Positions 1 through 64,000 of a DNA stretch of 64,000 bases are shown here, piece by piece. Within the stretch, counting starts at the first letter, position 1. Each line of letters starts with the position of its first letter. Made by a program: the position numbers and the translations under genes. Below the pieces are notes generated by a model. That model was not told the origin of the DNA and made no database searches. It saw nothing but the letters and a program-made list of their open reading frames with translations. Origin of the DNA: Sugiyamaella lignohabitans (Eukaryota; Ascomycota; Dipodascomycetes; Dipodascales; Trichomonascaceae). The stretch is from the NCBI RefSeq assembly GCF_001640025.1, contig NC_031671.1, positions 1,674,001 to 1,738,000 on the forward strand, given 5' to 3'.

Positions 1-2815
1 AAGTTGACTGATTTCGGTCAGAATGACCTCTCGTTCGCTCCTGAGCTGTTTAATCACTTCTTGATTGCGCTCGAGTTCAACACGAATATTATCAACTCTC
101 TTCTGAGTCTGTTGAGCCCGACCGGTCTCAAAATTAAGTCGCGTTTGTAATCTCGTACGTTGGCTAGAAAACTCAAGATTCTTCTTGTTAATTAGCTCCA
201 AATGACTACTCTGAGCTGTCTCAAACTCTTTAATATCGCTGATTCCCATACGAGCACACAGATCGCCGAAAATCGATTGACGAGTACGTTTGACTTTAGA
301 CTCGATCTTATTGATTTCATCATCATATTCAGCAATAGTCTTTTCCGTTTCGCCAATTGTTGGAACCACTTCACGACTGACTGTTTTGTGGTGCTGCAAT
401 TCAGACTGTCGACTTTCCAAAGTAATATTAAGAGTATTCAGACGGTCACGAGAATCTTGTAGTTTCATTTCAAGCCCACCAATCTCACTGATAAGCGATT
501 CTTCTTTGGTAGAATTCTCGTTCTTCTTCATCGTCAACTGTCTCAAGTCATTCGTCAGTTTATCTTTCAATCTGTACATACCGACGACATCCTTCTGCTC
601 CCATCTACGGGCATTACGGTTGTCAACTGTACCTCCGGAAATCATATTAGCACGGTGAATAATCGAACCATCCAAACATACCATCATTGCCTGAATATTT
701 CTAGACCATTTCATCTCTTTGGCAACTTCAATGTTATCACAAATAAGTGAGTTACTGCAGACAAATTGAACTGCCCGTTCAATTTCTGGTTTAAAACTGA
801 CAGTTTCAATTGCTAGTCGCACGTTACGTCCTAACGTACGCATTGAACTTGGAATTGGAGTGACAACAATCGTGTCTAGGGGAATGAAAGAGCAAGTACC
901 CTTACGCTGTTCCTTCAAGTACTCGATACACTCGCGAGCAGTCTTTTGACTGTCAACTACGATCGAGTCGAAATTACGTCCCAGGACGGTCGATACTGCA
1001 GTTTGATATCGTCTCTCTTTTGGTTCGAGCAGGTCACTGATAAGACCCTTGACACCAGGAAACAGTCGCTTCAAGCTTTCAGTATCTTCCTTCAACTTTA
1101 TCGTCTTTTCAGACTCCCGCACACTGGTATTATAATCGAGAAGTTGTCTAGCTACAGTTGCCAACTGAGAATTGAGCTCAGAAATATTTCGTTGCTTGTC
1201 TGACCGTTCAGAAATGATTTTATCCAATTGAGACTTCTTCGCCACGACCGATTCATTGTCGTCATTGATTGATTCAGAAATATGTTTAATCGATGATTTT
1301 AGATCTGCGATTTCCGATTGTAAAGCAGCAACTTTGGCCTTGGCTTCGTCACGCTTGTTAGTCAAACTGACCAATTTGTCGGTATTAGTTCTCTTGTTTC
1401 TCAACAGCGTTTCTAATCTAGACTGCTCGGCACTGGTCCTTAGCTTATAATCAGAGTTGAGCGCTTCATACTCCTTAATGACCTCATCAGACACATCACG
1501 CAGTCCAGATAATGCCGAAGACTGTTTGGACTCTACTTCGAACTTTTTGACTGCCTTGTCGAGAACTTCAAAGCCCTTTTGAACAATAGCGATCTCGCCA
1601 TTCTGGCGATCCAAATCGTGCTGAACGGCTGCTAGTCTGCTCTCTGCTTCTTTGACATGATGTTTCTTGAGCTTGATCTTTTCATTAATTGGCAACACGT
1701 CTTTCTGTCGCGACTCAATCTTCTTGACATACTGATGATGCTTTCGTTCCAAACTGCGATATTGATTATTAGCAGTGGCATAAGCACTATTAGCATTGGC
1801 AAGAATCTCCTCGGCTTCTGTAAGAGCATCCATTTTCTGCTGTATTTCCTCATCAAACGCTTTAATCTGCTCTTTCTTGCTAGAAATATCTCGTTCGATA
1901 TGATACAGTTTCCAGAGAATCAGATTTGTCTTAAGATTATCTCGTTCCTCAATCTTCTTGTTGTAGTTCTCGACTTCTGTCGTCTGGGTCTGATATTGCT
2001 TGACCTCAGCATTGTATTCTTTACGCTTCTGATAAGCAACAATGGACTCTCTACCCTTGACCTCGAGCTCTTTCTGAAGCTCGTCGTATTCTTTCTGGAA
2101 TTCAATAGAGCCAGACACTCTTTCAATCAAAGTCGCCAAATCCGACGGTTTCATAGCGGCCGTCTTTTCAACATCTCCTTGAAACACTAAGAAATTCTTT
2201 GCCTTGACAATGATATTCTCAGCCGCCAGGGTATCTTGGTATTCTTTTTCGGCCACCCGTTTGTCATTAATGAAATACTCACTGGTACCAGTGTTGGAGG
2301 CAGCAGCCGAAGACTGTCTTCTTCGGCCGGATCCTGTACCACGAACCCTAGATCTGTTAGAACTCTTCTGACCAAAGCTCGCGGAGCGAGCACAAAACGG
2401 GGTCTGGGGCAGCGCCCCAGCCGCCGAAGGCAAACTCCCAAAAGCCCACTTACGTTCGTTTGAGCTCGAGGATATCATTAGGAGCTCGTTCATAAACCAG
2501 TTTGACATGGCATGAGCGCGGGTCGGCGCCATTCTGGGATTGTGAGGGAGTTTCGTTGTCAGCAGAACCATCATTTTCACCCTCTTCGTTTTCAGATGAC
2601 ATAATTCGACCACGATAGACAAGCTGGTCCAGATGGTCACTTCGTAACTGTTTGGATCGCACACCTAGCACGAACGAAATGGCGTCCATCATGTTACTTT
2701 TGCCTGAACCATTAGGTCCAATAATGGAGGTGAAGAAAGCATCACCCAATTCCACAGTCTGGATACCGCGGTACGACTTGAAATTGAACAGCTCGATACT
2801 CCGTAATCTGCCCAT
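1..2815 (-). CDS. SMC1: Smc1, cohesin SMC subunit (N-terminal 905 residues, cut by window edge)
   Basis: ATPase subunit of the cohesin ring, which pairs with Smc3 to hold sister chromatids together in the nucleus. Exon 1 (2815-2454) encodes the ABC-type head with Walker A GPNGSGKS at residues 33-40. A 100-nt intron (2453-2354) has donor GTAAGT and ends CTAACAG, the acceptor directly abutting the branch motif; it contains one GC-rich hairpin repeat. Exon 2 (2353 to the edge) restores the frame into the conserved EYFIND...AENIIVKAKNFLVFQGDVE block, then the first coiled coil, the hinge (about residues 545-700, with GVKGLISDL and FDSIVVDS) and part of the second coil. The C-terminal head lies outside the window. 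Splicing is inferred from frame and conservation. An insert of about 20 residues rich in R, S and A follows the splice junction. The promoter has an ACGCGT box at 2919-2924. Confidence 0.95.
2377..2432 (-). repeat. GC-hairpin repeat, single arm, in SMC1 intron
   Basis: Hairpin one has loop AGC; hairpin two is GCTCGC-GGA-GCGAGC. The terminus reads GAAGGCA instead of GGAGGCA. The arm lies 15 nt from the SMC1 donor site. Confidence 0.9.
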
Positions 2816-3353
2816 GGCTATCTATTGACACAGTAATTGAAGCTTGGTTCAGTTTTAAAAGTGCTCGTAGCTGCAAGGTTCAGGTGTTGTAATTAATATA
2901 TTAGACTTGGCAGGTGAGACGCGTCCTCGCGTTAATGACCGCGTGTGCGGCGAAGCGGCGTGTGAGGCTCATCAGAGAGGGTGTATACCTTCATAAAAGA
3001 GAATTAAAACTATCAGTGATCCAGAAGATATGTCAGGTGTAATCAGGGATAGTCTCTTAATTAGTATCCCAATTGCTACTGGTCTGACTGGAGTGTGTTT
3101 ATACTTTTGGAGACAGGATCGGGTGAGGTCCACTGACTGCACAGGGCCCTGTTAGCGAATTCTGTAAACCACAAGAGTAGTCATTCCTCATTAACATTAT
3201 ATAAACTGACAAACTAATTAGTTAGACAGGTTGCCAAGTACGAGGATACATGGATTTTTTCTCCGATATATCTATTGCCTCGTACATTTAGGCCCACCAA
3301 CATGAGCGCATGCTCAGCATTCTCCAGTTCTCAGTGAACGGTCTTCGAGCTTT
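2816..3353. other. Intergenic: SMC1 promoter and DAP1 3' region
   Basis: AT-rich apart from a short GC-rich stretch around 2910-2970 that contains the ACGCGT box. I see no gene or RNA here. Confidence 0.7.
2919..2924. promoter_or_regulatory. Possible MCB (ACGCGT) upstream of SMC1
   Basis: ACGCGT, the MluI cell-cycle box bound by MBF in yeasts, lies about 104 bp upstream of the SMC1 start. Cohesin genes are G1/S-regulated by MBF in Saccharomyces. A role here is inference from one perfect site. Confidence 0.4.
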
Positions 3354-3991
3354 CTAGGCCAGTTCTTGAGTAGCTTCTTTGACGAGCTTGGCATGTGCTT
3401 TCTCATGACCCTCGACTTTACCAACAATATTATAACGTAATGAGAAGAACGAGTACCAATCGTCTAGTACTTTGAGATCCGACGTAGGCAGGTCTTCGTA
3501 CTCAGGTTTGACATCATCGGGTTCTAAAGAAGTTCTAGCAAGTGCTCGAGAGGCATCTTTACCAGCAAACACATGGTAACCAGCTTCTGGACCGTAACTG
3601 GCCTTATTACGAGTGACATCAAACACCGTGCCCTTTACAGCCACATATATCTTTTCATTCTGAACACCTGTAATTTGTTAGATTTTCTTCATAGATCTTA
3701 ATTCTAAATCAAATGGGATCAAGTGGTCAACTCCTGCGAAGCAGGAGCAACCAGGGTCTGGGGCGGAGCCCCAGCCGCCGGAGGCAGACCCCTTTCTCCA
3801 GAAAAGAGCCAGCTGAGAAGTTCACCCCTGGATTAGAGCATTGCCGGGACCCCGATCGCAACATAATCAGTTTACTTACCATCGTACTGAGCGAGCTCTG
3901 TGAGAGTGAAAAGACGGTCTTGAGGTGGATCCAGTTTGACAGTGACTTTAGGAGCAAACCTTGACGTGCTAGTTGTAGTGCTATCAGCCAT
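3354..3991 (-). CDS. DAP1: Dap1, MAPR-family haem-binding cytochrome b5-like protein
   Basis: Dap1/PGRMC-type protein that binds haem and supports cytochrome P450 enzymes of sterol synthesis (Erg11) at ER or endosomal membranes. Exon 1 is 3991-3880 (37 codons plus one base). The intron is 3879-3668 (212 nt; donor GTAAGT, branch CTAAC, acceptor TTACAG) and holds one GC-hairpin arm. Exon 2 is 3667-3354. The 141-residue product has the b5-like fold: TLTELAQYDG, IYVAVKGTVFDVT, then GYHVFAGKDASRALA. Tyr68 is the likely axial haem ligand of the MAPR family. There is no obvious N-terminal membrane anchor, as in S. cerevisiae Dap1 (about 150 residues). Splicing is inferred from frame and motifs. Confidence 0.93.
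3731..3786 (-). repeat. GC-hairpin repeat, single arm, in DAP1 intron
   Basis: Canonical arm with hairpins CTCCTGC-GAA-GCAGGAG and GGGGC-GGA-GCCCC, ending GGAGGCA. It is the only intronic copy more than 30 nt from its donor (about 92 nt). Confidence 0.95.
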
Positions 3992-5682
3992 GATTGTTGT
4001 GACTTATACAGTTGTAGTGAGTATGGAGAACGAGGTTCTTTTATTGACTTGAGAGTCTGAATGAGTTGATGCAGTGAAAGATCAGTAAGTGAAACTTCTT
4101 TACAGACTCGAGATCTGATTTAATCAATGCTTTTTATTTCTGACAATGACAGTTGACACTGAGAATTGATTCGCAGACGTTCGTTCCGTGACTGGCCAGT
4201 AAATCGGTGCTGCTCTGCCGCTACCGCTCCTCCATCTCAGATTAACCGGTATTGATTCAGGTTAGGGAAACTGTAAATATCGCCCTAACCCTGATGGAGT
4301 CCCGCGAAACCAGGGGGTGTTTTGTGAGAGATTGACGGAGGTGATATTTGGTATATCACACGCTTTGGACGGTGTTGGACTGAGAATTCAAGTGGCGATG
4401 TTTTGAAAATTTCAGCTAAATTGAAAGGAGGTTGTTTGTTGGAATTGTTCACGTGAGACCTTTATCACATTCTTAAGGTGGTATAACAAGGTTTCGGCCA
4501 ATCCGATAGATTACGGAGCTGTTCATGAAAGAACAAAAGAAGCAATTAGAAATGAACAAAAATCCGGTCTGTTGAGTTCATACTAAACAGTTCGTTGGAC
4601 CTGTAGAAAGAATATTTTCGGTTAATTTCTAGACATTGTTTCTCCTAGATCACCTGAGGGGTATGCTCTGAGAATGAGGCCCTATAAAGCATGTCTATTT
4701 ACAGTCAATTTGTTAACTGCAGTCCGTTAGACGAAACTTAAGCGATCCCACAAACACGGCCGGCTGCAACAACTCTATTTCAGAGTATGTTTCTGGGGGC
4801 GTACTAAAGGTTACTGATCTGATAAGATTATGCATGGATCTTCGACTGCAACAGTTCACCATGAGTGATAGAGCTGTTACTTGATGAGGGCTTTAGACTG
4901 GTCAATGACGCCACTTGTTTTCTTTTGTGGATACTGCTCGTCAAGATAAGTGAAGGTTTGTGGTGGATAGTACTTGCTGAGCGAGAGTTGCGTTTTTCGT
5001 GTTATCAAGTCATGAACTACACCACTGTCTGTAATATGCTGTTCCTATACCACGAACACTAATGATAGTTTGTATTGTCGAATATCTTGGATATATTCTA
5101 TGTTTTTGGAAACACAATATCAGTACCTGTATTCCTTATTAAAGTCACCACAAATCGTAGAAAGAGAAAATCAAGATAGTCTATGTTGACTCAGTCTATC
5201 CGGCTAGCATCAGAACCCCTCTGATCGCCAACAGCCTGCAAACGAGCCGCCACAAGTATCACACAATTCACCACATTGGGCCGAAAAAACGCCACTATTC
5301 CCTTCGGATATCCGATATGCCCACATATTTAACACCAGTTTTATGACAACTGATGGCTGTACAGAGACGTGCCGACCTGAGTTATCACTGCTTAACGTTG
5401 ATTATCGCGTCATTAATGCAGGTATTGTGCAGGGATCTGAGATTGCAATGTCGATCTATGTACAGTCGGACAGTATCAAACGAATTTTGGCGGTAAAACC
5501 AACCGTCTTACGTGAGTTATGCATTATATTCTGCTATTTATTTGGATGACTATTTGAGTTAGTTTGACTGGACTGGATTATGTTCTGTCGTGACAAAAAT
5601 GCTTAAATACCTTCCTTCCCCTCCCCTACAGTTATAGTTTTTTGTTCTACACCAAATACACTATTGACTTTTGATCTTAACA
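3992..5682. other. Intergenic between divergent DAP1 and TauD-type dioxygenase
   Basis: About 1.7 kb, with no GC-hairpin copies. Short ORFs (for example 4865-5062 and 5343-5549) have no recognisable product. A CACGTG E-box sits at 4450-4455. Nothing else can be supported. Confidence 0.6.
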
Positions 5683-6840
5683 ATGTCACCTTCCACTGTT
5701 GAACCCCCTAAATTTGTCTTCTTAGAGAAGAATGCTTTGAAGATTCCAAAGGGACCCAAAGGTCCTTCTCCTTATGCTGAAAAGCTAACTGAGGGTCCTT
5801 CGTATAAGCAATTCCCCACACCTTTAAAGGCATCTGGTAAGCTTGACAACGAGTACAAGTTTGATGAGATTACTCCCCACATTGGTAGGGAATATCCTGA
5901 AGCTCAATTGAGTGAGATTGTCAAGGATGACGACAAGATCCGCGATCTAGCTATCACCATTTCCCGTCGAGGAGTAGTCTTTTTCAAAGCACAAGATCTG
6001 TCTATAGAAGATCAAAAGACTCTTGCTGATAAACTCGGTCGACTTACTGGTAAACCGGAGAAATCCACTATTCATATTCACCCTACCGCTCCTGCTGGTG
6101 GGGTATTAAACAGCAACGGCTCAGGTCAAGTGGATCCTGAGGTATCTATTATCTCGTCAAAACTCCAAAAGCAACTGACACCAAAGGAATTTAGGCACAA
6201 GAAAGCTGGTGAAGGTTTCCATTCCGATATTACTTTTGAGCCAGTTCCTTCTGATTATGCTATTTTGAAGATTGTTGAAACCCCTCCTACTGGCGGAGAT
6301 ACCTTGTGGGTGTCTGGATACTCTTTGTATGAGAAGCTGTCCCCTTCATTCAGAGCATTCCTCGAAACCTTGACCGGTACATACTCTCAAGAAAACTTCC
6401 ACAAGGCTGCTGAAAGGGGTAATTTTGAAATCTACGCTGCCGAGCGTGGTGCTCCTGAAAATGTAGGTGAAGATCTTATTGCGCATCATCCCATTGTGAG
6501 AACCAATCCTGTTACTGGCTGGCGTTCTGTTTTCAGTATTGGTGGGCATTTCACCTCTTTTGATGGTCTCACTGACGACGAGACAAAACTCATCAAAGAT
6601 TACCTACAAGATCTGGTAGTTGCTAGCCATGATATTCAAGTTAGAAAGAGATGGGGCAAGAACGACATTGCTATCTGGGACAACCGGTCTGTTTACCACT
6701 CTGCCACAAACGATTACTTTGACGACAATATCTACGAGAGAACCGGTGTTAGAACCGTAGGAATTGGTGAGAGACCATACTTTGACCCTACTAGTAAAGC
6801 TAGAAGTGAAGACCTTCACGCATCAGGATTGTCTGTGTAG
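5683..6840 (+). CDS. TauD/Jlp1-type Fe(II)/2-oxoglutarate dioxygenase
   Basis: Non-haem iron dioxygenase that couples 2-oxoglutarate decarboxylation to substrate hydroxylation. In Jlp1 the substrates are alkylsulfonates or taurine, releasing sulfite for sulfur supply; the exact substrate here is unknown. The 385-residue product has the facial triad: His180 and Asp182 (HSD), then His339 (VYHSATNDY). Arg357 (TGVRTV) is the 2-oxoglutarate-binding Arg. The TPPTGGDTLW block is typical. I chose the ATG at 5683 (context AACAATGTC) over an upstream in-frame TTG. It is transcribed divergently from DAP1 and converges on the phospholipase gene with 56 bp between stop codons. Confidence 0.9.
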   Translation: MSPSTVEPPKFVFLEKNALKIPKGPKGPSPYAEKLTEGPSYKQFPTPLKASGKLDNEYKFDEITPHIGREYPEAQLSEIVKDDDKIRDLAITISRRGVVFFKAQDLSIEDQKTLADKLGRLTGKPEKSTIHIHPTAPAGGVLNSNGSGQVDPEVSIISSKLQKQLTPKEFRHKKAGEGFHSDITFEPVPSDYAILKIVETPPTGGDTLWVSGYSLYEKLSPSFRAFLETLTGTYSQENFHKAAERGNFEIYAAERGAPENVGEDLIAHHPIVRTNPVTGWRSVFSIGGHFTSFDGLTDDETKLIKDYLQDLVVASHDIQVRKRWGKNDIAIWDNRSVYHSATNDYFDDNIYERTGVRTVGIGERPYFDPTSKARSEDLHASGLSV

Positions 6841-6896
6841 AATCATAAATCTAGGTTTAAATAAATAATTATGCTTGATATGCTTGCTCTATATGC

Positions 6897-8666
6897 TTAA
6901 AAAATAGGGGTTGACAAGAGAGAGGGATTGATATCAGGTGCTCGCGATGCATTTGTCGAGTTTACAGTACCATCCCAGCAATACTTCTCGAAGCAGCCTC
7001 TGCAGAATTGAGAGACAGGCTCATGTCTACGCTCCATCTCTCGTTTTACTATGGCACAAGACACACAAGAGTGCCAATCAGGATCCCTCGTACCATTGAG
7101 CTGGGTCATGATGTTGTACCCGTTGTTAATCATTCCCAGAGCTTCATCGGTCCCATAAGTCAGTTTCATAACAGTAACATTACTCCAGTATGAATAAGGG
7201 TGGTTTGCCATATATACAAGTAGGGGTGGCGTTTTTCCTCCTAATGATGTCAGATTTTGGCCATCACAACCAAAGAATGTTGGTCTACTAACCAAGCCTT
7301 CGTTTATAAAAGTATTGGAGTCGGGCACATATGGAAATGTGTATGGGTTGGCAGGATCAGCTTGGACACTGAACTGTCGTCTATATTGATTTATTAATGA
7401 CGACCCATTTGGCCATCCCTGCGGTGTGTCGTCCATGTTGGTGTCAAAAACAAACATTACATCCACATCTCTAGAGGGATGTAGCAGCGGTTGCATTGGA
7501 GCTACTATTCCATTTTCGCCTCCATCTACGAGGTACAAAGTGTCGGTTGAATTCACAATTGATGACACCCCGACTGGATTAGAGAACTGCAAGAACGGAT
7601 TGGGCTTATAGATAGCTACATCAGCAGTAACTGTGTTTAGAACAGGGTCTAATATATCCGACAGAGTTTCGTCACCACTTATTCTTTCTAGTCCGTTATG
7701 AATAGCTAGATCAAAAACTGTAGACGACGTGCCAAACAGAAATCCTGCATTATCGTACCCACTAATACAGTCTCCAGTCGGGACTCCATTCTCTAATTCA
7801 GTCCCCAGGTATTTCAAAGGAGTAAATGCATATACTTCTGGATCAAATGATCCAAGTTCATACGGGGTAATTTCAAAAATAGATGCATCTGGTGATGCCA
7901 AATTCTCTATTGGCATTCTATCAGTTGCAAGAAATATTGGATATGGAGCCTGTCGCTGCTTAAACCAATCCCAGTTAATCATGTCAGACCATTCTAATGA
8001 GGCTCCACGGTCTGGTAATGATATCATCTGCTGTGATAAGATGCGACCCCATATATCGGTTAGAGAAATCCGGAATCCAGACTCCATCTTTGACATCGGG
8101 TCAGTCAAAATTCGCTCTGTTTCTTCTAATCCACCCTGTGTATCGATGGCAAAATATGACAAGTCCCATGTATATTCATCTGCTATGAGAGAATTAATAG
8201 TAGTGAAGTTTTGCATATATATTGAAGCCATAAGCCAACTACCGCCTGAAAGACCGGTTATATATGTAGAAGCTTGCAACAGACCTCCTAGATGACCCTT
8301 TTCAAGAGTACCTTCAGTTCGGCTATCAAGAGCAGCAAACTCCCCTGCACCGACCAACATGGCTCTATATCCACCACCAGAAAATGCTAATCCCACTCGG
8401 ATTTCAGATGCTTTCACGAGCGCAGCAGCATCGAAATCCAGCCTATCCGCACGATTGACAAAATCTACGAGTGCTGTAGTGGCGATTTTTAGCCTATCGT
8501 TTACATAACCAACTTCCTCTTCTAATAAAGATTCTGCTGACCGCAGCAGCGAACCTTCCGGACAAGAAACTGGGCCTGGGGCATACCCGCCAGTTGGAGA
8601 CCATGCGTGCACAATCCCACATATGGATATTATTATTATGGGTGTAACCAGAACGACCATACTCAC
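6897..8666 (-). CDS. Secreted lysophospholipase / phospholipase B
   Basis: Fungal phospholipase B (PLA2/cPLA2 catalytic domain) that removes acyl chains from phospholipids and lysophospholipids at the cell surface or outside the cell. The 589-residue protein begins with a signal peptide (about residues 1-21, ending IVHA). The oxyanion motif is GGGYRAM (98-104) and the nucleophile Ser140 lies in GLSGGSW. The catalytic aspartate sits in YLVDGGENG. SRPTFFGCDG and a cysteine-rich tail (CVSCAIVKRE, FCRGCFEKYCW) are typical of the family. There is no clear GPI-anchor signal at the C terminus, so it is probably secreted. Intronless. The start could also be Met3. Confidence 0.93.
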   Translation of the reverse strand: MSMVVLVTPIIIISICGIVHAWSPTGGYAPGPVSCPEGSLLRSAESLLEEEVGYVNDRLKIATTALVDFVNRADRLDFDAAALVKASEIRVGLAFSGGGYRAMLVGAGEFAALDSRTEGTLEKGHLGGLLQASTYITGLSGGSWLMASIYMQNFTTINSLIADEYTWDLSYFAIDTQGGLEETERILTDPMSKMESGFRISLTDIWGRILSQQMISLPDRGASLEWSDMINWDWFKQRQAPYPIFLATDRMPIENLASPDASIFEITPYELGSFDPEVYAFTPLKYLGTELENGVPTGDCISGYDNAGFLFGTSSTVFDLAIHNGLERISGDETLSDILDPVLNTVTADVAIYKPNPFLQFSNPVGVSSIVNSTDTLYLVDGGENGIVAPMQPLLHPSRDVDVMFVFDTNMDDTPQGWPNGSSLINQYRRQFSVQADPANPYTFPYVPDSNTFINEGLVSRPTFFGCDGQNLTSLGGKTPPLLVYMANHPYSYWSNVTVMKLTYGTDEALGMINNGYNIMTQLNGTRDPDWHSCVSCAIVKREMERRHEPVSQFCRGCFEKYCWDGTVNSTNASRAPDINPSLLSTPIF

Positions 8667-9108
8667 ACCTCTTTATCGTCGGTTGTAGTCCATATAAGTG
8701 TTTCTCAATAAGATGGATATATATTCTAACGACGTCGTCCCAAAACATCTTTTAAGTATAATTTAATGCCCGCATTCTTGATTACATGTTTGATTAAATG
8801 CTTCATGCAACTTCAAGATAATTAATCAAGATATTACTTTTTAAATTTGCAATAAAAAATGCAACAAAAACTTATTTAAAATTAAGAATTTTTCCTTTAA
8901 ATATACACACAAAATACATAAAAGCCAGTACAAAACAATTAACTAGACAAAAAGTAGAGAGAGAAAACAAATAAACATAACTTCGTTCCCACATACATGC
9001 ACATAAAAATAATAATAATAAAAACAATGCTCAGCAAACACAAGAAAAAAAACTCATTACACATTGCGTTGAAAGCATCATTTCAATAGGGCTTTAATCC
9101 GCGAGTTT
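8667..9108. other. Intergenic: PLB promoter and 3' region of the zinc-finger gene
   Basis: Very AT-rich (runs of A and T at 8810-9060). No gene, RNA or GC-hairpin copy is visible. Confidence 0.7.
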
Positions 9109-11295
9109 CTAAGCTTTCTTGAGACCAGCACATGCATCCATTTGAATATGATCTTCAACCCAACGTTCATTGCTGTCAAATTTATCGCCACATCCACCAC
9201 AAGTACCAATGACTTTTGATCTATTCTCACTGCGAGTGCCAGTGGGATAGATGAAATGTCTAGCTTTCAGGTGAGTCTTGTAAGTGTCACGACGGGAGAA
9301 ACCACCAGATGGATGACAAGGAGTCTCAGCAGTGCAGTCGAAAAATGGGCATGTATAGGCCTTTTGGTCGGCATGCTTCTTCATGTGACGAGTCAAGTAC
9401 CCCTTTATACGGAACGAGGCATCACATTCAGGGCAGGCAAATTGATTAGGCAATTCGCTGTTGGATGGAGAAGCAGTTACTGGAATACCATCAATGGCAC
9501 CAGAACTAGCCATAGACACAATCGACAGAGGGCTAGACTCATCAGCTACTAACAGGTCAATAGACGAGGCAGAAGTAACTGACGATTCAGGAGACAAAAT
9601 CGCATTTGTCGAACCATTTTGAGCAGAGTTAAGATAGCCCCAAGACTCAAGAGGATCAGGTGTGATGATTGGCAGCATCTCATGGCTGTTGTTTGTATTG
9701 TGAGAATGGAACTCGTCTTGTTTGACCATGTGGTGAGGTGTAGCCAAGTCTTCATTAGTGAGACCAATAGAATTGGTGGGCGAACTGGTGGTTCCAGTGT
9801 AAGCAGCAGGAAGACCAGCCAAACCAGGCCAACTGAGATCATCCAAAGGCTTTTCGAGGTTCAAGTTGGTGACATGTTCAGGAGAACCGTTTTCACTATT
9901 AGCTCTTGAGTGTACTAATGGGTAAACGCCATTGACCATAATATTGTGCGAGTTAATTGGGTCCACAGGGAACAAACCATTGTTATTGTTGATGGGGAAG
10001 ATATCAGGAGAATCTGACGAGTGATGACTGCTAACATTCGACGAGTAGTTGTTGTTGTTGTTGTTGTTGTCGGCAATGTCATTAGCTCCACGAATAGTAG
10101 GGGTAGAACCAGCGTTAAAGTCAGGAGTATTGTTATAGAAACCAACAGGAGACCTAAGCATTTCTAATTCAGGAGGTGACAAATCAGCACCATCTGAGTA
10201 ATTGTAGAAATGGTTATCAGCAGGAAGAGACTGAGAAATATGGTTGTTACTACTGTGGTCGTGGAAATCAGGAACAGAAGACTCGGCTGAGTTGATCGAG
10301 TCAGATCGGTGGCCTGAAAACGGTGGCTGTTGTTGATTATATTGCACTTCAAAGTCCGAAAACTCCGAAGGACTGAACACAGAAGCACTGTTTTGCACGG
10401 GAATGTTCATATCCATTTGAGGCTGAGGAACATTGTTTTGACTCATGCCTTGAACATCAAACTGGATATCACCCAAGCTGTTCTTATACTGTCTCGAATA
10501 TGGGAAAGAACCGACAATCGAGCTGTTACCAACCGATGCACGGTGGTTCCTCCTCATAACCAACTTGCTATTTGGTTGCTTTGGACCGGCCATTTGATTT
10601 TGGTTTTGGTTGTGTTGGTGTTGTTCTTGGTGATGGATGTTACTCGAGTCATTCATAAAACCGAGGTTATCCAAACCAGCTAGAATACTCTGGTTTGGAA
10701 GCGAGGTGGATGCGTTATGGAAAAAGGCGTTCTGAGCTTGGTCAAAATGGCTCTCAATATTAGTAGGTTGGTTTAATGAGTTGTTGTCATGAGGACCAAA
10801 CGTAGCACTGGAAAAGTCCCATCCAACTACGGTACCATTTTGGTTTCGCAGTTGAATAACATCAAAAGCAGAAGCATCGGATGTAGCACATGCTACTGGG
10901 AAGCCGACTTTAGACTTTGTTGAATTTAAGCTTTTAATTTCTCCTGAGGGGAACAGTGAGGTTGACTTTGGGTTACTACTGGTAGCGGTTGTAGTAGCAG
11001 TAGAGACATCTTTTGAAACAGACGTTTTATCAGATGGCACTGAAGATGACGATTTAGAACTCGATATCGTTGTTGAATTCGTTGGTTTGCTAGATTCAGA
11101 ACCAGATTCAATAGCCTTTGTATCCTTAGCAGGAAGTAACAAATCTAATGGTTTCAGCATAAACAGCTGACCACCCTTTGTAACCGGAGATAGTATCTTC
11201 CAAATAGACTCTAACACACCACTTGACAGCGAAGCCAAGGTGTCAACCAAGGTTCTCCAAAAAGATTTTGGTCCACTTGCCACAGTTTCGGACAT
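9109..11295 (-). CDS. STP1: Stp1/Stp2-type C2H2 zinc-finger transcription factor
   Basis: Latent transcription factor family of the SPS amino-acid sensing pathway, which activates amino-acid permease genes after Ssy5 removes an N-terminal retention region. The 728-residue product (ATG at 11295) has the Stp1 DNA-binding block at about residues 619-728. This comprises a C2H2 finger (CPECDASFRIKGYLTRHMKKH), a second finger with GGFSRRDTYKTHLKARH, and a third CGGCGDKF...H finger. Matching S. cerevisiae Stp1/Stp2 over these segments is from family knowledge. The long middle is low-complexity and rich in Asn, Ser and His, with an Asn run from a GTT tract near 10048-10068. The N terminus (SFWRTLVDTLASLSSGVLE) is hydrophobic and amphipathic, and may be the retention or processing segment. 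The symbol is at family level: Stp1 versus Stp2 cannot be decided. Confidence 0.88.
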   Translation of the reverse strand: MSETVASGPKSFWRTLVDTLASLSSGVLESIWKILSPVTKGGQLFMLKPLDLLLPAKDTKAIESGSESSKPTNSTTISSSKSSSSVPSDKTSVSKDVSTATTTATSSNPKSTSLFPSGEIKSLNSTKSKVGFPVACATSDASAFDVIQLRNQNGTVVGWDFSSATFGPHDNNSLNQPTNIESHFDQAQNAFFHNASTSLPNQSILAGLDNLGFMNDSSNIHHQEQHQHNQNQNQMAGPKQPNSKLVMRRNHRASVGNSSIVGSFPYSRQYKNSLGDIQFDVQGMSQNNVPQPQMDMNIPVQNSASVFSPSEFSDFEVQYNQQQPPFSGHRSDSINSAESSVPDFHDHSSNNHISQSLPADNHFYNYSDGADLSPPELEMLRSPVGFYNNTPDFNAGSTPTIRGANDIADNNNNNNNYSSNVSSHHSSDSPDIFPINNNNGLFPVDPINSHNIMVNGVYPLVHSRANSENGSPEHVTNLNLEKPLDDLSWPGLAGLPAAYTGTTSSPTNSIGLTNEDLATPHHMVKQDEFHSHNTNNSHEMLPIITPDPLESWGYLNSAQNGSTNAILSPESSVTSASSIDLLVADESSPLSIVSMASSGAIDGIPVTASPSNSELPNQFACPECDASFRIKGYLTRHMKKHADQKAYTCPFFDCTAETPCHPSGGFSRRDTYKTHLKARHFIYPTGTRSENRSKVIGTCGGCGDKFDSNERWVEDHIQMDACAGLKKA

Positions 11296-12393
11296 GATAT
11301 ATGTTGTTTTGAGACAAGGTTTTGGGAGATGGCGATATATATATATGAATGTATATTCAGACCAGAGTGAAATCGAAAAATTCAAAAGTCAGTTCAAATA
11401 ATCTGTCGAGTCAGTTCTCCTTATGTCGTCTGTGTGCTTATACGCAGTCCACTGGATACTCCTGAGTCAGTGAGGTTCAACTTCAGTCGATATTTCTCAA
11501 CCTATTCTCAGCTCGTAATCTCCTGAACTCTATCGTCGTTTTTTCTATAATGACAGAGTCAGTAACAGATTTAAACACGATTTTTTTTCTTAGTCGGTGC
11601 TCCGCAATAAAATAGGATTGGTCCGGCGGCTTTTTTGCTGATAAAAACGGAACCAAAAGTCGAGACAAAAAGTGGTTAAAAAAAAGCTAATTAAGCAAGA
11701 GTGTGAGTCAAAGAAAGTCCTTTTTAATTTTACGTCAAAGTGGGAGAGTGGCTAAGACGAAATAGAGTCGTGAGGTGTCGTTAAAGGTAAAATTTAGACT
11801 CTAAAAGAAGAGAGAGAGAGAGGTTAGTTTAGATTTCAGACAACCCGTCCGTAGAAGTAGTAATATAATGCAACTAAGGCGCAAGGAAATGTGCCCGAGT
11901 GGGAGTCGGTTTTTGGCTCGGTGCGGCACCGAATAAGCTAAGACAGAAATGGGGTCAACTGCAAGCTGCAGCAGGATTTGAGGAAAAAAATGCGAGGCAA
12001 ATGCGGTTAAAAGCGAGACACCCACAATAGAAGGTGGAGATCTAAATCCGGCAACGATCGTATGAATCGACCCAAGCCAGGAAAAAAGCAATTATGGCCA
12101 AGTGAGGAGAAAAGATTGGCCCGTTCGATAGGCCCCCGCTTAGCCAGAGCCGACCCAAGATTAGCAGCAGCAGCGAACGGAAATAGAGGGGGTAGATAAG
12201 AGGGGTAGCCTCTGGCAGCGGTCAGCAGCAGGGTCAGTGGAGACCAGCGTGGGGCCCAGTCTCGAGCTCAACTCGAGCGCAAGTCGAGCCCAACGGGGCC
12301 AGACTGGACCGTGTCCAGTCTAGTCGTCAGCCCAAGCTTCCCGTGAGCACCTCCCAGGGGAACCAGGTCTGTTGTTTTCCTGGTCCTGGATTC

Positions 12394-12428
12394 CGGACTC
12401 TGGACTCTGGACTCTGAACTCTGGACTC
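12394..12428. repeat. Tandem repeat, 7-bp unit TGGACTC x5
   Basis: Five near-perfect copies of TGGACTC in non-coding DNA; the first starts with C and the fourth reads TGAACTC. Confidence 0.9.
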
Positions 12429-12584
12429 AGCTCCGCTATCAGCGCTGGCACCAGCTGCGATGCCAGCAGCTCTAAACCGGCCTGTGAAGTAACCCCGATG
12501 CCAATTCAAGCCCAGCTCAAGCCCAGCTCAGCCCAACTCTCCCTACCAGGTACCCCTGCTGTGCCCTCCCCCCTCCTCCACGCC

Positions 12585-12637
12585 GGTCCGCGAAGCGGAC
12601 CACAACGGGTCCGGGCAGCGCCCGGCCGCCGGAGGCA
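12585..12637 (-). repeat. GC-hairpin repeat, variant single arm
   Basis: Both stems differ from the consensus yet remain perfectly paired: GGTCCGC-GAA-GCGGACC and CCGGGC-AGC-GCCCGG, ending GGAGGCA. This is a covariant copy. Confidence 0.9.
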
Positions 12638-12896
12638 CACCCCCCCTCCCCCAAGCCTTCTGCCCGCCAGGTTCGGGGGCCGTTATCAGCCCCCCTCCCC
12701 CCCTGAACGGGCAAATAAAAGCAGATCCGCGATTAACTTTTAACACGGTTCCGCGAGTGGGGTGATGTGACCCTAGCTCGCTGCTGATAAGACCCGGTCC
12801 CAAACCAACAGCCACATCCTTATCTACCTCCTGTTTAAAGTTATTTACATTCGGGATCCGACAGGAGTGGGAGGAGGAAATATGGGCCGGCCGTCC

Positions 12897-12947
12897 TGCC
12901 TCCGGCGGCTGGGGCTCCGCCCCAGACCCCGTGGCTCGCTTCGCTCG
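12897..12947 (+). repeat. GC-hairpin repeat, single arm
   Basis: Canonical TGCCTCC end and GGGGC-TCC-GCCCC hairpin, ending GGCTCGCTTCGCTCG. Confidence 0.9.
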
Positions 12948-13718
12948 TTACGTGGCGGTGCCAAGGCGTTTGGGCTCATCGCTGCTCGTACGGACTGGCC
13001 AGTGGGTGCTGGTGGTCTTACCCCTCTCCCCCTGCCTGCTGGTCGGGCTTGGCCGGGCTGCTGGACATGCCAAATGTCAGGCTGTCATATCTCTTTCATA
13101 TGCAGCTCCAAGAATATTAGGTTAGCGAGTTATGTGTGTGCACGTCCCAGCGGCCGCTGCTGCTGATGCTGCTGCCCGACCCCCACACCAAACTCAACCG
13201 GCTGAACCACCTGCCAAACCCGTTTAACCTCAGCCTGCTCAGCCTGCTGTGCTATCAGTGATCGCTGCTGATAACAAAAACAAACTCAATCGCCAGTTCA
13301 TCACCGGTCGTCTCAAAACAGTTACTGTACGGTCAACAGAGGTGCGATAAGAAAAACGCGGACAACAAAAAATATTTTTACCCGCCGTCTGTACCAACCG
13401 TATGGAGATTACTAACAAAAATAATAATAAATAAATATCAAACACAAGATCGGCTCCCTGATTAGGATCGGCGCCATGCAATGCAATGACCACTGCAAGC
13501 CAAGTTACATGACATATTCCAAATGCAATCAAGAAATGGTCTAGAATGATTTCATGCCGATTGTAGATAGCTTTCGTCTGTAGTAGTTTAGCAGTCAGGG
13601 GGAAACCTGCTTCTGTGTTTAGTCTGGGTGAGAATCTGTTTGAAGTTCTGCCAGATGTGACAGTTGTGCCGTTATACCAACGAAGACGTCTAAGGTCCAG
13701 CAGACAGACTCTTATTAT

Positions 13719-13869
13719 ACTCAGTTCCCTACTCGACTATCTACTCTACTCTGTTCCCCAATGGACTATCTAATCAGTGCTCCCTAGTGGACTACTCTAC
13801 TCTGTTCCCTAGTGGACTATCTACTCAGTTCTTACTCGACTATCTACTCTGTTCTCCGCTCGACAATCT
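13719..13869. repeat. Minisatellite, about 24-bp unit, six copies
   Basis: Degenerate tandem units of the type ACTCTGTTCCCTAGTGGACT followed by ATCT, with lengths of 23 to 29 bp. Non-coding. Confidence 0.85.
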
Positions 13870-14478
13870 ACTTTAATGTCCTGTGTAATATCTATAGCAT
13901 TATTTTTGTCTGCATCTATTATTGGCCAGAATGGATTTTCCTATTCTGTGGCTGATATTCTGTGCTGTATTAGTATTATACTGTATACTGTAGAACAAAA
14001 ACAAAGGATGCCGGTAAGCTATCAGCCACTTCTATTGTCCTGTTGTCGTCACCGCCACATCCCTCTGCCCCTGTAGCCAAACACCTCAGCAGCCCAGGAA
14101 ATCGACAGAAAATCAGCAGCCTGCCTGTCAGCCATCAACAACAGATCAATTGACACTAGCAGCTCCTGTCAAATCAAGTCCGGATATAATCATGCCAATC
14201 CTGTCTGCCTGTCAGTCACTTTCAACCAAGACCCCTACCATTCATCCCCTATCAGCCCTCACTCACATCCCATATCACAGCTCACCGAGAACCAAGAAGA
14301 TCGAGACCGTCGACCCCACAGCGCCTTACCAAGATAGTTGGGCAATCATGCCACTTTACGGAGATAATCTCCATGATAAACACATGCTAACTGAACTAAC
14401 CAGGCGACCCCTGTCACCTCCGTCGGGATCCAGGCCCGGGCCCACTCGCCAGTCTCGGCCGCGGCGGGGGTGGGGGCC

Positions 14479-14619
14479 TGCCTCCGGCGGCTGGGGCTCC
14501 GCCCCAGACCCTGGTTGCTCCTCTCGCTGCGCTCGAGTCGTTGCGTACATGGACCCAGCAGATCTCCTGCGAAGCAGGAGCAACCAGGGTCTGGGGCGGA
14601 GCCCCAGCCGCCGGAGGCA
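14479..14619. repeat. GC-hairpin element, full two-arm unit
   Basis: The left arm ends in CTCTCGCTGCGCTCGAGTCG. The linker is TTGCGTACATGGACCCAGCA. The right arm begins CTCCTGCGAAGCAGGAG. The inverted similarity continues outside the termini (GGGGGCC / GGCCCCC). Confidence 0.93.
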
Positions 14620-15114
14620 GGCCCCCGCCACCACCACCCGCGATTGCGTGCTCGTGTTTCAGGCTGCGAGCCGGGCCGTGGTGCATTATTTCATGCGGAA
14701 GTGAGACACGCCGGACAGCAGAAGAAAAAAATGAAGTATGTATTGGCGAGGGAGCAGGCAGCCCAGTTCGGGGCTCGGGTGTCCTGTTTAAACAACTGGC
14801 AAATGAGATCCTTAGACCCGGGTCCCGACAACGGCGGCAGGGTGGTGCAGCTCAGTAGCTTCAGCGGCAGCAGCCCATCATCGCTGGCTAGAACCCCTCG
14901 AACCTCGAGCCCCATGGCCCATGCCGTGATTTCCGTTCAGGCGCTCGTCGTACTCATCCCAGCAGGCTTGCGAGCCCAAGCCCAAGCCCGGTGCATCCAT
15001 CTCAGCTCGCCCACCCGGGCCAGCTGCTGCCCATGAAAAACTACCCCCCAAGACCGGCCGCCTCGCGCAATCGGCCGCCTCCCAGGATCCCGGAACTGCC
15101 ACCCCCGCCCAAAC

Positions 15115-15167
15115 CTCGAGCGAAGCGAGCCACGGGGTCTGGGGCAGAGCCCCAGCCGCCGGAGGCA
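15115..15167 (-). repeat. GC-hairpin repeat, single arm
   Basis: CTCGAGCGAAGCGAGCC second hairpin; first hairpin with loop AGA; GGAGGCA end. Confidence 0.9.
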
Positions 15168-15768
15168 CACCCCCCTTCCCTCGTCCCCTCCCCCGTCCCC
15201 GCTCAGTTGGCCCCACCAGGTCCCCACCTGAGCCCCGCTTATCATGCCCACCACCGCTGGCCAGCTGTAATGTGACTCTGGCCCGATGTTACAGCGCGCG
15301 TTCCGCCAGATAGCGCGATCGCCGTCGAGCGTCGGTGCGCATCGGTATCTACGTTGGGTGGTGCATGAGCGGGTGGCACAATCGTCAAAACTCGTGACAG
15401 TTAGGCAGCCTTGTGCAAAAAGCAATTTGGAAGGGTACAGATCCAGATAACAAAATTTTTCTGCTGATAACCGGCGATCCACAACGGGCCAGTAGCATCA
15501 GTGGCAGCAGCAAGTGCCGGCGGGCTGCCCGCTCTCTAACCCCCCTGGAGAATGTGCCAAGCTCAGCTCAGCTCTCAATTGTCAGCTCAGCTCATTAGAG
15601 ATGCTGCCTCTGGCTGAATCCGGCACCCGGCCGCCCCCCTCCAGCACCGACGTCATCTGCATCCCTTATCCCCCCCTTCCAATCTCTTATCTGGCCTATC
15701 ACACCCTACATAGATAAGAATTCCCGACACACCACCCCGCCGATAGCCGGGTTAAGGTCGGGGGGTTC

Positions 15769-15819
15769 TGCCTCCGGCGGCTGGGGCTCCGCCCCAGACC
15801 CCGTGGCTCGCTTCGCTCG
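15769..15819 (+). repeat. GC-hairpin repeat, single arm (direct pair with the next)
   Basis: Canonical first hairpin, ending GGCTCGCTTCGCTCG. A second copy in the same orientation starts 21 bp further on. Confidence 0.9.
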
Positions 15820-15839
15820 GATTCGGGGGTGGGTGGATG

Positions 15840-15890
15840 TGCCTCCGGCGGCTGGGGCTCCGCCCCAGACCCCACGGCTCGCTTCGCTCG
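15840..15890 (+). repeat. GC-hairpin repeat, single arm (direct pair with the previous)
   Basis: Same structure as the copy at 15769, with CCCACGGCTCG in the linker. Confidence 0.9.
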
Positions 15891-16303
15891 GGGGAGGGAG
15901 TGAGAACAGGGGTATGGTGCGGAAGTAGGGTCCTGGGTCCCGGTGAGAGCAGGATCACTGTCGTGGGGGAGGGGGGTAGTGGGCTGCTGGGACTCCTGCT
16001 AGGGCGCGAAGAGTGGAGACGCCCCAAGCGGACTAGGGCCTGGCAAAGCGGGGTATGACAGAGTGGCATCACGACCCCGCAATCCAGGCATTGCACAGGC
16101 GGGGCAAACTAAAAAGAACCTTAATATAGAAGAACCCGGTCACCAGTCGACGGACCTGAGTCAAGTCAGGTCCAGCGGTCGAACGAAACGGGTCAGATGC
16201 GACGGGCCGTGCCCGTCTGTCACGAACCCAGCAACCCACAGCTCACCCGACTGGTCGAGCCGTAGCAAACCACGAACCAGGTCGTTCTACCATCCCCCCA
16301 GTA

Positions 16304-16355
16304 ACGAGCGAAGCGAGCTACCGGGTCTGGGGCAGAGCCCCAGCCGCCGGAGGCA
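16304..16355 (-). repeat. GC-hairpin repeat, single arm
   Basis: First hairpin with loop AGA; CGAGCGAAGCGAGC second hairpin. It lies just downstream of the SLC35-like gene and in direct orientation with the copy at 16375. Confidence 0.9.
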
Positions 16356-16374
16356 AGTCCCGTCCGTCAAAAAT

Positions 16375-16429
16375 CTCCTGCGAAGCAGGAGCCACGGGGT
16401 CTGGGGCGGAGCCCCAGCCGCCGGAGGCA
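16375..16429 (-). repeat. GC-hairpin repeat, single arm
   Basis: CTCCTGC-GAA-GCAGGAG and GGGGC-GGA-GCCCC hairpins. It ends 35 bp from the stop codon of the transporter gene. Confidence 0.93.
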
Positions 16430-16463
16430 GACCCACCCCACCCTATGAAAGTAAGAAACGAGT

Positions 16464-18080
16464 TTATTCTTCAGAGTCCTCGAGATGTTTTGCCGAGTGT
16501 CGCGTTTTGGTCTCGTTGTAGCGGTGGAGGTTGTATGCGCCGATACAGGCGGTAGTGACAAGGAGGCCGAGGCCGTTGATGAAGGTGAGTCGGTCGCCAA
16601 AGAAAATGCATGCGACACAGATGGTCACGACCTCTTTACAGATGCCGGCTATGGCAAGAGTGAGGACGCTGGTCCGGTTGAGAAGGAGGAACTCGCTGAG
16701 AGTCATGCAGAATGCCAGGATGCCGGGGAAGATGAGCAGGCCAATGCCTCCGAGGAACCCCTTTTCCTGCCACAGTTTGGCGTTGACGATTTGGATTGGT
16801 CCTTCGATGATGAGACACATGACCATGAGAATCGTGCCCATGATGGGTGACAGTGACAGGATAGTGTATATAGGGTTATTGTGTGTAGAGTGTGTAGTGT
16901 GTTTGCTGCCACTAGTTGTAGAGGGATCAGTGGAACCAGCAGTGGTTGTAGTGTTATGACCATAGTCGTGTTGAAGTTGGAGTTGACGTCTGTCCTCGCT
17001 GGATACAATAGGAGCTGCTGCTAGCAGACCAACAGCTGGTGAAGAAGAAGATGAAGAAGGAGAAGGAGATGACGAATCTGACTGCATGTGTACTGAACTA
17101 ACGACAGAGACAGTAGGCGATAAAGTACCTGCTTTATCGAGATCTCCGTCGACTGCCATCGAGACACGACCGTGGTTATTACTCTCATACACACTATTGT
17201 GAGTTTCGTCTTCTTGAAGTTGCTGATACTGGTGATGATGCTGATGTCGCTGATGTTGATGTTGGTGATGTTGATGGTCTCTGCCAAAACCAGCTGGTTT
17301 TAAAAGAAGCTGAGTGAGCGACCAACGAAGACCACTACAAGCAGCAGCGCCCATGACGAGAATAAACCCGAACAGCTGGAACTGGGTTTCACCGGCCACC
17401 ATCATCAACACACCAATGGACATGAAAATGATAATAGCACATAATCTAGCAGTAGCTTTCTCTATTTTAAACAAGACTCCGAACAACAAAACAAACCCCA
17501 GACTCGAAGACTTGACCATAGTATAGAAACTCAGAGTGACGAGACGAAGCGACACGTTTCCCATGCCAATATCGCCAGCAGACGCTGCTGCACAGGGGCC
17601 AATGCGTCGGAAATAGTCCTTGAAATTCGTGAAAGGCGACTGTGGTTTCCATTCCGGAACTGCAAATAAAATCGCAGCTGCTAAACTCGTCTGAATCAAC
17701 TGATGTATAGACGTAGAAAATATCGGGAACCGGAAATCCAAATGTTCAGGCGAGAACATCCACTTATTATACACCGATATCGACACTGAAAACAGGTACC
17801 AGCCAAGAATATAAATAACCGACATCACCGCATGATGGAACTGCGACTCCTTTTCCGAAATAGATTGTGAACTATCTCCTAACGACGACGATGAAGACTG
17901 TCGTCTCCTATTTCCATCCAGCAGCCCAGCCGATGCCTCGATATCTGGCGGACCGTTTCTTTCGGGCACATTCGCGGCATCCGCGGTCCGCAAGTCGTGG
18001 ATCGTGGTTATCGGCATTCTGGGTGTTCTTCGCGACGGTTGCTGGACTCCTGAAACTGACGACGAGCCCCCTCCAAGCAT
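16464..18080 (-). CDS. SLC35C2/Ymd8-like nucleotide-sugar or triose-phosphate-type transporter
   Basis: Multi-pass transporter of the drug/metabolite (TPT) superfamily, expected in Golgi or ER membranes; the substrate is unknown. Family blocks are YNKWMFSPEHLDFRFP, TLSFYTMVKSSSLGFVLLFG, GVLMMVAGETQFQLFGF and SGLRWSLTQLLLK, which match SLC35C2/Ymd8. With the ATG at 18080 the protein is 538 residues. The open frame extends 79 codons further upstream, but that extension translates through a GC-hairpin repeat, so I take it as spurious. A low-complexity loop of about 139 residues (about 263-401: His/Gln tracts, then Ser/Pro and Thr) is inserted after the SGLRW helix. Intronless as read. It is divergent from the yapsin-like gene. 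Confidence 0.88.
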   Translation of the reverse strand: MLGGGSSSVSGVQQPSRRTPRMPITTIHDLRTADAANVPERNGPPDIEASAGLLDGNRRRQSSSSSLGDSSQSISEKESQFHHAVMSVIYILGWYLFSVSISVYNKWMFSPEHLDFRFPIFSTSIHQLIQTSLAAAILFAVPEWKPQSPFTNFKDYFRRIGPCAAASAGDIGMGNVSLRLVTLSFYTMVKSSSLGFVLLFGVLFKIEKATARLCAIIIFMSIGVLMMVAGETQFQLFGFILVMGAAACSGLRWSLTQLLLKPAGFGRDHQHHQHQHQRHQHHHQYQQLQEDETHNSVYESNNHGRVSMAVDGDLDKAGTLSPTVSVVSSVHMQSDSSSPSPSSSSSSPAVGLLAAAPIVSSEDRRQLQLQHDYGHNTTTTAGSTDPSTTSGSKHTTHSTHNNPIYTILSLSPIMGTILMVMCLIIEGPIQIVNAKLWQEKGFLGGIGLLIFPGILAFCMTLSEFLLLNRTSVLTLAIAGICKEVVTICVACIFFGDRLTFINGLGLLVTTACIGAYNLHRYNETKTRHSAKHLEDSEE

Positions 18081-18174
18081 ACTCTCAAGCCACAAAAAAA
18101 GACATCTGCCCGCGATCGACTCAATCCACTTCACCACGCCGCGATCCAGGGCTAGGGTCCGTATCAGGGGGTAG

Positions 18175-18447
18175 GCCTCCGGCGGCTGGGGCTCCGCCCC
18201 AGACCCCGTGGCTCCTCTCGCTGCGCTCGAGTCGGGCATGGGGCCGGGGGTAGGTTTTTTGAGGGCGGAGTTGGGAAGCCCTTTTCGGGCCCCAAAATTT
18301 AGTTCACCCATGGCCAATTACTTCCTCTGGAGGAGTACCAAACCACCAGGAAACCATCTTCCGGGACGCTGCTGGCACCACGACGCCCGACTCGAGCGCA
18401 GCGAGAGGAGCCACGGGGTCTGGGGCAGAGCCCCAGCCGCCGGAGGC
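18175..18447. repeat. GC-hairpin repeat, inward-facing inverted pair
   Basis: Plus-orientation arm at 18175-18234 and minus-orientation arm at 18388-18447, separated by 153 bp. Both second hairpins are of the CTCGAG-GCGCAGC type. Confidence 0.9.
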
Positions 18448-18683
18448 ACGGCCCTCCTTCGGTAGCACCCCCAGGGGGCCGGAAGAGAGCGTGTCAGGCG
18501 TAGGATTGGCGGGATCTACAGGATATGCAGGGGTGATAATGCATGTTGGTGGACCCTGCAGAGGTAGAGGGTGCGGGGGAGGGGTGAGGGGGGTGGGGTT
18601 GTGATAATGGGGAGGGGGTATTGACGGAAAATAAGGGGGAAGGGGAGGAGGAGAGAACCGAGTCAGGCTCCGGCCGCTGGACG

Positions 18684-18821
18684 TGCTTCCGACGGCTGGG
18701 GCTCTGCCCCAGACCCCGTAGCTCCTGCTCCGTAGAAGATATTTGGGGCCCCGGCAGTACCGACTCGAGCGCAGCGAGAGGAGCCACGGGGTCTGGGGCG
18801 GAGCCCCAGCCGCCGGAGGCA
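18684..18821. repeat. GC-hairpin element, full unit with diverged left arm
   Basis: The left arm is mutated (TGCTTCCGACGGCTGGGG, then CTCCTGCTCCGTAG). The right arm is canonical, with CGACTCGAGCGCAGCGAGAG. The linker has diverged. Confidence 0.88.
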
Positions 18822-19231
18822 GACCCGGGTCCGGGTCCGGGCTGCGAGTGCTATAATTGGGTCTCGGCAGTGCTGCAGACGGTGTAGTTAAGGTTGACAG
18901 GAGAACGGCTGTGGGGCCGGCATGGCATATGTATCTCGATTTGACTTTAATCGTCGACTGGATTTTCCATTACTGGCTAGAGTTTTTGACGCCAGATTCG
19001 CGACATTGTTCTCGCTTCTTTGTTATTGTTATTGTTCTTTTGTTTTTTTTTTTTTTGGTTTTTATTATTTATTTCTTTTTTGGATTTTTGCAGAAGTGTA
19101 GGGTGTATTGTTAGCTATTCACAGCAGCTGGTGTATGTTGATTTGTTGAGTTATTTGGTCAAACGGCATCGTCAAATTCAGTTTCAGATTCGCATATTGT
19201 GTTTTTGCACGCGCATTTTTCGCCACTTATA

Positions 19232-21415
19232 ATGAAGTGTCTCATACCGTTATTACTGATCCCGCGGTTAGTGGCTGGTCATGTCCTGGATTTAGACAGT
19301 CAGGGACTTTTGTTTCAGGGTCAACAAACAGGGTCGTCTGTGAATGATGATCTGTTGTTGGTGGGTGTTGATTTGTTACTGGATCATGAACTGGTGAAAC
19401 GAGACCCGGCTTCTCCTGTAAAGACTCCTACTTCTACAGGAAGTGCAAGGCCGGCGGCAAGCTCAAGTAGCGTACCCAAGAAAAAACGTGTGCATGTTCC
19501 ACTGGACTCGGTGGTGTATTACACTGCTAATGTCTCTATAGGATCACCTCCTCAGAACTTCAGTCTTGTTCTGGATACCACAGATGGCGATATTTTGGTG
19601 TATGGAAATGACTTGGATGTCTGTTCGGGTTCTCCGAACACTTGGTCGAACTGTGCTTTTGATCAGACGTTTGATCCGTCACAGTCTGAAACGTTCCTTC
19701 AAACCTCGAACAAACAATATTTTAATTCTTCGCTGTTAGACAGTGATAGAGTTAATGGATCCTACGGTGTGGATATTATGGAAATAGGCGGCAAGACTCT
19801 GAATCAAGCTACTATAGGTTTGTTATCCAACAGTAGCAGTATTGTTCCTGGTTCTCTAGGACTCGGATTTACTGGAGGAACGGTATCGAAATTTCTCAGT
19901 ACGTTACTCGATCAGGAGATGATTTCGTCGCCAGTGTTTTCATTGTTTCTCACATCAGGTTGTTATAACGATGAAGATGCAAACTCTTTTCAAGTGTCAA
20001 ACGGTGCTCAAGGATCGCTACTGCTGGGTGCTGTAGATACCTCGCGGTATAACGACCCTCTGTATGTGATTCCTATGGTCCCATTTTCTACTAACAGCAC
20101 CATCGACGGAAAAACCGACAATATGGGTGCATATAGGTATCCAAGTATACCACTAACTGGGTTGTATGTGTCTAATCAAGAACTTAAAGCCAACCTCACA
20201 TCATCAGCATTAAACATTCCCGTGATTCTCGACAGTTCGAACATCATGTCATATCTGCCCTATGAGGTTATTGTCAACATTGCTACTCAGCTCAACGCGG
20301 CATATGTCGAAGAGTATCGTATCTGGGTACAGAGTTGTACCTTCCGTGATGTACAGGGTGAGATAAACTTCAGCTTCAACGGAGCTGTTGTCAGCATACC
20401 AATCAGTCGTACACTGACAGAGTTATACGATAAAGAAACCGGCAAGCCATTCCAAATAAACGGCGATGATATATGTGCTCTGATGTTCTCGAGTTCTGAA
20501 GATTCTGGATATAACGCACTAGGTGTTGGCGTTTTGACGTCCATGTATCTAGTGATTGATCTCGAACAGTATGTTGTCGGCATGGCTGAACCCGTTGATT
20601 CGATCAATTCATGTACAATCAGTACCCCTTCCAGCAGCATTGTCAGTTCAAGTTCGACTTCCTCCACTGGAACCGCTATTAACACATCATCTCTCCCTGT
20701 CACAGCCACTCCTAATCCCAAAAGAACTGGGTCTACTCCCCGGGGATTAACACTCGATGCTGATTTGGACTCACTATCTAGCGGCGATGGCAAGAGAATC
20801 AACATTCAAACCAGTACTGCTGCCATGAAATTACCATCTGCGACCGTCATGACTCCAACTCCAACCGAAAGATATGCACAACCGCAACGTTCGAGGGATG
20901 TAGGTGCTCCTACGAGAAGTATCACCTCCATGACCTTAAAAGTTCAAAGCACTGAAGATGCCAGCGATAGTAGAAGTTCTGGCGGTTCATCCACTGATAT
21001 CAATACATCCAGTAATATCATGACTCAACTACGGTCTGATAACATCACCGTCATCTCTGGAAACCTCACCGACCTTCCTGGTGCCACTTTTGTTCCCCCT
21101 TCTCTGGCACTGACTGCTGTAATCTCACCTCCGTCAAGCAACTTCACTGCTCTGGGTGTAGCATTCCCACTCATGGCCATCAGTGGCGCCCAGTCTGCCA
21201 TCAACTCGGTATTCCCTTTTCTCTCTCAGACATATGGCACTCCACCACCTCCTCCAGGAGTCACCTTTTCATTCCACTCTGCAACAACAACTGTCACTGG
21301 TGGCTCTAATCCAGGCACTCTGACCGTGCTCGCCAAAGCTTCTGGTCTACGAGCTGCTTCTTGCACCTTCCTAGGAATTTTCTGTACATTAGTATATGTC
21401 ACACTCTGTGGCTAA
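19232..21415 (+). CDS. Yapsin-like pepsin-family protein with altered active-site motifs, GPI-anchored
   Basis: Member of the pepsin/yapsin (A1) family on the cell surface. The ATG at 19232 gives a signal peptide (MKCLIPLLLIPRLVAG) and a 727-residue product; an upstream in-frame ATG at 19199 would mask the signal peptide. KR sites at about 56-57 and 83-86 suggest Kex2-type propeptide removal. The first active-site loop is V-L-D115-T-T-D, where active enzymes have D-T-G-S. The second is I-L-D334-S-S-N, where D-S/T-G is expected. Both aspartates remain but both conserved glycines are lost, so activity is doubtful. A Ser/Thr-rich stalk follows. The C terminus (SGLRAASCTFLGIFCTLVY) is a GPI-anchor type signal. 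It could be a pseudoprotease or a specialised enzyme. Confidence 0.88.
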   Translation: MKCLIPLLLIPRLVAGHVLDLDSQGLLFQGQQTGSSVNDDLLLVGVDLLLDHELVKRDPASPVKTPTSTGSARPAASSSSVPKKKRVHVPLDSVVYYTANVSIGSPPQNFSLVLDTTDGDILVYGNDLDVCSGSPNTWSNCAFDQTFDPSQSETFLQTSNKQYFNSSLLDSDRVNGSYGVDIMEIGGKTLNQATIGLLSNSSSIVPGSLGLGFTGGTVSKFLSTLLDQEMISSPVFSLFLTSGCYNDEDANSFQVSNGAQGSLLLGAVDTSRYNDPLYVIPMVPFSTNSTIDGKTDNMGAYRYPSIPLTGLYVSNQELKANLTSSALNIPVILDSSNIMSYLPYEVIVNIATQLNAAYVEEYRIWVQSCTFRDVQGEINFSFNGAVVSIPISRTLTELYDKETGKPFQINGDDICALMFSSSEDSGYNALGVGVLTSMYLVIDLEQYVVGMAEPVDSINSCTISTPSSSIVSSSSTSSTGTAINTSSLPVTATPNPKRTGSTPRGLTLDADLDSLSSGDGKRINIQTSTAAMKLPSATVMTPTPTERYAQPQRSRDVGAPTRSITSMTLKVQSTEDASDSRSSGGSSTDINTSSNIMTQLRSDNITVISGNLTDLPGATFVPPSLALTAVISPPSSNFTALGVAFPLMAISGAQSAINSVFPFLSQTYGTPPPPPGVTFSFHSATTTVTGGSNPGTLTVLAKASGLRAASCTFLGIFCTLVYVTLCG

Positions 21416-21721
21416 CCATAGGTAACTTATTTATATTCGCTTTCAATCCTCACTTTTGACTATTTAGACAGGGCTGCCTCCGGCGGCCGGGCACTGCCCG
21501 GACCCGGTGCTCTTCTCGCTTCGATCGAGTCGGTTGTGCGGTTCTACACCGTTTCTACGAAGTATTAGGAAAACTAATGAGTATCGGGTATCCCGGCGAA
21601 TCATCCCGTGAAGTTACTCGCGATCTACTCGTCCATCATACCACAGTTGTATAGTCTAGAAAAGAGTACATTGGATAGATACATAAACATAAATATTAAC
21701 AGCAGACCGTACAGGTATTAT
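21416..21721. other. Intergenic between convergent yapsin-like and YBL028C-like genes
   Basis: Holds one variant GC-hairpin arm at 21475-21532, shortly after the protease stop. Nothing else is seen. Confidence 0.7.
21475..21532 (+). repeat. GC-hairpin repeat, variant single arm
   Basis: First hairpin changed on both sides to CCGGGC-ACT-GCCCGG. The second hairpin is TCTCGCTTCGATCGAGTCG. The terminus TGCCTCC is intact. Confidence 0.88.
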
Positions 21722-22063
21722 CTACCTTCTTGACTTGGTTCTCTTGGAACCCTTGTTGAATACTAATGCATTCTTGATCTTGGTAGTCTTCTTGTTTCTC
21801 TTTTTCTTATCCTTAGATTTGCTTGATGAAACCTTCTTGGGCTCAACGTCCATCTGTTCACTATGATCCTCGGTTTGTTCTACCTCAACAACCATCTCGT
21901 TGTCATTGTCCTCAGCCTTGTTTTCTTCAGCCTTTTCTTCAAGCTTCTGAGTGAGCTTTTCTGATAATCTCTGAGTTCTGGCATCTACGACGGGTTGGAA
22001 CACTGCTGCCCTCTTGATACCTCTCATACGGACTTTGGTCTTAGCTCGGAGTGACTTGGCCAT
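21722..22063 (-). CDS. YBL028C/UPF0642-type small basic nucleolar protein
   Basis: Protein of 113 residues whose N terminus (MAKSLRAKTKVRMRGIKRA, then VFQPVVDARTQRLSEKL) matches the DUF2423 family typified by S. cerevisiae YBL028C, a protein linked to 60S ribosome biogenesis. An acidic middle is followed by a Lys-rich tail (KDKKKRNKKTTKIKNALVF and KGSKRTKSRR). I chose the ATG at 22063; the open frame runs 36 codons further upstream without family similarity. Assignment rests on the N-terminal motif and overall charge pattern. Confidence 0.85.
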   Translation of the reverse strand: MAKSLRAKTKVRMRGIKRAAVFQPVVDARTQRLSEKLTQKLEEKAEENKAEDNDNEMVVEVEQTEDHSEQMDVEPKKVSSSKSKDKKKRNKKTTKIKNALVFNKGSKRTKSRR

Positions 22064-23899
22064 TTTGGGATTTGATAATGCAAATAGGGAGGTGGATTTG
22101 AAACAAAAAATGCAAAAAAACTTATAAATATGAGTAAAAGTCCTCGAAACTGAGATTTTAGCTCTTTTCAAGAAGTTATGATCTTCCTACATATTTTTTT
22201 TTTGAAAAAGTTAGATAAGGGCAAGGGTGCTGCGATTAAGCAGAGAATATATAACTTTGACACGGTAGTAGAAAAGGTTATTAGAGTAAATAACTGACAA
22301 AATAGACCTTATAATTCAAAAAGAAAAAGTATTAATAATAAGCAAAAACCCTCAAAGAGATTTGAGCATTCTTATACCCCTCTGGCAAAAAAAAGTTTTC
22401 AAAAAATTACAGCACCTTCTGTTCACGCCTGGTCTCCCACGGCATTACTGATCAAGGCTCTTAGAGGCTTGAATATGATTGATCGGACGGGAAATCTTAT
22501 TTTACTCTAGATATGGCCGTAACTGAACTGTAAGAAATGCGACAGCTGAGGAGTCTCACTCCTCCAACTAACCGACGGGTCACCGCGGTATGGTCACCCA
22601 CCGGGTTTCACAGAACACCGTGTATAAACATCCTGACGCGACGCGTAACATGATCTTAGGAAAGTAACAAATAGTCTTGTGAATAAAATTAGTAATTATA
22701 TCAGAATCCTTTAAAGGTCCTCTCTCGACCTCCGTATTCCTAGTATCCCCGTAACCGGACCTTTACTTGGATCCTGATTCTTACATGAACAAATAGTTTC
22801 TTTAGTGTATTTATACACAGTACTGGAGAAAATTAAAGGCTCTTTTAATACGCCCAATAATAAAGTTATTTGGCTAATAAGTCTATAATATTCTTTAGAC
22901 TATCACAAAGATCAATCAACTACAAGTTAGGTTACAACGCCATCAAAAAATGGTCAAATAAATCATTCTGAGTCCATTTTGTAATCTGATTTCAGGGCCC
23001 CATACTAATTTATAAATTGATTGTTTCCTAAAGCTCGTTACGTCTCTCGATAAGAATGGAAAGAGCAACTATCAACTCTAGAATCTGTTTCTGTTTAAAA
23101 GTGATAATTTAAAAGTGATATTTAGTTGATTTTATATTGATATAGAGATGGCAGTTCCTACTCATTCTATCCAAAATGCCACTGAGGGTCGTCAATAGCT
23201 GGCAAACTAGACATGCCTATAAAAAAAATAGAGAACAACAAAAATCAACCAATTTTAAGTCTTTTATGAAGCCCAGGGGAGCGTTGGTAATGGTCTTCTC
23301 TGGTAACTGCTGTCTAGTATATGTATCACTCATTATGGTAATTCTACATACACCTGCTATGTTGATGAATAAAATTGGTCTAATAGCAGGTATTTAGTAC
23401 TATTGAACTGATTTACCCCCCTCTTTTTATCTGCTCTTGAAGTCTTCACTGGTGGCATGAAGATCAACGTGTTAGTCTAGAGCACTGCTTCATCTCTAAG
23501 ACTACTTAATCACATCAATTCCCTATCAACAGAGGCCACTCGGAACCCAAGTGGCTTTTAATAAAAAACTACGAAGATTATTTATTTAATGTTCTTCCTT
23601 CTGTGAAAATAATAAATTGTTACGACAATATCGACTTTCCCTGACCGTTCCTGGATCTGCTCTCATGACTCCCAGCTGACCATATATATCGACTATGACC
23701 GTTGATCTTCCTATAATTAACATTTTCTGCTTCAGAAAAATTTAAGTTTTGAAAGTTTAAATGCCAAAGAATGTTAATACTCTAATTTACATTTATACTA
23801 TGCATATAAATATAATTTTGTAGTTTCATTAAAGAGCATTTAGAAGTTCTGACCATGCTTCAGTACTCGATCTACCCACTGCTGGGACAGTTGACAAAA

Positions 23900-23961
23900 C
23901 GACTCGAGCGTAGCGAGAGGAGCAGCCAGGGTCTGGGGCAGAGCCCCAGCCGCCGTAGGCA
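23900..23961 (-). repeat. GC-hairpin repeat, single arm
   Basis: CGACTCGAGCGTAGCGAGAG second hairpin with loop GTA; first hairpin with loop AGA; the terminus is mutated to GTAGGCA. Confidence 0.9.
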
Positions 23962-24192
23962 CCTGGATGCCGAAATCCTTACATGCCTTATCACTACAGT
24001 CTGCAGTCCGAGGATCAGCCCTCATCGCCGATCGCCAACTCTAATCCCTGTCGACCCCATCAGCTTGATCTCTAAATTTAAATTTATCAAGCCAAATCCC
24101 TTGATCTGACTGACCTTTTCGGTATATCATTTGATGCCAATATATTCCAATAACAGTGAATAACTGAGTAGAATAAGAGAGTGATCAAGCGA

Positions 24193-24357
24193 ATCCGGCA
24201 GTTGGGGAACTACCCCTCGTGGCTCTTCTCGATTCGCTGGAGTCGAGCGTAGGAGGACAGTTTCTAGCGGTCGGTGACGTGGTCGGGTCACCAAACAAAA
24301 CGACTGGAGCGAAGCGAGAGTAACCGGGGGGTCTGGGGTGCCCTGCCGCCGGAAACC
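24193..24357. repeat. Decayed GC-hairpin element pair
   Basis: Left arm remnant TCCGGCAGTTGGGG...CTCGATTCGCTGGAGTCGAG; right arm remnant CGACTGGAGCGAAGCGAGAG...GGGGTCTGGGG...GCCGCCGG. Point changes have broken the first-hairpin stems. Confidence 0.8.
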
Positions 24358-24804
24358 TGTGATATCAGTCAGGAAATATTGAATACAAAGGCATTGGTTA
24401 GTTACCACGAGTATTAAATGATATCTTGGATTTTTCGAGCAATATTTCTTGGGATGACAAATGGATATGATGTAATATCTTGGGCGTTTCGCCTATTGTC
24501 CACAGAAATTGTGGCTGAAGTGTGCCGTTCCGAAGACCATGCATGTACGGTTAAGTTGCATTTTGGCCTATTTTTCCCGGATATGTGGCGCCAGCTGGTA
24601 ATAACACGCCACTTTTTAGCCATAGTATGCAGGTGACTAGGAGCCGACTTAATTAGGCTAGATGGACAGCCAGATCCAGGCCCATTGTTGCAATGTCGAA
24701 AGAAGGAATCGACCTAGTCATTTGACTAGAGAAAATTTCTCTATTTTACCAAATTAGTCTAGCAAGTGTGAGCATGTTTGAGGGTATATTCTAATGCCAA
24801 CGAG

Positions 24805-24812
24805 TATATAAG
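24805..24812 (+). promoter_or_regulatory. Candidate TATA box of the small protein gene
   Basis: TATATAAG lies 121 bp upstream of the ATG at 24933. It is supported only by sequence and position. Confidence 0.45.
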
Positions 24813-24932
24813 GAGTGGTTTGGCATTGGTCATATCCGATTCTCAATTCTACATCTCATCAGACAAACATCAATTGGATCAAGCTCATTACCAACAGCCT
24901 AGTTTTGACAATCTATTACTATCAACTTCACC

Positions 24933-25130
24933 ATGCGTCCATCCTTTATTAGATTTGCTGCCAGACAAGCCTCAAGAACCAACAGCCATCTGTACAATTT
25001 TGAGCGCAAGACTGTCCTGGGTAACCTTGGACTCTGGGGAGCAATGTTTGGAGGTTTTGTAGCATGGCCAATACTGGTCAACAAGTCTGAACACAAACTC
25101 TATGGACAGCAAAAGATCACTCCCGCGTAG
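24933..25130 (+). CDS. Small single-helix protein, probably mitochondrial
   Basis: I do not recognise the family. The 65-residue product starts with an Arg-rich, amphipathic stretch (MRPSFIRFAARQASR) like a mitochondrial presequence. One hydrophobic segment follows at about residues 28-49 (VLGNLGLWGAMFGGFVAWPILV), then a short polar tail. That layout is shared by small accessory subunits of respiratory complexes. The ATG has a good context (TTCACCATGC), and a TATA box and a C/A-rich leader lie upstream. A real gene is likely; function is inference. Confidence 0.6.
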   Translation: MRPSFIRFAARQASRTNSHLYNFERKTVLGNLGLWGAMFGGFVAWPILVNKSEHKLYGQQKITPA

Positions 25131-26816
25131 ATTTATTTGTTCGCTCGCTTGGGTTTAGACCAACTCGGACATCTAGCCTAGGGCCGCACTTTTTATTACT
25201 TGGATCTCATTACTTACTGCCTTTAAATCTTATTTGTTTTTGTTTTGTTTTCTTCTGTTTGTTTATTTTGCCTCGGAACTGTATATGAATTTATTGTAAT
25301 CTAACGATCCCACCTGACTTTACTCAGGGGGCCCTGCGTCCTCCTCCGGAGGCTGGGGCTCCGCCCCAGACCCCGCGGCTCCTCTCGCTTCGCTCGAGTC
25401 GTTTCGTCGGGCGGCCTAGCAGGCTTGAATACTATCAACGGGTGTAAACTGCTGCTGACTCTGGGACAGCAATCAAGCTTTGGGGCCTGCTGTCTCCTTT
25501 AGTAAGTCGAGTTCTTACAAGAGTCACTGCGATAATTAGGGCTATGAGCCCCTAACAACCCGATAATCTCTAGACTCACTTCCCCACGTTGGGTCTTCCC
25601 CGAAGCTCGACTCGAGCGCAGCGAGAGGAGCCGCGGGGTCTGGGGCGGAGCCCCAGAAAGGTCCCTGAAGAAAAACGTCAGCCACCCCCTGGTTGTCACC
25701 GGCGCCACAGGATCGCTCGAACGTGGCTCGGCGGGATGCCGTAACAAGTAGGGATGTGCTATTATTGCTATCTAGATAGGACCCCGTGCGTCCGATCTTT
25801 CCCTAGATCATGGCCGTCGGGAATTACTGTATCTAGTAATTGTCTTCGAAACATTCGAAAAACTCGACGGTTCTTCGAGAAGTGTCAACTGAAACAGAAA
25901 GAAAAACTGGTGGTGCCGTTCGTATGCTCGTGGTGTCTCTGAGCTGCGTTATAGGTGCGCTATAACATCACGGTACCGAATTTCGTTGGGTGATCGCGTG
26001 ACTGCATCGCAGCGTAATCTTTAAAAAGTTGCTTCTTTTTGATGTGCGTGCTACGTATCTGCCGTCATTCGCGTCGGGTACTTCTTACAGCTCCAACAAA
26101 TATTTCTGGGTGACAAATTGAACTCTTCTTTGGAAAACCCTCGTACGCAGGGCCGTCCTTCCGTTATATATTTTAAATATATAGAATAGATTTTTGGTGG
26201 TTAAAAAATAACATTCACCGGGCAATGAAATTAGGACCCTGAAATTTTTCATTTTCCCCAAAATTTGTCAGACCTAACTGGTATCCGACGAGGCGATCAC
26301 TGCCTTTTTTCAGAGCTGATATATGCAGATATGCAAATTTGATGTAACATGTGAAAGAATTCTGAACTCTCTTTATCATCAGCGTCAGCGAACGAAAAAG
26401 AAGCACCCGCAAAATCTAACGGCTCGACATAGATTACCCCTTCCTTCTTACATTAAAGATCGCTCTTTGCATTTAAGTTGTAATTTTTTTTTTCACAACT
26501 TCTTCTCTCCTTTGTTACTTCTACCTTCAGACGAAGTTTTCTACCCGAAAAAAGGTTTAATATTTTTCTGAGACCGATCTTTTGACAACAGTGTGATACG
26601 GAAGTACTAAAAAAGTATATTATCACAGTTTACTCGGATATCTTTGAGCTCCATATTGTTTTTTTTTGCTTATTGCTCCGCTCTCACTTCTTTTTGCTAT
26701 TAATTTTGGTTAGACATCTGATAATACAGAAGTAAAAACAAAAAAAAATTTTTTTTTCTCATTAAAAGAAAAATTTAAAAGTGCTGGTCACATACTTTCT
26801 ATAGTATATCATCAAA
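25131..26816. other. 1.7-kb intergenic region upstream of the permease gene
   Basis: Contains an inverted pair of GC-hairpin arms (25342-25656). Long T- and A-tracts lie between 26480 and 26780 ahead of the permease. No gene is supported. Confidence 0.6.
25342..25656. repeat. GC-hairpin repeat, inward-facing inverted pair, right arm truncated
   Basis: Plus arm at 25342-25401 (end mutated to CCTCCGGAGG). Minus arm at 25608-25656 breaks off inside the first hairpin after GCCCCAG and lacks the GGAGGCA end. The spacer is 206 bp. Confidence 0.85.
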
Positions 26817-28451
26817 ATGTCTGAAAAGTACCTTAACGATGAGACACCCGATGTCTTTACAGAGGTTCCTAAGACCTCATCTGATAACTCTGTCAGTTTA
26901 ATCGACTCTAACGAGTTTGCTCAGTTGACCGATGCTGATCAACATTTGGCACAAATGGGCTATAAGCCAGTGCTCAAGAGAGAGTTTTCCATGTTTTCAG
27001 CCTTTTCGTTTGCAGTGTCTATTTCTGGTCTTTTCGCTACTGTCGCTACTACTTTTTCGTATCCTTTGATTGCAGGTGGTGCTGCTTCCGTCATCTGGAC
27101 ATGGGTCATTTCTGGTATTGGTTGTATGTGCATTTCCTTGTCAGTTGCTGAACTTGTATCTGCCTATCCTACTGCTGGAGGTATGTACTTCACATGTAGT
27201 TATGTGGCTCCAAAGAAGTACATGGCTCTTATCAGTTGGATGGACGGCTGGTTGAACTTTCTTGGTCAAATCGCCGGTATTGCTTCTTCCGATTACGGTG
27301 CTGCTCAGCTTTTGTTGGCTGCTGTTTCCATGGGAAGTGACTTTACTTATGTCCCTACTACTCAACACACTGTAGCTGTCATGGCAGGTATTCTTCTGTT
27401 CCACGGTATTATCAACTCCATGTCTACCAAGTTTTTGGAAAAAGTTACCAACGGCTATGTCATTCTCCACATTGGTGTTTTGGTATCTGGATGTATTGCC
27501 TTATTGGTTATGCAAGATGACAAGCACGATGCCAAGTACGTCTTTACCAATGTCGAATCCTCTTCTGGATGGAATCCTATTGGATTTTCGTTTTTGTTTG
27601 GTTTCTTGTCTGTTTCATGGAGTATGACCGATTCCGATGCTACTGCCCATGTGTGTGAGGAAATGACTGAACCCGAGAAGAAGGCTCCTTGGGCTATTGC
27701 CTATGCCATGTCGTTCACTTACTTTGTCGGTATCCTGTTAAACATTGTTCTTGTTTTCTGTATGGGAGACCCAGCTGAGATTCTTGCTTCTCCTGTTGAC
27801 CAGCCTGTTGCCCAGATATTCTACAATGTTCTTGGCAAGAAGGGTGGTATTTTCTACACCGTCATGGCCTTTTTCATCATGAACTTTGTTGCCATTACCG
27901 CCATCCACGCCTGTTCTCGTACTGTATGGGCCTTCTCTCGTGACCAGATGTTGCCATTCTCTCGCGTCTGGTACCGTATCAACAAGTTCTCAGGAGTTCC
28001 TGTCAACTCAGTCTGGCTCACCGTCATTTCCTGCATCTTAATCAATCTTATTGCATTGGGTTCCTACACCACCATCGCTGCTATCTTCAACGTCTGTGCC
28101 ATTGCCATTGACTGGAGTTACTGCATCCCCATTCTCTGTAAAATCTTTGGCGGAAACTTCCAACCAGGACCCTGGAACCTTGGCCGTGCCAGTATCTTTG
28201 TCAACTCATGGGCCTGTCTGTGGACCCTGTTCGTGTCCATCATTTTCGTTCTCCCCACCGTTCGTCCCGTCACTGCTGACAGCATGAACTACGCTGCCGT
28301 GTTCTTCGTCGGAATCGGTGTCTTTGCTGCTGTCTACTGGTATGTAGCCGGTAGAAAGTACTACACCGGACCCCGCAAAAACACCCAAGTCGTTGACGGT
28401 CTAAAACAAAATCCCGGTGCCACCACCACCGAAAGACTGTTTACTGAGTAA
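26817..28451 (+). CDS. Uga4-type amino-acid/GABA/choline permease (APC superfamily)
   Basis: Plasma- or vacuolar-membrane permease of the amino acid/choline transporter family, which includes Uga4 (GABA) and Hnm1 (choline). The substrate is not determinable from sequence. The 544-residue protein has a polar N terminus, then about 12 hydrophobic helices starting at FSMFSAFSFAVSISGLFATV. Family blocks include SVAELVSAYPTAGGMYF, GWLNFLGQIAGIASSDYG and MTDSDATAHVCEEM. The start context is good (ATCAAAATGTC). Intronless. It converges on the FLC gene. The 5' leader is very A/T-rich. Confidence 0.92.
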   Translation: MSEKYLNDETPDVFTEVPKTSSDNSVSLIDSNEFAQLTDADQHLAQMGYKPVLKREFSMFSAFSFAVSISGLFATVATTFSYPLIAGGAASVIWTWVISGIGCMCISLSVAELVSAYPTAGGMYFTCSYVAPKKYMALISWMDGWLNFLGQIAGIASSDYGAAQLLLAAVSMGSDFTYVPTTQHTVAVMAGILLFHGIINSMSTKFLEKVTNGYVILHIGVLVSGCIALLVMQDDKHDAKYVFTNVESSSGWNPIGFSFLFGFLSVSWSMTDSDATAHVCEEMTEPEKKAPWAIAYAMSFTYFVGILLNIVLVFCMGDPAEILASPVDQPVAQIFYNVLGKKGGIFYTVMAFFIMNFVAITAIHACSRTVWAFSRDQMLPFSRVWYRINKFSGVPVNSVWLTVISCILINLIALGSYTTIAAIFNVCAIAIDWSYCIPILCKIFGGNFQPGPWNLGRASIFVNSWACLWTLFVSIIFVLPTVRPVTADSMNYAAVFFVGIGVFAAVYWYVAGRKYYTGPRKNTQVVDGLKQNPGATTTERLFTE

Positions 28452-28786
28452 ACAGCCGAACAAGCATATTACAGTCTGTTACATTTTTGCATTTTTGTTA
28501 GGTATATATATATAGAATACAGTGAATTATTTTTGTCACGAACCCCACGCAATTCCTCCGAAGCAGGAACCACGGGGTCTGGGGCGAAGCCCCAGCCGCC
28601 GGAGGCAGTAAGGGGGTCCGCGGTGTTGCCTCCGGCGGCTGGGGCTCCGCCCCAGACCCCGTGGCTCCTGCTTCGCAGGAGTTGCGTGGAGAAGTTGGCA
28701 CGCTTATATTTTATTATATAGTCGTCATTGCGAAACATGTACAAATAAATAAGGTAACTTCGCCGGGAAGTGCGAGGGAAATGATT
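28452..28786. other. Intergenic between convergent permease and FLC genes
   Basis: Dominated by the back-to-back repeat palindrome at 28545-28689. No gene. Confidence 0.75.
28545..28689. repeat. GC-hairpin repeat, outward-facing pair forming a long palindrome
   Basis: Minus arm (28553-28607) and plus arm (28627-28681) meet at their GGAGGCA/TGCCTCC ends across 19 bp. CCACGCAA (28545-28552) and TTGCGTGG (28682-28689) extend the inverted symmetry beyond the arms. Confidence 0.92.
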
Positions 28787-31123
28787 TTAGAATCTTTGAG
28801 TACGACCTTGGGGCCATGCCGAGGACTGTGGAGACTCGTCGGCGGGGTAGTAGCCCCTGTAGGTGGTGTTTTGTGGGAAGTGGCCGCCAGCACCCAGGTC
28901 TAGACTGCTCGAGCTGTAGTTGTTTTCGTAGCTGTCGCCGAACGGGTTCGCCGGTCTGTCGCCCTTGCGTGATAGTCGAGCTTGAGGGAATGCCTCTTCG
29001 TTGGTGCTCGAGTATGGGAGCGATGTCTTGGATGCGTACTCGGAAGGTGAAGCTTCTTCGGAGTCGTACACACTTGCTCGCTGGCCTTCTTCGTAGCCGT
29101 CACGAGCTGTCACTCCTAGAGCATCGAGCTCGGTGCCTCGCTTCTTTTCAATGCCCGTGTTGTCTTTCATAAATGACTCACGGTCGTCTCTCATGGGCTG
29201 GTATCTGGTATCGGGGTTCTTGGACATAATGGCCCATACACATGATACAATAATCATAATGAGCAGAATCAGCGAGAAAGCAGCGTTGAGAACAAAGAAT
29301 ACAACAGCCATAATCGAGCCAACAGCTGGTGGTTGTCCGAAAAGTTGCGAGAAGAACAGGAAAAAGATCGAGTTGATGAAGTTGATAGCGGCAATGGCGA
29401 TGTTGAATCCGTTGGTCGTCTTGTCCATGTATGGCTTCATCCATGCAATACCCACCAAAAAGCCCAGCTCTCCCAAAAACACACCAACAGCTTGAGCTTT
29501 GCCCGATGGTTGGCCAAACGCAATGAAACAGGCCTTCCACAGGGTGTATGCAAGCAGAGGCACAATGAAATAGTAAGCAGTGGCTCGGAATTGGATGTAC
29601 AAGAAACCAAGTCTGTCAAGAACAGATTGATCAGAGAAAAGGATGTAGGCTGGGTTCTTATACTCAGCAAGCGAACGTCGTGCAATAGTGATTACCTTAA
29701 AAGCAGCAAATCCTAGCACCAACAACACCAGAAGATACACGAGAATTCCTAAAACGACAGTAGCGGGCGAATCACGCTCAGTCAACTGCCACAAACACAA
29801 AACAGACAATTGTGGGAAACCAACCAATACCAATCTGAACAAAACACCCTTGCTTATACCCAACCAACCTTGACGGAAAGATGCAAACTTGTCAGGATGA
29901 ATAGAGCCTGTCTTGGCAAGCAGTTCAATGACTCCCTTTACAATAGCAATGGCAAGAACACAGAAAATACCCAACACCACAAAAAAGGTAAGACCCGTCA
30001 AGAACAGACTTGACAACTCTATATTGGCAAGGTAGGCAACTCGTTCCATACCTCTCAAGACCAAAGTCTTTGCAGCAATATTAGGGTCTTTCTCGTCACC
30101 AGTAACTGGATCATTTGTTGTAGTATTTGCAGCAGCGGCAGCAGCTCTCAATACAAGTCTCTGAGCAGTAGGAAGATAAGTATTCATCTGAGTCTCCATG
30201 CTTCGATACATGTTTCTAGCAATACCCCTACGAACATGGTCGGAAACGTAATTGCCAAGACTAGGTACAATACCAGTCAAGTCACGTTTCTGGACTTCAA
30301 TAGAGATGATGTTCTTGTTAGGTAGAATGTTGGTAGCAGTACCACCAGTAGACTGGACGTACCAGTTGAAAATGTCCTGCATGAACCCCAGTCGCATTAA
30401 GCCCATAGTCCATTGGAAATTCTGAGCCCAAGCGGCGGCCATAGGAGGCAGTCTATTAACAGCCATCATACTAACAATAGCCACTGATTGGAAATAAACG
30501 AACAAAGAAAGAGTGTTTGAAGAGATGTGGGATGAAGCACTTTGATGGCCCATGATGGAAATGATACCAGATGTGAGCAGACCAAGAACAATAACTGCAG
30601 CAATACCCCAACTGGCATATTTCGTCTGCACAGTTTTGCCATTAGTAAGAGTAGCTTCGACACAGGCAATTGGATTCGAAGTCTCGCCTTCATTGAACAC
30701 AGTGACTCGGACCACACCGTCCAAATCAGGGATTGTGAATGCGATACCAGGGATGCCGTTGACTATATCACTAGAAAGTTGGAGACTTGAACTAATATCA
30801 AAATGACCAGCTGAGATAGGACACAGTTGCTTCAAACTGCTAATATCACATGGGTTGACGTTTCTGTTGATAATGGTAATACCATAAGCAATGACTTCGA
30901 TATTGGCGGTAACGTTACCAGAAATAGTCGAAATAGCAGTGATGTCGAAATTGACAGTCTTGTTGTCTGGATAGAATGTCACATCGAAAGATGATGCGGT
31001 GAATTGTGAATTGGCCATACAAGTTAATAGAGCAGACGACTGAATCAGCTTAGTGGCCATAACTGGCCCGGTCAACAGGAATGTGACCAGGGGAATGAAG
31101 AAAGATAATGCTGATAATCGCAT
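28787..31123 (-). CDS. Flc-family TRP-like membrane protein (flavin carrier / calcium channel-like)
   Basis: Member of the fungal FLC/Pkd2 TRP-like family, implicated in FAD transport into the ER, calcium handling and cell-wall maintenance. The 778-residue protein starts with a signal peptide (about 1-23, ending PVMA). A cysteine-containing ML-like lumenal domain occupies about residues 25-170. About nine or ten transmembrane segments run from WGIAAVIVLGLLTSG to about residue 640. The cytosolic tail is charged and Ser-rich. The block NFQWTMGLMRLGFMQDIFNWY is typical of the family. FLC1, FLC2 and FLC3 cannot be distinguished. Intronless. Confidence 0.92.
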   Translation of the reverse strand: MRLSALSFFIPLVTFLLTGPVMATKLIQSSALLTCMANSQFTASSFDVTFYPDNKTVNFDITAISTISGNVTANIEVIAYGITIINRNVNPCDISSLKQLCPISAGHFDISSSLQLSSDIVNGIPGIAFTIPDLDGVVRVTVFNEGETSNPIACVEATLTNGKTVQTKYASWGIAAVIVLGLLTSGIISIMGHQSASSHISSNTLSLFVYFQSVAIVSMMAVNRLPPMAAAWAQNFQWTMGLMRLGFMQDIFNWYVQSTGGTATNILPNKNIISIEVQKRDLTGIVPSLGNYVSDHVRRGIARNMYRSMETQMNTYLPTAQRLVLRAAAAAANTTTNDPVTGDEKDPNIAAKTLVLRGMERVAYLANIELSSLFLTGLTFFVVLGIFCVLAIAIVKGVIELLAKTGSIHPDKFASFRQGWLGISKGVLFRLVLVGFPQLSVLCLWQLTERDSPATVVLGILVYLLVLLVLGFAAFKVITIARRSLAEYKNPAYILFSDQSVLDRLGFLYIQFRATAYYFIVPLLAYTLWKACFIAFGQPSGKAQAVGVFLGELGFLVGIAWMKPYMDKTTNGFNIAIAAINFINSIFFLFFSQLFGQPPAVGSIMAVVFFVLNAAFSLILLIMIIVSCVWAIMSKNPDTRYQPMRDDRESFMKDNTGIEKKRGTELDALGVTARDGYEEGQRASVYDSEEASPSEYASKTSLPYSSTNEEAFPQARLSRKGDRPANPFGDSYENNYSSSSLDLGAGGHFPQNTTYRGYYPADESPQSSAWPQGRTQRF

Positions 31124-32023
31124 TTTGAGGGGATCTAGGACTGAGATTTCACTTCTAGAGGATTGAGAATTTAAATTGGGACAAGAGTCAGTACCAAAAT
31201 CAATGATATTACCAAAAATTCGAAGTCAAAAAAAATCAAGTTCTAGTTCTAGTCCGATGATAGATGCTAAAAATGGCAAAATGTCTAGAATGTCAAAAAA
31301 TATCAAATCAAAAAGTGAAGTATCGACTGACAAATCCAAAAGTGACTGAAAGACAATAAAGTATGAAATGAAATGAACTCAAAATCAGTCTAACAAAGGG
31401 GTCAACTGAGGTTAAACGAACGATGTCACAGGATCAGTACTTTACTATAGTAACGGAATCTTGCTTTTAGTAGTTTTCAATGATCAAAGTTTAATATCCA
31501 GCTCAACTTGATTCAAGAACCGAAAATAAAATAGCCATGTAAATATAACTCTGGAGATACTTTACTTTAAGTTCAACTTTGTAACGGTGCTGTAACTTCC
31601 AACTTCGTTAACAGCCCACTTGAACCAACCCTGCAACGTATACTCTATGTATGTGTGGGTGTAAACAAACACAAGCGAAAATCAATGAAAACGCGGTATC
31701 AACAAATTCACTGAACAAAAACAAAAACTGTTGACAAATAAGAGAAATCAGCAAAAAAAAAGAGAACTTAGCAAAATGAAAAACCAAGATCAAAAACACC
31801 TGTCAAAAGATAAAAATAAAACAGAGACAAACTGCGAAACAAGCAGTAAAACAGACAGATGCCTAAAACCACTGCCAATGTCAAATGGTGCTGCCAATAA
31901 TATATACTCAGTACGTAGCAATATACGCGTCAGTGCCGGATCCTAAAAAAAATTCGGTTTGTAACAATGAAAAGCCACGATCAGTTAGACTCCATCTGAC
32001 GTAGTATATATACAACTAAAACG

Positions 32024-32075
32024 GTAGTGGAAGTAGTAGCAGCAGTAGCAGCAGTACTAGTAGTAAAAGTAAGTA
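32024..32075. repeat. AGY trinucleotide microsatellite
   Basis: Imperfect AGT/AGC repeats in non-coding DNA. Confidence 0.85.
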
Positions 32076-32218
32076 AGCGGTATAAACTAAGCTAACAACG
32101 GTGGTGCGTTAAAATGAGATCTCGTTTAAAATGTACCCTTACAGCAGCTGGCATCCAGCAGGCCAGCAGCAGCCAGCAGCCGGCAGCGGGGGTGAGACCT
32201 GTGAGGGACTAGGGACAT

Positions 32219-32519
32219 ATGCTGCCCAAACCAGCCGACAGACCCAATAATAGGCAGGGACGACTGGTACGAGATCGGTCTCTAAAGACCCCTGGCCGCA
32301 GCAGCCCGCAGCAGGAGCCGAGCTACTTGGCGACGGGCCAAGCTAAACGAGCCATGGATAGCCGCGTTGCACGACTTTTGGACCGCATGCCCTGGCCTAC
32401 TTGGGCTGGTGCTATGCAGACCGTGACGTAAGTGGCAGTGAAAGAATGCCACATCCCCCCCTCTTTAGGAGTAGCTAATATTAGAACTACACCCTAACAG
32501 ACCGATACGAATATGAACC
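32219..32519 (+). other. Possible spliced short ORF (weak)
   Basis: An ATG-started frame from 32219 reaches GTAAGT (32427). CTAACAG follows about 70 nt on, matching the intron pattern of nearby genes. Joining gives roughly 74 codons before a stop at about 32519. The peptide is basic and unlike any family I know. It could be a non-coding transcript or chance. Confidence 0.2.
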
Positions 32520-32644
32520 AGGGGTAAAATATACAAATATAGAAAATTACATGCAATGTGCACCGACAATTAAAATATTAATTTACTGTGAACCACCAAT
32601 TTTTTCTACGAGCCGTTAAAACGGTTGACGCCCGGACGGGGACC

Positions 32645-32705
32645 TGCCTCCGGCGGCTGGGGCTCCGCCCCAGACCCCGTGGCTCCTCTCGCTGCGCTTG
32701 AGTCG
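32645..32705 (+). repeat. GC-hairpin repeat, single arm
   Basis: Canonical first hairpin; CTCTCGCTGCGCTTGAGTCG second hairpin with one change. Confidence 0.92.
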
Positions 32706-33012
32706 GTAGCGTCGACTATCGCCGCAGTGTATTTTATTACGAGAATGCCACTGGCTAACATTCCCCTTGGCACTTGAAATAAGATTTTATAAAGATAATC
32801 CCTGCGAGCTGCTGCTGCTACCACTGCTGGCTTAGTGGACCCCACAGAACCTTCTTTCACGCGTAGGACCTCGCTGGTACCGCTGCAGGGGGTTTTCAAC
32901 GACAATGCCTGGAATGGTCCCCGCATTTTCATGCAAACTCTCCGCTGTCGGCACCTGCCAGATGCCCTCTGGAATGGACGTTCGAGCCACGGTCAGACCG
33001 AGGGACGGGCGC

Positions 33013-33313
33013 TGCCTCCGGCGGCTGGGGCTCCGCCCCAGACCCTGGTTGCTCCTCTCGCTGCGCTCGAGTCGTTGCGAGGGGGGTCCTGGCTGCTCGG
33101 GGTGTGTTTTGTTTGAAGGTTTTGGGGGTGTTGAAATTCGTGTGATCTGACGGACCCCGCATCGCCAGATGCACCTGCATATGCACATGCACCGATAACA
33201 GGACCCTGATGTGCCAATAACCCCCTGAAAATGCGGGGGACCCCCCAACCCCGACTCGAGCGAAGCGAGAGGAGCAACCAGGGTCTGGGGCGGAGCCCCA
33301 GCCGCCGGAGGCA
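33013..33313. repeat. GC-hairpin repeat, inward-facing inverted pair
   Basis: Plus arm 33013-33074 and minus arm 33252-33313, with a 177-bp spacer. The pair ends 40 bp from the CAR2 stop codon. Confidence 0.92.
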
Positions 33314-33352
33314 GCGCCCAATCCCAGAAAACCCAGTTTATTATGTACAAGA

Positions 33353-34639
33353 TCAGTGGTCGGCAGACTTCGGTGCGGTTGGCAGCGCGTGCACGCACTT
33401 GGCGATGATGTCGAGGCCCTTGGCGATCTGGTCTTCGGTGATGACCAGTGGAGGTGCCAGGCGGATGATGTTTTCGTGGGTGGGCTTGGCTAGCAGCCCG
33501 TGGTCTTTCATGAGAAGACACAGGTCCCAGGCAGTGCGGCCGTTGGCTTTAGACGAGTCGATGACAATGGCATTGAGCAGACCCTTGCCTCTGATTTCGG
33601 TGACAATGCCGGTTTTAAGAAGTGGTTTAAGGCCGTCACGGAATTTTTCGCCAAGAGTAGCAGCTCGTTCAACCAGTCCTTCGTCTTTAACCACCTGTAA
33701 AGCAGCAATGGCAACTGCACATGACAGAGGGTTACCGCCGTAGGTTGAACCATGGGTACCAGGTTCAAAACAACTCATAATTTCCTTAGAAGAAAGCACA
33801 GCAGAAACTGGAGTGACTCCTCCAGAAATGGCCTTGCCAAGCAATACAATATCAGGCTTGACATTGGAATGTTCCACACAAAGAAGCTTGCCAGTACGAG
33901 CAATACCGGTCTGGATCTCGTCAGCAATAAATAAAACATTGTGTTTCTTGCATAACTCAGCCACCTTGACCAGATAGTCGTCTGAAGGCACCACAATACC
34001 GGCCTCACCCTGAATAGGCTCGACTAGGAACGCAGCAATCTTATCGCCAGCACGATCAAAGGCCTCTTCAAGATCGCCAATATTATTATAGCGAAGAGGT
34101 TTATTAGTTCCAGGAATCACTGGACCCACCTGGTTCAAATAAGGACCGTAATTCTCTTTGGCCTCTGGATCAGTCGACATGGATACAATAGCTAGAGTAC
34201 GGCCATGGAAGTTCTCAGTAGCAGCCAGTACAATGGCCTCATTTTCTGGGATACCTTTCTTCATATATCCCCATTTGCGGGCCAATTTAATGCCAGTTTC
34301 AACCGCCTCAGCACCGGTGTTCATGGGCAACACCATTTCATAGCCGAAATATTCAGTCACGTACTTGGCAAATGAGCCAAACACGTCATTATAGAAAGCT
34401 CTAGAGCTAAGAGTCAATTTGGACGCCTGGTCGATCAAAGCTTGGATAATCTTGGGATGGCAATGGCCTTGATTGACTGCCGAGTAAGCTGACAAAAAGT
34501 CTAAATACTCTTTTCCCTCGGGATCCCATACCAATGATCCAGAAGCCTTGGCAAATACCACTGGCAGAGGATGGTAATTGTGAGCAGAGTACTTGTGCTC
34601 ATAGTCCATAGCAGTTTGAGAAGAGATAGAAGCAGTCAT
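33353..34639 (-). CDS. CAR2: Ornithine aminotransferase
   Basis: PLP enzyme of arginine catabolism: L-ornithine plus 2-oxoglutarate gives glutamate-5-semialdehyde plus glutamate, in the cytosol of yeasts. The 428-residue length is normal. Landmarks: substrate region [13 protein letters not shown] (52-64), PLP pocket [17 protein letters not shown] (107-123), Asp240 in [14 protein letters not shown] and the Schiff-base Lys269 in LLGKAISGG. The C-terminal block is [11 protein letters not shown]. Intronless. The 3' end abuts a GC-hairpin pair. Regulation by arginine is expected from the family but no site was identified. Confidence 0.96.
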
Positions 34640-35304
34640 GATGAATTTACGAAAATATCATTCAATCTCCACAGAGTTCAATAAATGATCCTTTTTACAA
34701 ATAAATAAAAACAAATAAATAAAATAAAAAGACCACACAATCCTCGGAAATTGACACTAATTTATATCCGGTCAAGTGTTATCTGCCCACATAAACTGAT
34801 CGACACAAATCCCCTATAGGCAGGGACTCGCGGCAATGTGCGGGTGGTCTTGCCTTTAACTGTCGTCTCTCGCGGGCAGTGAATAGGGTACGCCCCGGAC
34901 CTAACACTGTACCGGGACTCACAGCTGACGCCCATCGTTGCTGTTATGGGTAATCTGTTTCTCCGATAATACCCCTGAGTTCTGCCTCCGGCGGCTGGGG
35001 CTCCGCCCCAGACCCTGGTTGTGCTCGCTTCGCGAGCAGGTGGGGACCCGCTACCGCTGGCACCCACACGTAACGACTCGAGCGAAGCGAGAGGAGCCAC
35101 GGGGTCTGGGGCAGAGCCCCAGCCGCCGGAGGCATACCCCCCAGAGCGAAAGTAGCACCGAGAATTATGCCCATGCAGGTAGGATTATGCGGGAGAACTA
35201 GTATTATTCATTATGTGGTTCGTAGCTAATATAAATGCAGTCGTGGAAGAGTCGTTATTAAGTTATTTTAGTTTTGGTTGACAGAGTGTTTGCCAAAGTG
35301 GATC
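34640..35304. other. Intergenic between divergent CAR2 and the unknown small gene
   Basis: Contains one inverted GC-hairpin pair (34983-35134). An A-rich tract lies next to CAR2 (34690-34735). Confidence 0.7.
34983..35134. repeat. GC-hairpin repeat, close inverted pair with unlike second hairpins
   Basis: The left arm ends in GCTCGC-TTC-GCGAGC. The right arm begins CGACTCGAGCGAAGCGAGAG, and its first-hairpin loop is AGA. The 36-bp spacer is unrelated to the full-unit linker. Confidence 0.92.
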
Positions 35305-35769
35305 ATGGCAGTCATTGAACCGTATTCAGACGAGACTCTCCAGGAAGAGCCCTTGACTCAGGTGGCCCCAGAGTCCACGAGTGAACCCGTCATGGTCGAC
35401 GAGGTGCCTCAGACGTCCCAGAATCAGAGCCAGGACACGTACAGAAGCCGCTACTCGCTGCGGTCGATGCTCAACAACAGAAGACACCATGCTCACAAGA
35501 CATCAACAGCGGCAGTGGCTCAGAATGTGACAGGAACTAATGGCCAGGCGTCTAATTCAGGGGGTCCAACAGTAACAGAAGTGATTGGGTCTAATAGTAA
35601 GGAAGTCAATGAAAACGAAGCGGTGTCTGCAGGGAGTTCAAGTGCCATTCCACCAGTTGGAGATCGACTCGCTAATACTACAAGTCCGACAGCGGGTCAG
35701 GGACTTTCACACAGTAGAATCAGAAACGTGTTCAGGGCACTCCAATTCCGTCGTTCAGACAATGTTTAG
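35305..35769 (+). CDS. Unknown small protein, 154 residues
   Basis: Not recognised. The ATG at 35305 opens a 154-residue frame. The N terminus is acidic, a basic patch at about 42-60 contains SRYSLRSMLNNRRHH, the middle is Ser/Thr/Asn-rich, and the C terminus is basic (HSRIRNVFRALQFRRSDNV). No signal peptide or helix is evident. It is probably disordered. Its stop codon lies one base from the stop of the convergent phosphatase gene, so the two 3' ends must overlap. It could be lineage-specific or a spurious frame. Confidence 0.5.
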   Translation: MAVIEPYSDETLQEEPLTQVAPESTSEPVMVDEVPQTSQNQSQDTYRSRYSLRSMLNNRRHHAHKTSTAAVAQNVTGTNGQASNSGGPTVTEVIGSNSKEVNENEAVSAGSSSAIPPVGDRLANTTSPTAGQGLSHSRIRNVFRALQFRRSDNV

Positions 35770-35770
35770 T

Positions 35771-37237
35771 TTAACGAACCTTAACCAATGTAGCTTCGTC
35801 TAAAGTAGTACCATTAACAGAAGCAATAAATTCATAAGTCAAGTGGGTACTGTTGTGAACAGTGATCTTGGCCCAGCCGAGAACCTCCTCGATCTTCTTG
35901 ACGAGGTAGTCTTTCAGGTGTTTGTCGGCAACAGGATCGAGTCCTTCAAGTTGACCGCCAGATCCGTTGATAATGTACCAGGGAGCTTTAGGGTTGTTGA
36001 GTCCGGCAGGGTCGATCTCGCCGTCGAGACCAATAGGTTGGTTGCGTTGGTAGTTGTGAACATGGCCAAACAGTACAAGGTCGACATTGTACTCGTTGAG
36101 AAGGTCTTCAAAACCCTCTTGACACTCGGGACAGGCATTCTTGGCAGATGCATACCAGGGACGGTGACCCTCAACAATGACCCATGGAGTACGTTTACGG
36201 TCGACCGACTCCAAATCACGCTTGAGCCATTCTCGTTGTTTTTGCAGTTGACCCTTGATATCTTTAGTTGGGTCGCCATCCATACCAAACTCTAGCTCGG
36301 TGTTGATTTGAATAAAGTGGGCAGAGTAGTAGTCGAAAGAGTACCACATGGTTGGCAGGTTGTCTTCAGGGTCGGGGCTGCCAGATGGCATTCTATAGTG
36401 ATCTAAGTATCCAGCAAAAGAACGGTGTTTAGATCCACACTCTTGACCAGCGTCAGTATAAATATCAGCACTTCGAGTACCGCAGTTGATATCGTGGTTA
36501 CCAGGACCCACCATATATGGCTTGAACGATGAAACAGGCTCGGTAGAGTCATAAAAGGCGTTCAGAACTCGGTTGAACGCTTCGACATTGGGTGCTTTAC
36601 TGTGTGGTTGACGCTCTTCTAAGAAGTTGTCGGCATAGGCAATATCACCGTTGTGCCATACAAAGTCGTACTCGTCAACATGCTCAACCAATGACTCAAA
36701 AGTCGATTTGACGGGAGGTTTGCTGAAAATACCGTGCTTCTCCAGAACGTTGCGAATGCCAAAATCCATGTCTTCAGATGTAGATGGGTACAAACCCAGG
36801 CCCTGGGTACCGACATGACCCAGATCAGCCACTGATGCAAAAGTAAAAGGCTTGAACTCATGGTCAAGCTCGTCCTTGCCAACTACAGGAGGTGTAGTAA
36901 ACGAGCGAATAGCAGGTTCTTGCTCGGAATATGACACCTTGTAGTAGTATGTAGTATTGGGCTCTAGTCCCTTTAACGTGACGTGGTTGCTATAGGTCCA
37001 TGAAGTAGAGTATGTGGATGACATACCGTACTCCACTCTGTCGAGAGAGTCTTCACTCAGACCATAGTACACTCTGGGTCTTCGAATATCCCTCAGAGTG
37101 TTCCAACTGATCGACATCTCATCGCTGTTCTTACCCAGAGCTATCCGCTGTTGAACGGGAAACACGTCTACCGGGATAGGACTAGCAGCCACTGCCTGGA
37201 TGGCAGCTACAACCGACACTAAAAACGACAACTTCAT
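35771..37237 (-). CDS. Purple acid phosphatase, secreted
   Basis: Metallophosphoesterase (fungal/plant purple acid phosphatase type) that hydrolyses phosphomonoesters outside the cell. The 488-residue protein has a signal peptide (about 1-19), an N-terminal fibronectin-like domain (QQRIALGKNSDEMSISW ... NTTYYYKVSY) and the catalytic domain. Metal ligands are Asp138 (SVADLG), Asp198 and Tyr201 (GDIAYAD), Asn247-His248 (GPGNHD), His358 (EGHRPWY), and His392/His394 (FGHVHNYQ), so all five motifs are intact. Several NXT/S sites are present. Intronless. The promoter has a 12-bp tandem repeat at 37344-37407. I found no Pho4-type CACGTG in the proximal upstream region. Confidence 0.95.
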   Translation of the reverse strand: MKLSFLVSVVAAIQAVAASPIPVDVFPVQQRIALGKNSDEMSISWNTLRDIRRPRVYYGLSEDSLDRVEYGMSSTYSTSWTYSNHVTLKGLEPNTTYYYKVSYSEQEPAIRSFTTPPVVGKDELDHEFKPFTFASVADLGHVGTQGLGLYPSTSEDMDFGIRNVLEKHGIFSKPPVKSTFESLVEHVDEYDFVWHNGDIAYADNFLEERQPHSKAPNVEAFNRVLNAFYDSTEPVSSFKPYMVGPGNHDINCGTRSADIYTDAGQECGSKHRSFAGYLDHYRMPSGSPDPEDNLPTMWYSFDYYSAHFIQINTELEFGMDGDPTKDIKGQLQKQREWLKRDLESVDRKRTPWVIVEGHRPWYASAKNACPECQEGFEDLLNEYNVDLVLFGHVHNYQRNQPIGLDGEIDPAGLNNPKAPWYIINGSGGQLEGLDPVADKHLKDYLVKKIEEVLGWAKITVHNSTHLTYEFIASVNGTTLDEATLVKVR

Positions 37238-37343
37238 CTTGGCTCCAGAGTTTTATAAACAATATGGCCTATTATGAATGTGAGTATGAATATGGATATG
37301 ACGACGACTAAAAACCGAGAACCGATACACAGTAACCGATGAG

Positions 37344-37407
37344 TTCGTCGATGACTTTGTCGATGACTTTGTCAATAACTTTTGTCGATGACTTCGTCGA
37401 CTTATGA
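37344..37407. repeat. Tandem repeat, 12-bp unit TTYGTCGATGAC
   Basis: About five imperfect copies, 107 bp upstream of the acid phosphatase start. It may carry regulator sites; this is not shown. Confidence 0.85.
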
Positions 37408-38168
37408 CCGATGCGTCGTCTGATGATTTCTAATCCCTGATCTGATCTGTGTGTCGATGATCCACACTAACCACACAACCAGAAAAAAATTAATGCCAAA
37501 AACACACAAAAAACCAAAAAAAACAATAAAAAATATCGAGTCAAACTTCTAAAACAAAGTCCTAAATTGCTACTTCAAAAGTCGTTATAGTTTTACCTTT
37601 TGTTTGGCGATATTTCAAATTTTTCACTCGACTTCCTAATATGGCCTTTAGAGTGAGTTTGCTGTTTCAAATAGACTTTGGCCTACCACAGAAAATACAG
37701 CTTTTTCTACTTCGTTCTTCTAACTCGACTCTTGGCTATTTACCAAGCTAATTATCGCCCTGTATTTGTTGTATTTTGTTGTTGTTGTTAATAAAAAACA
37801 GAGTTAAAAACCAAGATCAAATAAACCAGAACAGGCAGATGTGTATTTATATTGCTTGCCAACCTTAGCAACAGGCCACTCCCCTGAACTCTCAGTGTCA
37901 TTCGTGAATGCACAAAAGAGACTTGCATGCGTCATGCACAGTTCTTTTTTGTTATGATTTGCCTATCCATGTGTTTACTGGGGCGGTGTGCATTGGTGAA
38001 ATCGTGGTCGTCATCTGCCGCTGTCCAGAACCGACCGACCCAACGGTGTTTGCTCGCTACTGACGTGCTCTTGCCTCTAAACAGCTTAGTCTGGATCCTC
38101 ATCTCCATTCTCCACCAGATGGGCCCTCTTCCGGTGTTCGTTATTGGGGGTTTTTGGGGGTTGGGGCC

Positions 38169-38222
38169 TGCCTCCGGCGGCTGGGGCGCTGCCCCAGACC
38201 CCGTTGTGCTCGCTTCGCGAGC
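38169..38222 (+). repeat. GC-hairpin repeat, single arm
   Basis: First-hairpin loop GCT; second hairpin GCTCGC-TTC-GCGAGC. Confidence 0.92.
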
Positions 38223-38290
38223 GCTTGAGACGCTGGGCAGGGTCCGGGGTGGGGTGTGTGAAGTCCTTGGGGGTACTGGGGCAGGTCCTA

Positions 38291-38346
38291 TTAGGTCCTG
38301 TGGGACCTCCTGTTAGGTCCTGTGGGAGCTGCTGTCAGGTCTCGTG
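38291..38346. repeat. Tandem repeat, 22-bp unit, about 2.5 copies
   Basis: The unit starts TTAGGTCCTGTGGGA and ends CT(C/G)CTG. The two full copies are nearly identical. It follows a GC-hairpin arm. Confidence 0.85.
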
Positions 38347-38530
38347 CGTCGGTGCTGCGATCTGTGTTGATTCCCTGTGGTTCATTGTTGTCCCTGTTTC
38401 ATTGTCGATGTCGTGCTAGCTTCTCTTTTTACCGCCCGGTTTCTTGTCACCCGACCGACTGCGATATTATTTCCCCCCTCTATCGCCCCTGTACCCCCTC
38501 TGTTGCCCCCATACCCCCCCCCCCCAGCCT

Positions 38531-38585
38531 CTCCTGCGAAGCAGGAGCCACGGGGTCTGGGGCAGAGCCCCAGCCGCCGGAGGCA
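38531..38585 (-). repeat. GC-hairpin repeat, single arm
   Basis: CTCCTGC-GAA-GCAGGAG; first-hairpin loop AGA; preceded by a C-run. Confidence 0.93.
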
Positions 38586-39423
38586 GTCGGTTCCCCCAGT
38601 GCTCCTCCCCCTCATGCAATGCTCAGCTGCAATTGTACAGATTTCAATCTTCACGCTTGTTTACTCGAATCAGACTAAACAGCATCGCTAGCTGTAGCAC
38701 GTGGAGTCAACAATGATGGCACTGATCGTCCAGCGCTATCGCCGTGGGTAGGGGCTCGGATCTGGCCACCATGCATGGAAGCACGCCTATGAATGGCGCC
38801 ACTCTATTCGCTGGCTGGTGCCTGAAATTGCAAAAAGCAAGCAATAAACAATAAAATAACAATCCCGCCATCTGTCGCCAGAAGCCTATTATCGGCTAAT
38901 CGCCCTGGCTGTCTGCAACCTTTGTGGTCCTAATTGCAGCGGTCCTCGCGACTTCCTACGTATTCCCGACATCCAACTGACCCACCACATACCAATCGTA
39001 ATAATATCCACCGTCCTAGCCGCCATAGCCTAGTTACTATGGACAGGAAGGCCATCTCTACTTTTGCATGTTAATCAGGCTAATTTTTTTTGCTGTTAAT
39101 CAGGGTTAATTGCTGCTGAGTTGACACTCTTGCTTGTTGCTGGATTGCCCAGTTGCCAGCCAGCTGTTCTACCACAGAACAACCTTGCTACGAACAGTAC
39201 GTCATCCAGTCTAGCTAAACCCACTTAAAGTTACGGCCGCATATGCGAGATCACACAGGCTAACTCAAACTGGCTATTGGTCGCACGAGCCATGTGCTCG
39301 CACGCTGCCGCACCGGTCGGGCCCTTATCATGCCAGGTACCCTACCGTACGATCCACATTCTTCGGCCAAGAGCAGATACCGTTCACACGATGCGAAAAC
39401 CGCTCACACGAGTGGTGGGGGTG

Positions 39424-39477
39424 TGCCTCCGGCGGCTGGGGCGCTGCCCCAGACCCCGTTGTGCTCGCTTCGCGAGC
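39424..39477 (+). repeat. GC-hairpin repeat, single arm
   Basis: Same subtype as the copy at 38169 (loop GCT; GCTCGC-TTC-GCGAGC). The two arms are identical over their length as far as I can read. Confidence 0.93.
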
Positions 39478-40079
39478 GTTGGGGGTGTGTCGGCAGCGTC
39501 GACGGGAGCGGGTTCGTTTGGGGGTCTTGTGAGGGGGTGCGGGAGTTGGGGGAGTTGGAGTGTGGACTTCTGGAGTGTGGACTTTTGGAGGGTGGGAGTT
39601 GTTGTGAGGTGCTGGGAGGAGCTGGGAGGAGGACTGTGGTTGTTTTTTTGGCTGTTTGAGAGGTTTTATTTGTGCTAGGGTTTTAGTTTTCGGAGTTAGG
39701 AGAATGATTGATTTGATCCCAGCGATAAGCTCCCGATCGGCTCTAGGAGCCTGCAGCGACATGAGCATCTGATGGCTATTTATGGCTCAAGTAAACAAAA
39801 CACACATGCTCCTCAGATGAGTAGAATCTGAGACGACAAAAACAAAATAAAACATGAAAAGAAATCAGGCAATGCACCCATCCTGGCAAAGTAACAAAAT
39901 AATACCCTCAGTCCGTGTTCTAGAACGGCCACCCCGGGCATTTACGTAATCTGCCGGCCAATCTCAACTCCAGCCCGCCAGTCCGATCATTTTCACGAAA
40001 ATTCAGGGTCTCCGCCATTTCCTCCACCCAAAAACACACACCCATCTCAACCCCCAAACTCCAGCCACACCCCCACGCC

Positions 40080-40141
40080 CGACTCGAGCGAAGCGAGAGG
40101 AGCAACCAGGGTCTGGGGCGGAGCCCCAGCCGCCGGAGGCA
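40080..40141 (-). repeat. GC-hairpin repeat, single arm, BST1 promoter
   Basis: CGACTCGAGCGAAGCGAGAG and GGGGC-GGA-GCCCC, ending 111 bp upstream of the BST1 start codon. Confidence 0.93.
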
Positions 40142-40252
40142 GACCCCTTCCCCTGAGTAGCATAACCGGCACATTTTGATGCAGGAAGTAGAGTAGATAA
40201 CCAACTCCGGCGAGGAGAGTGAAGTGATCCAGATAGCGAGAGCGTAGTAGGT

Positions 40253-43200
40253 ATGGTGCGCTCGAGTTTCAGGCTGGTGGCCCCTGTATTGGGAGGGCTG
40301 GCGGCACTATTTGTTCTGGCAACGTATTTATCGTTTAGGATTTTCAATTATGATCCGAATGGGTGCCAGATGTCATGGAGTCGGCCTGTTTATACTAGGG
40401 TAGAGGGCTTCACGTCGTCGCAGTCGAGAATGGGCAATAAATATGCCATTTATTTATATAGAGAAGGAGGCATTGATCCGGCCGAGGTGGTTGTTTCTCG
40501 GAGTAATGTGCCGGTACTGTTTATTCCAGGAAACGCTGGAAGTTATAAACAGGGTAGATCCATTGCCTCGTACTGTGCTAAGAAGACGGCCGAGCTAGTT
40601 GGTAGTGGAGAAGGTCCAGCTCCGAAACTGGATTTCTTTTTGGCAGATTTTCAGGAAGATTTCACGGCTTTTCACGGCAGGACGTTGTTGGATCAAGCCC
40701 AGTATTTGAATGATGCCATTGAATATATCTTATCATTGTATCAGGGTGAGAATGGCGAAGGTGATGGAGCTCCAGCTCCTACGTCGGTTGTGGTTATTGG
40801 CCATTCTATGGGTGGGATAGTCGCTAGGACGCTGGTGACGCTGCCTAATTATATTCCAGAATCAATCAACACCATAATCACCCTGTCTACTCCTCATACA
40901 CTGCCACCACTCACCTTTGATAAGGATATTACCGTCATATATGACAAGGTCAATCAGTACTGGCGACGTGCTTTTGCCAAGGAGAAGAGGTATCTCCAGG
41001 TAGGAACGTCTGAACAGGAGAATGAACAGGAGAATGACCGGGAGAACGACCGGGAGAACGACTTGGATCATGGTCCTCTGGCTGAAACTTCGTTGATTTC
41101 TGTGACCGGAGGCCAGAGCGATACCATGGTCCCGTCAGACTATACAGCTATATCATCTATTGTGCCAGCGAGTCACGGATTCACGGTGTTTTCGTCGGCT
41201 GTGCCGTTTGTGTGGACCGGAGTCGACCATTTGGCAATGGTGTGGTGTGCTCAGCTCAGACAAGCTGTCGGCGACGCTCTGTTTGATATTGTAGATACTA
41301 CCAAACCACACCGGACAATCCCACTTTCGAGTAGGATGTCTGTATTTAAAAAGCACCTGCTGTCTGGTTTTGAAGAGGAAGCTCGTCAGGAAGACACAGA
41401 TGTACCTATTCACAAAATTGTACTGGATCATTGGAATGGAGTAGCACAGCTCTTAGAGGTTCCTGATATCAACGGGAAACTTGCCATTGGTCCATTGTCG
41501 CCAAACAGTGCGGTATGGGCTCCTGACTATTTAAAAACTAGTGTCAAAGGCAAGAGTCCTGTGCTTCTGTGTCGGTTACCACAGCAAGTAAACAGCACCA
41601 GTCTTGCTCATCTGCCATCTGACTATATCGATTGGACGACAGGTTCTGGACCCGAGGGTCAACAAAGTGTTTTAGAATGTGTCGATCTTCATCAATACTC
41701 ACCTAAATTTCCACTGGTTACCGACCTAAGTGCCATATATCCGTTTGAGTACGACCATGGGCGGCATCTTTCTGTTCATGTCCAGCAGGACGAGCACGAA
41801 AAGTTCCCACTTATCGTTCATGCTGTGAATAAGAACACAGAGAGTCATCTCACCATATCACCAGCTAACAGTATCGTCAAAATAACCGACAGCTTATTAC
41901 GGCTTGCATTTGTGGGCAGAACCATTCGCATTTCCAACCCCTTTACCCATGTATCTTTAGACTCCGTTTCCAGCAGTCTCCTCTCATACAAAGTACGACT
42001 GAACTCTGCTCCTTTTACCAGCCAGTGCTCCACCAGACAGACGTATTTTCTCCCCTACATTCGTCAGTATATCGACGAGCCTCACGAGTCGCGTATCCAC
42101 GTCAATGCTCTCAACCGACCCATCACTGTGGTTAGCCATGGTGCTAGTCCATTCGTGCCAAACACTTTACCAAAAACTAATGTTCATTTACAGGTGTTTG
42201 TTCCTCAATTCAGCTGTGCTGACAGCGAGTCTATCATGTACAGTTTGTCGGTATCGATTGATCTGCTCGCCAGTCTAGGTAACCTGGCAATTCGCTACCG
42301 AACTCTGATAGCCAGCTTGCCACTCGCCATTACATGTTTAATCTTTCTGTTACAGCTCGAAGCCTATAATGGCAAAGGCATATTCATATCGTTTGGTGAC
42401 GGCCTCAACGCATTCACCAAAGGACCACTTCTAATCCTGTTATTAGTATGCCAAGTCCTCTACTTTGCTCTATCACAGCCATTTATGCGGAGCATATTCC
42501 TTTCATTACAAATCCCGTCCGAATACGACAACATTTCCGCTCTTCAGGATTTTAACCCTGACATCAACCAAAACGACATATTTGTAGGAACTTCCGAAGT
42601 CTCTCTATGGGGTATTGTCCCGTTACTCATTCTAGTGTCCACTGGTCTCTGCTACATGGTCCACTATCTCCTCAAACTTCTCATCGACCTCTCGATATTT
42701 CTTCCCACTTTCGGATCCAGCAGCGAGCCAGAACCAGACCTAGCAACCAATGAAATAACCAAAGACCCCAAACCAAGAACCCTATCAACGACCAAACCCC
42801 AACGACGACGACGGACAATAATCACCAGCATCGTGTCACTTTTCGTGCTCTTTTTCATTCCATACCAGATAGCATTTCTAGCGGTGTTCCTGAGACAGCT
42901 CGTCAACGCTGGCAGTTCACTGCGCAAAATCAAGCTGGGATCCAAACAAAATAACAACAACAATAACGGTGACAATAGTACCATCAACTCGATCTTATCA
43001 ACGATTCGGCTCAATAACAACCTGTACAATTTCAACATGACCATCGCCATCATGTTCCTGTGGGTGTCCATCATCAACACCCCACTGCTAGTGATCTGGA
43101 TCCACAACCTGTCACTGCAATGGTCCATTGCGTTCTCATCGCGCAACAACATCCTCGCCGTTCTTCCCAGCATTCTATTAGTCCAAGAAAACGCTTCCGG

Positions 43201-43405
43201 ATCCATGCTGCCGAGAATGTCAGGTCGACTTCAAAGGGGATTCACACTCGTTATCCTCTCCTACATCTCCATCTATGCCACCCTCTACGGCTTCCTCCAC
43301 ACGTACATGCTCCACCACCTCGTCAACTACCTCGCGGCCTGGCTCCTAGTAATCTACTTCGACGACCCCGGCGTCAGAACCCGAGTCGGACGATTCCTAT
43401 CGTGA
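40253..43405 (+). CDS. BST1: GPI inositol-deacylase (PGAP1)
   Basis: ER membrane lipase that removes the inositol-linked acyl chain of newly made GPI-anchored proteins, required for their export and quality control. The 1050-residue length fits the family. The N-terminal membrane anchor is at about 10-28. VPVLFIPGNAGSYKQGRS and the nucleophile Ser185 in GHSMGG follow, with the lipase domain to about residue 370. A lumenal beta-rich region leads to about eight C-terminal transmembrane segments. A small 12-bp tandem repeat (41015-41062) encodes four QEN/REN-type tetrapeptides inside the lipase domain. Intronless. The product would act on anchors such as that predicted for the yapsin-like protein. 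Confidence 0.96.
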   Translation: MVRSSFRLVAPVLGGLAALFVLATYLSFRIFNYDPNGCQMSWSRPVYTRVEGFTSSQSRMGNKYAIYLYREGGIDPAEVVVSRSNVPVLFIPGNAGSYKQGRSIASYCAKKTAELVGSGEGPAPKLDFFLADFQEDFTAFHGRTLLDQAQYLNDAIEYILSLYQGENGEGDGAPAPTSVVVIGHSMGGIVARTLVTLPNYIPESINTIITLSTPHTLPPLTFDKDITVIYDKVNQYWRRAFAKEKRYLQVGTSEQENEQENDRENDRENDLDHGPLAETSLISVTGGQSDTMVPSDYTAISSIVPASHGFTVFSSAVPFVWTGVDHLAMVWCAQLRQAVGDALFDIVDTTKPHRTIPLSSRMSVFKKHLLSGFEEEARQEDTDVPIHKIVLDHWNGVAQLLEVPDINGKLAIGPLSPNSAVWAPDYLKTSVKGKSPVLLCRLPQQVNSTSLAHLPSDYIDWTTGSGPEGQQSVLECVDLHQYSPKFPLVTDLSAIYPFEYDHGRHLSVHVQQDEHEKFPLIVHAVNKNTESHLTISPANSIVKITDSLLRLAFVGRTIRISNPFTHVSLDSVSSSLLSYKVRLNSAPFTSQCSTRQTYFLPYIRQYIDEPHESRIHVNALNRPITVVSHGASPFVPNTLPKTNVHLQVFVPQFSCADSESIMYSLSVSIDLLASLGNLAIRYRTLIASLPLAITCLIFLLQLEAYNGKGIFISFGDGLNAFTKGPLLILLLVCQVLYFALSQPFMRSIFLSLQIPSEYDNISALQDFNPDINQNDIFVGTSEVSLWGIVPLLILVSTGLCYMVHYLLKLLIDLSIFLPTFGSSSEPEPDLATNEITKDPKPRTLSTTKPQRRRRTIITSIVSLFVLFFIPYQIAFLAVFLRQLVNAGSSLRKIKLGSKQNNNNNNGDNSTINSILSTIRLNNNLYNFNMTIAIMFLWVSIINTPLLVIWIHNLSLQWSIAFSSRNNILAVLPSILLVQENASGSMLPRMSGRLQRGFTLVILSYISIYATLYGFLHTYMLHHLVNYLAAWLLVIYFDDPGVRTRVGRFLS
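41015..41062. repeat. Coding tandem repeat in BST1, 12-bp unit x4
   Basis: Units alternate CAGGAGAATGA(A/C) and CGGGAGAACGAC and keep the reading frame. Confidence 0.9.
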
Positions 43406-43745
43406 ACCCACTTTGTGTATCAATATTTATTAGACTTAAACTCCTTGGGTGGGGTCTGCCTCCGGCGGCTGGGGCTCCGCCCCAGACCCTGGTTGCTCCT
43501 CTCGCTGCGCTCGAGTCGTTTCGTCGACGGGTCCCAGCAAAATCTCCTGCGAAGCAGGAGCAACCAGGGTCTGGGGCGGAGCCCCAGCCGCTGGGGGCAG
43601 TCCCCCCTGGAAATACCCCACAGGGCTGGAGCCGCATCACCGCGAACGGCACCGCCAAATGCACGTTGCATCAAAGACTCCTACAGCTTCCACGCTGCTG
43701 TTGACTCCTGGATATTGAATCTGGTTTTACTACGCAATTACAAAA
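43406..43745. other. Intergenic between BST1 and the Asterix gene
   Basis: Filled largely by one full GC-hairpin unit. The remaining 145 bp must serve as the Asterix promoter. Confidence 0.75.
43457..43599. repeat. GC-hairpin element, full two-arm unit
   Basis: CTCTCGCTGCGCTCGAGTCG arm, linker with GTCGACGGGTCCCAGCA, CTCCTGCGAAGCAGGAG arm. The right end is mutated to GGGGGCA. GTC flanks both ends. Confidence 0.95.
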
Positions 43746-44222
43746 ATGGCTCCTCCTCCTGTTGATAAAAGACGTGCCGAGCTCGTTGTCCCGTATGTCC
43801 TGTAGATTGCTGATTCAGCTAAAGAAAAGAAGGAAGTGTACTAACATCAGCAGATACAGACATGTTCCCCAGAAGATCGAGGTGCCCTCGTCCATGTTCT
43901 CGAGCACTCTGCCATTAGCAGCAATGTTCCTCAGAAACAAGTAAGTATTCGCATCTTCTTCTCTCTCGAGGTTCACGAACTTTTTGAGTTGTCACTTTTT
44001 GCCTGTGGTACTAACAGCAACAGGATCCTGTCGTGGGCCGCTGTGTTCACCGCCATCCAAGTTTTCCTCAACGAGCCCACCATCCGACCAGCCGACGCCC
44101 AGCCAGGCTGGCTCACGGTCCTCACCTCGGCCATCGGTGTCCTGACCTGTTACATGGACTTTGTCATGCCCAAGAAACTGCCACCTGCTGCCGCCTCGGC
44201 CTCCGCTACCCCCTCTGCCTAG
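43746..44222 (+). CDS. PAT-complex subunit Asterix (UPF0139)
   Basis: Small ER membrane protein of the UPF0139/Asterix (WDR83OS) family, partner of CCDC47 in the PAT intramembrane chaperone for multipass proteins. Three exons are inferred: 43746-43792, 43854-43940 and 44024-44222, joining into 110 residues. Donors are GTATGT and GTAAGT, with branch sites GTACTAAC in both introns. The first acceptor is a NAGNAG (43850/43853) and the second has an alternative AG at 44017; all choices keep frame. The family pattern is a basic N terminus with YRHVPQK, then hydrophobic segments (ILSWAAVFTAIQVFL and WLTVLTSAIGVLTCYMDFV). Neither intron has a GC-hairpin copy. A Pro/Ala tail ends the protein. Confidence 0.82.
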
Positions 44223-44270
44223 GGACTGTAATATAATGCAAAAATAATTTTGACTACTGTACAACGGGCG

Positions 44271-44412
44271 TGCCTCCGGCGGCTGGGGCTCCGCCCCAGA
44301 CCCTGGTTGCTCCTGCTTCGCAGGAGATTTTGCTGGGTCCGTCGACGCAACGACTCGAGCGCAGCGAGAGGAGCAGCCAGGGTCTGGGGCGGAGCCCCAG
44401 CCGCCGGAGGCA
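44271..44412. repeat. GC-hairpin element, full two-arm unit
   Basis: Opposite polarity to the unit at 43457, with linker complement CGTCGACGGACCCAGCA. It fills the gap between convergent Asterix and BIK1. Confidence 0.95.
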
Positions 44413-44451
44413 TCCCCCCCGGAGAGTGTTTAGCTATTAAATATCGTCGAG

Positions 44452-46752
44452 TTAGAACTCTTCTTCGTACGGACAGTCGAGGCTTTCGTGGCCCTCGCGT
44501 TCGCAGAGTCCGCACCAGAGGGTGCGGCCCGCGGCAGGGTCGACTTTGGAGGGGCTTTTGTATATGGGGAGGTCGTGGCTGGAGAGTGGTGATTTGGTGG
44601 TTTGGGGGTGGTGATAGTCGTCTTCGCGGGAGGTTGGTAGGAGTTGGGGGGTGGTGGGCCTGCTGCCGCTGACGGTGCGGGAGGTGGGTGCCGAGCTGAG
44701 TTTGAGCAGCTCGATTTGCTTTTCGAGTTCCGCTTCTTTGAAGATTTTGGTCTCGACAATTGATTCGAGCTTTTCTATCTCGTCTTGCAGTTTTTGTCGG
44801 TTGATTTGTTCTTCTTCGTAAAGTGACCGGGTTAGTGTGAGCTCTTCTTGAAGACTGGTCTCGGTTGACGAGGATAACGATTGTTGCTGTTGGTCTTTTT
44901 TAGCAGTGTCGAGTTGAGTCTCAAGATCTTTGATTTTGGACTCTAAGTTGTCAATCTCTTTCAGTTTCATGTTCGATGTATCGAGATCGGATTGTGATTG
45001 CTTCACTTGCTGCTCAAGACTCTTGACTTTGCTTTCTAACAATGCCACCTCTTCTACCGCCAGTTCGTATTTCAGTTTGTCCTCTTTAGACGGCACGGCC
45101 GCCGCCTGTTCAGCGTGAGCTGTTTTCAGAGCCTCAATCTCTTTATTAGCCCCTTCTAGCGATGATTTGTGTTGAGTGACTTCGTGGGTTAAGGCTTGGA
45201 GCTTTTGCTTGTAGTCTTCCAGCTCGGATTTCGTGGTTGTTAGCTCTGAGTTGAGTCGAGTTTCAGCCTCTTTTGCTTCTGCTAGTTCTTTTTGTAATGA
45301 ACTGGTAAGCTTCTTTTCTTCTTGAAGTAACTTTCTTTCTTTAGCAAGCGCCTGTCGTTCTTCGGCAAGAGTGGCCTCTACCTGCTGAAGGGCTAGTGCT
45401 GAATTGCTGTTATCACCATCAGTAGCGGTCTCAGCAGCATTTTTCATGAGACTGCGATAATGCTCGACGCGTTCAGACGCTTCTTTCAATTCTTGTTCCT
45501 TTTCAAGCAGTTTGTTTTCGATATCAGCCAAATTCGACAGCTGCTGTCGAGCGCTTTCCTCGGACTTTTGTGAAAGTTTGAGTCCCTTTTCCAAAGAAGT
45601 GACCATGAACTGAAGCTCGGCAATACGGCCATGAATGACTTCAGCTTGCTCGGCATTTTCTTTCAGAGTCCTGATTTCTGTCTCATACACCTCAGCCGTC
45701 TCTTGCAAGTCCAGCTGAAGACTATCAATTGTAAGCCGGAATTCCTGACGGTTATTTTCGAATTCTGTACGGAGGGTGTTAATTTTACGGTCGCGCTCTT
45801 CAATAGTTTTAAGAAGTGTGTCAATGTCATAGGGACCAGCAGCTGAATCTTGCTTCTCTTCTTGAGACTTGGCAAGCATCTGAAACTCGTGAAGTGACTC
45901 TTCAACATCACGTAACAAAACAGCCTGTTCCTCAAGAAACTTGTCTTTTTCATTGATAGTAAGTTTAGCTTCTTCGAGCTCCCTACTAAGAGCAGCGATA
46001 CGAGCCTCGTCTTCGGCAGACTGTTGTCTGGTGACTCGGTTCACTGAACGTGATGCAGTATCAGGAGTCCTCACCGAGTTACTTCTGGAAATACTACCAG
46101 AACTTTGATGCAATGATGTATTAGAACCAGTAGTGGTGGTGCGTCTGCCTTGAGGAGGAGACATGAAATATGGGCCTTGAGGAGCCGGTCCCAGTCCAGG
46201 AGTCCCATTACCCATCAAATTGCCATTAGCAGTGGTATTTCTTCTAGGAGTAGTAGGTAAAGTAGGAACTAAAGATGTTCGTTTGGATATCGATGATGAC
46301 TTGGCTGATGGAGATGCTTGTAATGCTGCTGACTGTTGACCTTGTGAGTGGGGATGATGTAATTGAGGCCGGTTGACAGACCCTGGTCCCATACTCAGTC
46401 GATTCCTGGTAATCGATCCTGGAGGAGCTACTCCTGATATAGCACCATTAGGAGGCCCGGAATTTCTCAAACTGGAACCAATAAGTTTGGAGTAGGTGAT
46501 GAACAGACCTGTATTAGGTCGAGAGGTCGTGAAATATGACACTCCATTATAAGTGCCACTGTGTCTCCCTTGCGACTCATAATCTCCTATCAGCTCAACT
46601 CCAGCATACTCGCCAGGTTTCCCCTGAATCTTGCCAACAAAACGCAATATAGCACGTTGACCTTCTGGCAAAGTCACTGTATCGCCAATATTCAATCCCG
46701 TCCTAGTGAGACCCGATGGTCTAGGGGTCCGCGGAGTCAGCGGTGTCGACAT
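44452..46752 (-). CDS. BIK1: Bik1/CLIP-170-type microtubule plus-end protein
   Basis: Microtubule plus-end tracking protein that links dynein/kinesin function and spindle positioning. The 766-residue product has one N-terminal CAP-Gly domain (about 20-92), a basic Ser/Pro linker to about 230, a long coiled coil (about 235-690), and a C-terminal zinc knuckle CGLCEREGHESLDC (CX2CX4HX4C) followed by a terminal EEEF. The acidic-aromatic tail is the type bound by CAP-Gly domains. The usual CAP-Gly signature GKNDG reads G-R-H-S-G here. Intronless. Family assignment is strong; Bik1 versus Tip1 naming follows the yeast convention. Confidence 0.92.
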   Translation of the reverse strand: MSTPLTPRTPRPSGLTRTGLNIGDTVTLPEGQRAILRFVGKIQGKPGEYAGVELIGDYESQGRHSGTYNGVSYFTTSRPNTGLFITYSKLIGSSLRNSGPPNGAISGVAPPGSITRNRLSMGPGSVNRPQLHHPHSQGQQSAALQASPSAKSSSISKRTSLVPTLPTTPRRNTTANGNLMGNGTPGLGPAPQGPYFMSPPQGRRTTTTGSNTSLHQSSGSISRSNSVRTPDTASRSVNRVTRQQSAEDEARIAALSRELEEAKLTINEKDKFLEEQAVLLRDVEESLHEFQMLAKSQEEKQDSAAGPYDIDTLLKTIEERDRKINTLRTEFENNRQEFRLTIDSLQLDLQETAEVYETEIRTLKENAEQAEVIHGRIAELQFMVTSLEKGLKLSQKSEESARQQLSNLADIENKLLEKEQELKEASERVEHYRSLMKNAAETATDGDNSNSALALQQVEATLAEERQALAKERKLLQEEKKLTSSLQKELAEAKEAETRLNSELTTTKSELEDYKQKLQALTHEVTQHKSSLEGANKEIEALKTAHAEQAAAVPSKEDKLKYELAVEEVALLESKVKSLEQQVKQSQSDLDTSNMKLKEIDNLESKIKDLETQLDTAKKDQQQQSLSSSTETSLQEELTLTRSLYEEEQINRQKLQDEIEKLESIVETKIFKEAELEKQIELLKLSSAPTSRTVSGSRPTTPQLLPTSREDDYHHPQTTKSPLSSHDLPIYKSPSKVDPAAGRTLWCGLCEREGHESLDCPYEEEF

Positions 46753-47290
46753 TGCAACAAATGCTCACAAAACTCACAAAACGCACTATCCCCTAATTCA
46801 AAATCTTTATAACAAGTCTTTATAGCACTCTGAACAGTTTTTTGACTCCTGATAATCGCTCCTGTATTTCTCACACCTGACTACTTCACTCAGCTGTGCC
46901 GTTCACAACACAGATCAAATACCAGCTGTTCCCCAAAAGTCACAGTTTCTGTACTGAATACAATTTCATAAACCAAGACAGGTCGATACAGTTCAAAACG
47001 AGTCCGCAAGCAACTCTTCACCACTGACCTGGTAAGCTTGTTTCTCAGATCCGACTTATCAAACATTAAACGCGTCAACATGCTGGTCAATATATTTACG
47101 TGGGTTAGGGCAAAACAAACACATCCAGAAGGAATCTACGAACCAGCTGAACCAGTTCTACTACTGCCAGCTCTGAAAGAAAAATAAAACTTAATCAAAG
47201 ACGAGCAACCAGTCATTAACACTCTCACCACAAGCGAGAAAAACATCGCTTGATTCTGTACTTTGTCACAGGTTCATGGGGGTCGCTGAC

Positions 47291-47431
47291 TGCCTCCGGC
47301 GGCTGGGGCTCCGCCCCAGACCCTGGTTGCTCCTGCTTCGCAGGAGACTCGTGGGCACCGCCGAGAGAACGACTCGAGCGCAGCGAGAGGAGCAGCCAGG
47401 GTCTGGGGCGGAGCCCCAGCCCCCCGAGGCA
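47291..47431. repeat. GC-hairpin element, full unit with diverged linker
   Basis: CTCCTGC arm on the left, CGACTCGAGCGCAGC arm on the right. The linker has drifted, and the right end reads CCCCCGAGGCA. Confidence 0.92.
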
Positions 47432-47506
47432 CACCCTGACCCCAGAGTCTGAACCCCTGCAGCTACCCCTGAATTATCTATTCCGAGACAGGCCCTGCCA
47501 ACCGGT

Positions 47507-47512
47507 CACGTG
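47507..47512. promoter_or_regulatory. CACGTG E-box upstream of MIX14
   Basis: Perfect Cbf1-type palindrome 76 bp before the start codon. Cbf1 controls respiratory genes in several non-Saccharomyces yeasts; its use here is inference. Confidence 0.35.
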
Positions 47513-47587
47513 ACGCGCCACGAACCCTTGCCTGACGAAACTTTCGAGACGAGCATTCATCCTCCTCCACCACACAACACCTCAACA

Positions 47588-48111
47588 ATGTCGATGCTAC
47601 TGGACCAAGCACTGGTCGAGGACGTAAGTAACCCGGGCGGCGGTATGCCTCCGGCGGCTGGGGCTCCGCCCCAGACCCTGGTTGCTCCTGCTTCGCAGGA
47701 GATTCCCGGACCGTCGACGCAACGACTCGAGCGGAGCGAGAGGAGCAATCCGGGTCTGGGGCGGAGCCCCAGCCGCCGGAGGCATGTCCCCACCCCCCAG
47801 GAGAGACACTAACGGGCCCGCAGGTCGCCAAGTACTGTCCGGCGGTGTTTTTGGACTACCACAAATGTTTGCTGGGAGGAGATGCGTCCAAGTGTCTGGA
47901 GCAGCAGGAGGCGCTGGCCGCGTGTGTGAAGACAAAGGTGCCGTCGTTCGTCAAGATTCTGAAGGACTGTTCGGATAAAATGAAGGCCTATGAGGACTGT
48001 GTTCGTGAGAATCCCACGGTGCGGTCCAAATGCTTTGACTCGCTACAAGACATGCGCAAATGCTCGGCCGACTCGCTCAAACTCAAGGAACACGATGACG
48101 ACTCGAAATGA
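47588..48111 (+). CDS. MIX14: Mix14/Mic14 twin CX9C intermembrane-space protein
   Basis: Small mitochondrial intermembrane-space protein imported by the Mia40 disulfide relay. Exon 1 (47588-47623) encodes MSMLLDQALVED. The 200-nt intron (47624-47823; GTAAGT, ACTAAC, GCAG) contains a full GC-hairpin unit. Exon 2 is 47824-48111. The 107-residue product has four CX9C pairs: Cys17/27, 36/46, 61/71 and 82/92. It shares the pattern DVAKYCPAVFLDYHKC and VPSF...DCSDKMKAYEDC with yeast Mic14. No presequence, as expected for Mia40 clients. Without splicing, the initiating Met and first helix would be lost. Confidence 0.92.
47646..47784. repeat. GC-hairpin element, full unit, in MIX14 intron
   Basis: CTCCTGCTTCGCAGGAG arm, linker with CCGTCGACGC, CGACTCGAGCGGAGCGAGAG arm with loop GGA. 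It starts 22 nt after the donor. Confidence 0.95.
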
Positions 48112-48232
48112 TCCCGGTGGTTTTTTTTTCATTTATAGATTATCAGCATCATCTGTCTTAGTATTATGTAAATAGAACCCAATCTAGGCTGTCAGTTAGT
48201 GCTTCTCCAGACAGAGGGGGGGGGAGGGGGTC

Positions 48233-48294
48233 TGCCTCCGGCGGCTGGGGCTCCGCCCCAGACCCTGGTGGCTCCTCGAGCTTCGCTCGAGGAG
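48233..48294 (+). repeat. GC-hairpin repeat, single arm with extended second stem
   Basis: The second hairpin is a perfect 10-bp stem, CTCCTCGAGC-TTC-GCTCGAGGAG. It joins features of the two common subtypes. Confidence 0.93.
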
Positions 48295-49134
48295 AGGTGT
48301 CGGGTGGTCCAGATTCGGTTCTGGGGGGTTTGGAGCGGTTTGGACCTGGAATTGGAGTTGATGCCAGTGGCAGTTCGTGGTACTTAACTTGCTCAATTGA
48401 GGGAAAACGGTGATTTTGATGAAAACCCGCCAATGCCCCACCGAGAAAAGCCCCTGGTAAGGACGGTGATACTGGCAGAGCAACAGACCGTGGTCAATGG
48501 CTCGGTAGTTAGCAACCGGGACATGAACGCATCATTGTTTCTTGGCAGCAAGAAACCCCGTATTATTAATACCTGAACCACCGAATCACGTCTTCTACTA
48601 AGGGAGTTTGAGAAAAGAGGACGGTTTGGGCGAGTGCTTTAAGTGACGACCCAGACCCTAGCAAAGCTTTTTATAAATGCTTAAGTGATGCGACCAAAAG
48701 CAGCTACGTAAAAAGTCCACATCACGCATTCCAGTTTTTTCAGTCTATGAACACCCTTTCCTGAGACTTTTACGCTATTCATAAAACACTCGCGAACGAG
48801 CCGGTTCATCTCACGCAATGTCTCTGGGTATGTTCAGCGACAGTATGAGGTCACCACAGCCATAGCCCCGTCGGCGCCCAAAGGGCATTTGGCGAGGCAG
48901 GGGCCCGGGAAATATTTACCGTAGCTCTCAACTTGCACCTCCTCCGGCTGCATTCTTTCCACTCCCTCAGCCGCCAGAAACCCTGGCTCCGAAACAAACG
49001 CAATTGCCCACCACCATCGGTCCCCAACACCAGAGATCAATTCCAAAGAACAGAACCTCAACCTCGCGATCCAGACGCCTTTTATACACGTCTCAACGAA
49101 CCCTAACATCCGGGAGTTCTCAGGGGGTGGGTCG

Positions 49135-49273
49135 TGCCTCCGGCGGCTGGGGCTCCGCCCCAGACCCTGGTTGCTCCTGCTTCGCAGGAGTTTGCTGGGA
49201 CCGTCGACGTGCCGACTCGAGCGTAGCGAGAGGAGCCACGGGGTCTGGGGCAGAGCCCCAGCCGCCGGAGGCA
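49135..49273. repeat. GC-hairpin element, full unit, 3' of TRM112
   Basis: Reads as an exact reverse complement, 139 bp, of the unit at 49570-49708 in the TRM112 intron. Confidence 0.96.
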
Positions 49274-49430
49274 GGTCACGTGACCAGCGCCAGGGTCCAG
49301 ATACCGGTAGTCTGGAGAGCCAGGGGTGAGAGATTGGGGTGAATAATGGGGAAATATATATAGAGAAACGGGGCTGAGAACAGCCGTATAAATACAGAGG
49401 TGCCACGAGGGCGGATGGGTGCGGGGAGGT

Positions 49431-50017
49431 CTAGTTGGCGAGGTGGGGAGGCAGCAGGAAGTTGGCGATAGAGTTCTTGATGTAGTAGACATGGCCACAG
49501 TTGCGGCACGTCATTGAGCCCTCGGTGATGTGGGTCTGTGGCCGGGTTAGTTTGTGTGGACGGTGGATGTGCCTCCGGCGGCTGGGGCTCTGCCCCAGAC
49601 CCCGTGGCTCCTCTCGCTACGCTCGAGTCGGCACGTCGACGGTCCCAGCAAACTCCTGCGAAGCAGGAGCAACCAGGGTCTGGGGCGGAGCCCCAGCCGC
49701 CGGAGGCACAGACACTGTGGATAACTTACCTCTAGCAACAGGCTGTGGAGATCCTGTAGCAGCTGCTGGACTTCTGGGGCATCGGCGTCTTCGATTTCGG
49801 GTTTGGCAGATGGCAGGCTGGTATTTCCAAGGTCTTCTGCCACTTGTATCAGGGCGTGCCAGTCTAGTTTGGGGAGCAGGTTGAGAATCAGCTGGTGGTC
49901 GAAGTCGACTTCCTGCTGGACCAGTTGAGCGTCGGTGAACTTGAGCGGGAAGGCGTCGCTCGACCGGCTACAAGTGGACACCGCGCACTGAACAAAGTTG
50001 GTGGTCAGGAATTTCAT
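49431..50017 (-). CDS. TRM112: Trm112, activator subunit of methyltransferases
   Basis: Zinc-binding partner that stabilises and activates Trm9, Trm11, Bud23 and Mtq2, acting in tRNA, rRNA and release-factor methylation. Exon 1 is 50017-49730 (96 codons). The 194-nt intron (49729-49536; GTAAGT, CTAAC, CACAG) contains a full GC-hairpin unit. Exon 2 is 49535-49431. The 130-residue product keeps MKFLTTNFVQC, Cys11/Cys16, LDWHALIQVAEDLG, CRNCGHVYYIKNSIANFLLPPHL and Cys106/Cys109. Without removal of the intron, half of the zinc site would be lost. Exon 2 is bracketed by two identical inverted repeat units. Confidence 0.95.
49570..49708. repeat. GC-hairpin element, full unit, in TRM112 intron
   Basis: CTCTCGCTACGCTCGAGTCG arm, linker GCACGTCGACGGTCCCAGCA, CTCCTGCGAAGCAGGAG arm. 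Its end near the donor lies 20 nt inside the intron. Confidence 0.96.
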
Positions 50018-50242
50018 GCTGCTGCTCGTAAATCTACACACACAAATCAAATCCCAAAAAAAAAAATTTGCACTGAAAAGTCTGGTACCTTCAGGTCTGA
50101 TCTGATCTGTTCCTCACTATCAACTCTCACCTGAAATATTTATTTCGTCTCCTGCAGATCCTCCCACCACCAACCACGCGGCTGACAATTTATTTTTCAC
50201 CCCCCTCCTCCCCCGGGTAACTAACCCACCTACCCCTACGCC

Positions 50243-50383
50243 CGACTCGAGCGAAGCGAGAGGAGCAACCAGGGTCTGGGGCGGAGCCCCAGCCGCCGGA
50301 GGCGCACACCCCGGGAGACGCTGCCTCCGGCGGCTGGGGCTCCGCCCCAGACCCTGGTTGCTCCTCTCGCTTCGCTCGAGTCG
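50243..50383. repeat. GC-hairpin repeat, outward-facing pair
   Basis: Minus arm 50243-50303 and plus arm 50322-50383, with terminal ends 18 bp apart. Both second hairpins are CTCGAGCGAAGCGAG type. Confidence 0.93.
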
Positions 50384-50732
50384 GGCATGGGGGTCGGGAG
50401 ATAAGGGTTAGGGACGGTGTTATCGGGCGGGGTATGACAAGCAGCGGCATATTTGACACAGATTGGCGGTGATCGAGGGCGGATGTCCGTGGAGGCTAGT
50501 GGTGGTGGTGGTGGGTTTAGCCGTTCGTGGACTGGTGGTAAGGGGAGGAGAGGGTGTGTTAGGGGGGTTACGGTAACGGGTTAGGAGCGTGGTAGCTCGA
50601 TCGTACCAAAGTTTAACCGGATTATGCTTAGCAGCGGAGCCAGCCTGAACTGGGCAGAGGCCGTCCGTCAGATGGGTTCTCGAGGGGGTTTAGCAGACCG
50701 GTGCGGCTCGGGTCTTTTTCTTTTTGGTCACC

Positions 50733-50761
50733 GCAGCAGCAGCAGCAGCAGCAGCGGCAGC
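50733..50761. repeat. CAG trinucleotide tract
   Basis: About nine CAG-type triplets in non-coding DNA upstream of SLN1. Confidence 0.9.
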
Positions 50762-51131
50762 CTGGCGTGCACTTAGGGTCCCAATGCATGTCTGCAGCTG
50801 GTAATTCTGTAAGCTTGAACGGGCGTGAACTTTGAATTGTGAAATCTGAATCTCACCTCCCAAACCACAACAAGCAAAAACCGGCTCTCTGCAACGGCAC
50901 CCAAACTCAAACTGAATCATCCCATACGGCTTCTGATATCGGTCAGTCGGTTTATTTACTTTGACAGTTTTTTTTCCTGATTGAATTCTGCGATTTGGCT
51001 TGGATATTTCGTTTGTGTTGTTTCGTGACTTTTGTTTTTTTTGGATTTCATTTTTGTAATTTTGTTCGGTGATTTTTTTGGTTCATTTGTTTTGGCGATT
51101 TTGTTAGGACATTTTGGTTATCACATCCACT

Positions 51132-51184
51132 GATTCATTTGATTCATTTGGTTCATTTGGCTCATTTGGCTCATTTGGTTCATT
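51132..51184. repeat. Tandem repeat, 9-bp unit (G)NTCATTTG, SLN1 upstream
   Basis: Six imperfect copies of TTCATTTGG/CTCATTTGG about 250 bp before the SLN1 start. Confidence 0.88.
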
Positions 51185-51436
51185 ATTCACTGGACTATTG
51201 ACCTGACCTAGTTCTTGCATTCTGAGCTGTAATCTGGGTTTCATAGTTCACATCTCCCATCAGTTAGATCTTTTGGCAATCTCGAGATCTAGCAACACTC
51301 GTGCCCGTATCCTGTGAATCGGGACAGAAAACACCAGAAAACATCGAGCCACAATTCCATGGCTCGTTGAGAGGTCTAACCCGTACCAGCGTCTGCTCCG
51401 AGAGCTAGCTCCCACAAGGACTCCTCCTCCACAACC

Positions 51437-54400
51437 ATGGCCCGCCGTCAGGTGAGGTTCGGCATCAAAGCCCAGCTCAGTCTGTTCGTGTGCGTGGCCG
51501 CCATGTTCAGTCTCGGCGTGCTGTCCGTCGCTACCGTAAGTTTACGCCAGGGGGTGGTACACTGCCTCCGGCGGCTGGGGCTGCGCCCCAGACCCCACTG
51601 CTCCTCTCGCTGCGCTCGAGTCGTTTCGTCGACGGTCCCAGCAATCTCCTGCGAAGCAGGAGCCACGGGGTCTGGGGCGGAGCCCCAGCCGCCGGAGGCA
51701 CTTTGGGGACGAGACCCATGTACTAACCAGATCAGTTTGTCAGTAACCGTTCGTTGGTGCTCGATCTGAGAAGGGACAAGTTGAAGGTGATTGCGCAGAT
51801 GAAGGCCGCTCAGGTGACCCAGGCGGTGGGGAGTTTGAATGGCCAGTCGATCCTGCTCAGTAGTAGGACGTTTGTGCAGAATCTGCTCGCTACTTATTAT
51901 ACGACGGGTATGATAGAACCCGATGATTCGAACCTGAAACAGGCTGAATTGTCGGTTGAATCGACTGACGATGTCATTTCAGCCGCTTTGTTCGCATTGA
52001 ATCTCAATCAGGTGGTACTGATTCCTAGTTTAGACGGTGTCAATGATACAGCTCCACCGGACGAGCTGCTGCCTGCGACATTTATGACTACTGAACAGCT
52101 TTCGAATTATACAAGCGTATACGACAGTTATGTTTTGGGCCCTGTGAAAGTGGGCAACCGGTTTTATATGTCGTTTACGCGACTCGTGGTTCAGAATACG
52201 GCTGATTTCACTTACAAAAATATAGGAGGTAACAGCTCGTCTGATCGAGGCAATAATATTGGCTATATCACAGTCGTGACAAGGGCAAAACCGATATTTA
52301 GCGTCATTAAAGACCCTACTGGACTCGAGTCGACCGGTGATATGGCTCTTGTACAGCTTCAAAGAGGTAATTTAGACGGCACGTTCAGTGCAAATGGGTC
52401 GTATATTTTGGGGACTTATGTCCTGCCAACCACTTTCCAGCAGACTTTGTATAATACTACGTTTGTGCTAGGGACGTATAAAGAAATCAATCCCCTAGAA
52501 GGGTTTCCTGGATCTTTTATTAATGAGGCTTCGGTTTATAATGGCAAGAATTCCGGCGGTTATGCGCCTGCGTCGGTTTTAAATGCCCAATGGACTGTGC
52601 TTATTTATCAGGATCATGAGGTTATCTATGGACCTCTTTACAGATTACGCAATATGTTACTTATTGCAGTGTTTTCCATTGGCGTGGGCATGTTTATTGG
52701 AACAATGTTCTTGTCAAGTTGGGCAGTGAAACCAATATTGAGGCTCCAATCTGCTACTGAACAGTCGGCGAATAATTCAAGTAACTCGTCGTGGCCTGGT
52801 TCGGATAAAGGCAAAAAGAAGTGGCTGAAATGGCTGACTCCATGGGTTTTCTTTAGATCATCGAATCATCGACAAGGTCCTAGAAGTCGACAGATGCAGA
52901 GAGGACCTGCTGACCCTTTTCATGATTTCTACGGAAATGAGAAACCCAACCATACTGCTGCTGATGGCCATAGCCCATTGACTAATAGCGATACTGTAGC
53001 ATGGTATGTGCCGATTCTAGAACGAGTTGGTTTACGACCCAGTGACAATCGTCGAGGCAGCGGCAATAGCAGTCTAGCCAATAATATTGGCGATAATGAT
53101 AATGCATTAGAGAGAAGAATGTCAGCGAGTTCGACAGGATTTCGAATTCCCGAAAAAGTCAGTACTCGACGACGAATTAAAGACGAGCTGACAGACTTGA
53201 CTGAAAAGTTCAACGAAATGACCGACGAGCTTCGAAAGCAGTATTCAATTTTGGAAGAGCGTGTTATTGAACGTACGAGGGAGATTGAAAGTGCTCGATT
53301 GAGTGCTGAAGCTGCAAATGCATCAAAGTCACTGTTCATTGCTAACATCACCCACGAGTTGCGAACTCCGCTCAATGGTATTCTAGGAATGACTGCTGTG
53401 TCTATGGATGAAGAAGATCCGAAAAAGATTCAAGAATCGCTTAAAATCATTTTCAAATCTGGTGAACTGCTGCTTCACTTGTTGACTGAATTACTTACTT
53501 TTTCAAAGAATCAAGTAGGAAACGAGGATTTAGAAGAGAAAGAGTTTATGATCCCCGAGGCGGTAACTCAATTGAATGCTATTTTTGGAGAGCAAAGCAA
53601 GACAGCTCAAATCGACTTGTCAATTGTCTGTGTGACAGAGGGATTGACAGATTTGGTGTTCTATGGTGATATCAACCGTATCTTGCAAATTGTCATTAAC
53701 CTCATTTCCAACAGTCTTAAGTTCACTCCAAAAGGCGGACGGGTCGACGTGACGATATCGGGTATTATCAGTAAACATGTTCGGGAATCTGTCGCTGAAG
53801 AGTCTGGTAGAAGCACTAAAACGGGTGCCAGTTCACATAAATCGTCTATTTCATCGGCCTCTCCTCTAACTTCTCGAAGAAGGTCGTCTAATGAAAGGAC
53901 TCCCAAGAGATACCCCAGCGAAGTCTTATCGGAAATTTCTGGTAAACAAGAAAACAGTACATTCACAAAAGACACATCATCCATTGAAACAGCAGCTACC
54001 AAGACTACTACTAGCAACGAGTTGGAAATAGACGACCCGCATTATCGTCAGGATATAGATGACGAGATACACGACAAGGTGACAGCATTACAACCACGAG
54101 AACATCAAACAGATGTTTCACATTCTGGTCATGAGGACCATGATAGCGATAGTCCAGACGACGAGACAGCCACAGTTATTTTCCAGGTCAGTGATACTGG
54201 TCCTGGTATTGCTCCACATATGCAGAATCGCATTTTCGAAGCATTTGTACAGGGTGAGTTAGCATTGTCACAGCGGACAGGAGGAGCTGGTCTAGGCTTG
54301 TCCATCTGTCGACAACTAGCAACGTTAATGGGAGGTACAGTAGAATTATCATCCGAGCTTGGAAAGGGGTCAACATTCACATTCAAAGTTCCTCTTCATG

Positions 54401-55281
54401 TTGTCAAAGACGGATCCAAGTACGTGTTTGCAGATTTATCAACCGTTAAAGACTGGCCTGAATACGAGGTTTATAATTTTGATACCATTGAACGACGGGC
54501 TGAAGAGGCTGTTGAAGATGTCAATTCCAGAATGGTCAGATGGTCGATGTCGAATCCTGTTCCAAGTACGGCTGGTACGGCATCATCTGCTAATAACACT
54601 GGTGCGACTTATACCGGAGAAACGGCCGGTACATCAGCAACTACAGCAAATTTAGTGTCCAACACGGCACCATCACTAGCCTCAAGAGTCTCATCCAACA
54701 CATCGATCCTATCGTCACACTTGACTCATAATGGCAAGTCGTTTGAGTCACACTCCGAGGCGGAGCAGCGGAAATCCGAGGTACCTCGACGACCTCCAAT
54801 GGCTAGAAATACGTCTCACCGCAGTCGCGAGGACGAAAAGAAGATATGCTTCCCAGTGTCGGTACTAGTTGCCGAAGATAATAAAGTTAACCAAGAGGTC
54901 ATGATACGAATGCTTAAACTTGAGGGGATCGAGAACATCACCATTGCTAACGACGGCCTGGAAGCCATTGCCAAGCTTAATGCTGCACTTGCCGACTCTG
55001 GAAAGGGATACGATATCATTTTTATGGATGTCCAGATGCCCAATCTCGACGGAATCGAGGCCACCAAGAACATTCGAAACGACATCCATTTCAACGGACC
55101 CATAGTGGCAGTGTCAGCATTTGCCGACTCGTCTAACATAGACGACTGTCTCAGTGCTGGAATGAACCATTTTCTTGCCAAACCGCTCCGCCGACCACAT
55201 TTGCATCGACTGCTCCTCAGCGTCCTCATCAAAGAAGGCCAGACCGAAGATTGCACCGCCGCCACCAAAGAGGCTAGCTAA
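51437..55281 (+). CDS. SLN1: Sln1 hybrid histidine kinase osmosensor
   Basis: Plasma-membrane two-component sensor that feeds phosphate through Ypd1 to Ssk1 (HOG pathway) and Skn7. Exon 1 (51437-51535) encodes [19 protein letters not shown] and the first transmembrane helix. The 200-nt intron (51536-51735; GTAAGT, TACTAAC, ATCAG) holds a full GC-hairpin unit. Exon 2 runs 51736-55281. The 1214-residue product has an extracellular domain with many N-X-S/T sites, a second helix ([18 protein letters not shown]), a HAMP-like linker and coiled coil. His573 lies in the H-box ([11 protein letters not shown]). The ATPase domain has [17 protein letters not shown] and GAGLGLSI. The receiver domain has Asp1131 in IIFMDVQMP. 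An AG just after the branch site at 51730 is skipped, because frame requires 51735. Confidence 0.95.
51563..51700. repeat. GC-hairpin element, full unit, in SLN1 intron
   Basis: CTCTCGCTGCGCTCGAGTCG arm (first-hairpin loop TGC), linker TTTCGTCGACGGTCCCAGCA, CTCCTGCGAAGCAGGAG arm. It starts 27 nt after the donor. Confidence 0.96.
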
Positions 55282-55345
55282 TGTACATTATTTATTATTA
55301 TACGATTGATTACGACCACCACCGACCAACGAGATACGAGGCTAG

Positions 55346-55509
55346 TGCCTCCGGCGGCTGGGGCTCTGCCCCAGACCCCGTGGCTCCTCTCGCTTCGCTC
55401 GAGTCGGGGCTTGGACCGAGGGGGATGGTTTGCTGGCACGCCCCACGCCCGACTCGAGCGAAGCGAGAGGAGCCACGGGGTCTGGGGCGGAGCCCCAGCT
55501 GCCGGAGGC
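55346..55509. repeat. GC-hairpin repeat, close inward-facing inverted pair
   Basis: Plus arm 55346-55406 (loop TCT) and minus arm 55450-55509 (end GGAGGCT), with a 43-bp spacer. It starts 65 bp after the SLN1 stop. Confidence 0.93.
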
Positions 55510-56123
55510 TCACCGGATCGAGACCAGTCAGGGCTGCGGTTCAAATGCTAGCTAACTCTGAATTATAGTTTATTTCGTGACAGGTGCATGAGCGGCTTCT
55601 TGAGTCACTGTGGACTTAACTCCGGCTACTAGTCTGAGTAAGCTAGTGGGCAGGGCTAGGAACGGAGATAGTCGTGATGCGCGGAGCGGACGACGGAGAT
55701 GCTAAACGGATGGCTTAAAAGTGGGCTAAGATAAGATTATGACTCAATTTAAAGCTTGTATTAGTCGTATACGGCAGTTCCTTTGTATTCCACCTGCATT
55801 TGCCCTAAAAAGAGTTAAATGGCGTGCCCACGCTGTTTCTCAGTTACGTCCGTGGTACATGTGTGTGGTTGCACTATAGCGCGGGCTTAACGACTAAGCC
55901 TGATTGACGATGCACCTTAGCTATCTTACGTAAAAACCGTTGGATCAACTGAAAAATTCCCGTGTTAGGCAATCGATTGGTAATTATATTACTGAGCTTC
56001 ATCCTTGTTTGGTAATTGACATCCTCGTTAACAGTTTGGTGCGCGGTCGATGCGCCAGCGGACGACGGACCATTAGTAACTTTATAGTGCATTGTGGGCT
56101 GTGAAGATGATGTCCGAAACGAA

Positions 56124-56129
56124 TATAAA
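56124..56129 (+). promoter_or_regulatory. Candidate TATA box of the MFS gene
   Basis: TATAAA lies 117 bp upstream of the ATG at 56246. Positional evidence only. Confidence 0.4.
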
Positions 56130-56245
56130 ACAGGGTCCCTGACTCGAAGTCTGGTTTTTATTTTTATTCAGTTCTCTAATCAGATCAGATCAACAGTAAT
56201 AAACAGTAACATAGAATCAGTGGTATTGGATTGATTGAAATAACA

Positions 56246-57907
56246 ATGACTTATTCTGATACATTTAGAAATACTTTTGTGGTTGACCTTCTTGAGTTGG
56301 CTGGTTTGGTTAAAGTTAGCAGCAATTTTGTGCCACAGCCTTCCAAGCCTGTGAAGTCTGGTCTGTCAAATGTTTCTCTTGATAAGGAAGAGGATAGTGA
56401 TAACGAGGCTGAGCCTACTACAGTAAGAGATGAAGAGTTGACTATTGGTGATGAGAAGAAAGAGGATGAAGAGGAAGAAGGAGTTGCTGCTCCTCCCGAT
56501 CCATTTTTGGTTGACTGGAATGGTCCTGATGATCCTGAAAACCCTCAAAACTGGCCTTCTTGGAAGAAGGGCATTACTGTGTTTCAAGTGATGCTTTTGA
56601 CTTGTGCTACTTATATGGGCTCGTCTATTTATACTCCTGGTCAGGAAGAAATCCAAGAACAGTTTGGTGTTGGCCATGTTGCTGCTACTCTTAATCTTTC
56701 TGTTTATGTTTTTGGTTACGGTCTTGGTCCTATGATCTTCTCTCCTCTATCTGAGGAAGTCAAGATTGGCAGAAACCGTCTTTACATTGTGACTTTGTTC
56801 CTCTTTTTCATATTTCAAATTCCTGCTGCTTTGGCTACTAATCTTGGTGGTCTTATTGTAGTCCGATTTATTGCCGGATTTTTGTCGAGTCCTGCTATTT
56901 CTACTGGAGGTGCTACTCTTGGTGATTTTGTTTCTAGTGAAAAGCTTCCCCTGTTGATCGGTGCTTGGGCTTGTGGTGCTGTAGCTGCTCCATCTGCTGC
57001 TCCTCTTCTTGGTGCTGCTATGACTGTTGCCAAGAACTGGCGTTACACCTTCTGGCTGTTGCTTGCTATCTGTGCTTTTACTTTCCTTGTTATGTCTTTC
57101 TTCTTTTCTGAGACTCTTCCTGCTAATGTTTTACATAGGCGTGCCAATCGTATTCGCAAGGAGACTGGCGATGACCGTTATTACACTGTTGCTGAGCTTG
57201 CTCAACAAGGTAAAGACTGGCCTTCTACTATCAAGGAGAGTCTATGGCGTCCTTTGGTTTTGATAATTACTGAACCTGGTGTGCTTGCAATGGATTCGTA
57301 TATTGCTTTGGTGTACGGATGTTTCTACCTTTTCTTTGAAGCTTTCCCAATTGTTTTTGTTGGTATCTACGACTTTAGTTTGGTTGAGCTTGGAACTGCT
57401 TATGTTGGTTTCATTGTAGGATGTGCCATGGCTTATGGAGTTCTTTTGGCCTTTATGGTTGTTATTGTCAAGCCCCGTATTATGGCTGCTAAGTTTGTTC
57501 CTGAACATTTCTTGATTCTTGCCATGTGGGTCTGTATGCTCTTGCCATTCTCTCTCTTCTTGTTTGGATGGACTGCCAAGGTTCACTGGATTCTTCCTGT
57601 CATTGCTGAAGTTTTCTTTGTTATTGGTACTTTCAACCTCTTCCAATGTGCCTTTGGTTACCTCGCTAGCAGCTATCCTCGTTACATTGCCTCTGTATTT
57701 GCTGGCAATGCCTTGGTTCGTTCCACCTTTGCTAGTGCATTCCCATTGTTCGGTCAAGCTATGTACAATGGATTGGCCATTGACGGATATCCAGTTGCAT
57801 GGGGCTCCAGTTTAGTGGGCTTTGTCACTCTTGCCATGGCTGCCATTCCATTTGTTCTATACAAGTATGGACCAGCTCTTAGAGGAAAGTCTCAATACGC
57901 CAATTAA
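56246..57907 (+). CDS. Flr1-type MFS multidrug transporter (DHA1)
   Basis: Proton-antiport drug efflux protein of the major facilitator superfamily, DHA1 subgroup related to Flr1. The 553-residue product begins MTYSDTFRNTFVVDLLELAG, a hallmark opening of Flr1-like proteins. An acidic tail of about 70 residues follows, then WNGPDDPENPQNWPSWKK and twelve hydrophobic segments. The DHA1 motif region includes PLSEEVKIGRNRLYI and ATLGDFVSSEKLPL. I chose the ATG at 56246 over an upstream TTG. Coding is T-rich at third positions compared with its neighbours. Intronless. Natural substrates are unknown. Confidence 0.93.
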   Translation: MTYSDTFRNTFVVDLLELAGLVKVSSNFVPQPSKPVKSGLSNVSLDKEEDSDNEAEPTTVRDEELTIGDEKKEDEEEEGVAAPPDPFLVDWNGPDDPENPQNWPSWKKGITVFQVMLLTCATYMGSSIYTPGQEEIQEQFGVGHVAATLNLSVYVFGYGLGPMIFSPLSEEVKIGRNRLYIVTLFLFFIFQIPAALATNLGGLIVVRFIAGFLSSPAISTGGATLGDFVSSEKLPLLIGAWACGAVAAPSAAPLLGAAMTVAKNWRYTFWLLLAICAFTFLVMSFFFSETLPANVLHRRANRIRKETGDDRYYTVAELAQQGKDWPSTIKESLWRPLVLIITEPGVLAMDSYIALVYGCFYLFFEAFPIVFVGIYDFSLVELGTAYVGFIVGCAMAYGVLLAFMVVIVKPRIMAAKFVPEHFLILAMWVCMLLPFSLFLFGWTAKVHWILPVIAEVFFVIGTFNLFQCAFGYLASSYPRYIASVFAGNALVRSTFASAFPLFGQAMYNGLAIDGYPVAWGSSLVGFVTLAMAAIPFVLYKYGPALRGKSQYAN

Positions 57908-58262
57908 TAGGTTAGAATCATCATTTGCATTAATTATTTATTTATAGACAATATTAGACTAATAAAACTTAATATTTTAACTTTTTCCTTTTCTTCTTAT
58001 TATGACTACTATCAGATGAAGATAAGCAAATTTTCGTAAAACTGCCTCCAGAGGACTCCAGAGGAAGTATATTCTATTGTTTGTTGGGAATTACGAGGGA
58101 GTCAGCTGTTTGATTGGGAGTACTGGTAAGGATCTACCTCATTTTACCCCTGAGCGGTCCCTGCATGAAGTAGTAACAGTAGCCGCGCGTACACTGCATT
58201 GTATCTACACAAGCATTGTTTACTCTCGACCTCAGTCGACAGATATTACACTATGAATAAAA
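57908..58262. other. Intergenic between MFS and SPF45-like genes
   Basis: AT-rich with no repeat copies. It is the only upstream space for the SPF45-like gene. Confidence 0.65.
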
Positions 58263-59298
58263 ATGTCGGACTTTCAGTATATGATCTTATCAACTCTGAA
58301 GAACATTTAGAAGAAGAATCTAGCCAATCGGTAACAGTTGGTGCGAAGGAACTAAAATCAAGCGGTTCGTAGTAGACTTTACTTTGCATTTACGCAAATT
58401 GTTCTTTAATATTAACATTTCTCAAGCTTTACGTTTCCGGCCAGTTAAAAAGGCGGTTAAGAAAAAGGATGCCCCAAAAGAAGTGAAAGATGTCATTAAC
58501 AGTGATGAGAATAAGGAGGGGAAACAGGGTGACCAGCCAAAATCACAGCTAGTTTATTTTGCTGAACCTGTTGTACACAAGCCAGTCCAAGAACAGGAAC
58601 TTGAGGATGCTTTTGAATCCCGGGTTAAGGACCAAAAAGAGCCAGATAAAGTGAAAACTAAGAACGAGGCCAAGAAAACCGAAGAATTGTCTTCAACTTC
58701 GCTACCACGACTGCATTATTATGCAGAGCGAGAAATAGTACCAGGCATCGGTGCTAGTAGAGCAGAGTATACACTGTGGACAGAAGACTACGATCCATTA
58801 CACCCTAATAGCTATCATGATTATAAAGAAAGCGAGGAAAAACTAGCAGAAGATCAGGATTGGCTAGATTATTTGCTTAATTTAAGGGCTGAGAGGGACA
58901 GGGAGCAAGATGGAAATGTTCGATATGGTCTTGACTACGGCAGTAAAGGGTCTGGCGCAAATGAATCAGAAGACGAAGACCAACTGACGTCAAAAGAAAC
59001 TGAAGCTGAAACTGGTGATCAAGAAGAGCAAGGAGAAGACGACAATATCGACGAGGAGGAAGAAAAAGAAGATGTAACTCTCAATCAAAAGTCGGCAACA
59101 GTACCACCCGGCGACTCTTTTGCAGCTAGTCTGTTAAAGAAATATGGCTGGAAGCCTGGTAAAGGTCTCGGAAAGTCATCAAACGGCATTGTACGTCCTC
59201 TGGTAGTTATAGCGAGCAAAAAACGCCCAGGATCAGGCCGGATAGTCCAGAGTCGAGGACGCAAACGGCAGAAGAAACAGCGAACTGTACCCTCATAA
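58263..59298 (+). CDS. SPF45/RBM17-like G-patch splicing factor (5' end unresolved)
   Basis: G-patch protein resembling RBM17/SPF45, a spliceosomal factor. It is secure from about 58426 to 59298: LRFRPVKKAVKKK, then YDPLHPNSYHDYK (compare the YDPMFPNDY block of SPF45), an acidic stretch, and the G-patch (SFAASLLKKYGWKPGKGLGK and SSNGIVRPLVV), ending with a basic tail. No C-terminal RRM/UHM is present, unlike human RBM17. Upstream, the frame GLSVYDLINSEEHLEEE resembles the SPF45 N terminus (SLYDDL). The only nearby ATG (58263, ATGTCGGA) is one base out of that frame, and the donor site of the expected intron ending near TTAAC...CAAG (58425) is not clear. Exon structure is therefore left open. 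Confidence 0.7.
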
Positions 59299-59360
59299 AA
59301 TTGCATGTCCCGACAAATTTCCAAACTTAATATTCTTGTTCATTTTTGTCTATATATACA

Positions 59361-61283
59361 TTACAAATGTGAGCGATTGCGGATAAGCATGCTAAGATCA
59401 TAGATGGCCAACTGACTCTGGCGGGAGAAATATCTCCACCAATTGCTAATTTCAGCTACCATACGAGATATCGACCAGTTACCATTAAATTGTCTGTCAA
59501 TAATCTCACGACCCTCGTGATATACAGTACGTGCACAGTAAGTGGCCATAATTAAAAAAGTTCTTTCGGGCCCTAGAGGACTTGCAAGCTTTTCATCAAG
59601 ATATCTAGTCAAGTCATTTGTTTTGAGAATCAATAGTACGATTCTTGGCATGGAATGAAGCAGGACCATGATCTGACTCAATAATCCACCTTCAGCAATA
59701 GCATCAGTCATATGTTTGATTTCGTCCTCGCTACGCTTGGAAATGACATTTTTTGTTGCATTTTCGAAATCCCTACCAGTGATAGCTGCTGAAAAGAGTC
59801 TGAAATTATCATCATCAATACCAGCAAATTCCTTAGCATAATATCTCATTTTTGGCTCGTCGCCGTCAAGAAGGGCTAACCAGAAATGTGCATAGCTTCT
59901 CCGTAAATTAGTGGGTACATCTCTGTACAAACCGTGGTCGTAGAGGATAATTTCAAAATTGTGTTTACCACCCTTGTGAGGTATTAATGACAGATTGCCA
60001 GGATGTGGGTCACAGTGAAGGCCGACTCCAGGAGTGAAGATCATATTGTTAAAGATGTGCGACAAACAAGAGCTCACTTCACTGGGTGAAATATTATGCT
60101 CTTTAAGATACTCTTGGTCGTCTAATCTGCCTCCTTGTAGGAATTCCATGACCAAAACACGTTTATGAGCACTGATTACTGTGGGGATACGCAAAGCGGT
60201 TGCATTGTAGAAATCTTTGAAATACTTTTTTGTATTCATAGCATTCTTTGCTTCCTCCCGAAAATCAAGCTCAACAAAAATAGACGCTTGCAACTCGTCA
60301 CCCAGCCAAGATAAGGGGTATTCTGGGAAAAAATAGTCAATCATAGAAAACACTACTCGAGTCATTAAAACGTCCAGAGGAACAAATTCCTGCAGAGATG
60401 GATGTTGTACTTTGACTGCTACTTGTTGGCCGTTCTCTCGTAAAGTGGCTTTGTGGACCTGGGCCAATGAAGCAGTTCCTAAAGGTTCGGTATCAAAAGA
60501 TGAGAATAAGTCATCTAACGAAACTTTTCCTTTCGAGTCTTTGAGAAACATTTCTCTAATCGACTCGAGTGAAGATTCAGGACATTGGTCTTGTAAAGGA
60601 ATCATAGCAGAAGTCCACTCTTCAGGGAAAATATATGTCAAGGCAGCCAAATGCTGACCAAGTTTAATAAAAATACCAGCATTCTTTTCAATAGCTTTGC
60701 GTGTTATCAAAGCACATTTCTTGTGGCATTCTGACAACGCTTCTAAGTATTCCTCATGTGTAGCATAGTGTTGATTAAGCGTATGGCGATAAGCTCTGAA
60801 ACATTGAATGCAAGCTTTAGTGACCGTGGATATTCTCTGACCAGCAAGAACTAAATGACGACTACCAGTAGCGAATTTGTCGTTGGTATTATACAAAAGA
60901 GTAACACCCAATGTAGTACCTGCTAACACCAGGAAAACACTCCGAGGCCAGTATTTACGTTTTCTGTTCGTATTACTACTGACTTCAGCAATTTTAGAGG
61001 GGTCAACAGTCGCATTAATTGCTGCTTGAATATTAGCAGTGTCTGCCAATGAACCAGAAGTGATACCTCCAGTTGGGCGAATAGTGCTTCCAGTAGTTGA
61101 GCCTTTAATAGTCTTGTTGTTAGTCTTTGAAGTACCAAAGTTTCGTATCGTTTTAATTTTCAAATACTGTTGGCTTTCATAACACGAATAAGTCAAACCA
61201 CGAGTCGGTGCCAAAATCAACGATGTCGGACGAGCACCAGCACCCAGTAGCTGGAAACATCTTGACCGAGGCAAGTGAAACAT
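59361..61283 (-). CDS. MCP2: Mcp2-type ABC1/ADCK mitochondrial atypical kinase-like protein
   Basis: Member of the ABC1/ADCK/UbiB family. Yeast Mcp2 (ADCK1-like) sits in the mitochondrial inner membrane and affects lipid homeostasis. The 640-residue product has an Arg-rich presequence and one helix (about 112-130, SVFLVLAGTTLGVTLLY). The family signature KLGQ is at 207-210, the Ala-type nucleotide loop is GTASLAQVH (269-277), and Lys291 is in VAVKVQHP. Later motifs are HCDPHPGN and a DHG in place of the usual DFG. Intronless. It converges on the SPF45-like gene with 62 bp between stop codons. Confidence 0.92.
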   Translation of the reverse strand: MFHLPRSRCFQLLGAGARPTSLILAPTRGLTYSCYESQQYLKIKTIRNFGTSKTNNKTIKGSTTGSTIRPTGGITSGSLADTANIQAAINATVDPSKIAEVSSNTNRKRKYWPRSVFLVLAGTTLGVTLLYNTNDKFATGSRHLVLAGQRISTVTKACIQCFRAYRHTLNQHYATHEEYLEALSECHKKCALITRKAIEKNAGIFIKLGQHLAALTYIFPEEWTSAMIPLQDQCPESSLESIREMFLKDSKGKVSLDDLFSSFDTEPLGTASLAQVHKATLRENGQQVAVKVQHPSLQEFVPLDVLMTRVVFSMIDYFFPEYPLSWLGDELQASIFVELDFREEAKNAMNTKKYFKDFYNATALRIPTVISAHKRVLVMEFLQGGRLDDQEYLKEHNISPSEVSSCLSHIFNNMIFTPGVGLHCDPHPGNLSLIPHKGGKHNFEIILYDHGLYRDVPTNLRRSYAHFWLALLDGDEPKMRYYAKEFAGIDDDNFRLFSAAITGRDFENATKNVISKRSEDEIKHMTDAIAEGGLLSQIMVLLHSMPRIVLLILKTNDLTRYLDEKLASPLGPERTFLIMATYCARTVYHEGREIIDRQFNGNWSISRMVAEISNWWRYFSRQSQLAIYDLSMLIRNRSHL

Positions 61284-61834
61284 ATTTCACAAACCACTAC
61301 AAGATTCGAGAATAGACCACTAAATAACAATGGACCGTGTGCCCTATCTGCCAAATTTCACAAGTGTCACTGTCAGTATTGGAAAGATTTGTCAGCCAGA
61401 AGTAGAAGTAGATATTCTATCCCTGAAATGAGATCAATCTCCAAGTTAACCTTCATATTAAATGCACGTGAAAGAAAGCACAAAAACAGCTGCTTATTGA
61501 AAATCTGGTGAACTGACTAAAGGATTCGGAAGCACACTATCGTTGTTCTCATCACAAAATTCATCATCAATTCCAATAGAACATATGAATGTACAGAATT
61601 GTGTGAATAACTATTATAGCTCATAAATTAGCAGTCATAAATTGAGCTACAAAACCTTTGACGAACTTATAAACGTAAAGCGGTTACAAGGCTGTGCGAC
61701 GCAGGGCGGATTTTGATGCTGATCTTTCAGGTACCGCAGCGGACCTAGCTTCAACAGAACTACATCATACATCGTAATCTCGTTTCACTTTCTGACGGTT
61801 CTCATTTCTGATATTAGAACAAGTCGCTTCTGCG
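61284..61834. other. Intergenic between divergent MCP2 and KTR-type genes
   Basis: No repeats, RNA genes or long ORFs. It presumably holds both promoters. Confidence 0.7.
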
Positions 61835-63578
61835 ATGACTGAGCCATCAATGGAACCCATAGAAAATTCCACAGCGGAATCAGTGGCCAACAAACCCAGT
61901 TCTTCAGATAATACGGACAGCATATTCAAAAGCACAGTTGACGTAGGGAACGAAGATCAATCATCAGAAGGAGCGAGTTCAAATACAACGGAAAATGATC
62001 CAGGCAGCCTTCAAACCGAAAAAGCCTATCTCCCCAAAATGTTTAAATTATTTATTTTTCTCGGCATTGCATTAGTTATATTCCCGCCATTAGCATTGAA
62101 GTTTGGACATATCTCTGGTTTATCGAAGAGCCAAGATCCACATCCACCAGCTGAGACATTTAGAAGAATCTTAGACCTGACATATTTGCCAGGAGCCCCT
62201 ATAGAAGAAAAGAATCGTACACAAATTGGAACGGAGAATGCTGTCATGTTCATGCTCGTCAGAAACTTTGAAGTTCAAGATGCCCTAGACTCGATACGGC
62301 AAATTGAAGACAGATTTAATCGAAATTATAGATATCCATGGGTGTTCCTGAACGATGATGATTTCACCGAGGAAGTAAGTAGAGTTCCTATGAGATTACT
62401 GGGGCAATGAACACCAAATGTTTTTGTAGCAAAGAGACGTGCGGATAGTCAGGACTAACAAATGACAGTTTATAACACTCACATCAGGACTGGTATCTGG
62501 AGAAGCAGCTTATGGCAAGGTTCCAGTGGAGCACTGGTCGGTCCCAGAAAGTATAAACAAGACCCTGATGAAGCAGCGGATGGAAACGCTCGAAGCGAAT
62601 AACATCATCTACGGAGGCAGTCTCTCGTACCGAAATATGTGCAGATTCAACTCCGGTTTCTTCTTCCGTCATCCACTGATGTTACCGTACGACTGGTACT
62701 GGCGAGTCGAGCCTGGCGTGAAGTACTACTGCGATCAGAGATAGTAAGTATCACAACCTTACCGGGAACAACTCGAGATCCGGACTCCACGCCGCTCGCG
62801 AAGCGAGCACAACCAGGTCTGGGCGGAGCCCAGCCGCCGGAGGCACAACACAGGTACTAACAGTTTCCAGCGACCCATTCTCGTTTCTCAAGAACAATGG
62901 CAAGAAATACGGGTTTGTGATTACTATCTACGAGTACATTGAGACCATTCCCACTTTGTGGAGTACAGTCAAGTCGTTCCTAGACAGCCATTCAGAATAT
63001 ATCGCGCCTGACAATGCTCTGGGTTTTATTACAGACAATTCGCGACTGCGGCCAAACGATATTGTGCTCGACACGGACGGCAGCGAGTATAATCTTTGTC
63101 ATTTCTGGAGCAACTTCGAGATTGCCGACCTCAATTTCTTCAGAAGTAAGGAGTATCTCGAGTACTTCGAGCATCTCGACAAGACTGGTGGGTTTTACTA
63201 CGAACGCTGGGGAGATGCTCCGGTCCACACACTTGCATTAACGGCGCTACTGAACAGGACTCAGATCCACCATTTCTCGGATATTGGGTACAGGTAAGTT
63301 GAGGGGGTGTCGATACCTCCGGTGGCTGGGGCGGAGCCCAGACCCCGTGGCTCCTGCTTCGCAGGAGATTGCTTGGGCGGCGGACTAACTTATTGACCAG
63401 ACATTCGCCATACTTCCGTTGTCCGCATGACGAGGCGTCTTATATCTCGGGTCGTTGTGTTTGTAACGAGTTCCGAGCGGATATAGCCGATTTGCAGCCA
63501 TTCTCGTGTCTTCCGAAATGGTGGCACCACGCCGGAAGACAGTTCATGTTCAACTTCACGGACGTGGCCATGCTGTAA
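61835..63578 (+). CDS. Kre2/Ktr-family alpha-1,2-mannosyltransferase (GT15)
   Basis: Golgi type II membrane glycosyltransferase adding alpha-1,2-mannose to O- and N-glycans. Four exons are inferred: 61835-62374, 62469-62743, 62871-63293 and 63401-63578, giving 471 residues. Introns are 94, 127 and 107 nt, all with GTAAGT donors and CTAAC branch sites; introns 2 and 3 each hold a GC-hairpin arm. The cytosolic tail is unusually long, with the anchor at about 70-89. The catalytic region has YPWVFLNDDDFTEE, EHWSVPESINK, YRNMCRFNSGFFFRHP, YDWYWRVEPGVKYYCD, EYNLCHFWSNFEIADL and TGGFYYERWGDAPVH, matching Kre2/Ktr. Splice joins are supported by Kre2-like sequence across each junction. It converges on RPB4. 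Confidence 0.94.
62794..62845 (-). repeat. GC-hairpin repeat, single arm, in KTR intron 2
   Basis: First hairpin shortened on both sides (CTGGGC-GGA-GCCCAG). The second hairpin is GCTCGC-GAA-GCGAGC. Confidence 0.93.
63316..63367 (+). repeat. GC-hairpin repeat, diverged single arm, in KTR intron 3
   Basis: CCTCCGGTGGCTGGGGCGGA, then GCCCAGACCCCG. The first stem is unequal, the second is CTCCTGC-TTC-GCAGGAG. It starts about 20 nt after the donor. Confidence 0.9.
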
Positions 63579-63663
63579 CAAACAGCAGCATTCAATTGTC
63601 AAAAATAGAATACATATATAACAAACTAAAACAAACGCGAAATTCAACAAATATATATAACTT

Positions 63664-64000
63664 TTATCCGAAACGACGGAGCTGCACACCGGTTAGTTTT
63701 CTACTCTTTCTTCCGCTTCTGGATAGAATTCAGTGTATATCATTAGACAAGTCTAACCACTGTAGCTTGAACTGTACCAAGAGAAAAAAAAAGGTATCCT
63801 TCATAAATCACAAAACTTACATGGTCCAGCAGCACCTGAAGCTCTTCGTCAGTGCGCTTGTTAGCCAGACTGGCGATTAGCGTCTTGGCCTCGTCGGCCT
63901 CGTCACATGCCAGCGAACCGAGCTGGGCAATCTCGAACGGGTGTAAATCTGCATTATCCGACGACTTCAACAAGTGCTCGACTGCAGACACAGTCTGCTC
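63664..64000 (-). CDS. RPB4: Rpb4, RNA polymerase II subunit (C-terminal 65 residues, cut by window edge)
   Basis: Subunit of the Rpb4/Rpb7 stalk of RNA polymerase II, with roles in initiation and mRNA decay. Only the C-terminal part is in the window. Exon sequence 64000-63821 encodes DLHPFEIAQLGSLACDEADEA, a near-signature Rpb4 segment, then TDEELQVLLDH. A 139-nt intron (63820-63682; GTAAGT, CTAAC, GTGCAG) leads to a last exon of only five codons and stop (63681-63664, LRRFG). The LRRF-type ending suits Rpb4, and reading through the donor would give an unrelated tail. The intron has no GC-hairpin copy. The upstream part lies past the right edge. Confidence 0.88.

What the first reader, a model, noticed from the sequence alone, without database searches (positions are those of the whole stretch)
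2377..63367. Dense family of GC-rich fold-back repeats organised like REP/REPIN elements in a yeast nuclear genome
Seen: about 53 copies of one arm at 37 loci in 64 kb, in both orientations. They occur as singles, direct pairs, inward and outward inverted pairs, and full two-arm units. They are absent from every supported coding exon and from two long stretches (about 3.8-12.5 kb and 55.5-62.8 kb). Known: bacterial REP/REPIN and BIME sequences show the same singlet/inverted-pair layout and are moved by RAYT enzymes; fungal MITEs are longer and usually have target duplications. Inference: a non-autonomous mobile or hairpin-templated family not matching a standard eukaryotic class.
Basis: partly seen in the sequence, partly recalled or inferred. 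Interest (0 to 1): 0.85.

Follow-up and report, generated by a model that had tools for sequence, protein, structure and literature searches.

The report
Yeast nuclear triple-hairpin repeat family
A wood-dwelling yeast carries thousands of near-identical small DNA hairpin elements between its genes and inside many of its introns; they are arranged like bacterial REPIN repeats and resemble mitochondrial hairpin elements, but they lie in nuclear chromosomes and no enzyme that could have spread them was found.

Summary
The window is chromosome sequence of Sugiyamaella lignohabitans. It holds 49 scored arms in 34 blocks, none in supported coding sequence. In 200 kb sampled elsewhere there are 126 arms, which scales to about 10,000 in the genome; one exact 23-mer alone occurs 3,333 times, against 0 for the reversed pattern. 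About half the arms form head-to-head units, most often 137-143 bp. Units pair two different inner hairpins (25 of 34) and match in TIR subtype (29 of 34 against 17.1 by chance). Each arm is a chain of three hairpins, mostly closed by GNA triloops, a loop known to make very stable DNA mini-hairpins. New here: 18 of 113 blocks lie between a 5' splice site and a branch point (random 1.35), typically about 21 nt from the splice site, and splicing restores conserved proteins in several genes. No Y1/RAYT gene and no consistent target duplication were found. Best reading: a nuclear, non-autonomous hairpin element family with REPIN-like layout, but not a REPIN. Movement is inferred, not shown. An intron-creating role is open but not favoured.

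The parts
2348..2453 (-). intron of the SMC1-like gene carrying one arm (2395-2432, arm on +); 3' splice site not settled
3668..3879 (-). intron of a cytochrome b5-like gene carrying one arm (3749-3786, arm on +)
   Evidence: gene name recalled from the protein sequence
12589..12639 (+). diverged arm below the profile threshold
   Evidence: family D12
12897..12934 (-). single arm
14479..14619 (.). two-arm unit, head to head
15130..15167 (+). single arm
15769..15877 (-). direct pair of arms
16318..16429 (+). direct pair of arms
18174..18211 (-). single arm
18411..18448 (+). single arm
18684..18821 (.). two-arm unit
23924..23961 (+). single arm with linker remnant
24291..24349 (+). truncated arm (inner hairpin and start of main hairpin)
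   Evidence: family D6
25341..25378 (-). single arm
25631..25668 (+). single arm, 3' end lost
28570..28664 (.). pair of arms in +- order
32645..32682 (-). single arm
33013..33050 (-). single arm
33276..33313 (+). single arm
34983..35134 (.). two-arm unit
38169..38206 (-). single arm
38548..38585 (+). single arm
39424..39461 (-). single arm
40104..40141 (+). single arm
43457..43599 (.). two-arm unit
44271..44412 (.). two-arm unit
47291..47431 (.). two-arm unit
47624..47823 (+). intron of a CX9C-domain gene carrying a two-arm unit (47646-47784)
48233..48270 (-). single arm with a 10-bp perfect inner hairpin
49135..49273 (.). two-arm unit, 100% identical (inverted) to 49570-49708; flanks differ from TGCC/GGCA outward
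49536..49729 (-). consensus intron carrying a two-arm unit (49570-49708); coding continuity not established
50267..50359 (.). pair of arms in +- order
51536..51730 (+). consensus intron near the 5' end of a hybrid histidine kinase gene carrying a two-arm unit (51563-51700); exact 3' splice site not settled
55346..55510 (.). two-arm unit, long spacer
62744..62870 (+). intron of a KTR/KRE2-like gene carrying one arm (62810-62847); splicing restores the protein
63294..63400 (+). next intron of the same gene carrying one arm (63313-63350, arm on -)

Best explanation
A non-autonomous, hairpin-structured DNA element family of the S. lignohabitans nuclear genome. Shown by sequence: the basic unit is a core, most often 137-143 bp, running from TGCC to GGCA. 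It is made of two inverted arms that usually carry two different inner hairpins (A and B) around a short linker. Each arm is a chain of three hairpins whose loops are mostly GNA triloops. The core is nearly uniform between copies, while the C-rich stretch of about 14 nt outside each end is degenerate. Copies lie in intergenic DNA and, far above chance, in introns, in either orientation. Inferred: the two-arm unit was the mobile unit. It spread by insertion, probably through single-stranded or hairpin-ended DNA, because the GNA signature fits DNA folding and sits on the strand that ends 3' at each end of the unit. Copies became fixed where they do no harm (intergenic DNA, introns). Single arms are decayed or halved units. 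Local gene conversion, continued copying, or both keep the cores alike. The enzyme is unknown and may be a host repair activity.
For: Copy number and control: 3,333 exact 23-mers against 0 reversed; 175 arms in 264 kb against 0. Unit layout: 65 of 157 neighbouring arm pairs are head to head; of 61 pairs less than 140 nt apart 46 are of this type. Unit integrity: A+B inner hairpins in 25 of 34 parsed units; TIR subtype concordant in 29 of 34 against 17.1 +/- 2.9 shuffled. Ends: two units 296 bp apart are 100% identical over the unit while their flanks differ outward of TGCC/GGCA. Structure: loops are GNA in 95 of 95 A hairpins, 60 of 62 B stems, 108 of 152 main hairpins and 140 of 155 terminal hairpins, against 4 of 43 unrelated hairpins. 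B stems show paired changes at pairs 2, 4 and 5 (stems had been picked for at least 6 of 7 pairs, so this is not an unbiased test). A hairpins keep tandem G.A pairs in 83-89 of 95 (arms picked by likeness to the type). Placement: 0 of 49 window arms in coding exons; 18 of 113 blocks in consensus introns against 1.35 +/- 1.3. Of nine two-arm units in introns four read A to B, three B to A and two carry the same type twice, so the element does not set the splicing direction. Nearby units are more alike than distant ones (0.895 against 0.861, P=8e-6, pairs not independent). GNA stability: PMC4686876, passages.
Against: No empty site could be examined. No consistent target duplication: 5-mer direct repeats in the flanks exceed shuffles (48 against 30 +/- 6.5, 0 of 100 shuffles reach it) but at no fixed position. 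No transposase was found: Y1_Tnp and DDE_3 gave nothing with working controls; Helitron_like_N and hAT gave nothing, but no control genome matched either. The main hairpin has non-GNA loops in 44 of 152 (AGA 26, AGC 15, others 3). The A arm folded with standard DNA energies is no more stable than shuffles (z -0.38), possibly because sheared G.A pairs are not credited; B-type arms give z -2.67 (two copies identical in sequence) and -2.91. Core identity of 0.965 against outer-tract identity of 0.365 is hard to explain by simple transposition alone. The main loop type is not concordant within units beyond chance (21 of 34 against 17.9, P=0.09).
Confidence: 0.6

Rival explanations
1. An ordinary MITE family: short inverted-repeat elements once moved by a conventional DDE transposase that has been lost or was not searched for, with target duplications now decayed. 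The longer TIR would be CTGGGGGAGGGGGGTG-TGCCTCCGG (read by eye), with the outer 14-16 nt degraded.
For: Two inverted arms with matched subtypes. A C-rich outer tract often ends near CCCCTGA or CCCCAG; 12 of 57 CCCCTGA in the sample start 7-10 nt beyond GGCA, all 12 in the arm's orientation. Excess of short direct repeats in the flanks.
Against: Core identity 0.965 against tract 0.365 is not what equal ageing of one inserted element gives. No fixed duplication. DDE_3 gave nothing with working controls; hAT negative but uncontrolled. GC-rich, with structured loops.
Confidence: 0.25
2. An introner family in a budding yeast: the elements create introns on insertion into exons, taking splice signals from the target or from their own ends, and intergenic copies are the same element outside genes.
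For: 5' splice site upstream of the element end 240 times against 36 for the antisense control; 449 branch-point-like sites downstream of the other end, without an antisense control. Spacing is tight (16.2 +/- 5.8 and 20.7 +/- 5.1 nt in the first 100 of each list). If 14-nt tracts on both sides count as element, 21-36 nt of intron remain in nine cases, shorter than the shortest listed element-free candidate (47 nt). In the KTR-like gene the compared stretch holds one intron with an arm, while five paralogues are uninterrupted there. Introners with TIRs and no TSD, and introners that carry neither splice site, are described in PMC9860276 (passages).
Against: Most blocks are not in consensus introns (95 of 113). 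Both orientations occur in introns. Sequence between the splice signals and the core shows little conservation apart from G/C-richness. The compared stretch of the KTR-like gene also holds an intron without an element that the paralogues lack, which points to intron loss as readily as to gain. Removing only the core leaves 49-64 nt, a normal intron.
Confidence: 0.15
3. Nuclear copies, or the source, of mitochondrial GC clusters or double-hairpin elements.
For: Same look: short GC-rich hairpins with exchanged modules and loop variation. Mobile merging clusters in yeast mtDNA are described in PMC4478555 (passages and section 11).
Against: The mitochondrial genome does not appear among the four contigs held, so shared sequence could not be tested. 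Similarity of the TTCCCGCGAAGCGGGAA hairpin to a yeast mitochondrial cluster is recalled, not shown.
Confidence: 0.07
4. Functional host signals such as terminators, insulators or splicing aids, conserved by selection rather than spread by insertion.
For: Very uniform core, GC-rich domains, regular place in introns.
Against: In the window density is similar in tandem, divergent and convergent gaps between genes (15 in 14.6 kb, 12 in 12.5 kb, 3 in 1.8 kb); three 10-kb samples have none; single arms in introns lie on either strand relative to the gene; hundreds of candidate introns lack it.
Confidence: 0.06

Closest known systems
Bacterial REP/REPIN elements (with RAYT transposases)
   Same: Short hairpin arms, inverted doublets as the unit, singles as likely remnants, extragenic, high copy (PMC3116915, passages).
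   Different: Eukaryotic nucleus, three hairpins per arm, usually two different inner hairpins per unit, intronic copies, no Y1 transposase found.
Mitochondrial GC clusters of yeast / double-hairpin elements of fungal mtDNA
   Same: Short GC-rich hairpin elements, stems more conserved than loops, units merged and shuffled (PMC4478555, passages and section 11; double-hairpin elements mentioned in PMC5910586, passages).
   Different: Nuclear, about 10,000 arms by extrapolation, composite units of 137-143 bp, introns; no fixed target duplication found.
Fungal introner-like elements / symmetrical stwintrons of Hypoxylaceae
   Same: Near-palindromic, 45-55 nt TIRs, no flanking duplication, many alike introns in one genome (PMC8469720, passages).
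   Different: There the element is the intron and works on the coding strand only; here most copies are not in introns and intronic copies occur in either orientation.
MITEs
   Same: Short, non-autonomous layout with TIRs.
   Different: No consistent TSD, no matching transposase found in the families searched, GC-rich, multi-hairpin arms.

Membership tests
REPIN/REP | Hairpin arms organised mainly as inverted doublets | tested here: met
   65 of 157 neighbour pairs head to head; 46 of the 61 pairs less than 140 nt apart; about half of all arms are single
REPIN/REP | RAYT (Y1) transposase in the genome | tested here: not met
   PF01797: 0 matches; 5 of 14 control genomes matched
REPIN/REP | Bacterial genome | tested here: not met
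MITE (TIR DNA transposon derivative) | Terminal inverted repeats | tested here: met
   inverted arms, subtype concordant 29 of 34
MITE (TIR DNA transposon derivative) | Target site duplication of fixed length | tested here: inconclusive
   46 units: 48 direct 5-mer matches against 30 +/- 6.5 shuffled, no fixed offset
MITE (TIR DNA transposon derivative) | Related autonomous element with transposase | tested here: inconclusive
   DDE_3 0 with working control; hAT 0 without control; other DDE families not searched
Helitron | Rep/helicase protein | tested here: inconclusive
   PF14214 0, but no control genome matched
Introner | Alike introns at many genes | tested here: met
   18 of 113 blocks in consensus introns; 240 against 36 genome-wide
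Introner | Intron absent before insertion | tested here: inconclusive
   five uninterrupted paralogues over a stretch with one arm-bearing and one arm-free intron; no orthologous gene structures available
Mitochondrial GC cluster / double-hairpin element | Lies in mtDNA, or shares sequence with it | not testable with these tools
   four contigs held, each over 2 Mb; no mtDNA among them
SINE (LINE-driven) | Shared 3' end with a LINE, poly-A or repeat tail | tested here: not met
   3 LINE copies examined: A/T-rich tail, no arm in the 23.5 kb around them

The most novel reading that the evidence does not exclude
A nuclear mobile system that works on folded single-stranded DNA: the GNA-capped hairpins at both 3' ends protect and prime a DNA intermediate, which is captured at transcribed, open DNA, so that the family invades introns and at some genes founds new ones. 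It would be a budding-yeast intron-invading hairpin element family and a nuclear counterpart of mitochondrial double-hairpin elements; I found no such case in the listings.
Probability: 0.15. Interest if true: 0.9.

Novelty: new variant of a known kind. Interest (0 to 1): 0.68.

Why it matters
A 16-Mb yeast genome appears to hold about 10,000 arms of one hairpin element. The listings of the held literature that I searched gave no report of it (the genome paper of the species is not held). The loop signature suggests that folded DNA is what is maintained. That would make the open question of how mitochondrial GC clusters and REP-like hairpins spread testable in a culturable yeast with sequenced relatives. 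The dense presence in introns bears on how introns grow or arise in yeasts, and at least two automatic gene models of this species contain translated copies.

Tried and rejected
RAYT/REPIN membership: rejected, no Y1_Tnp with working control. SINE driven by the LINEs: rejected for the three copies examined, LINE ends unrelated to the arm. Bacterial or viral relatives: a 33-nt pattern gave 0 in genome contigs and 0 in viral contigs (exact matches only, so divergent relatives are not excluded). Known RNA family: only a 5S rRNA gene in the window at gathering threshold. tRNA relation: none. Terminator or insulator function: not favoured, no bias to convergent regions. Outer flanks of a unit pairing with each other: no more than shuffled partners (105 against 107.9). 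One early scan was too strict and listed only 26 copies. A first alignment of A hairpins failed and was redone. The intron lengths typed into one search were wrong by up to 5 nt; one search recomputes them and its numbers are used here. In one search the script chose the 3' splice site by longest open frame, which misplaced several; one search repeats it with the consensus site. Papers: PMC13130702, PMC12232646, PMC5499181, PMC4478555, PMC4686876, PMC9860276, PMC3116915, PMC5910586, PMC4022394 and PMC8469720 were seen as passages (for PMC4478555 also section 11 and for PMC12232646 section 19); all other papers only as search listings. That tandem sheared G.A pairs suit DNA, and the S. cerevisiae GC-cluster sequence, are recalled.

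Rows dropped or limited: one of the 175 arms is a second call of the same hairpin on the other strand (L026:2230, 13 bits). Flank statistics used 159 of 175 arms (30 bits or more); core and tract identity used 147 arms; block statistics used arms of 16 bits or more (113 blocks); unit features could be read in 34 of 41 units. The tool listed only the first 100 of 240, 449, 283 and 319 genome-wide matches, and one search used the first 100 of 240 and of 449. In one search I left out 7 of the 100 branch-point rows and then kept the 62 with A before CTAAC, and used 57 of the 100 listed element-free rows (duplicates by alternative AG, two very short ones and the last rows left out). Intron geometry covers 15 of the 18 intronic blocks, nine of them with two-arm units; L021:8944, L022:4372 and L027:7532 were left out as long or doubtful.
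Full report
Where the window lies. The window is G000:C3:1674001-1738000 of a 15.93-Mb assembly in four contigs. A search with a chance reading frame that contains a unit hit two proteins named Sugiyamaella lignohabitans, on contigs of 2,277,569 and 5,930,846 bases, which are the lengths of C4 and C1. A review gives this species 16.0 Mb, four chromosomes, about 50% coding and dispersed 5S genes (PMC5499181, passages); the window carries a 5S gene at 22404-22524.

The observation. A 38-nt arm profile finds 175 arms of 12 bits or more in 264 kb (window plus 20 stretches of 10 kb): 49 in the window and 126 in the other 200 kb; one of the 126 is a double call. Reversed sequence gives none. Genome-wide, one exact 23-mer occurs 1,703 times forward and 1,630 times reverse against 0 and 0 for the reversed pattern. 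The sample density of 0.63 per kb scales to about 10,000 arms; this is an extrapolation. The window arms form 34 blocks; none overlaps supported coding exons, while random placement gives 19 on average. Arms are missing from three of 20 samples, and their density follows the GC content of the DNA around them (0.415 in 11 bins without arms, about 0.47 in 29 bins with three or more).

Anatomy of an arm. Read 5' to 3', an arm is an inner hairpin, a short joint, the main hairpin CTGGGGC-nnn-GCCCCAG, and a terminal hairpin GCC-GGA-GGC usually ending in A. The inner hairpin comes in types. Type A is CGACTCGAGC-GNA-GCGAGAGGAG (95 arms, picked by at least 16 of 23 matches): its loop is GNA in 95 of 95, with all four bases at N (A 52, C 30, T 10, G 3), and every non-Watson-Crick position of its stem is a G.A pair, each held in 83-89 of 95. 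Type B has ordinary stems such as CTCCTGC-GAA-GCAGGAG, GCTCGC-GAA-GCGAGC and TTCCCGC-GAA-GCGGGAA. Pairs 2, 4 and 5 change on both sides (TA48/GC12, CG46/TA15, TA42/CG19 of 62) and the loop is GAA or GGA in 60 of 62; these stems had been picked for pairing in at least 6 of 7 positions, so the pair counts are not an unbiased test. Main-hairpin loops are GNA in 108 of 152; the exceptions are AGA 26, AGC 15 and three others. Terminal loops are GNA in 140 of 155. Unrelated C-G-closed triloop hairpins away from arms are GNA in 4 of 43. GNA loops on G-C stems are reported to give extraordinarily stable, nuclease-resistant DNA mini-hairpins (PMC4686876, passages); that tandem sheared G.A pairs also suit DNA is recalled. 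Standard DNA folding supports B-type arms (z -2.67 and -2.91) but not an A-type arm (z -0.38), possibly because sheared G.A pairs are not credited. The signature therefore suggests, but does not prove, that folded DNA of this strand matters.

The unit. Of 157 neighbouring arm pairs 65 are head to head, and of the 61 pairs less than 140 nt apart 46 are of this type, against 7, 6 and 2 for the other orders. Of these 46, 33 are spaced 54-70 nt and 25 give units of 137-143 bp. In 34 units that could be parsed, 25 combine one A and one B hairpin, and the TIR subtype (CCA or CG type) agrees in 29 against 17.1 +/- 2.9 for shuffled partners; the main loop agrees no more than chance allows (21 against 17.9, P=0.09). 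The unit is thus a real composite, not two arms that met by chance. Single arms often keep pieces of the linker (read by eye) and so look like halved units. Two units 296 bp apart in the window (49135-49273 and 49570-49708) are identical over the whole unit and unlike outward of TGCC and GGCA. Units close together are more alike than distant ones (0.895 against 0.861, P=8e-6, pairs not independent), as local gene conversion or local spread would give.

Outside the unit. For about 14 nt beyond GGCA the arm strand is C-rich (about 0.46-0.72 C at positions 4-13), after which composition is nearly flat. Of 57 CCCCTGA in the sample, 12 start 7-10 nt beyond GGCA, all in the arm's own orientation. 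Mean pairwise identity is 0.965 in the core, 0.365 in this tract and 0.251 beyond it. No target duplication of fixed length or place was found; the excess of short direct repeats (48 against 30 +/- 6.5) has no common offset. The sharp step in identity at GGCA is the least explained feature: either the core is homogenised by conversion, or the outer tract is not copied with it.

Introns. Of 113 blocks, 18 lie between a 5' splice site and CTAAC...AG, against 1.35 +/- 1.3 for random places. Genome-wide, GTAMGT stands 3-33 nt before an exact arm end 240 times, against 36 for its antisense control; an arm end is followed within 3-33 nt by CTAAC 449 times (no antisense control was run for this one). 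The distances are tight: 16.2 +/- 5.8 and 20.7 +/- 5.1 nt in the first 100 of each list. Of 15 of these introns spliced with the consensus sites, several restore known proteins in frame: the CX9C gene, the cytochrome b5-like gene and both KTR-like introns of the window, and in the samples genes that look like TMA7, a GPI mannosyltransferase, formyltetrahydrofolate synthetase, a syntaxin and a Rab5 (names recalled from the sequences). For the SMC1-like and histidine-kinase introns the exact 3' site is not settled, and for 49536-49729 coding continuity was not established. Candidate introns without an element are at least as common (283 and 319 matches in two size classes against 80 and 61 controls, alternative AGs counted apart). 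In nine introns with two-arm units, removing only the core leaves 49-64 nt, an ordinary intron for this genome; removing 14 nt on each side as well leaves 21-36 nt, shorter than the shortest listed element-free candidate of 47 nt. These units occur in both orientations (four A to B, three B to A, two with the same type twice), so they do not bring splice direction with them. In the stretch of the KTR-like gene that was compared there is one intron with an arm and one without; five paralogues (45-53% identical) run through it uninterrupted, and a sixth partial match is also open. The third intron, with an arm, lies beyond the compared stretch. This fits intron gain here or intron loss there.

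What moves it. No Y1 transposase and no DDE_3 were found, with working controls. Helitron and hAT searches found nothing, but no control genome matched either, so they decide nothing. LINEs exist (13 reverse-transcriptase matches); three copies, 95-99% identical to each other, have unrelated ends and hold no arm.

Explanation and rivals. I favour a nuclear non-autonomous hairpin element whose unit is the two-arm core, spread by insertion in the past or still, and kept alike afterwards. The step from folded DNA to a mechanism (hairpin-ended or single-stranded intermediate, captured at open DNA) is inference. An ordinary MITE with decayed duplications is the main rival. An introner reading is attractive because of the fixed spacing and the short remainders once the tracts are counted, but both orientations, the many copies outside introns and the normal remainders without the core speak against it. 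Origin from mitochondrial GC clusters could not be tested.

Comparison with what is known. It works in layout like a REPIN (PMC3116915, passages) but fails the RAYT and host tests. It looks like mitochondrial GC clusters or double-hairpin elements (PMC4478555; PMC5910586) but is nuclear. Its symmetry, long inverted repeats and lack of duplications recall fungal symmetrical introns (PMC8469720, passages), but those are introns on the coding strand only. A survey of introners in thousands of genomes does not use the words yeast or Saccharomycotina in its main text (PMC9860276). The listings show no report of this family; the genome paper of the species is not held, so it may be mentioned there.

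Noticed in passing
P0004, P0005 (S. lignohabitans database proteins): Annotated proteins contain translated arms; the one named calmodulin looks like a wrong-strand or intron-retaining gene model. Inference from its sequence.
   Followed up: partly
L021:7282-7330 and L021:7580: A second small palindrome with CCCCTGA...TCAGGGG ends lies beside the arms.
   Followed up: no
whole sample: Mosaic of GC-rich, element-dense and AT-rich, element-free stretches; GC outside elements correlates with arm number (Spearman 0.82).
   Followed up: partly
window 49135-49708: Two identical 139-bp units in inverted order around 296 bp, a possible inversion substrate.
   Followed up: partly
L033, L034, L035: LINE copies about 5.4 kb long, 95-99% identical, at unrelated sites.
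   Followed up: partly
window 22404-22524: Dispersed 5S rRNA gene on the minus strand.
   Followed up: no
window 51126-51184 and 13712-13879: Short tandem repeat arrays unrelated to the arms.
   Followed up: no
window 61835 to about 63580: KTR-like gene with three introns, while five paralogues are uninterrupted over the stretch that spans the first two.
   Followed up: partly
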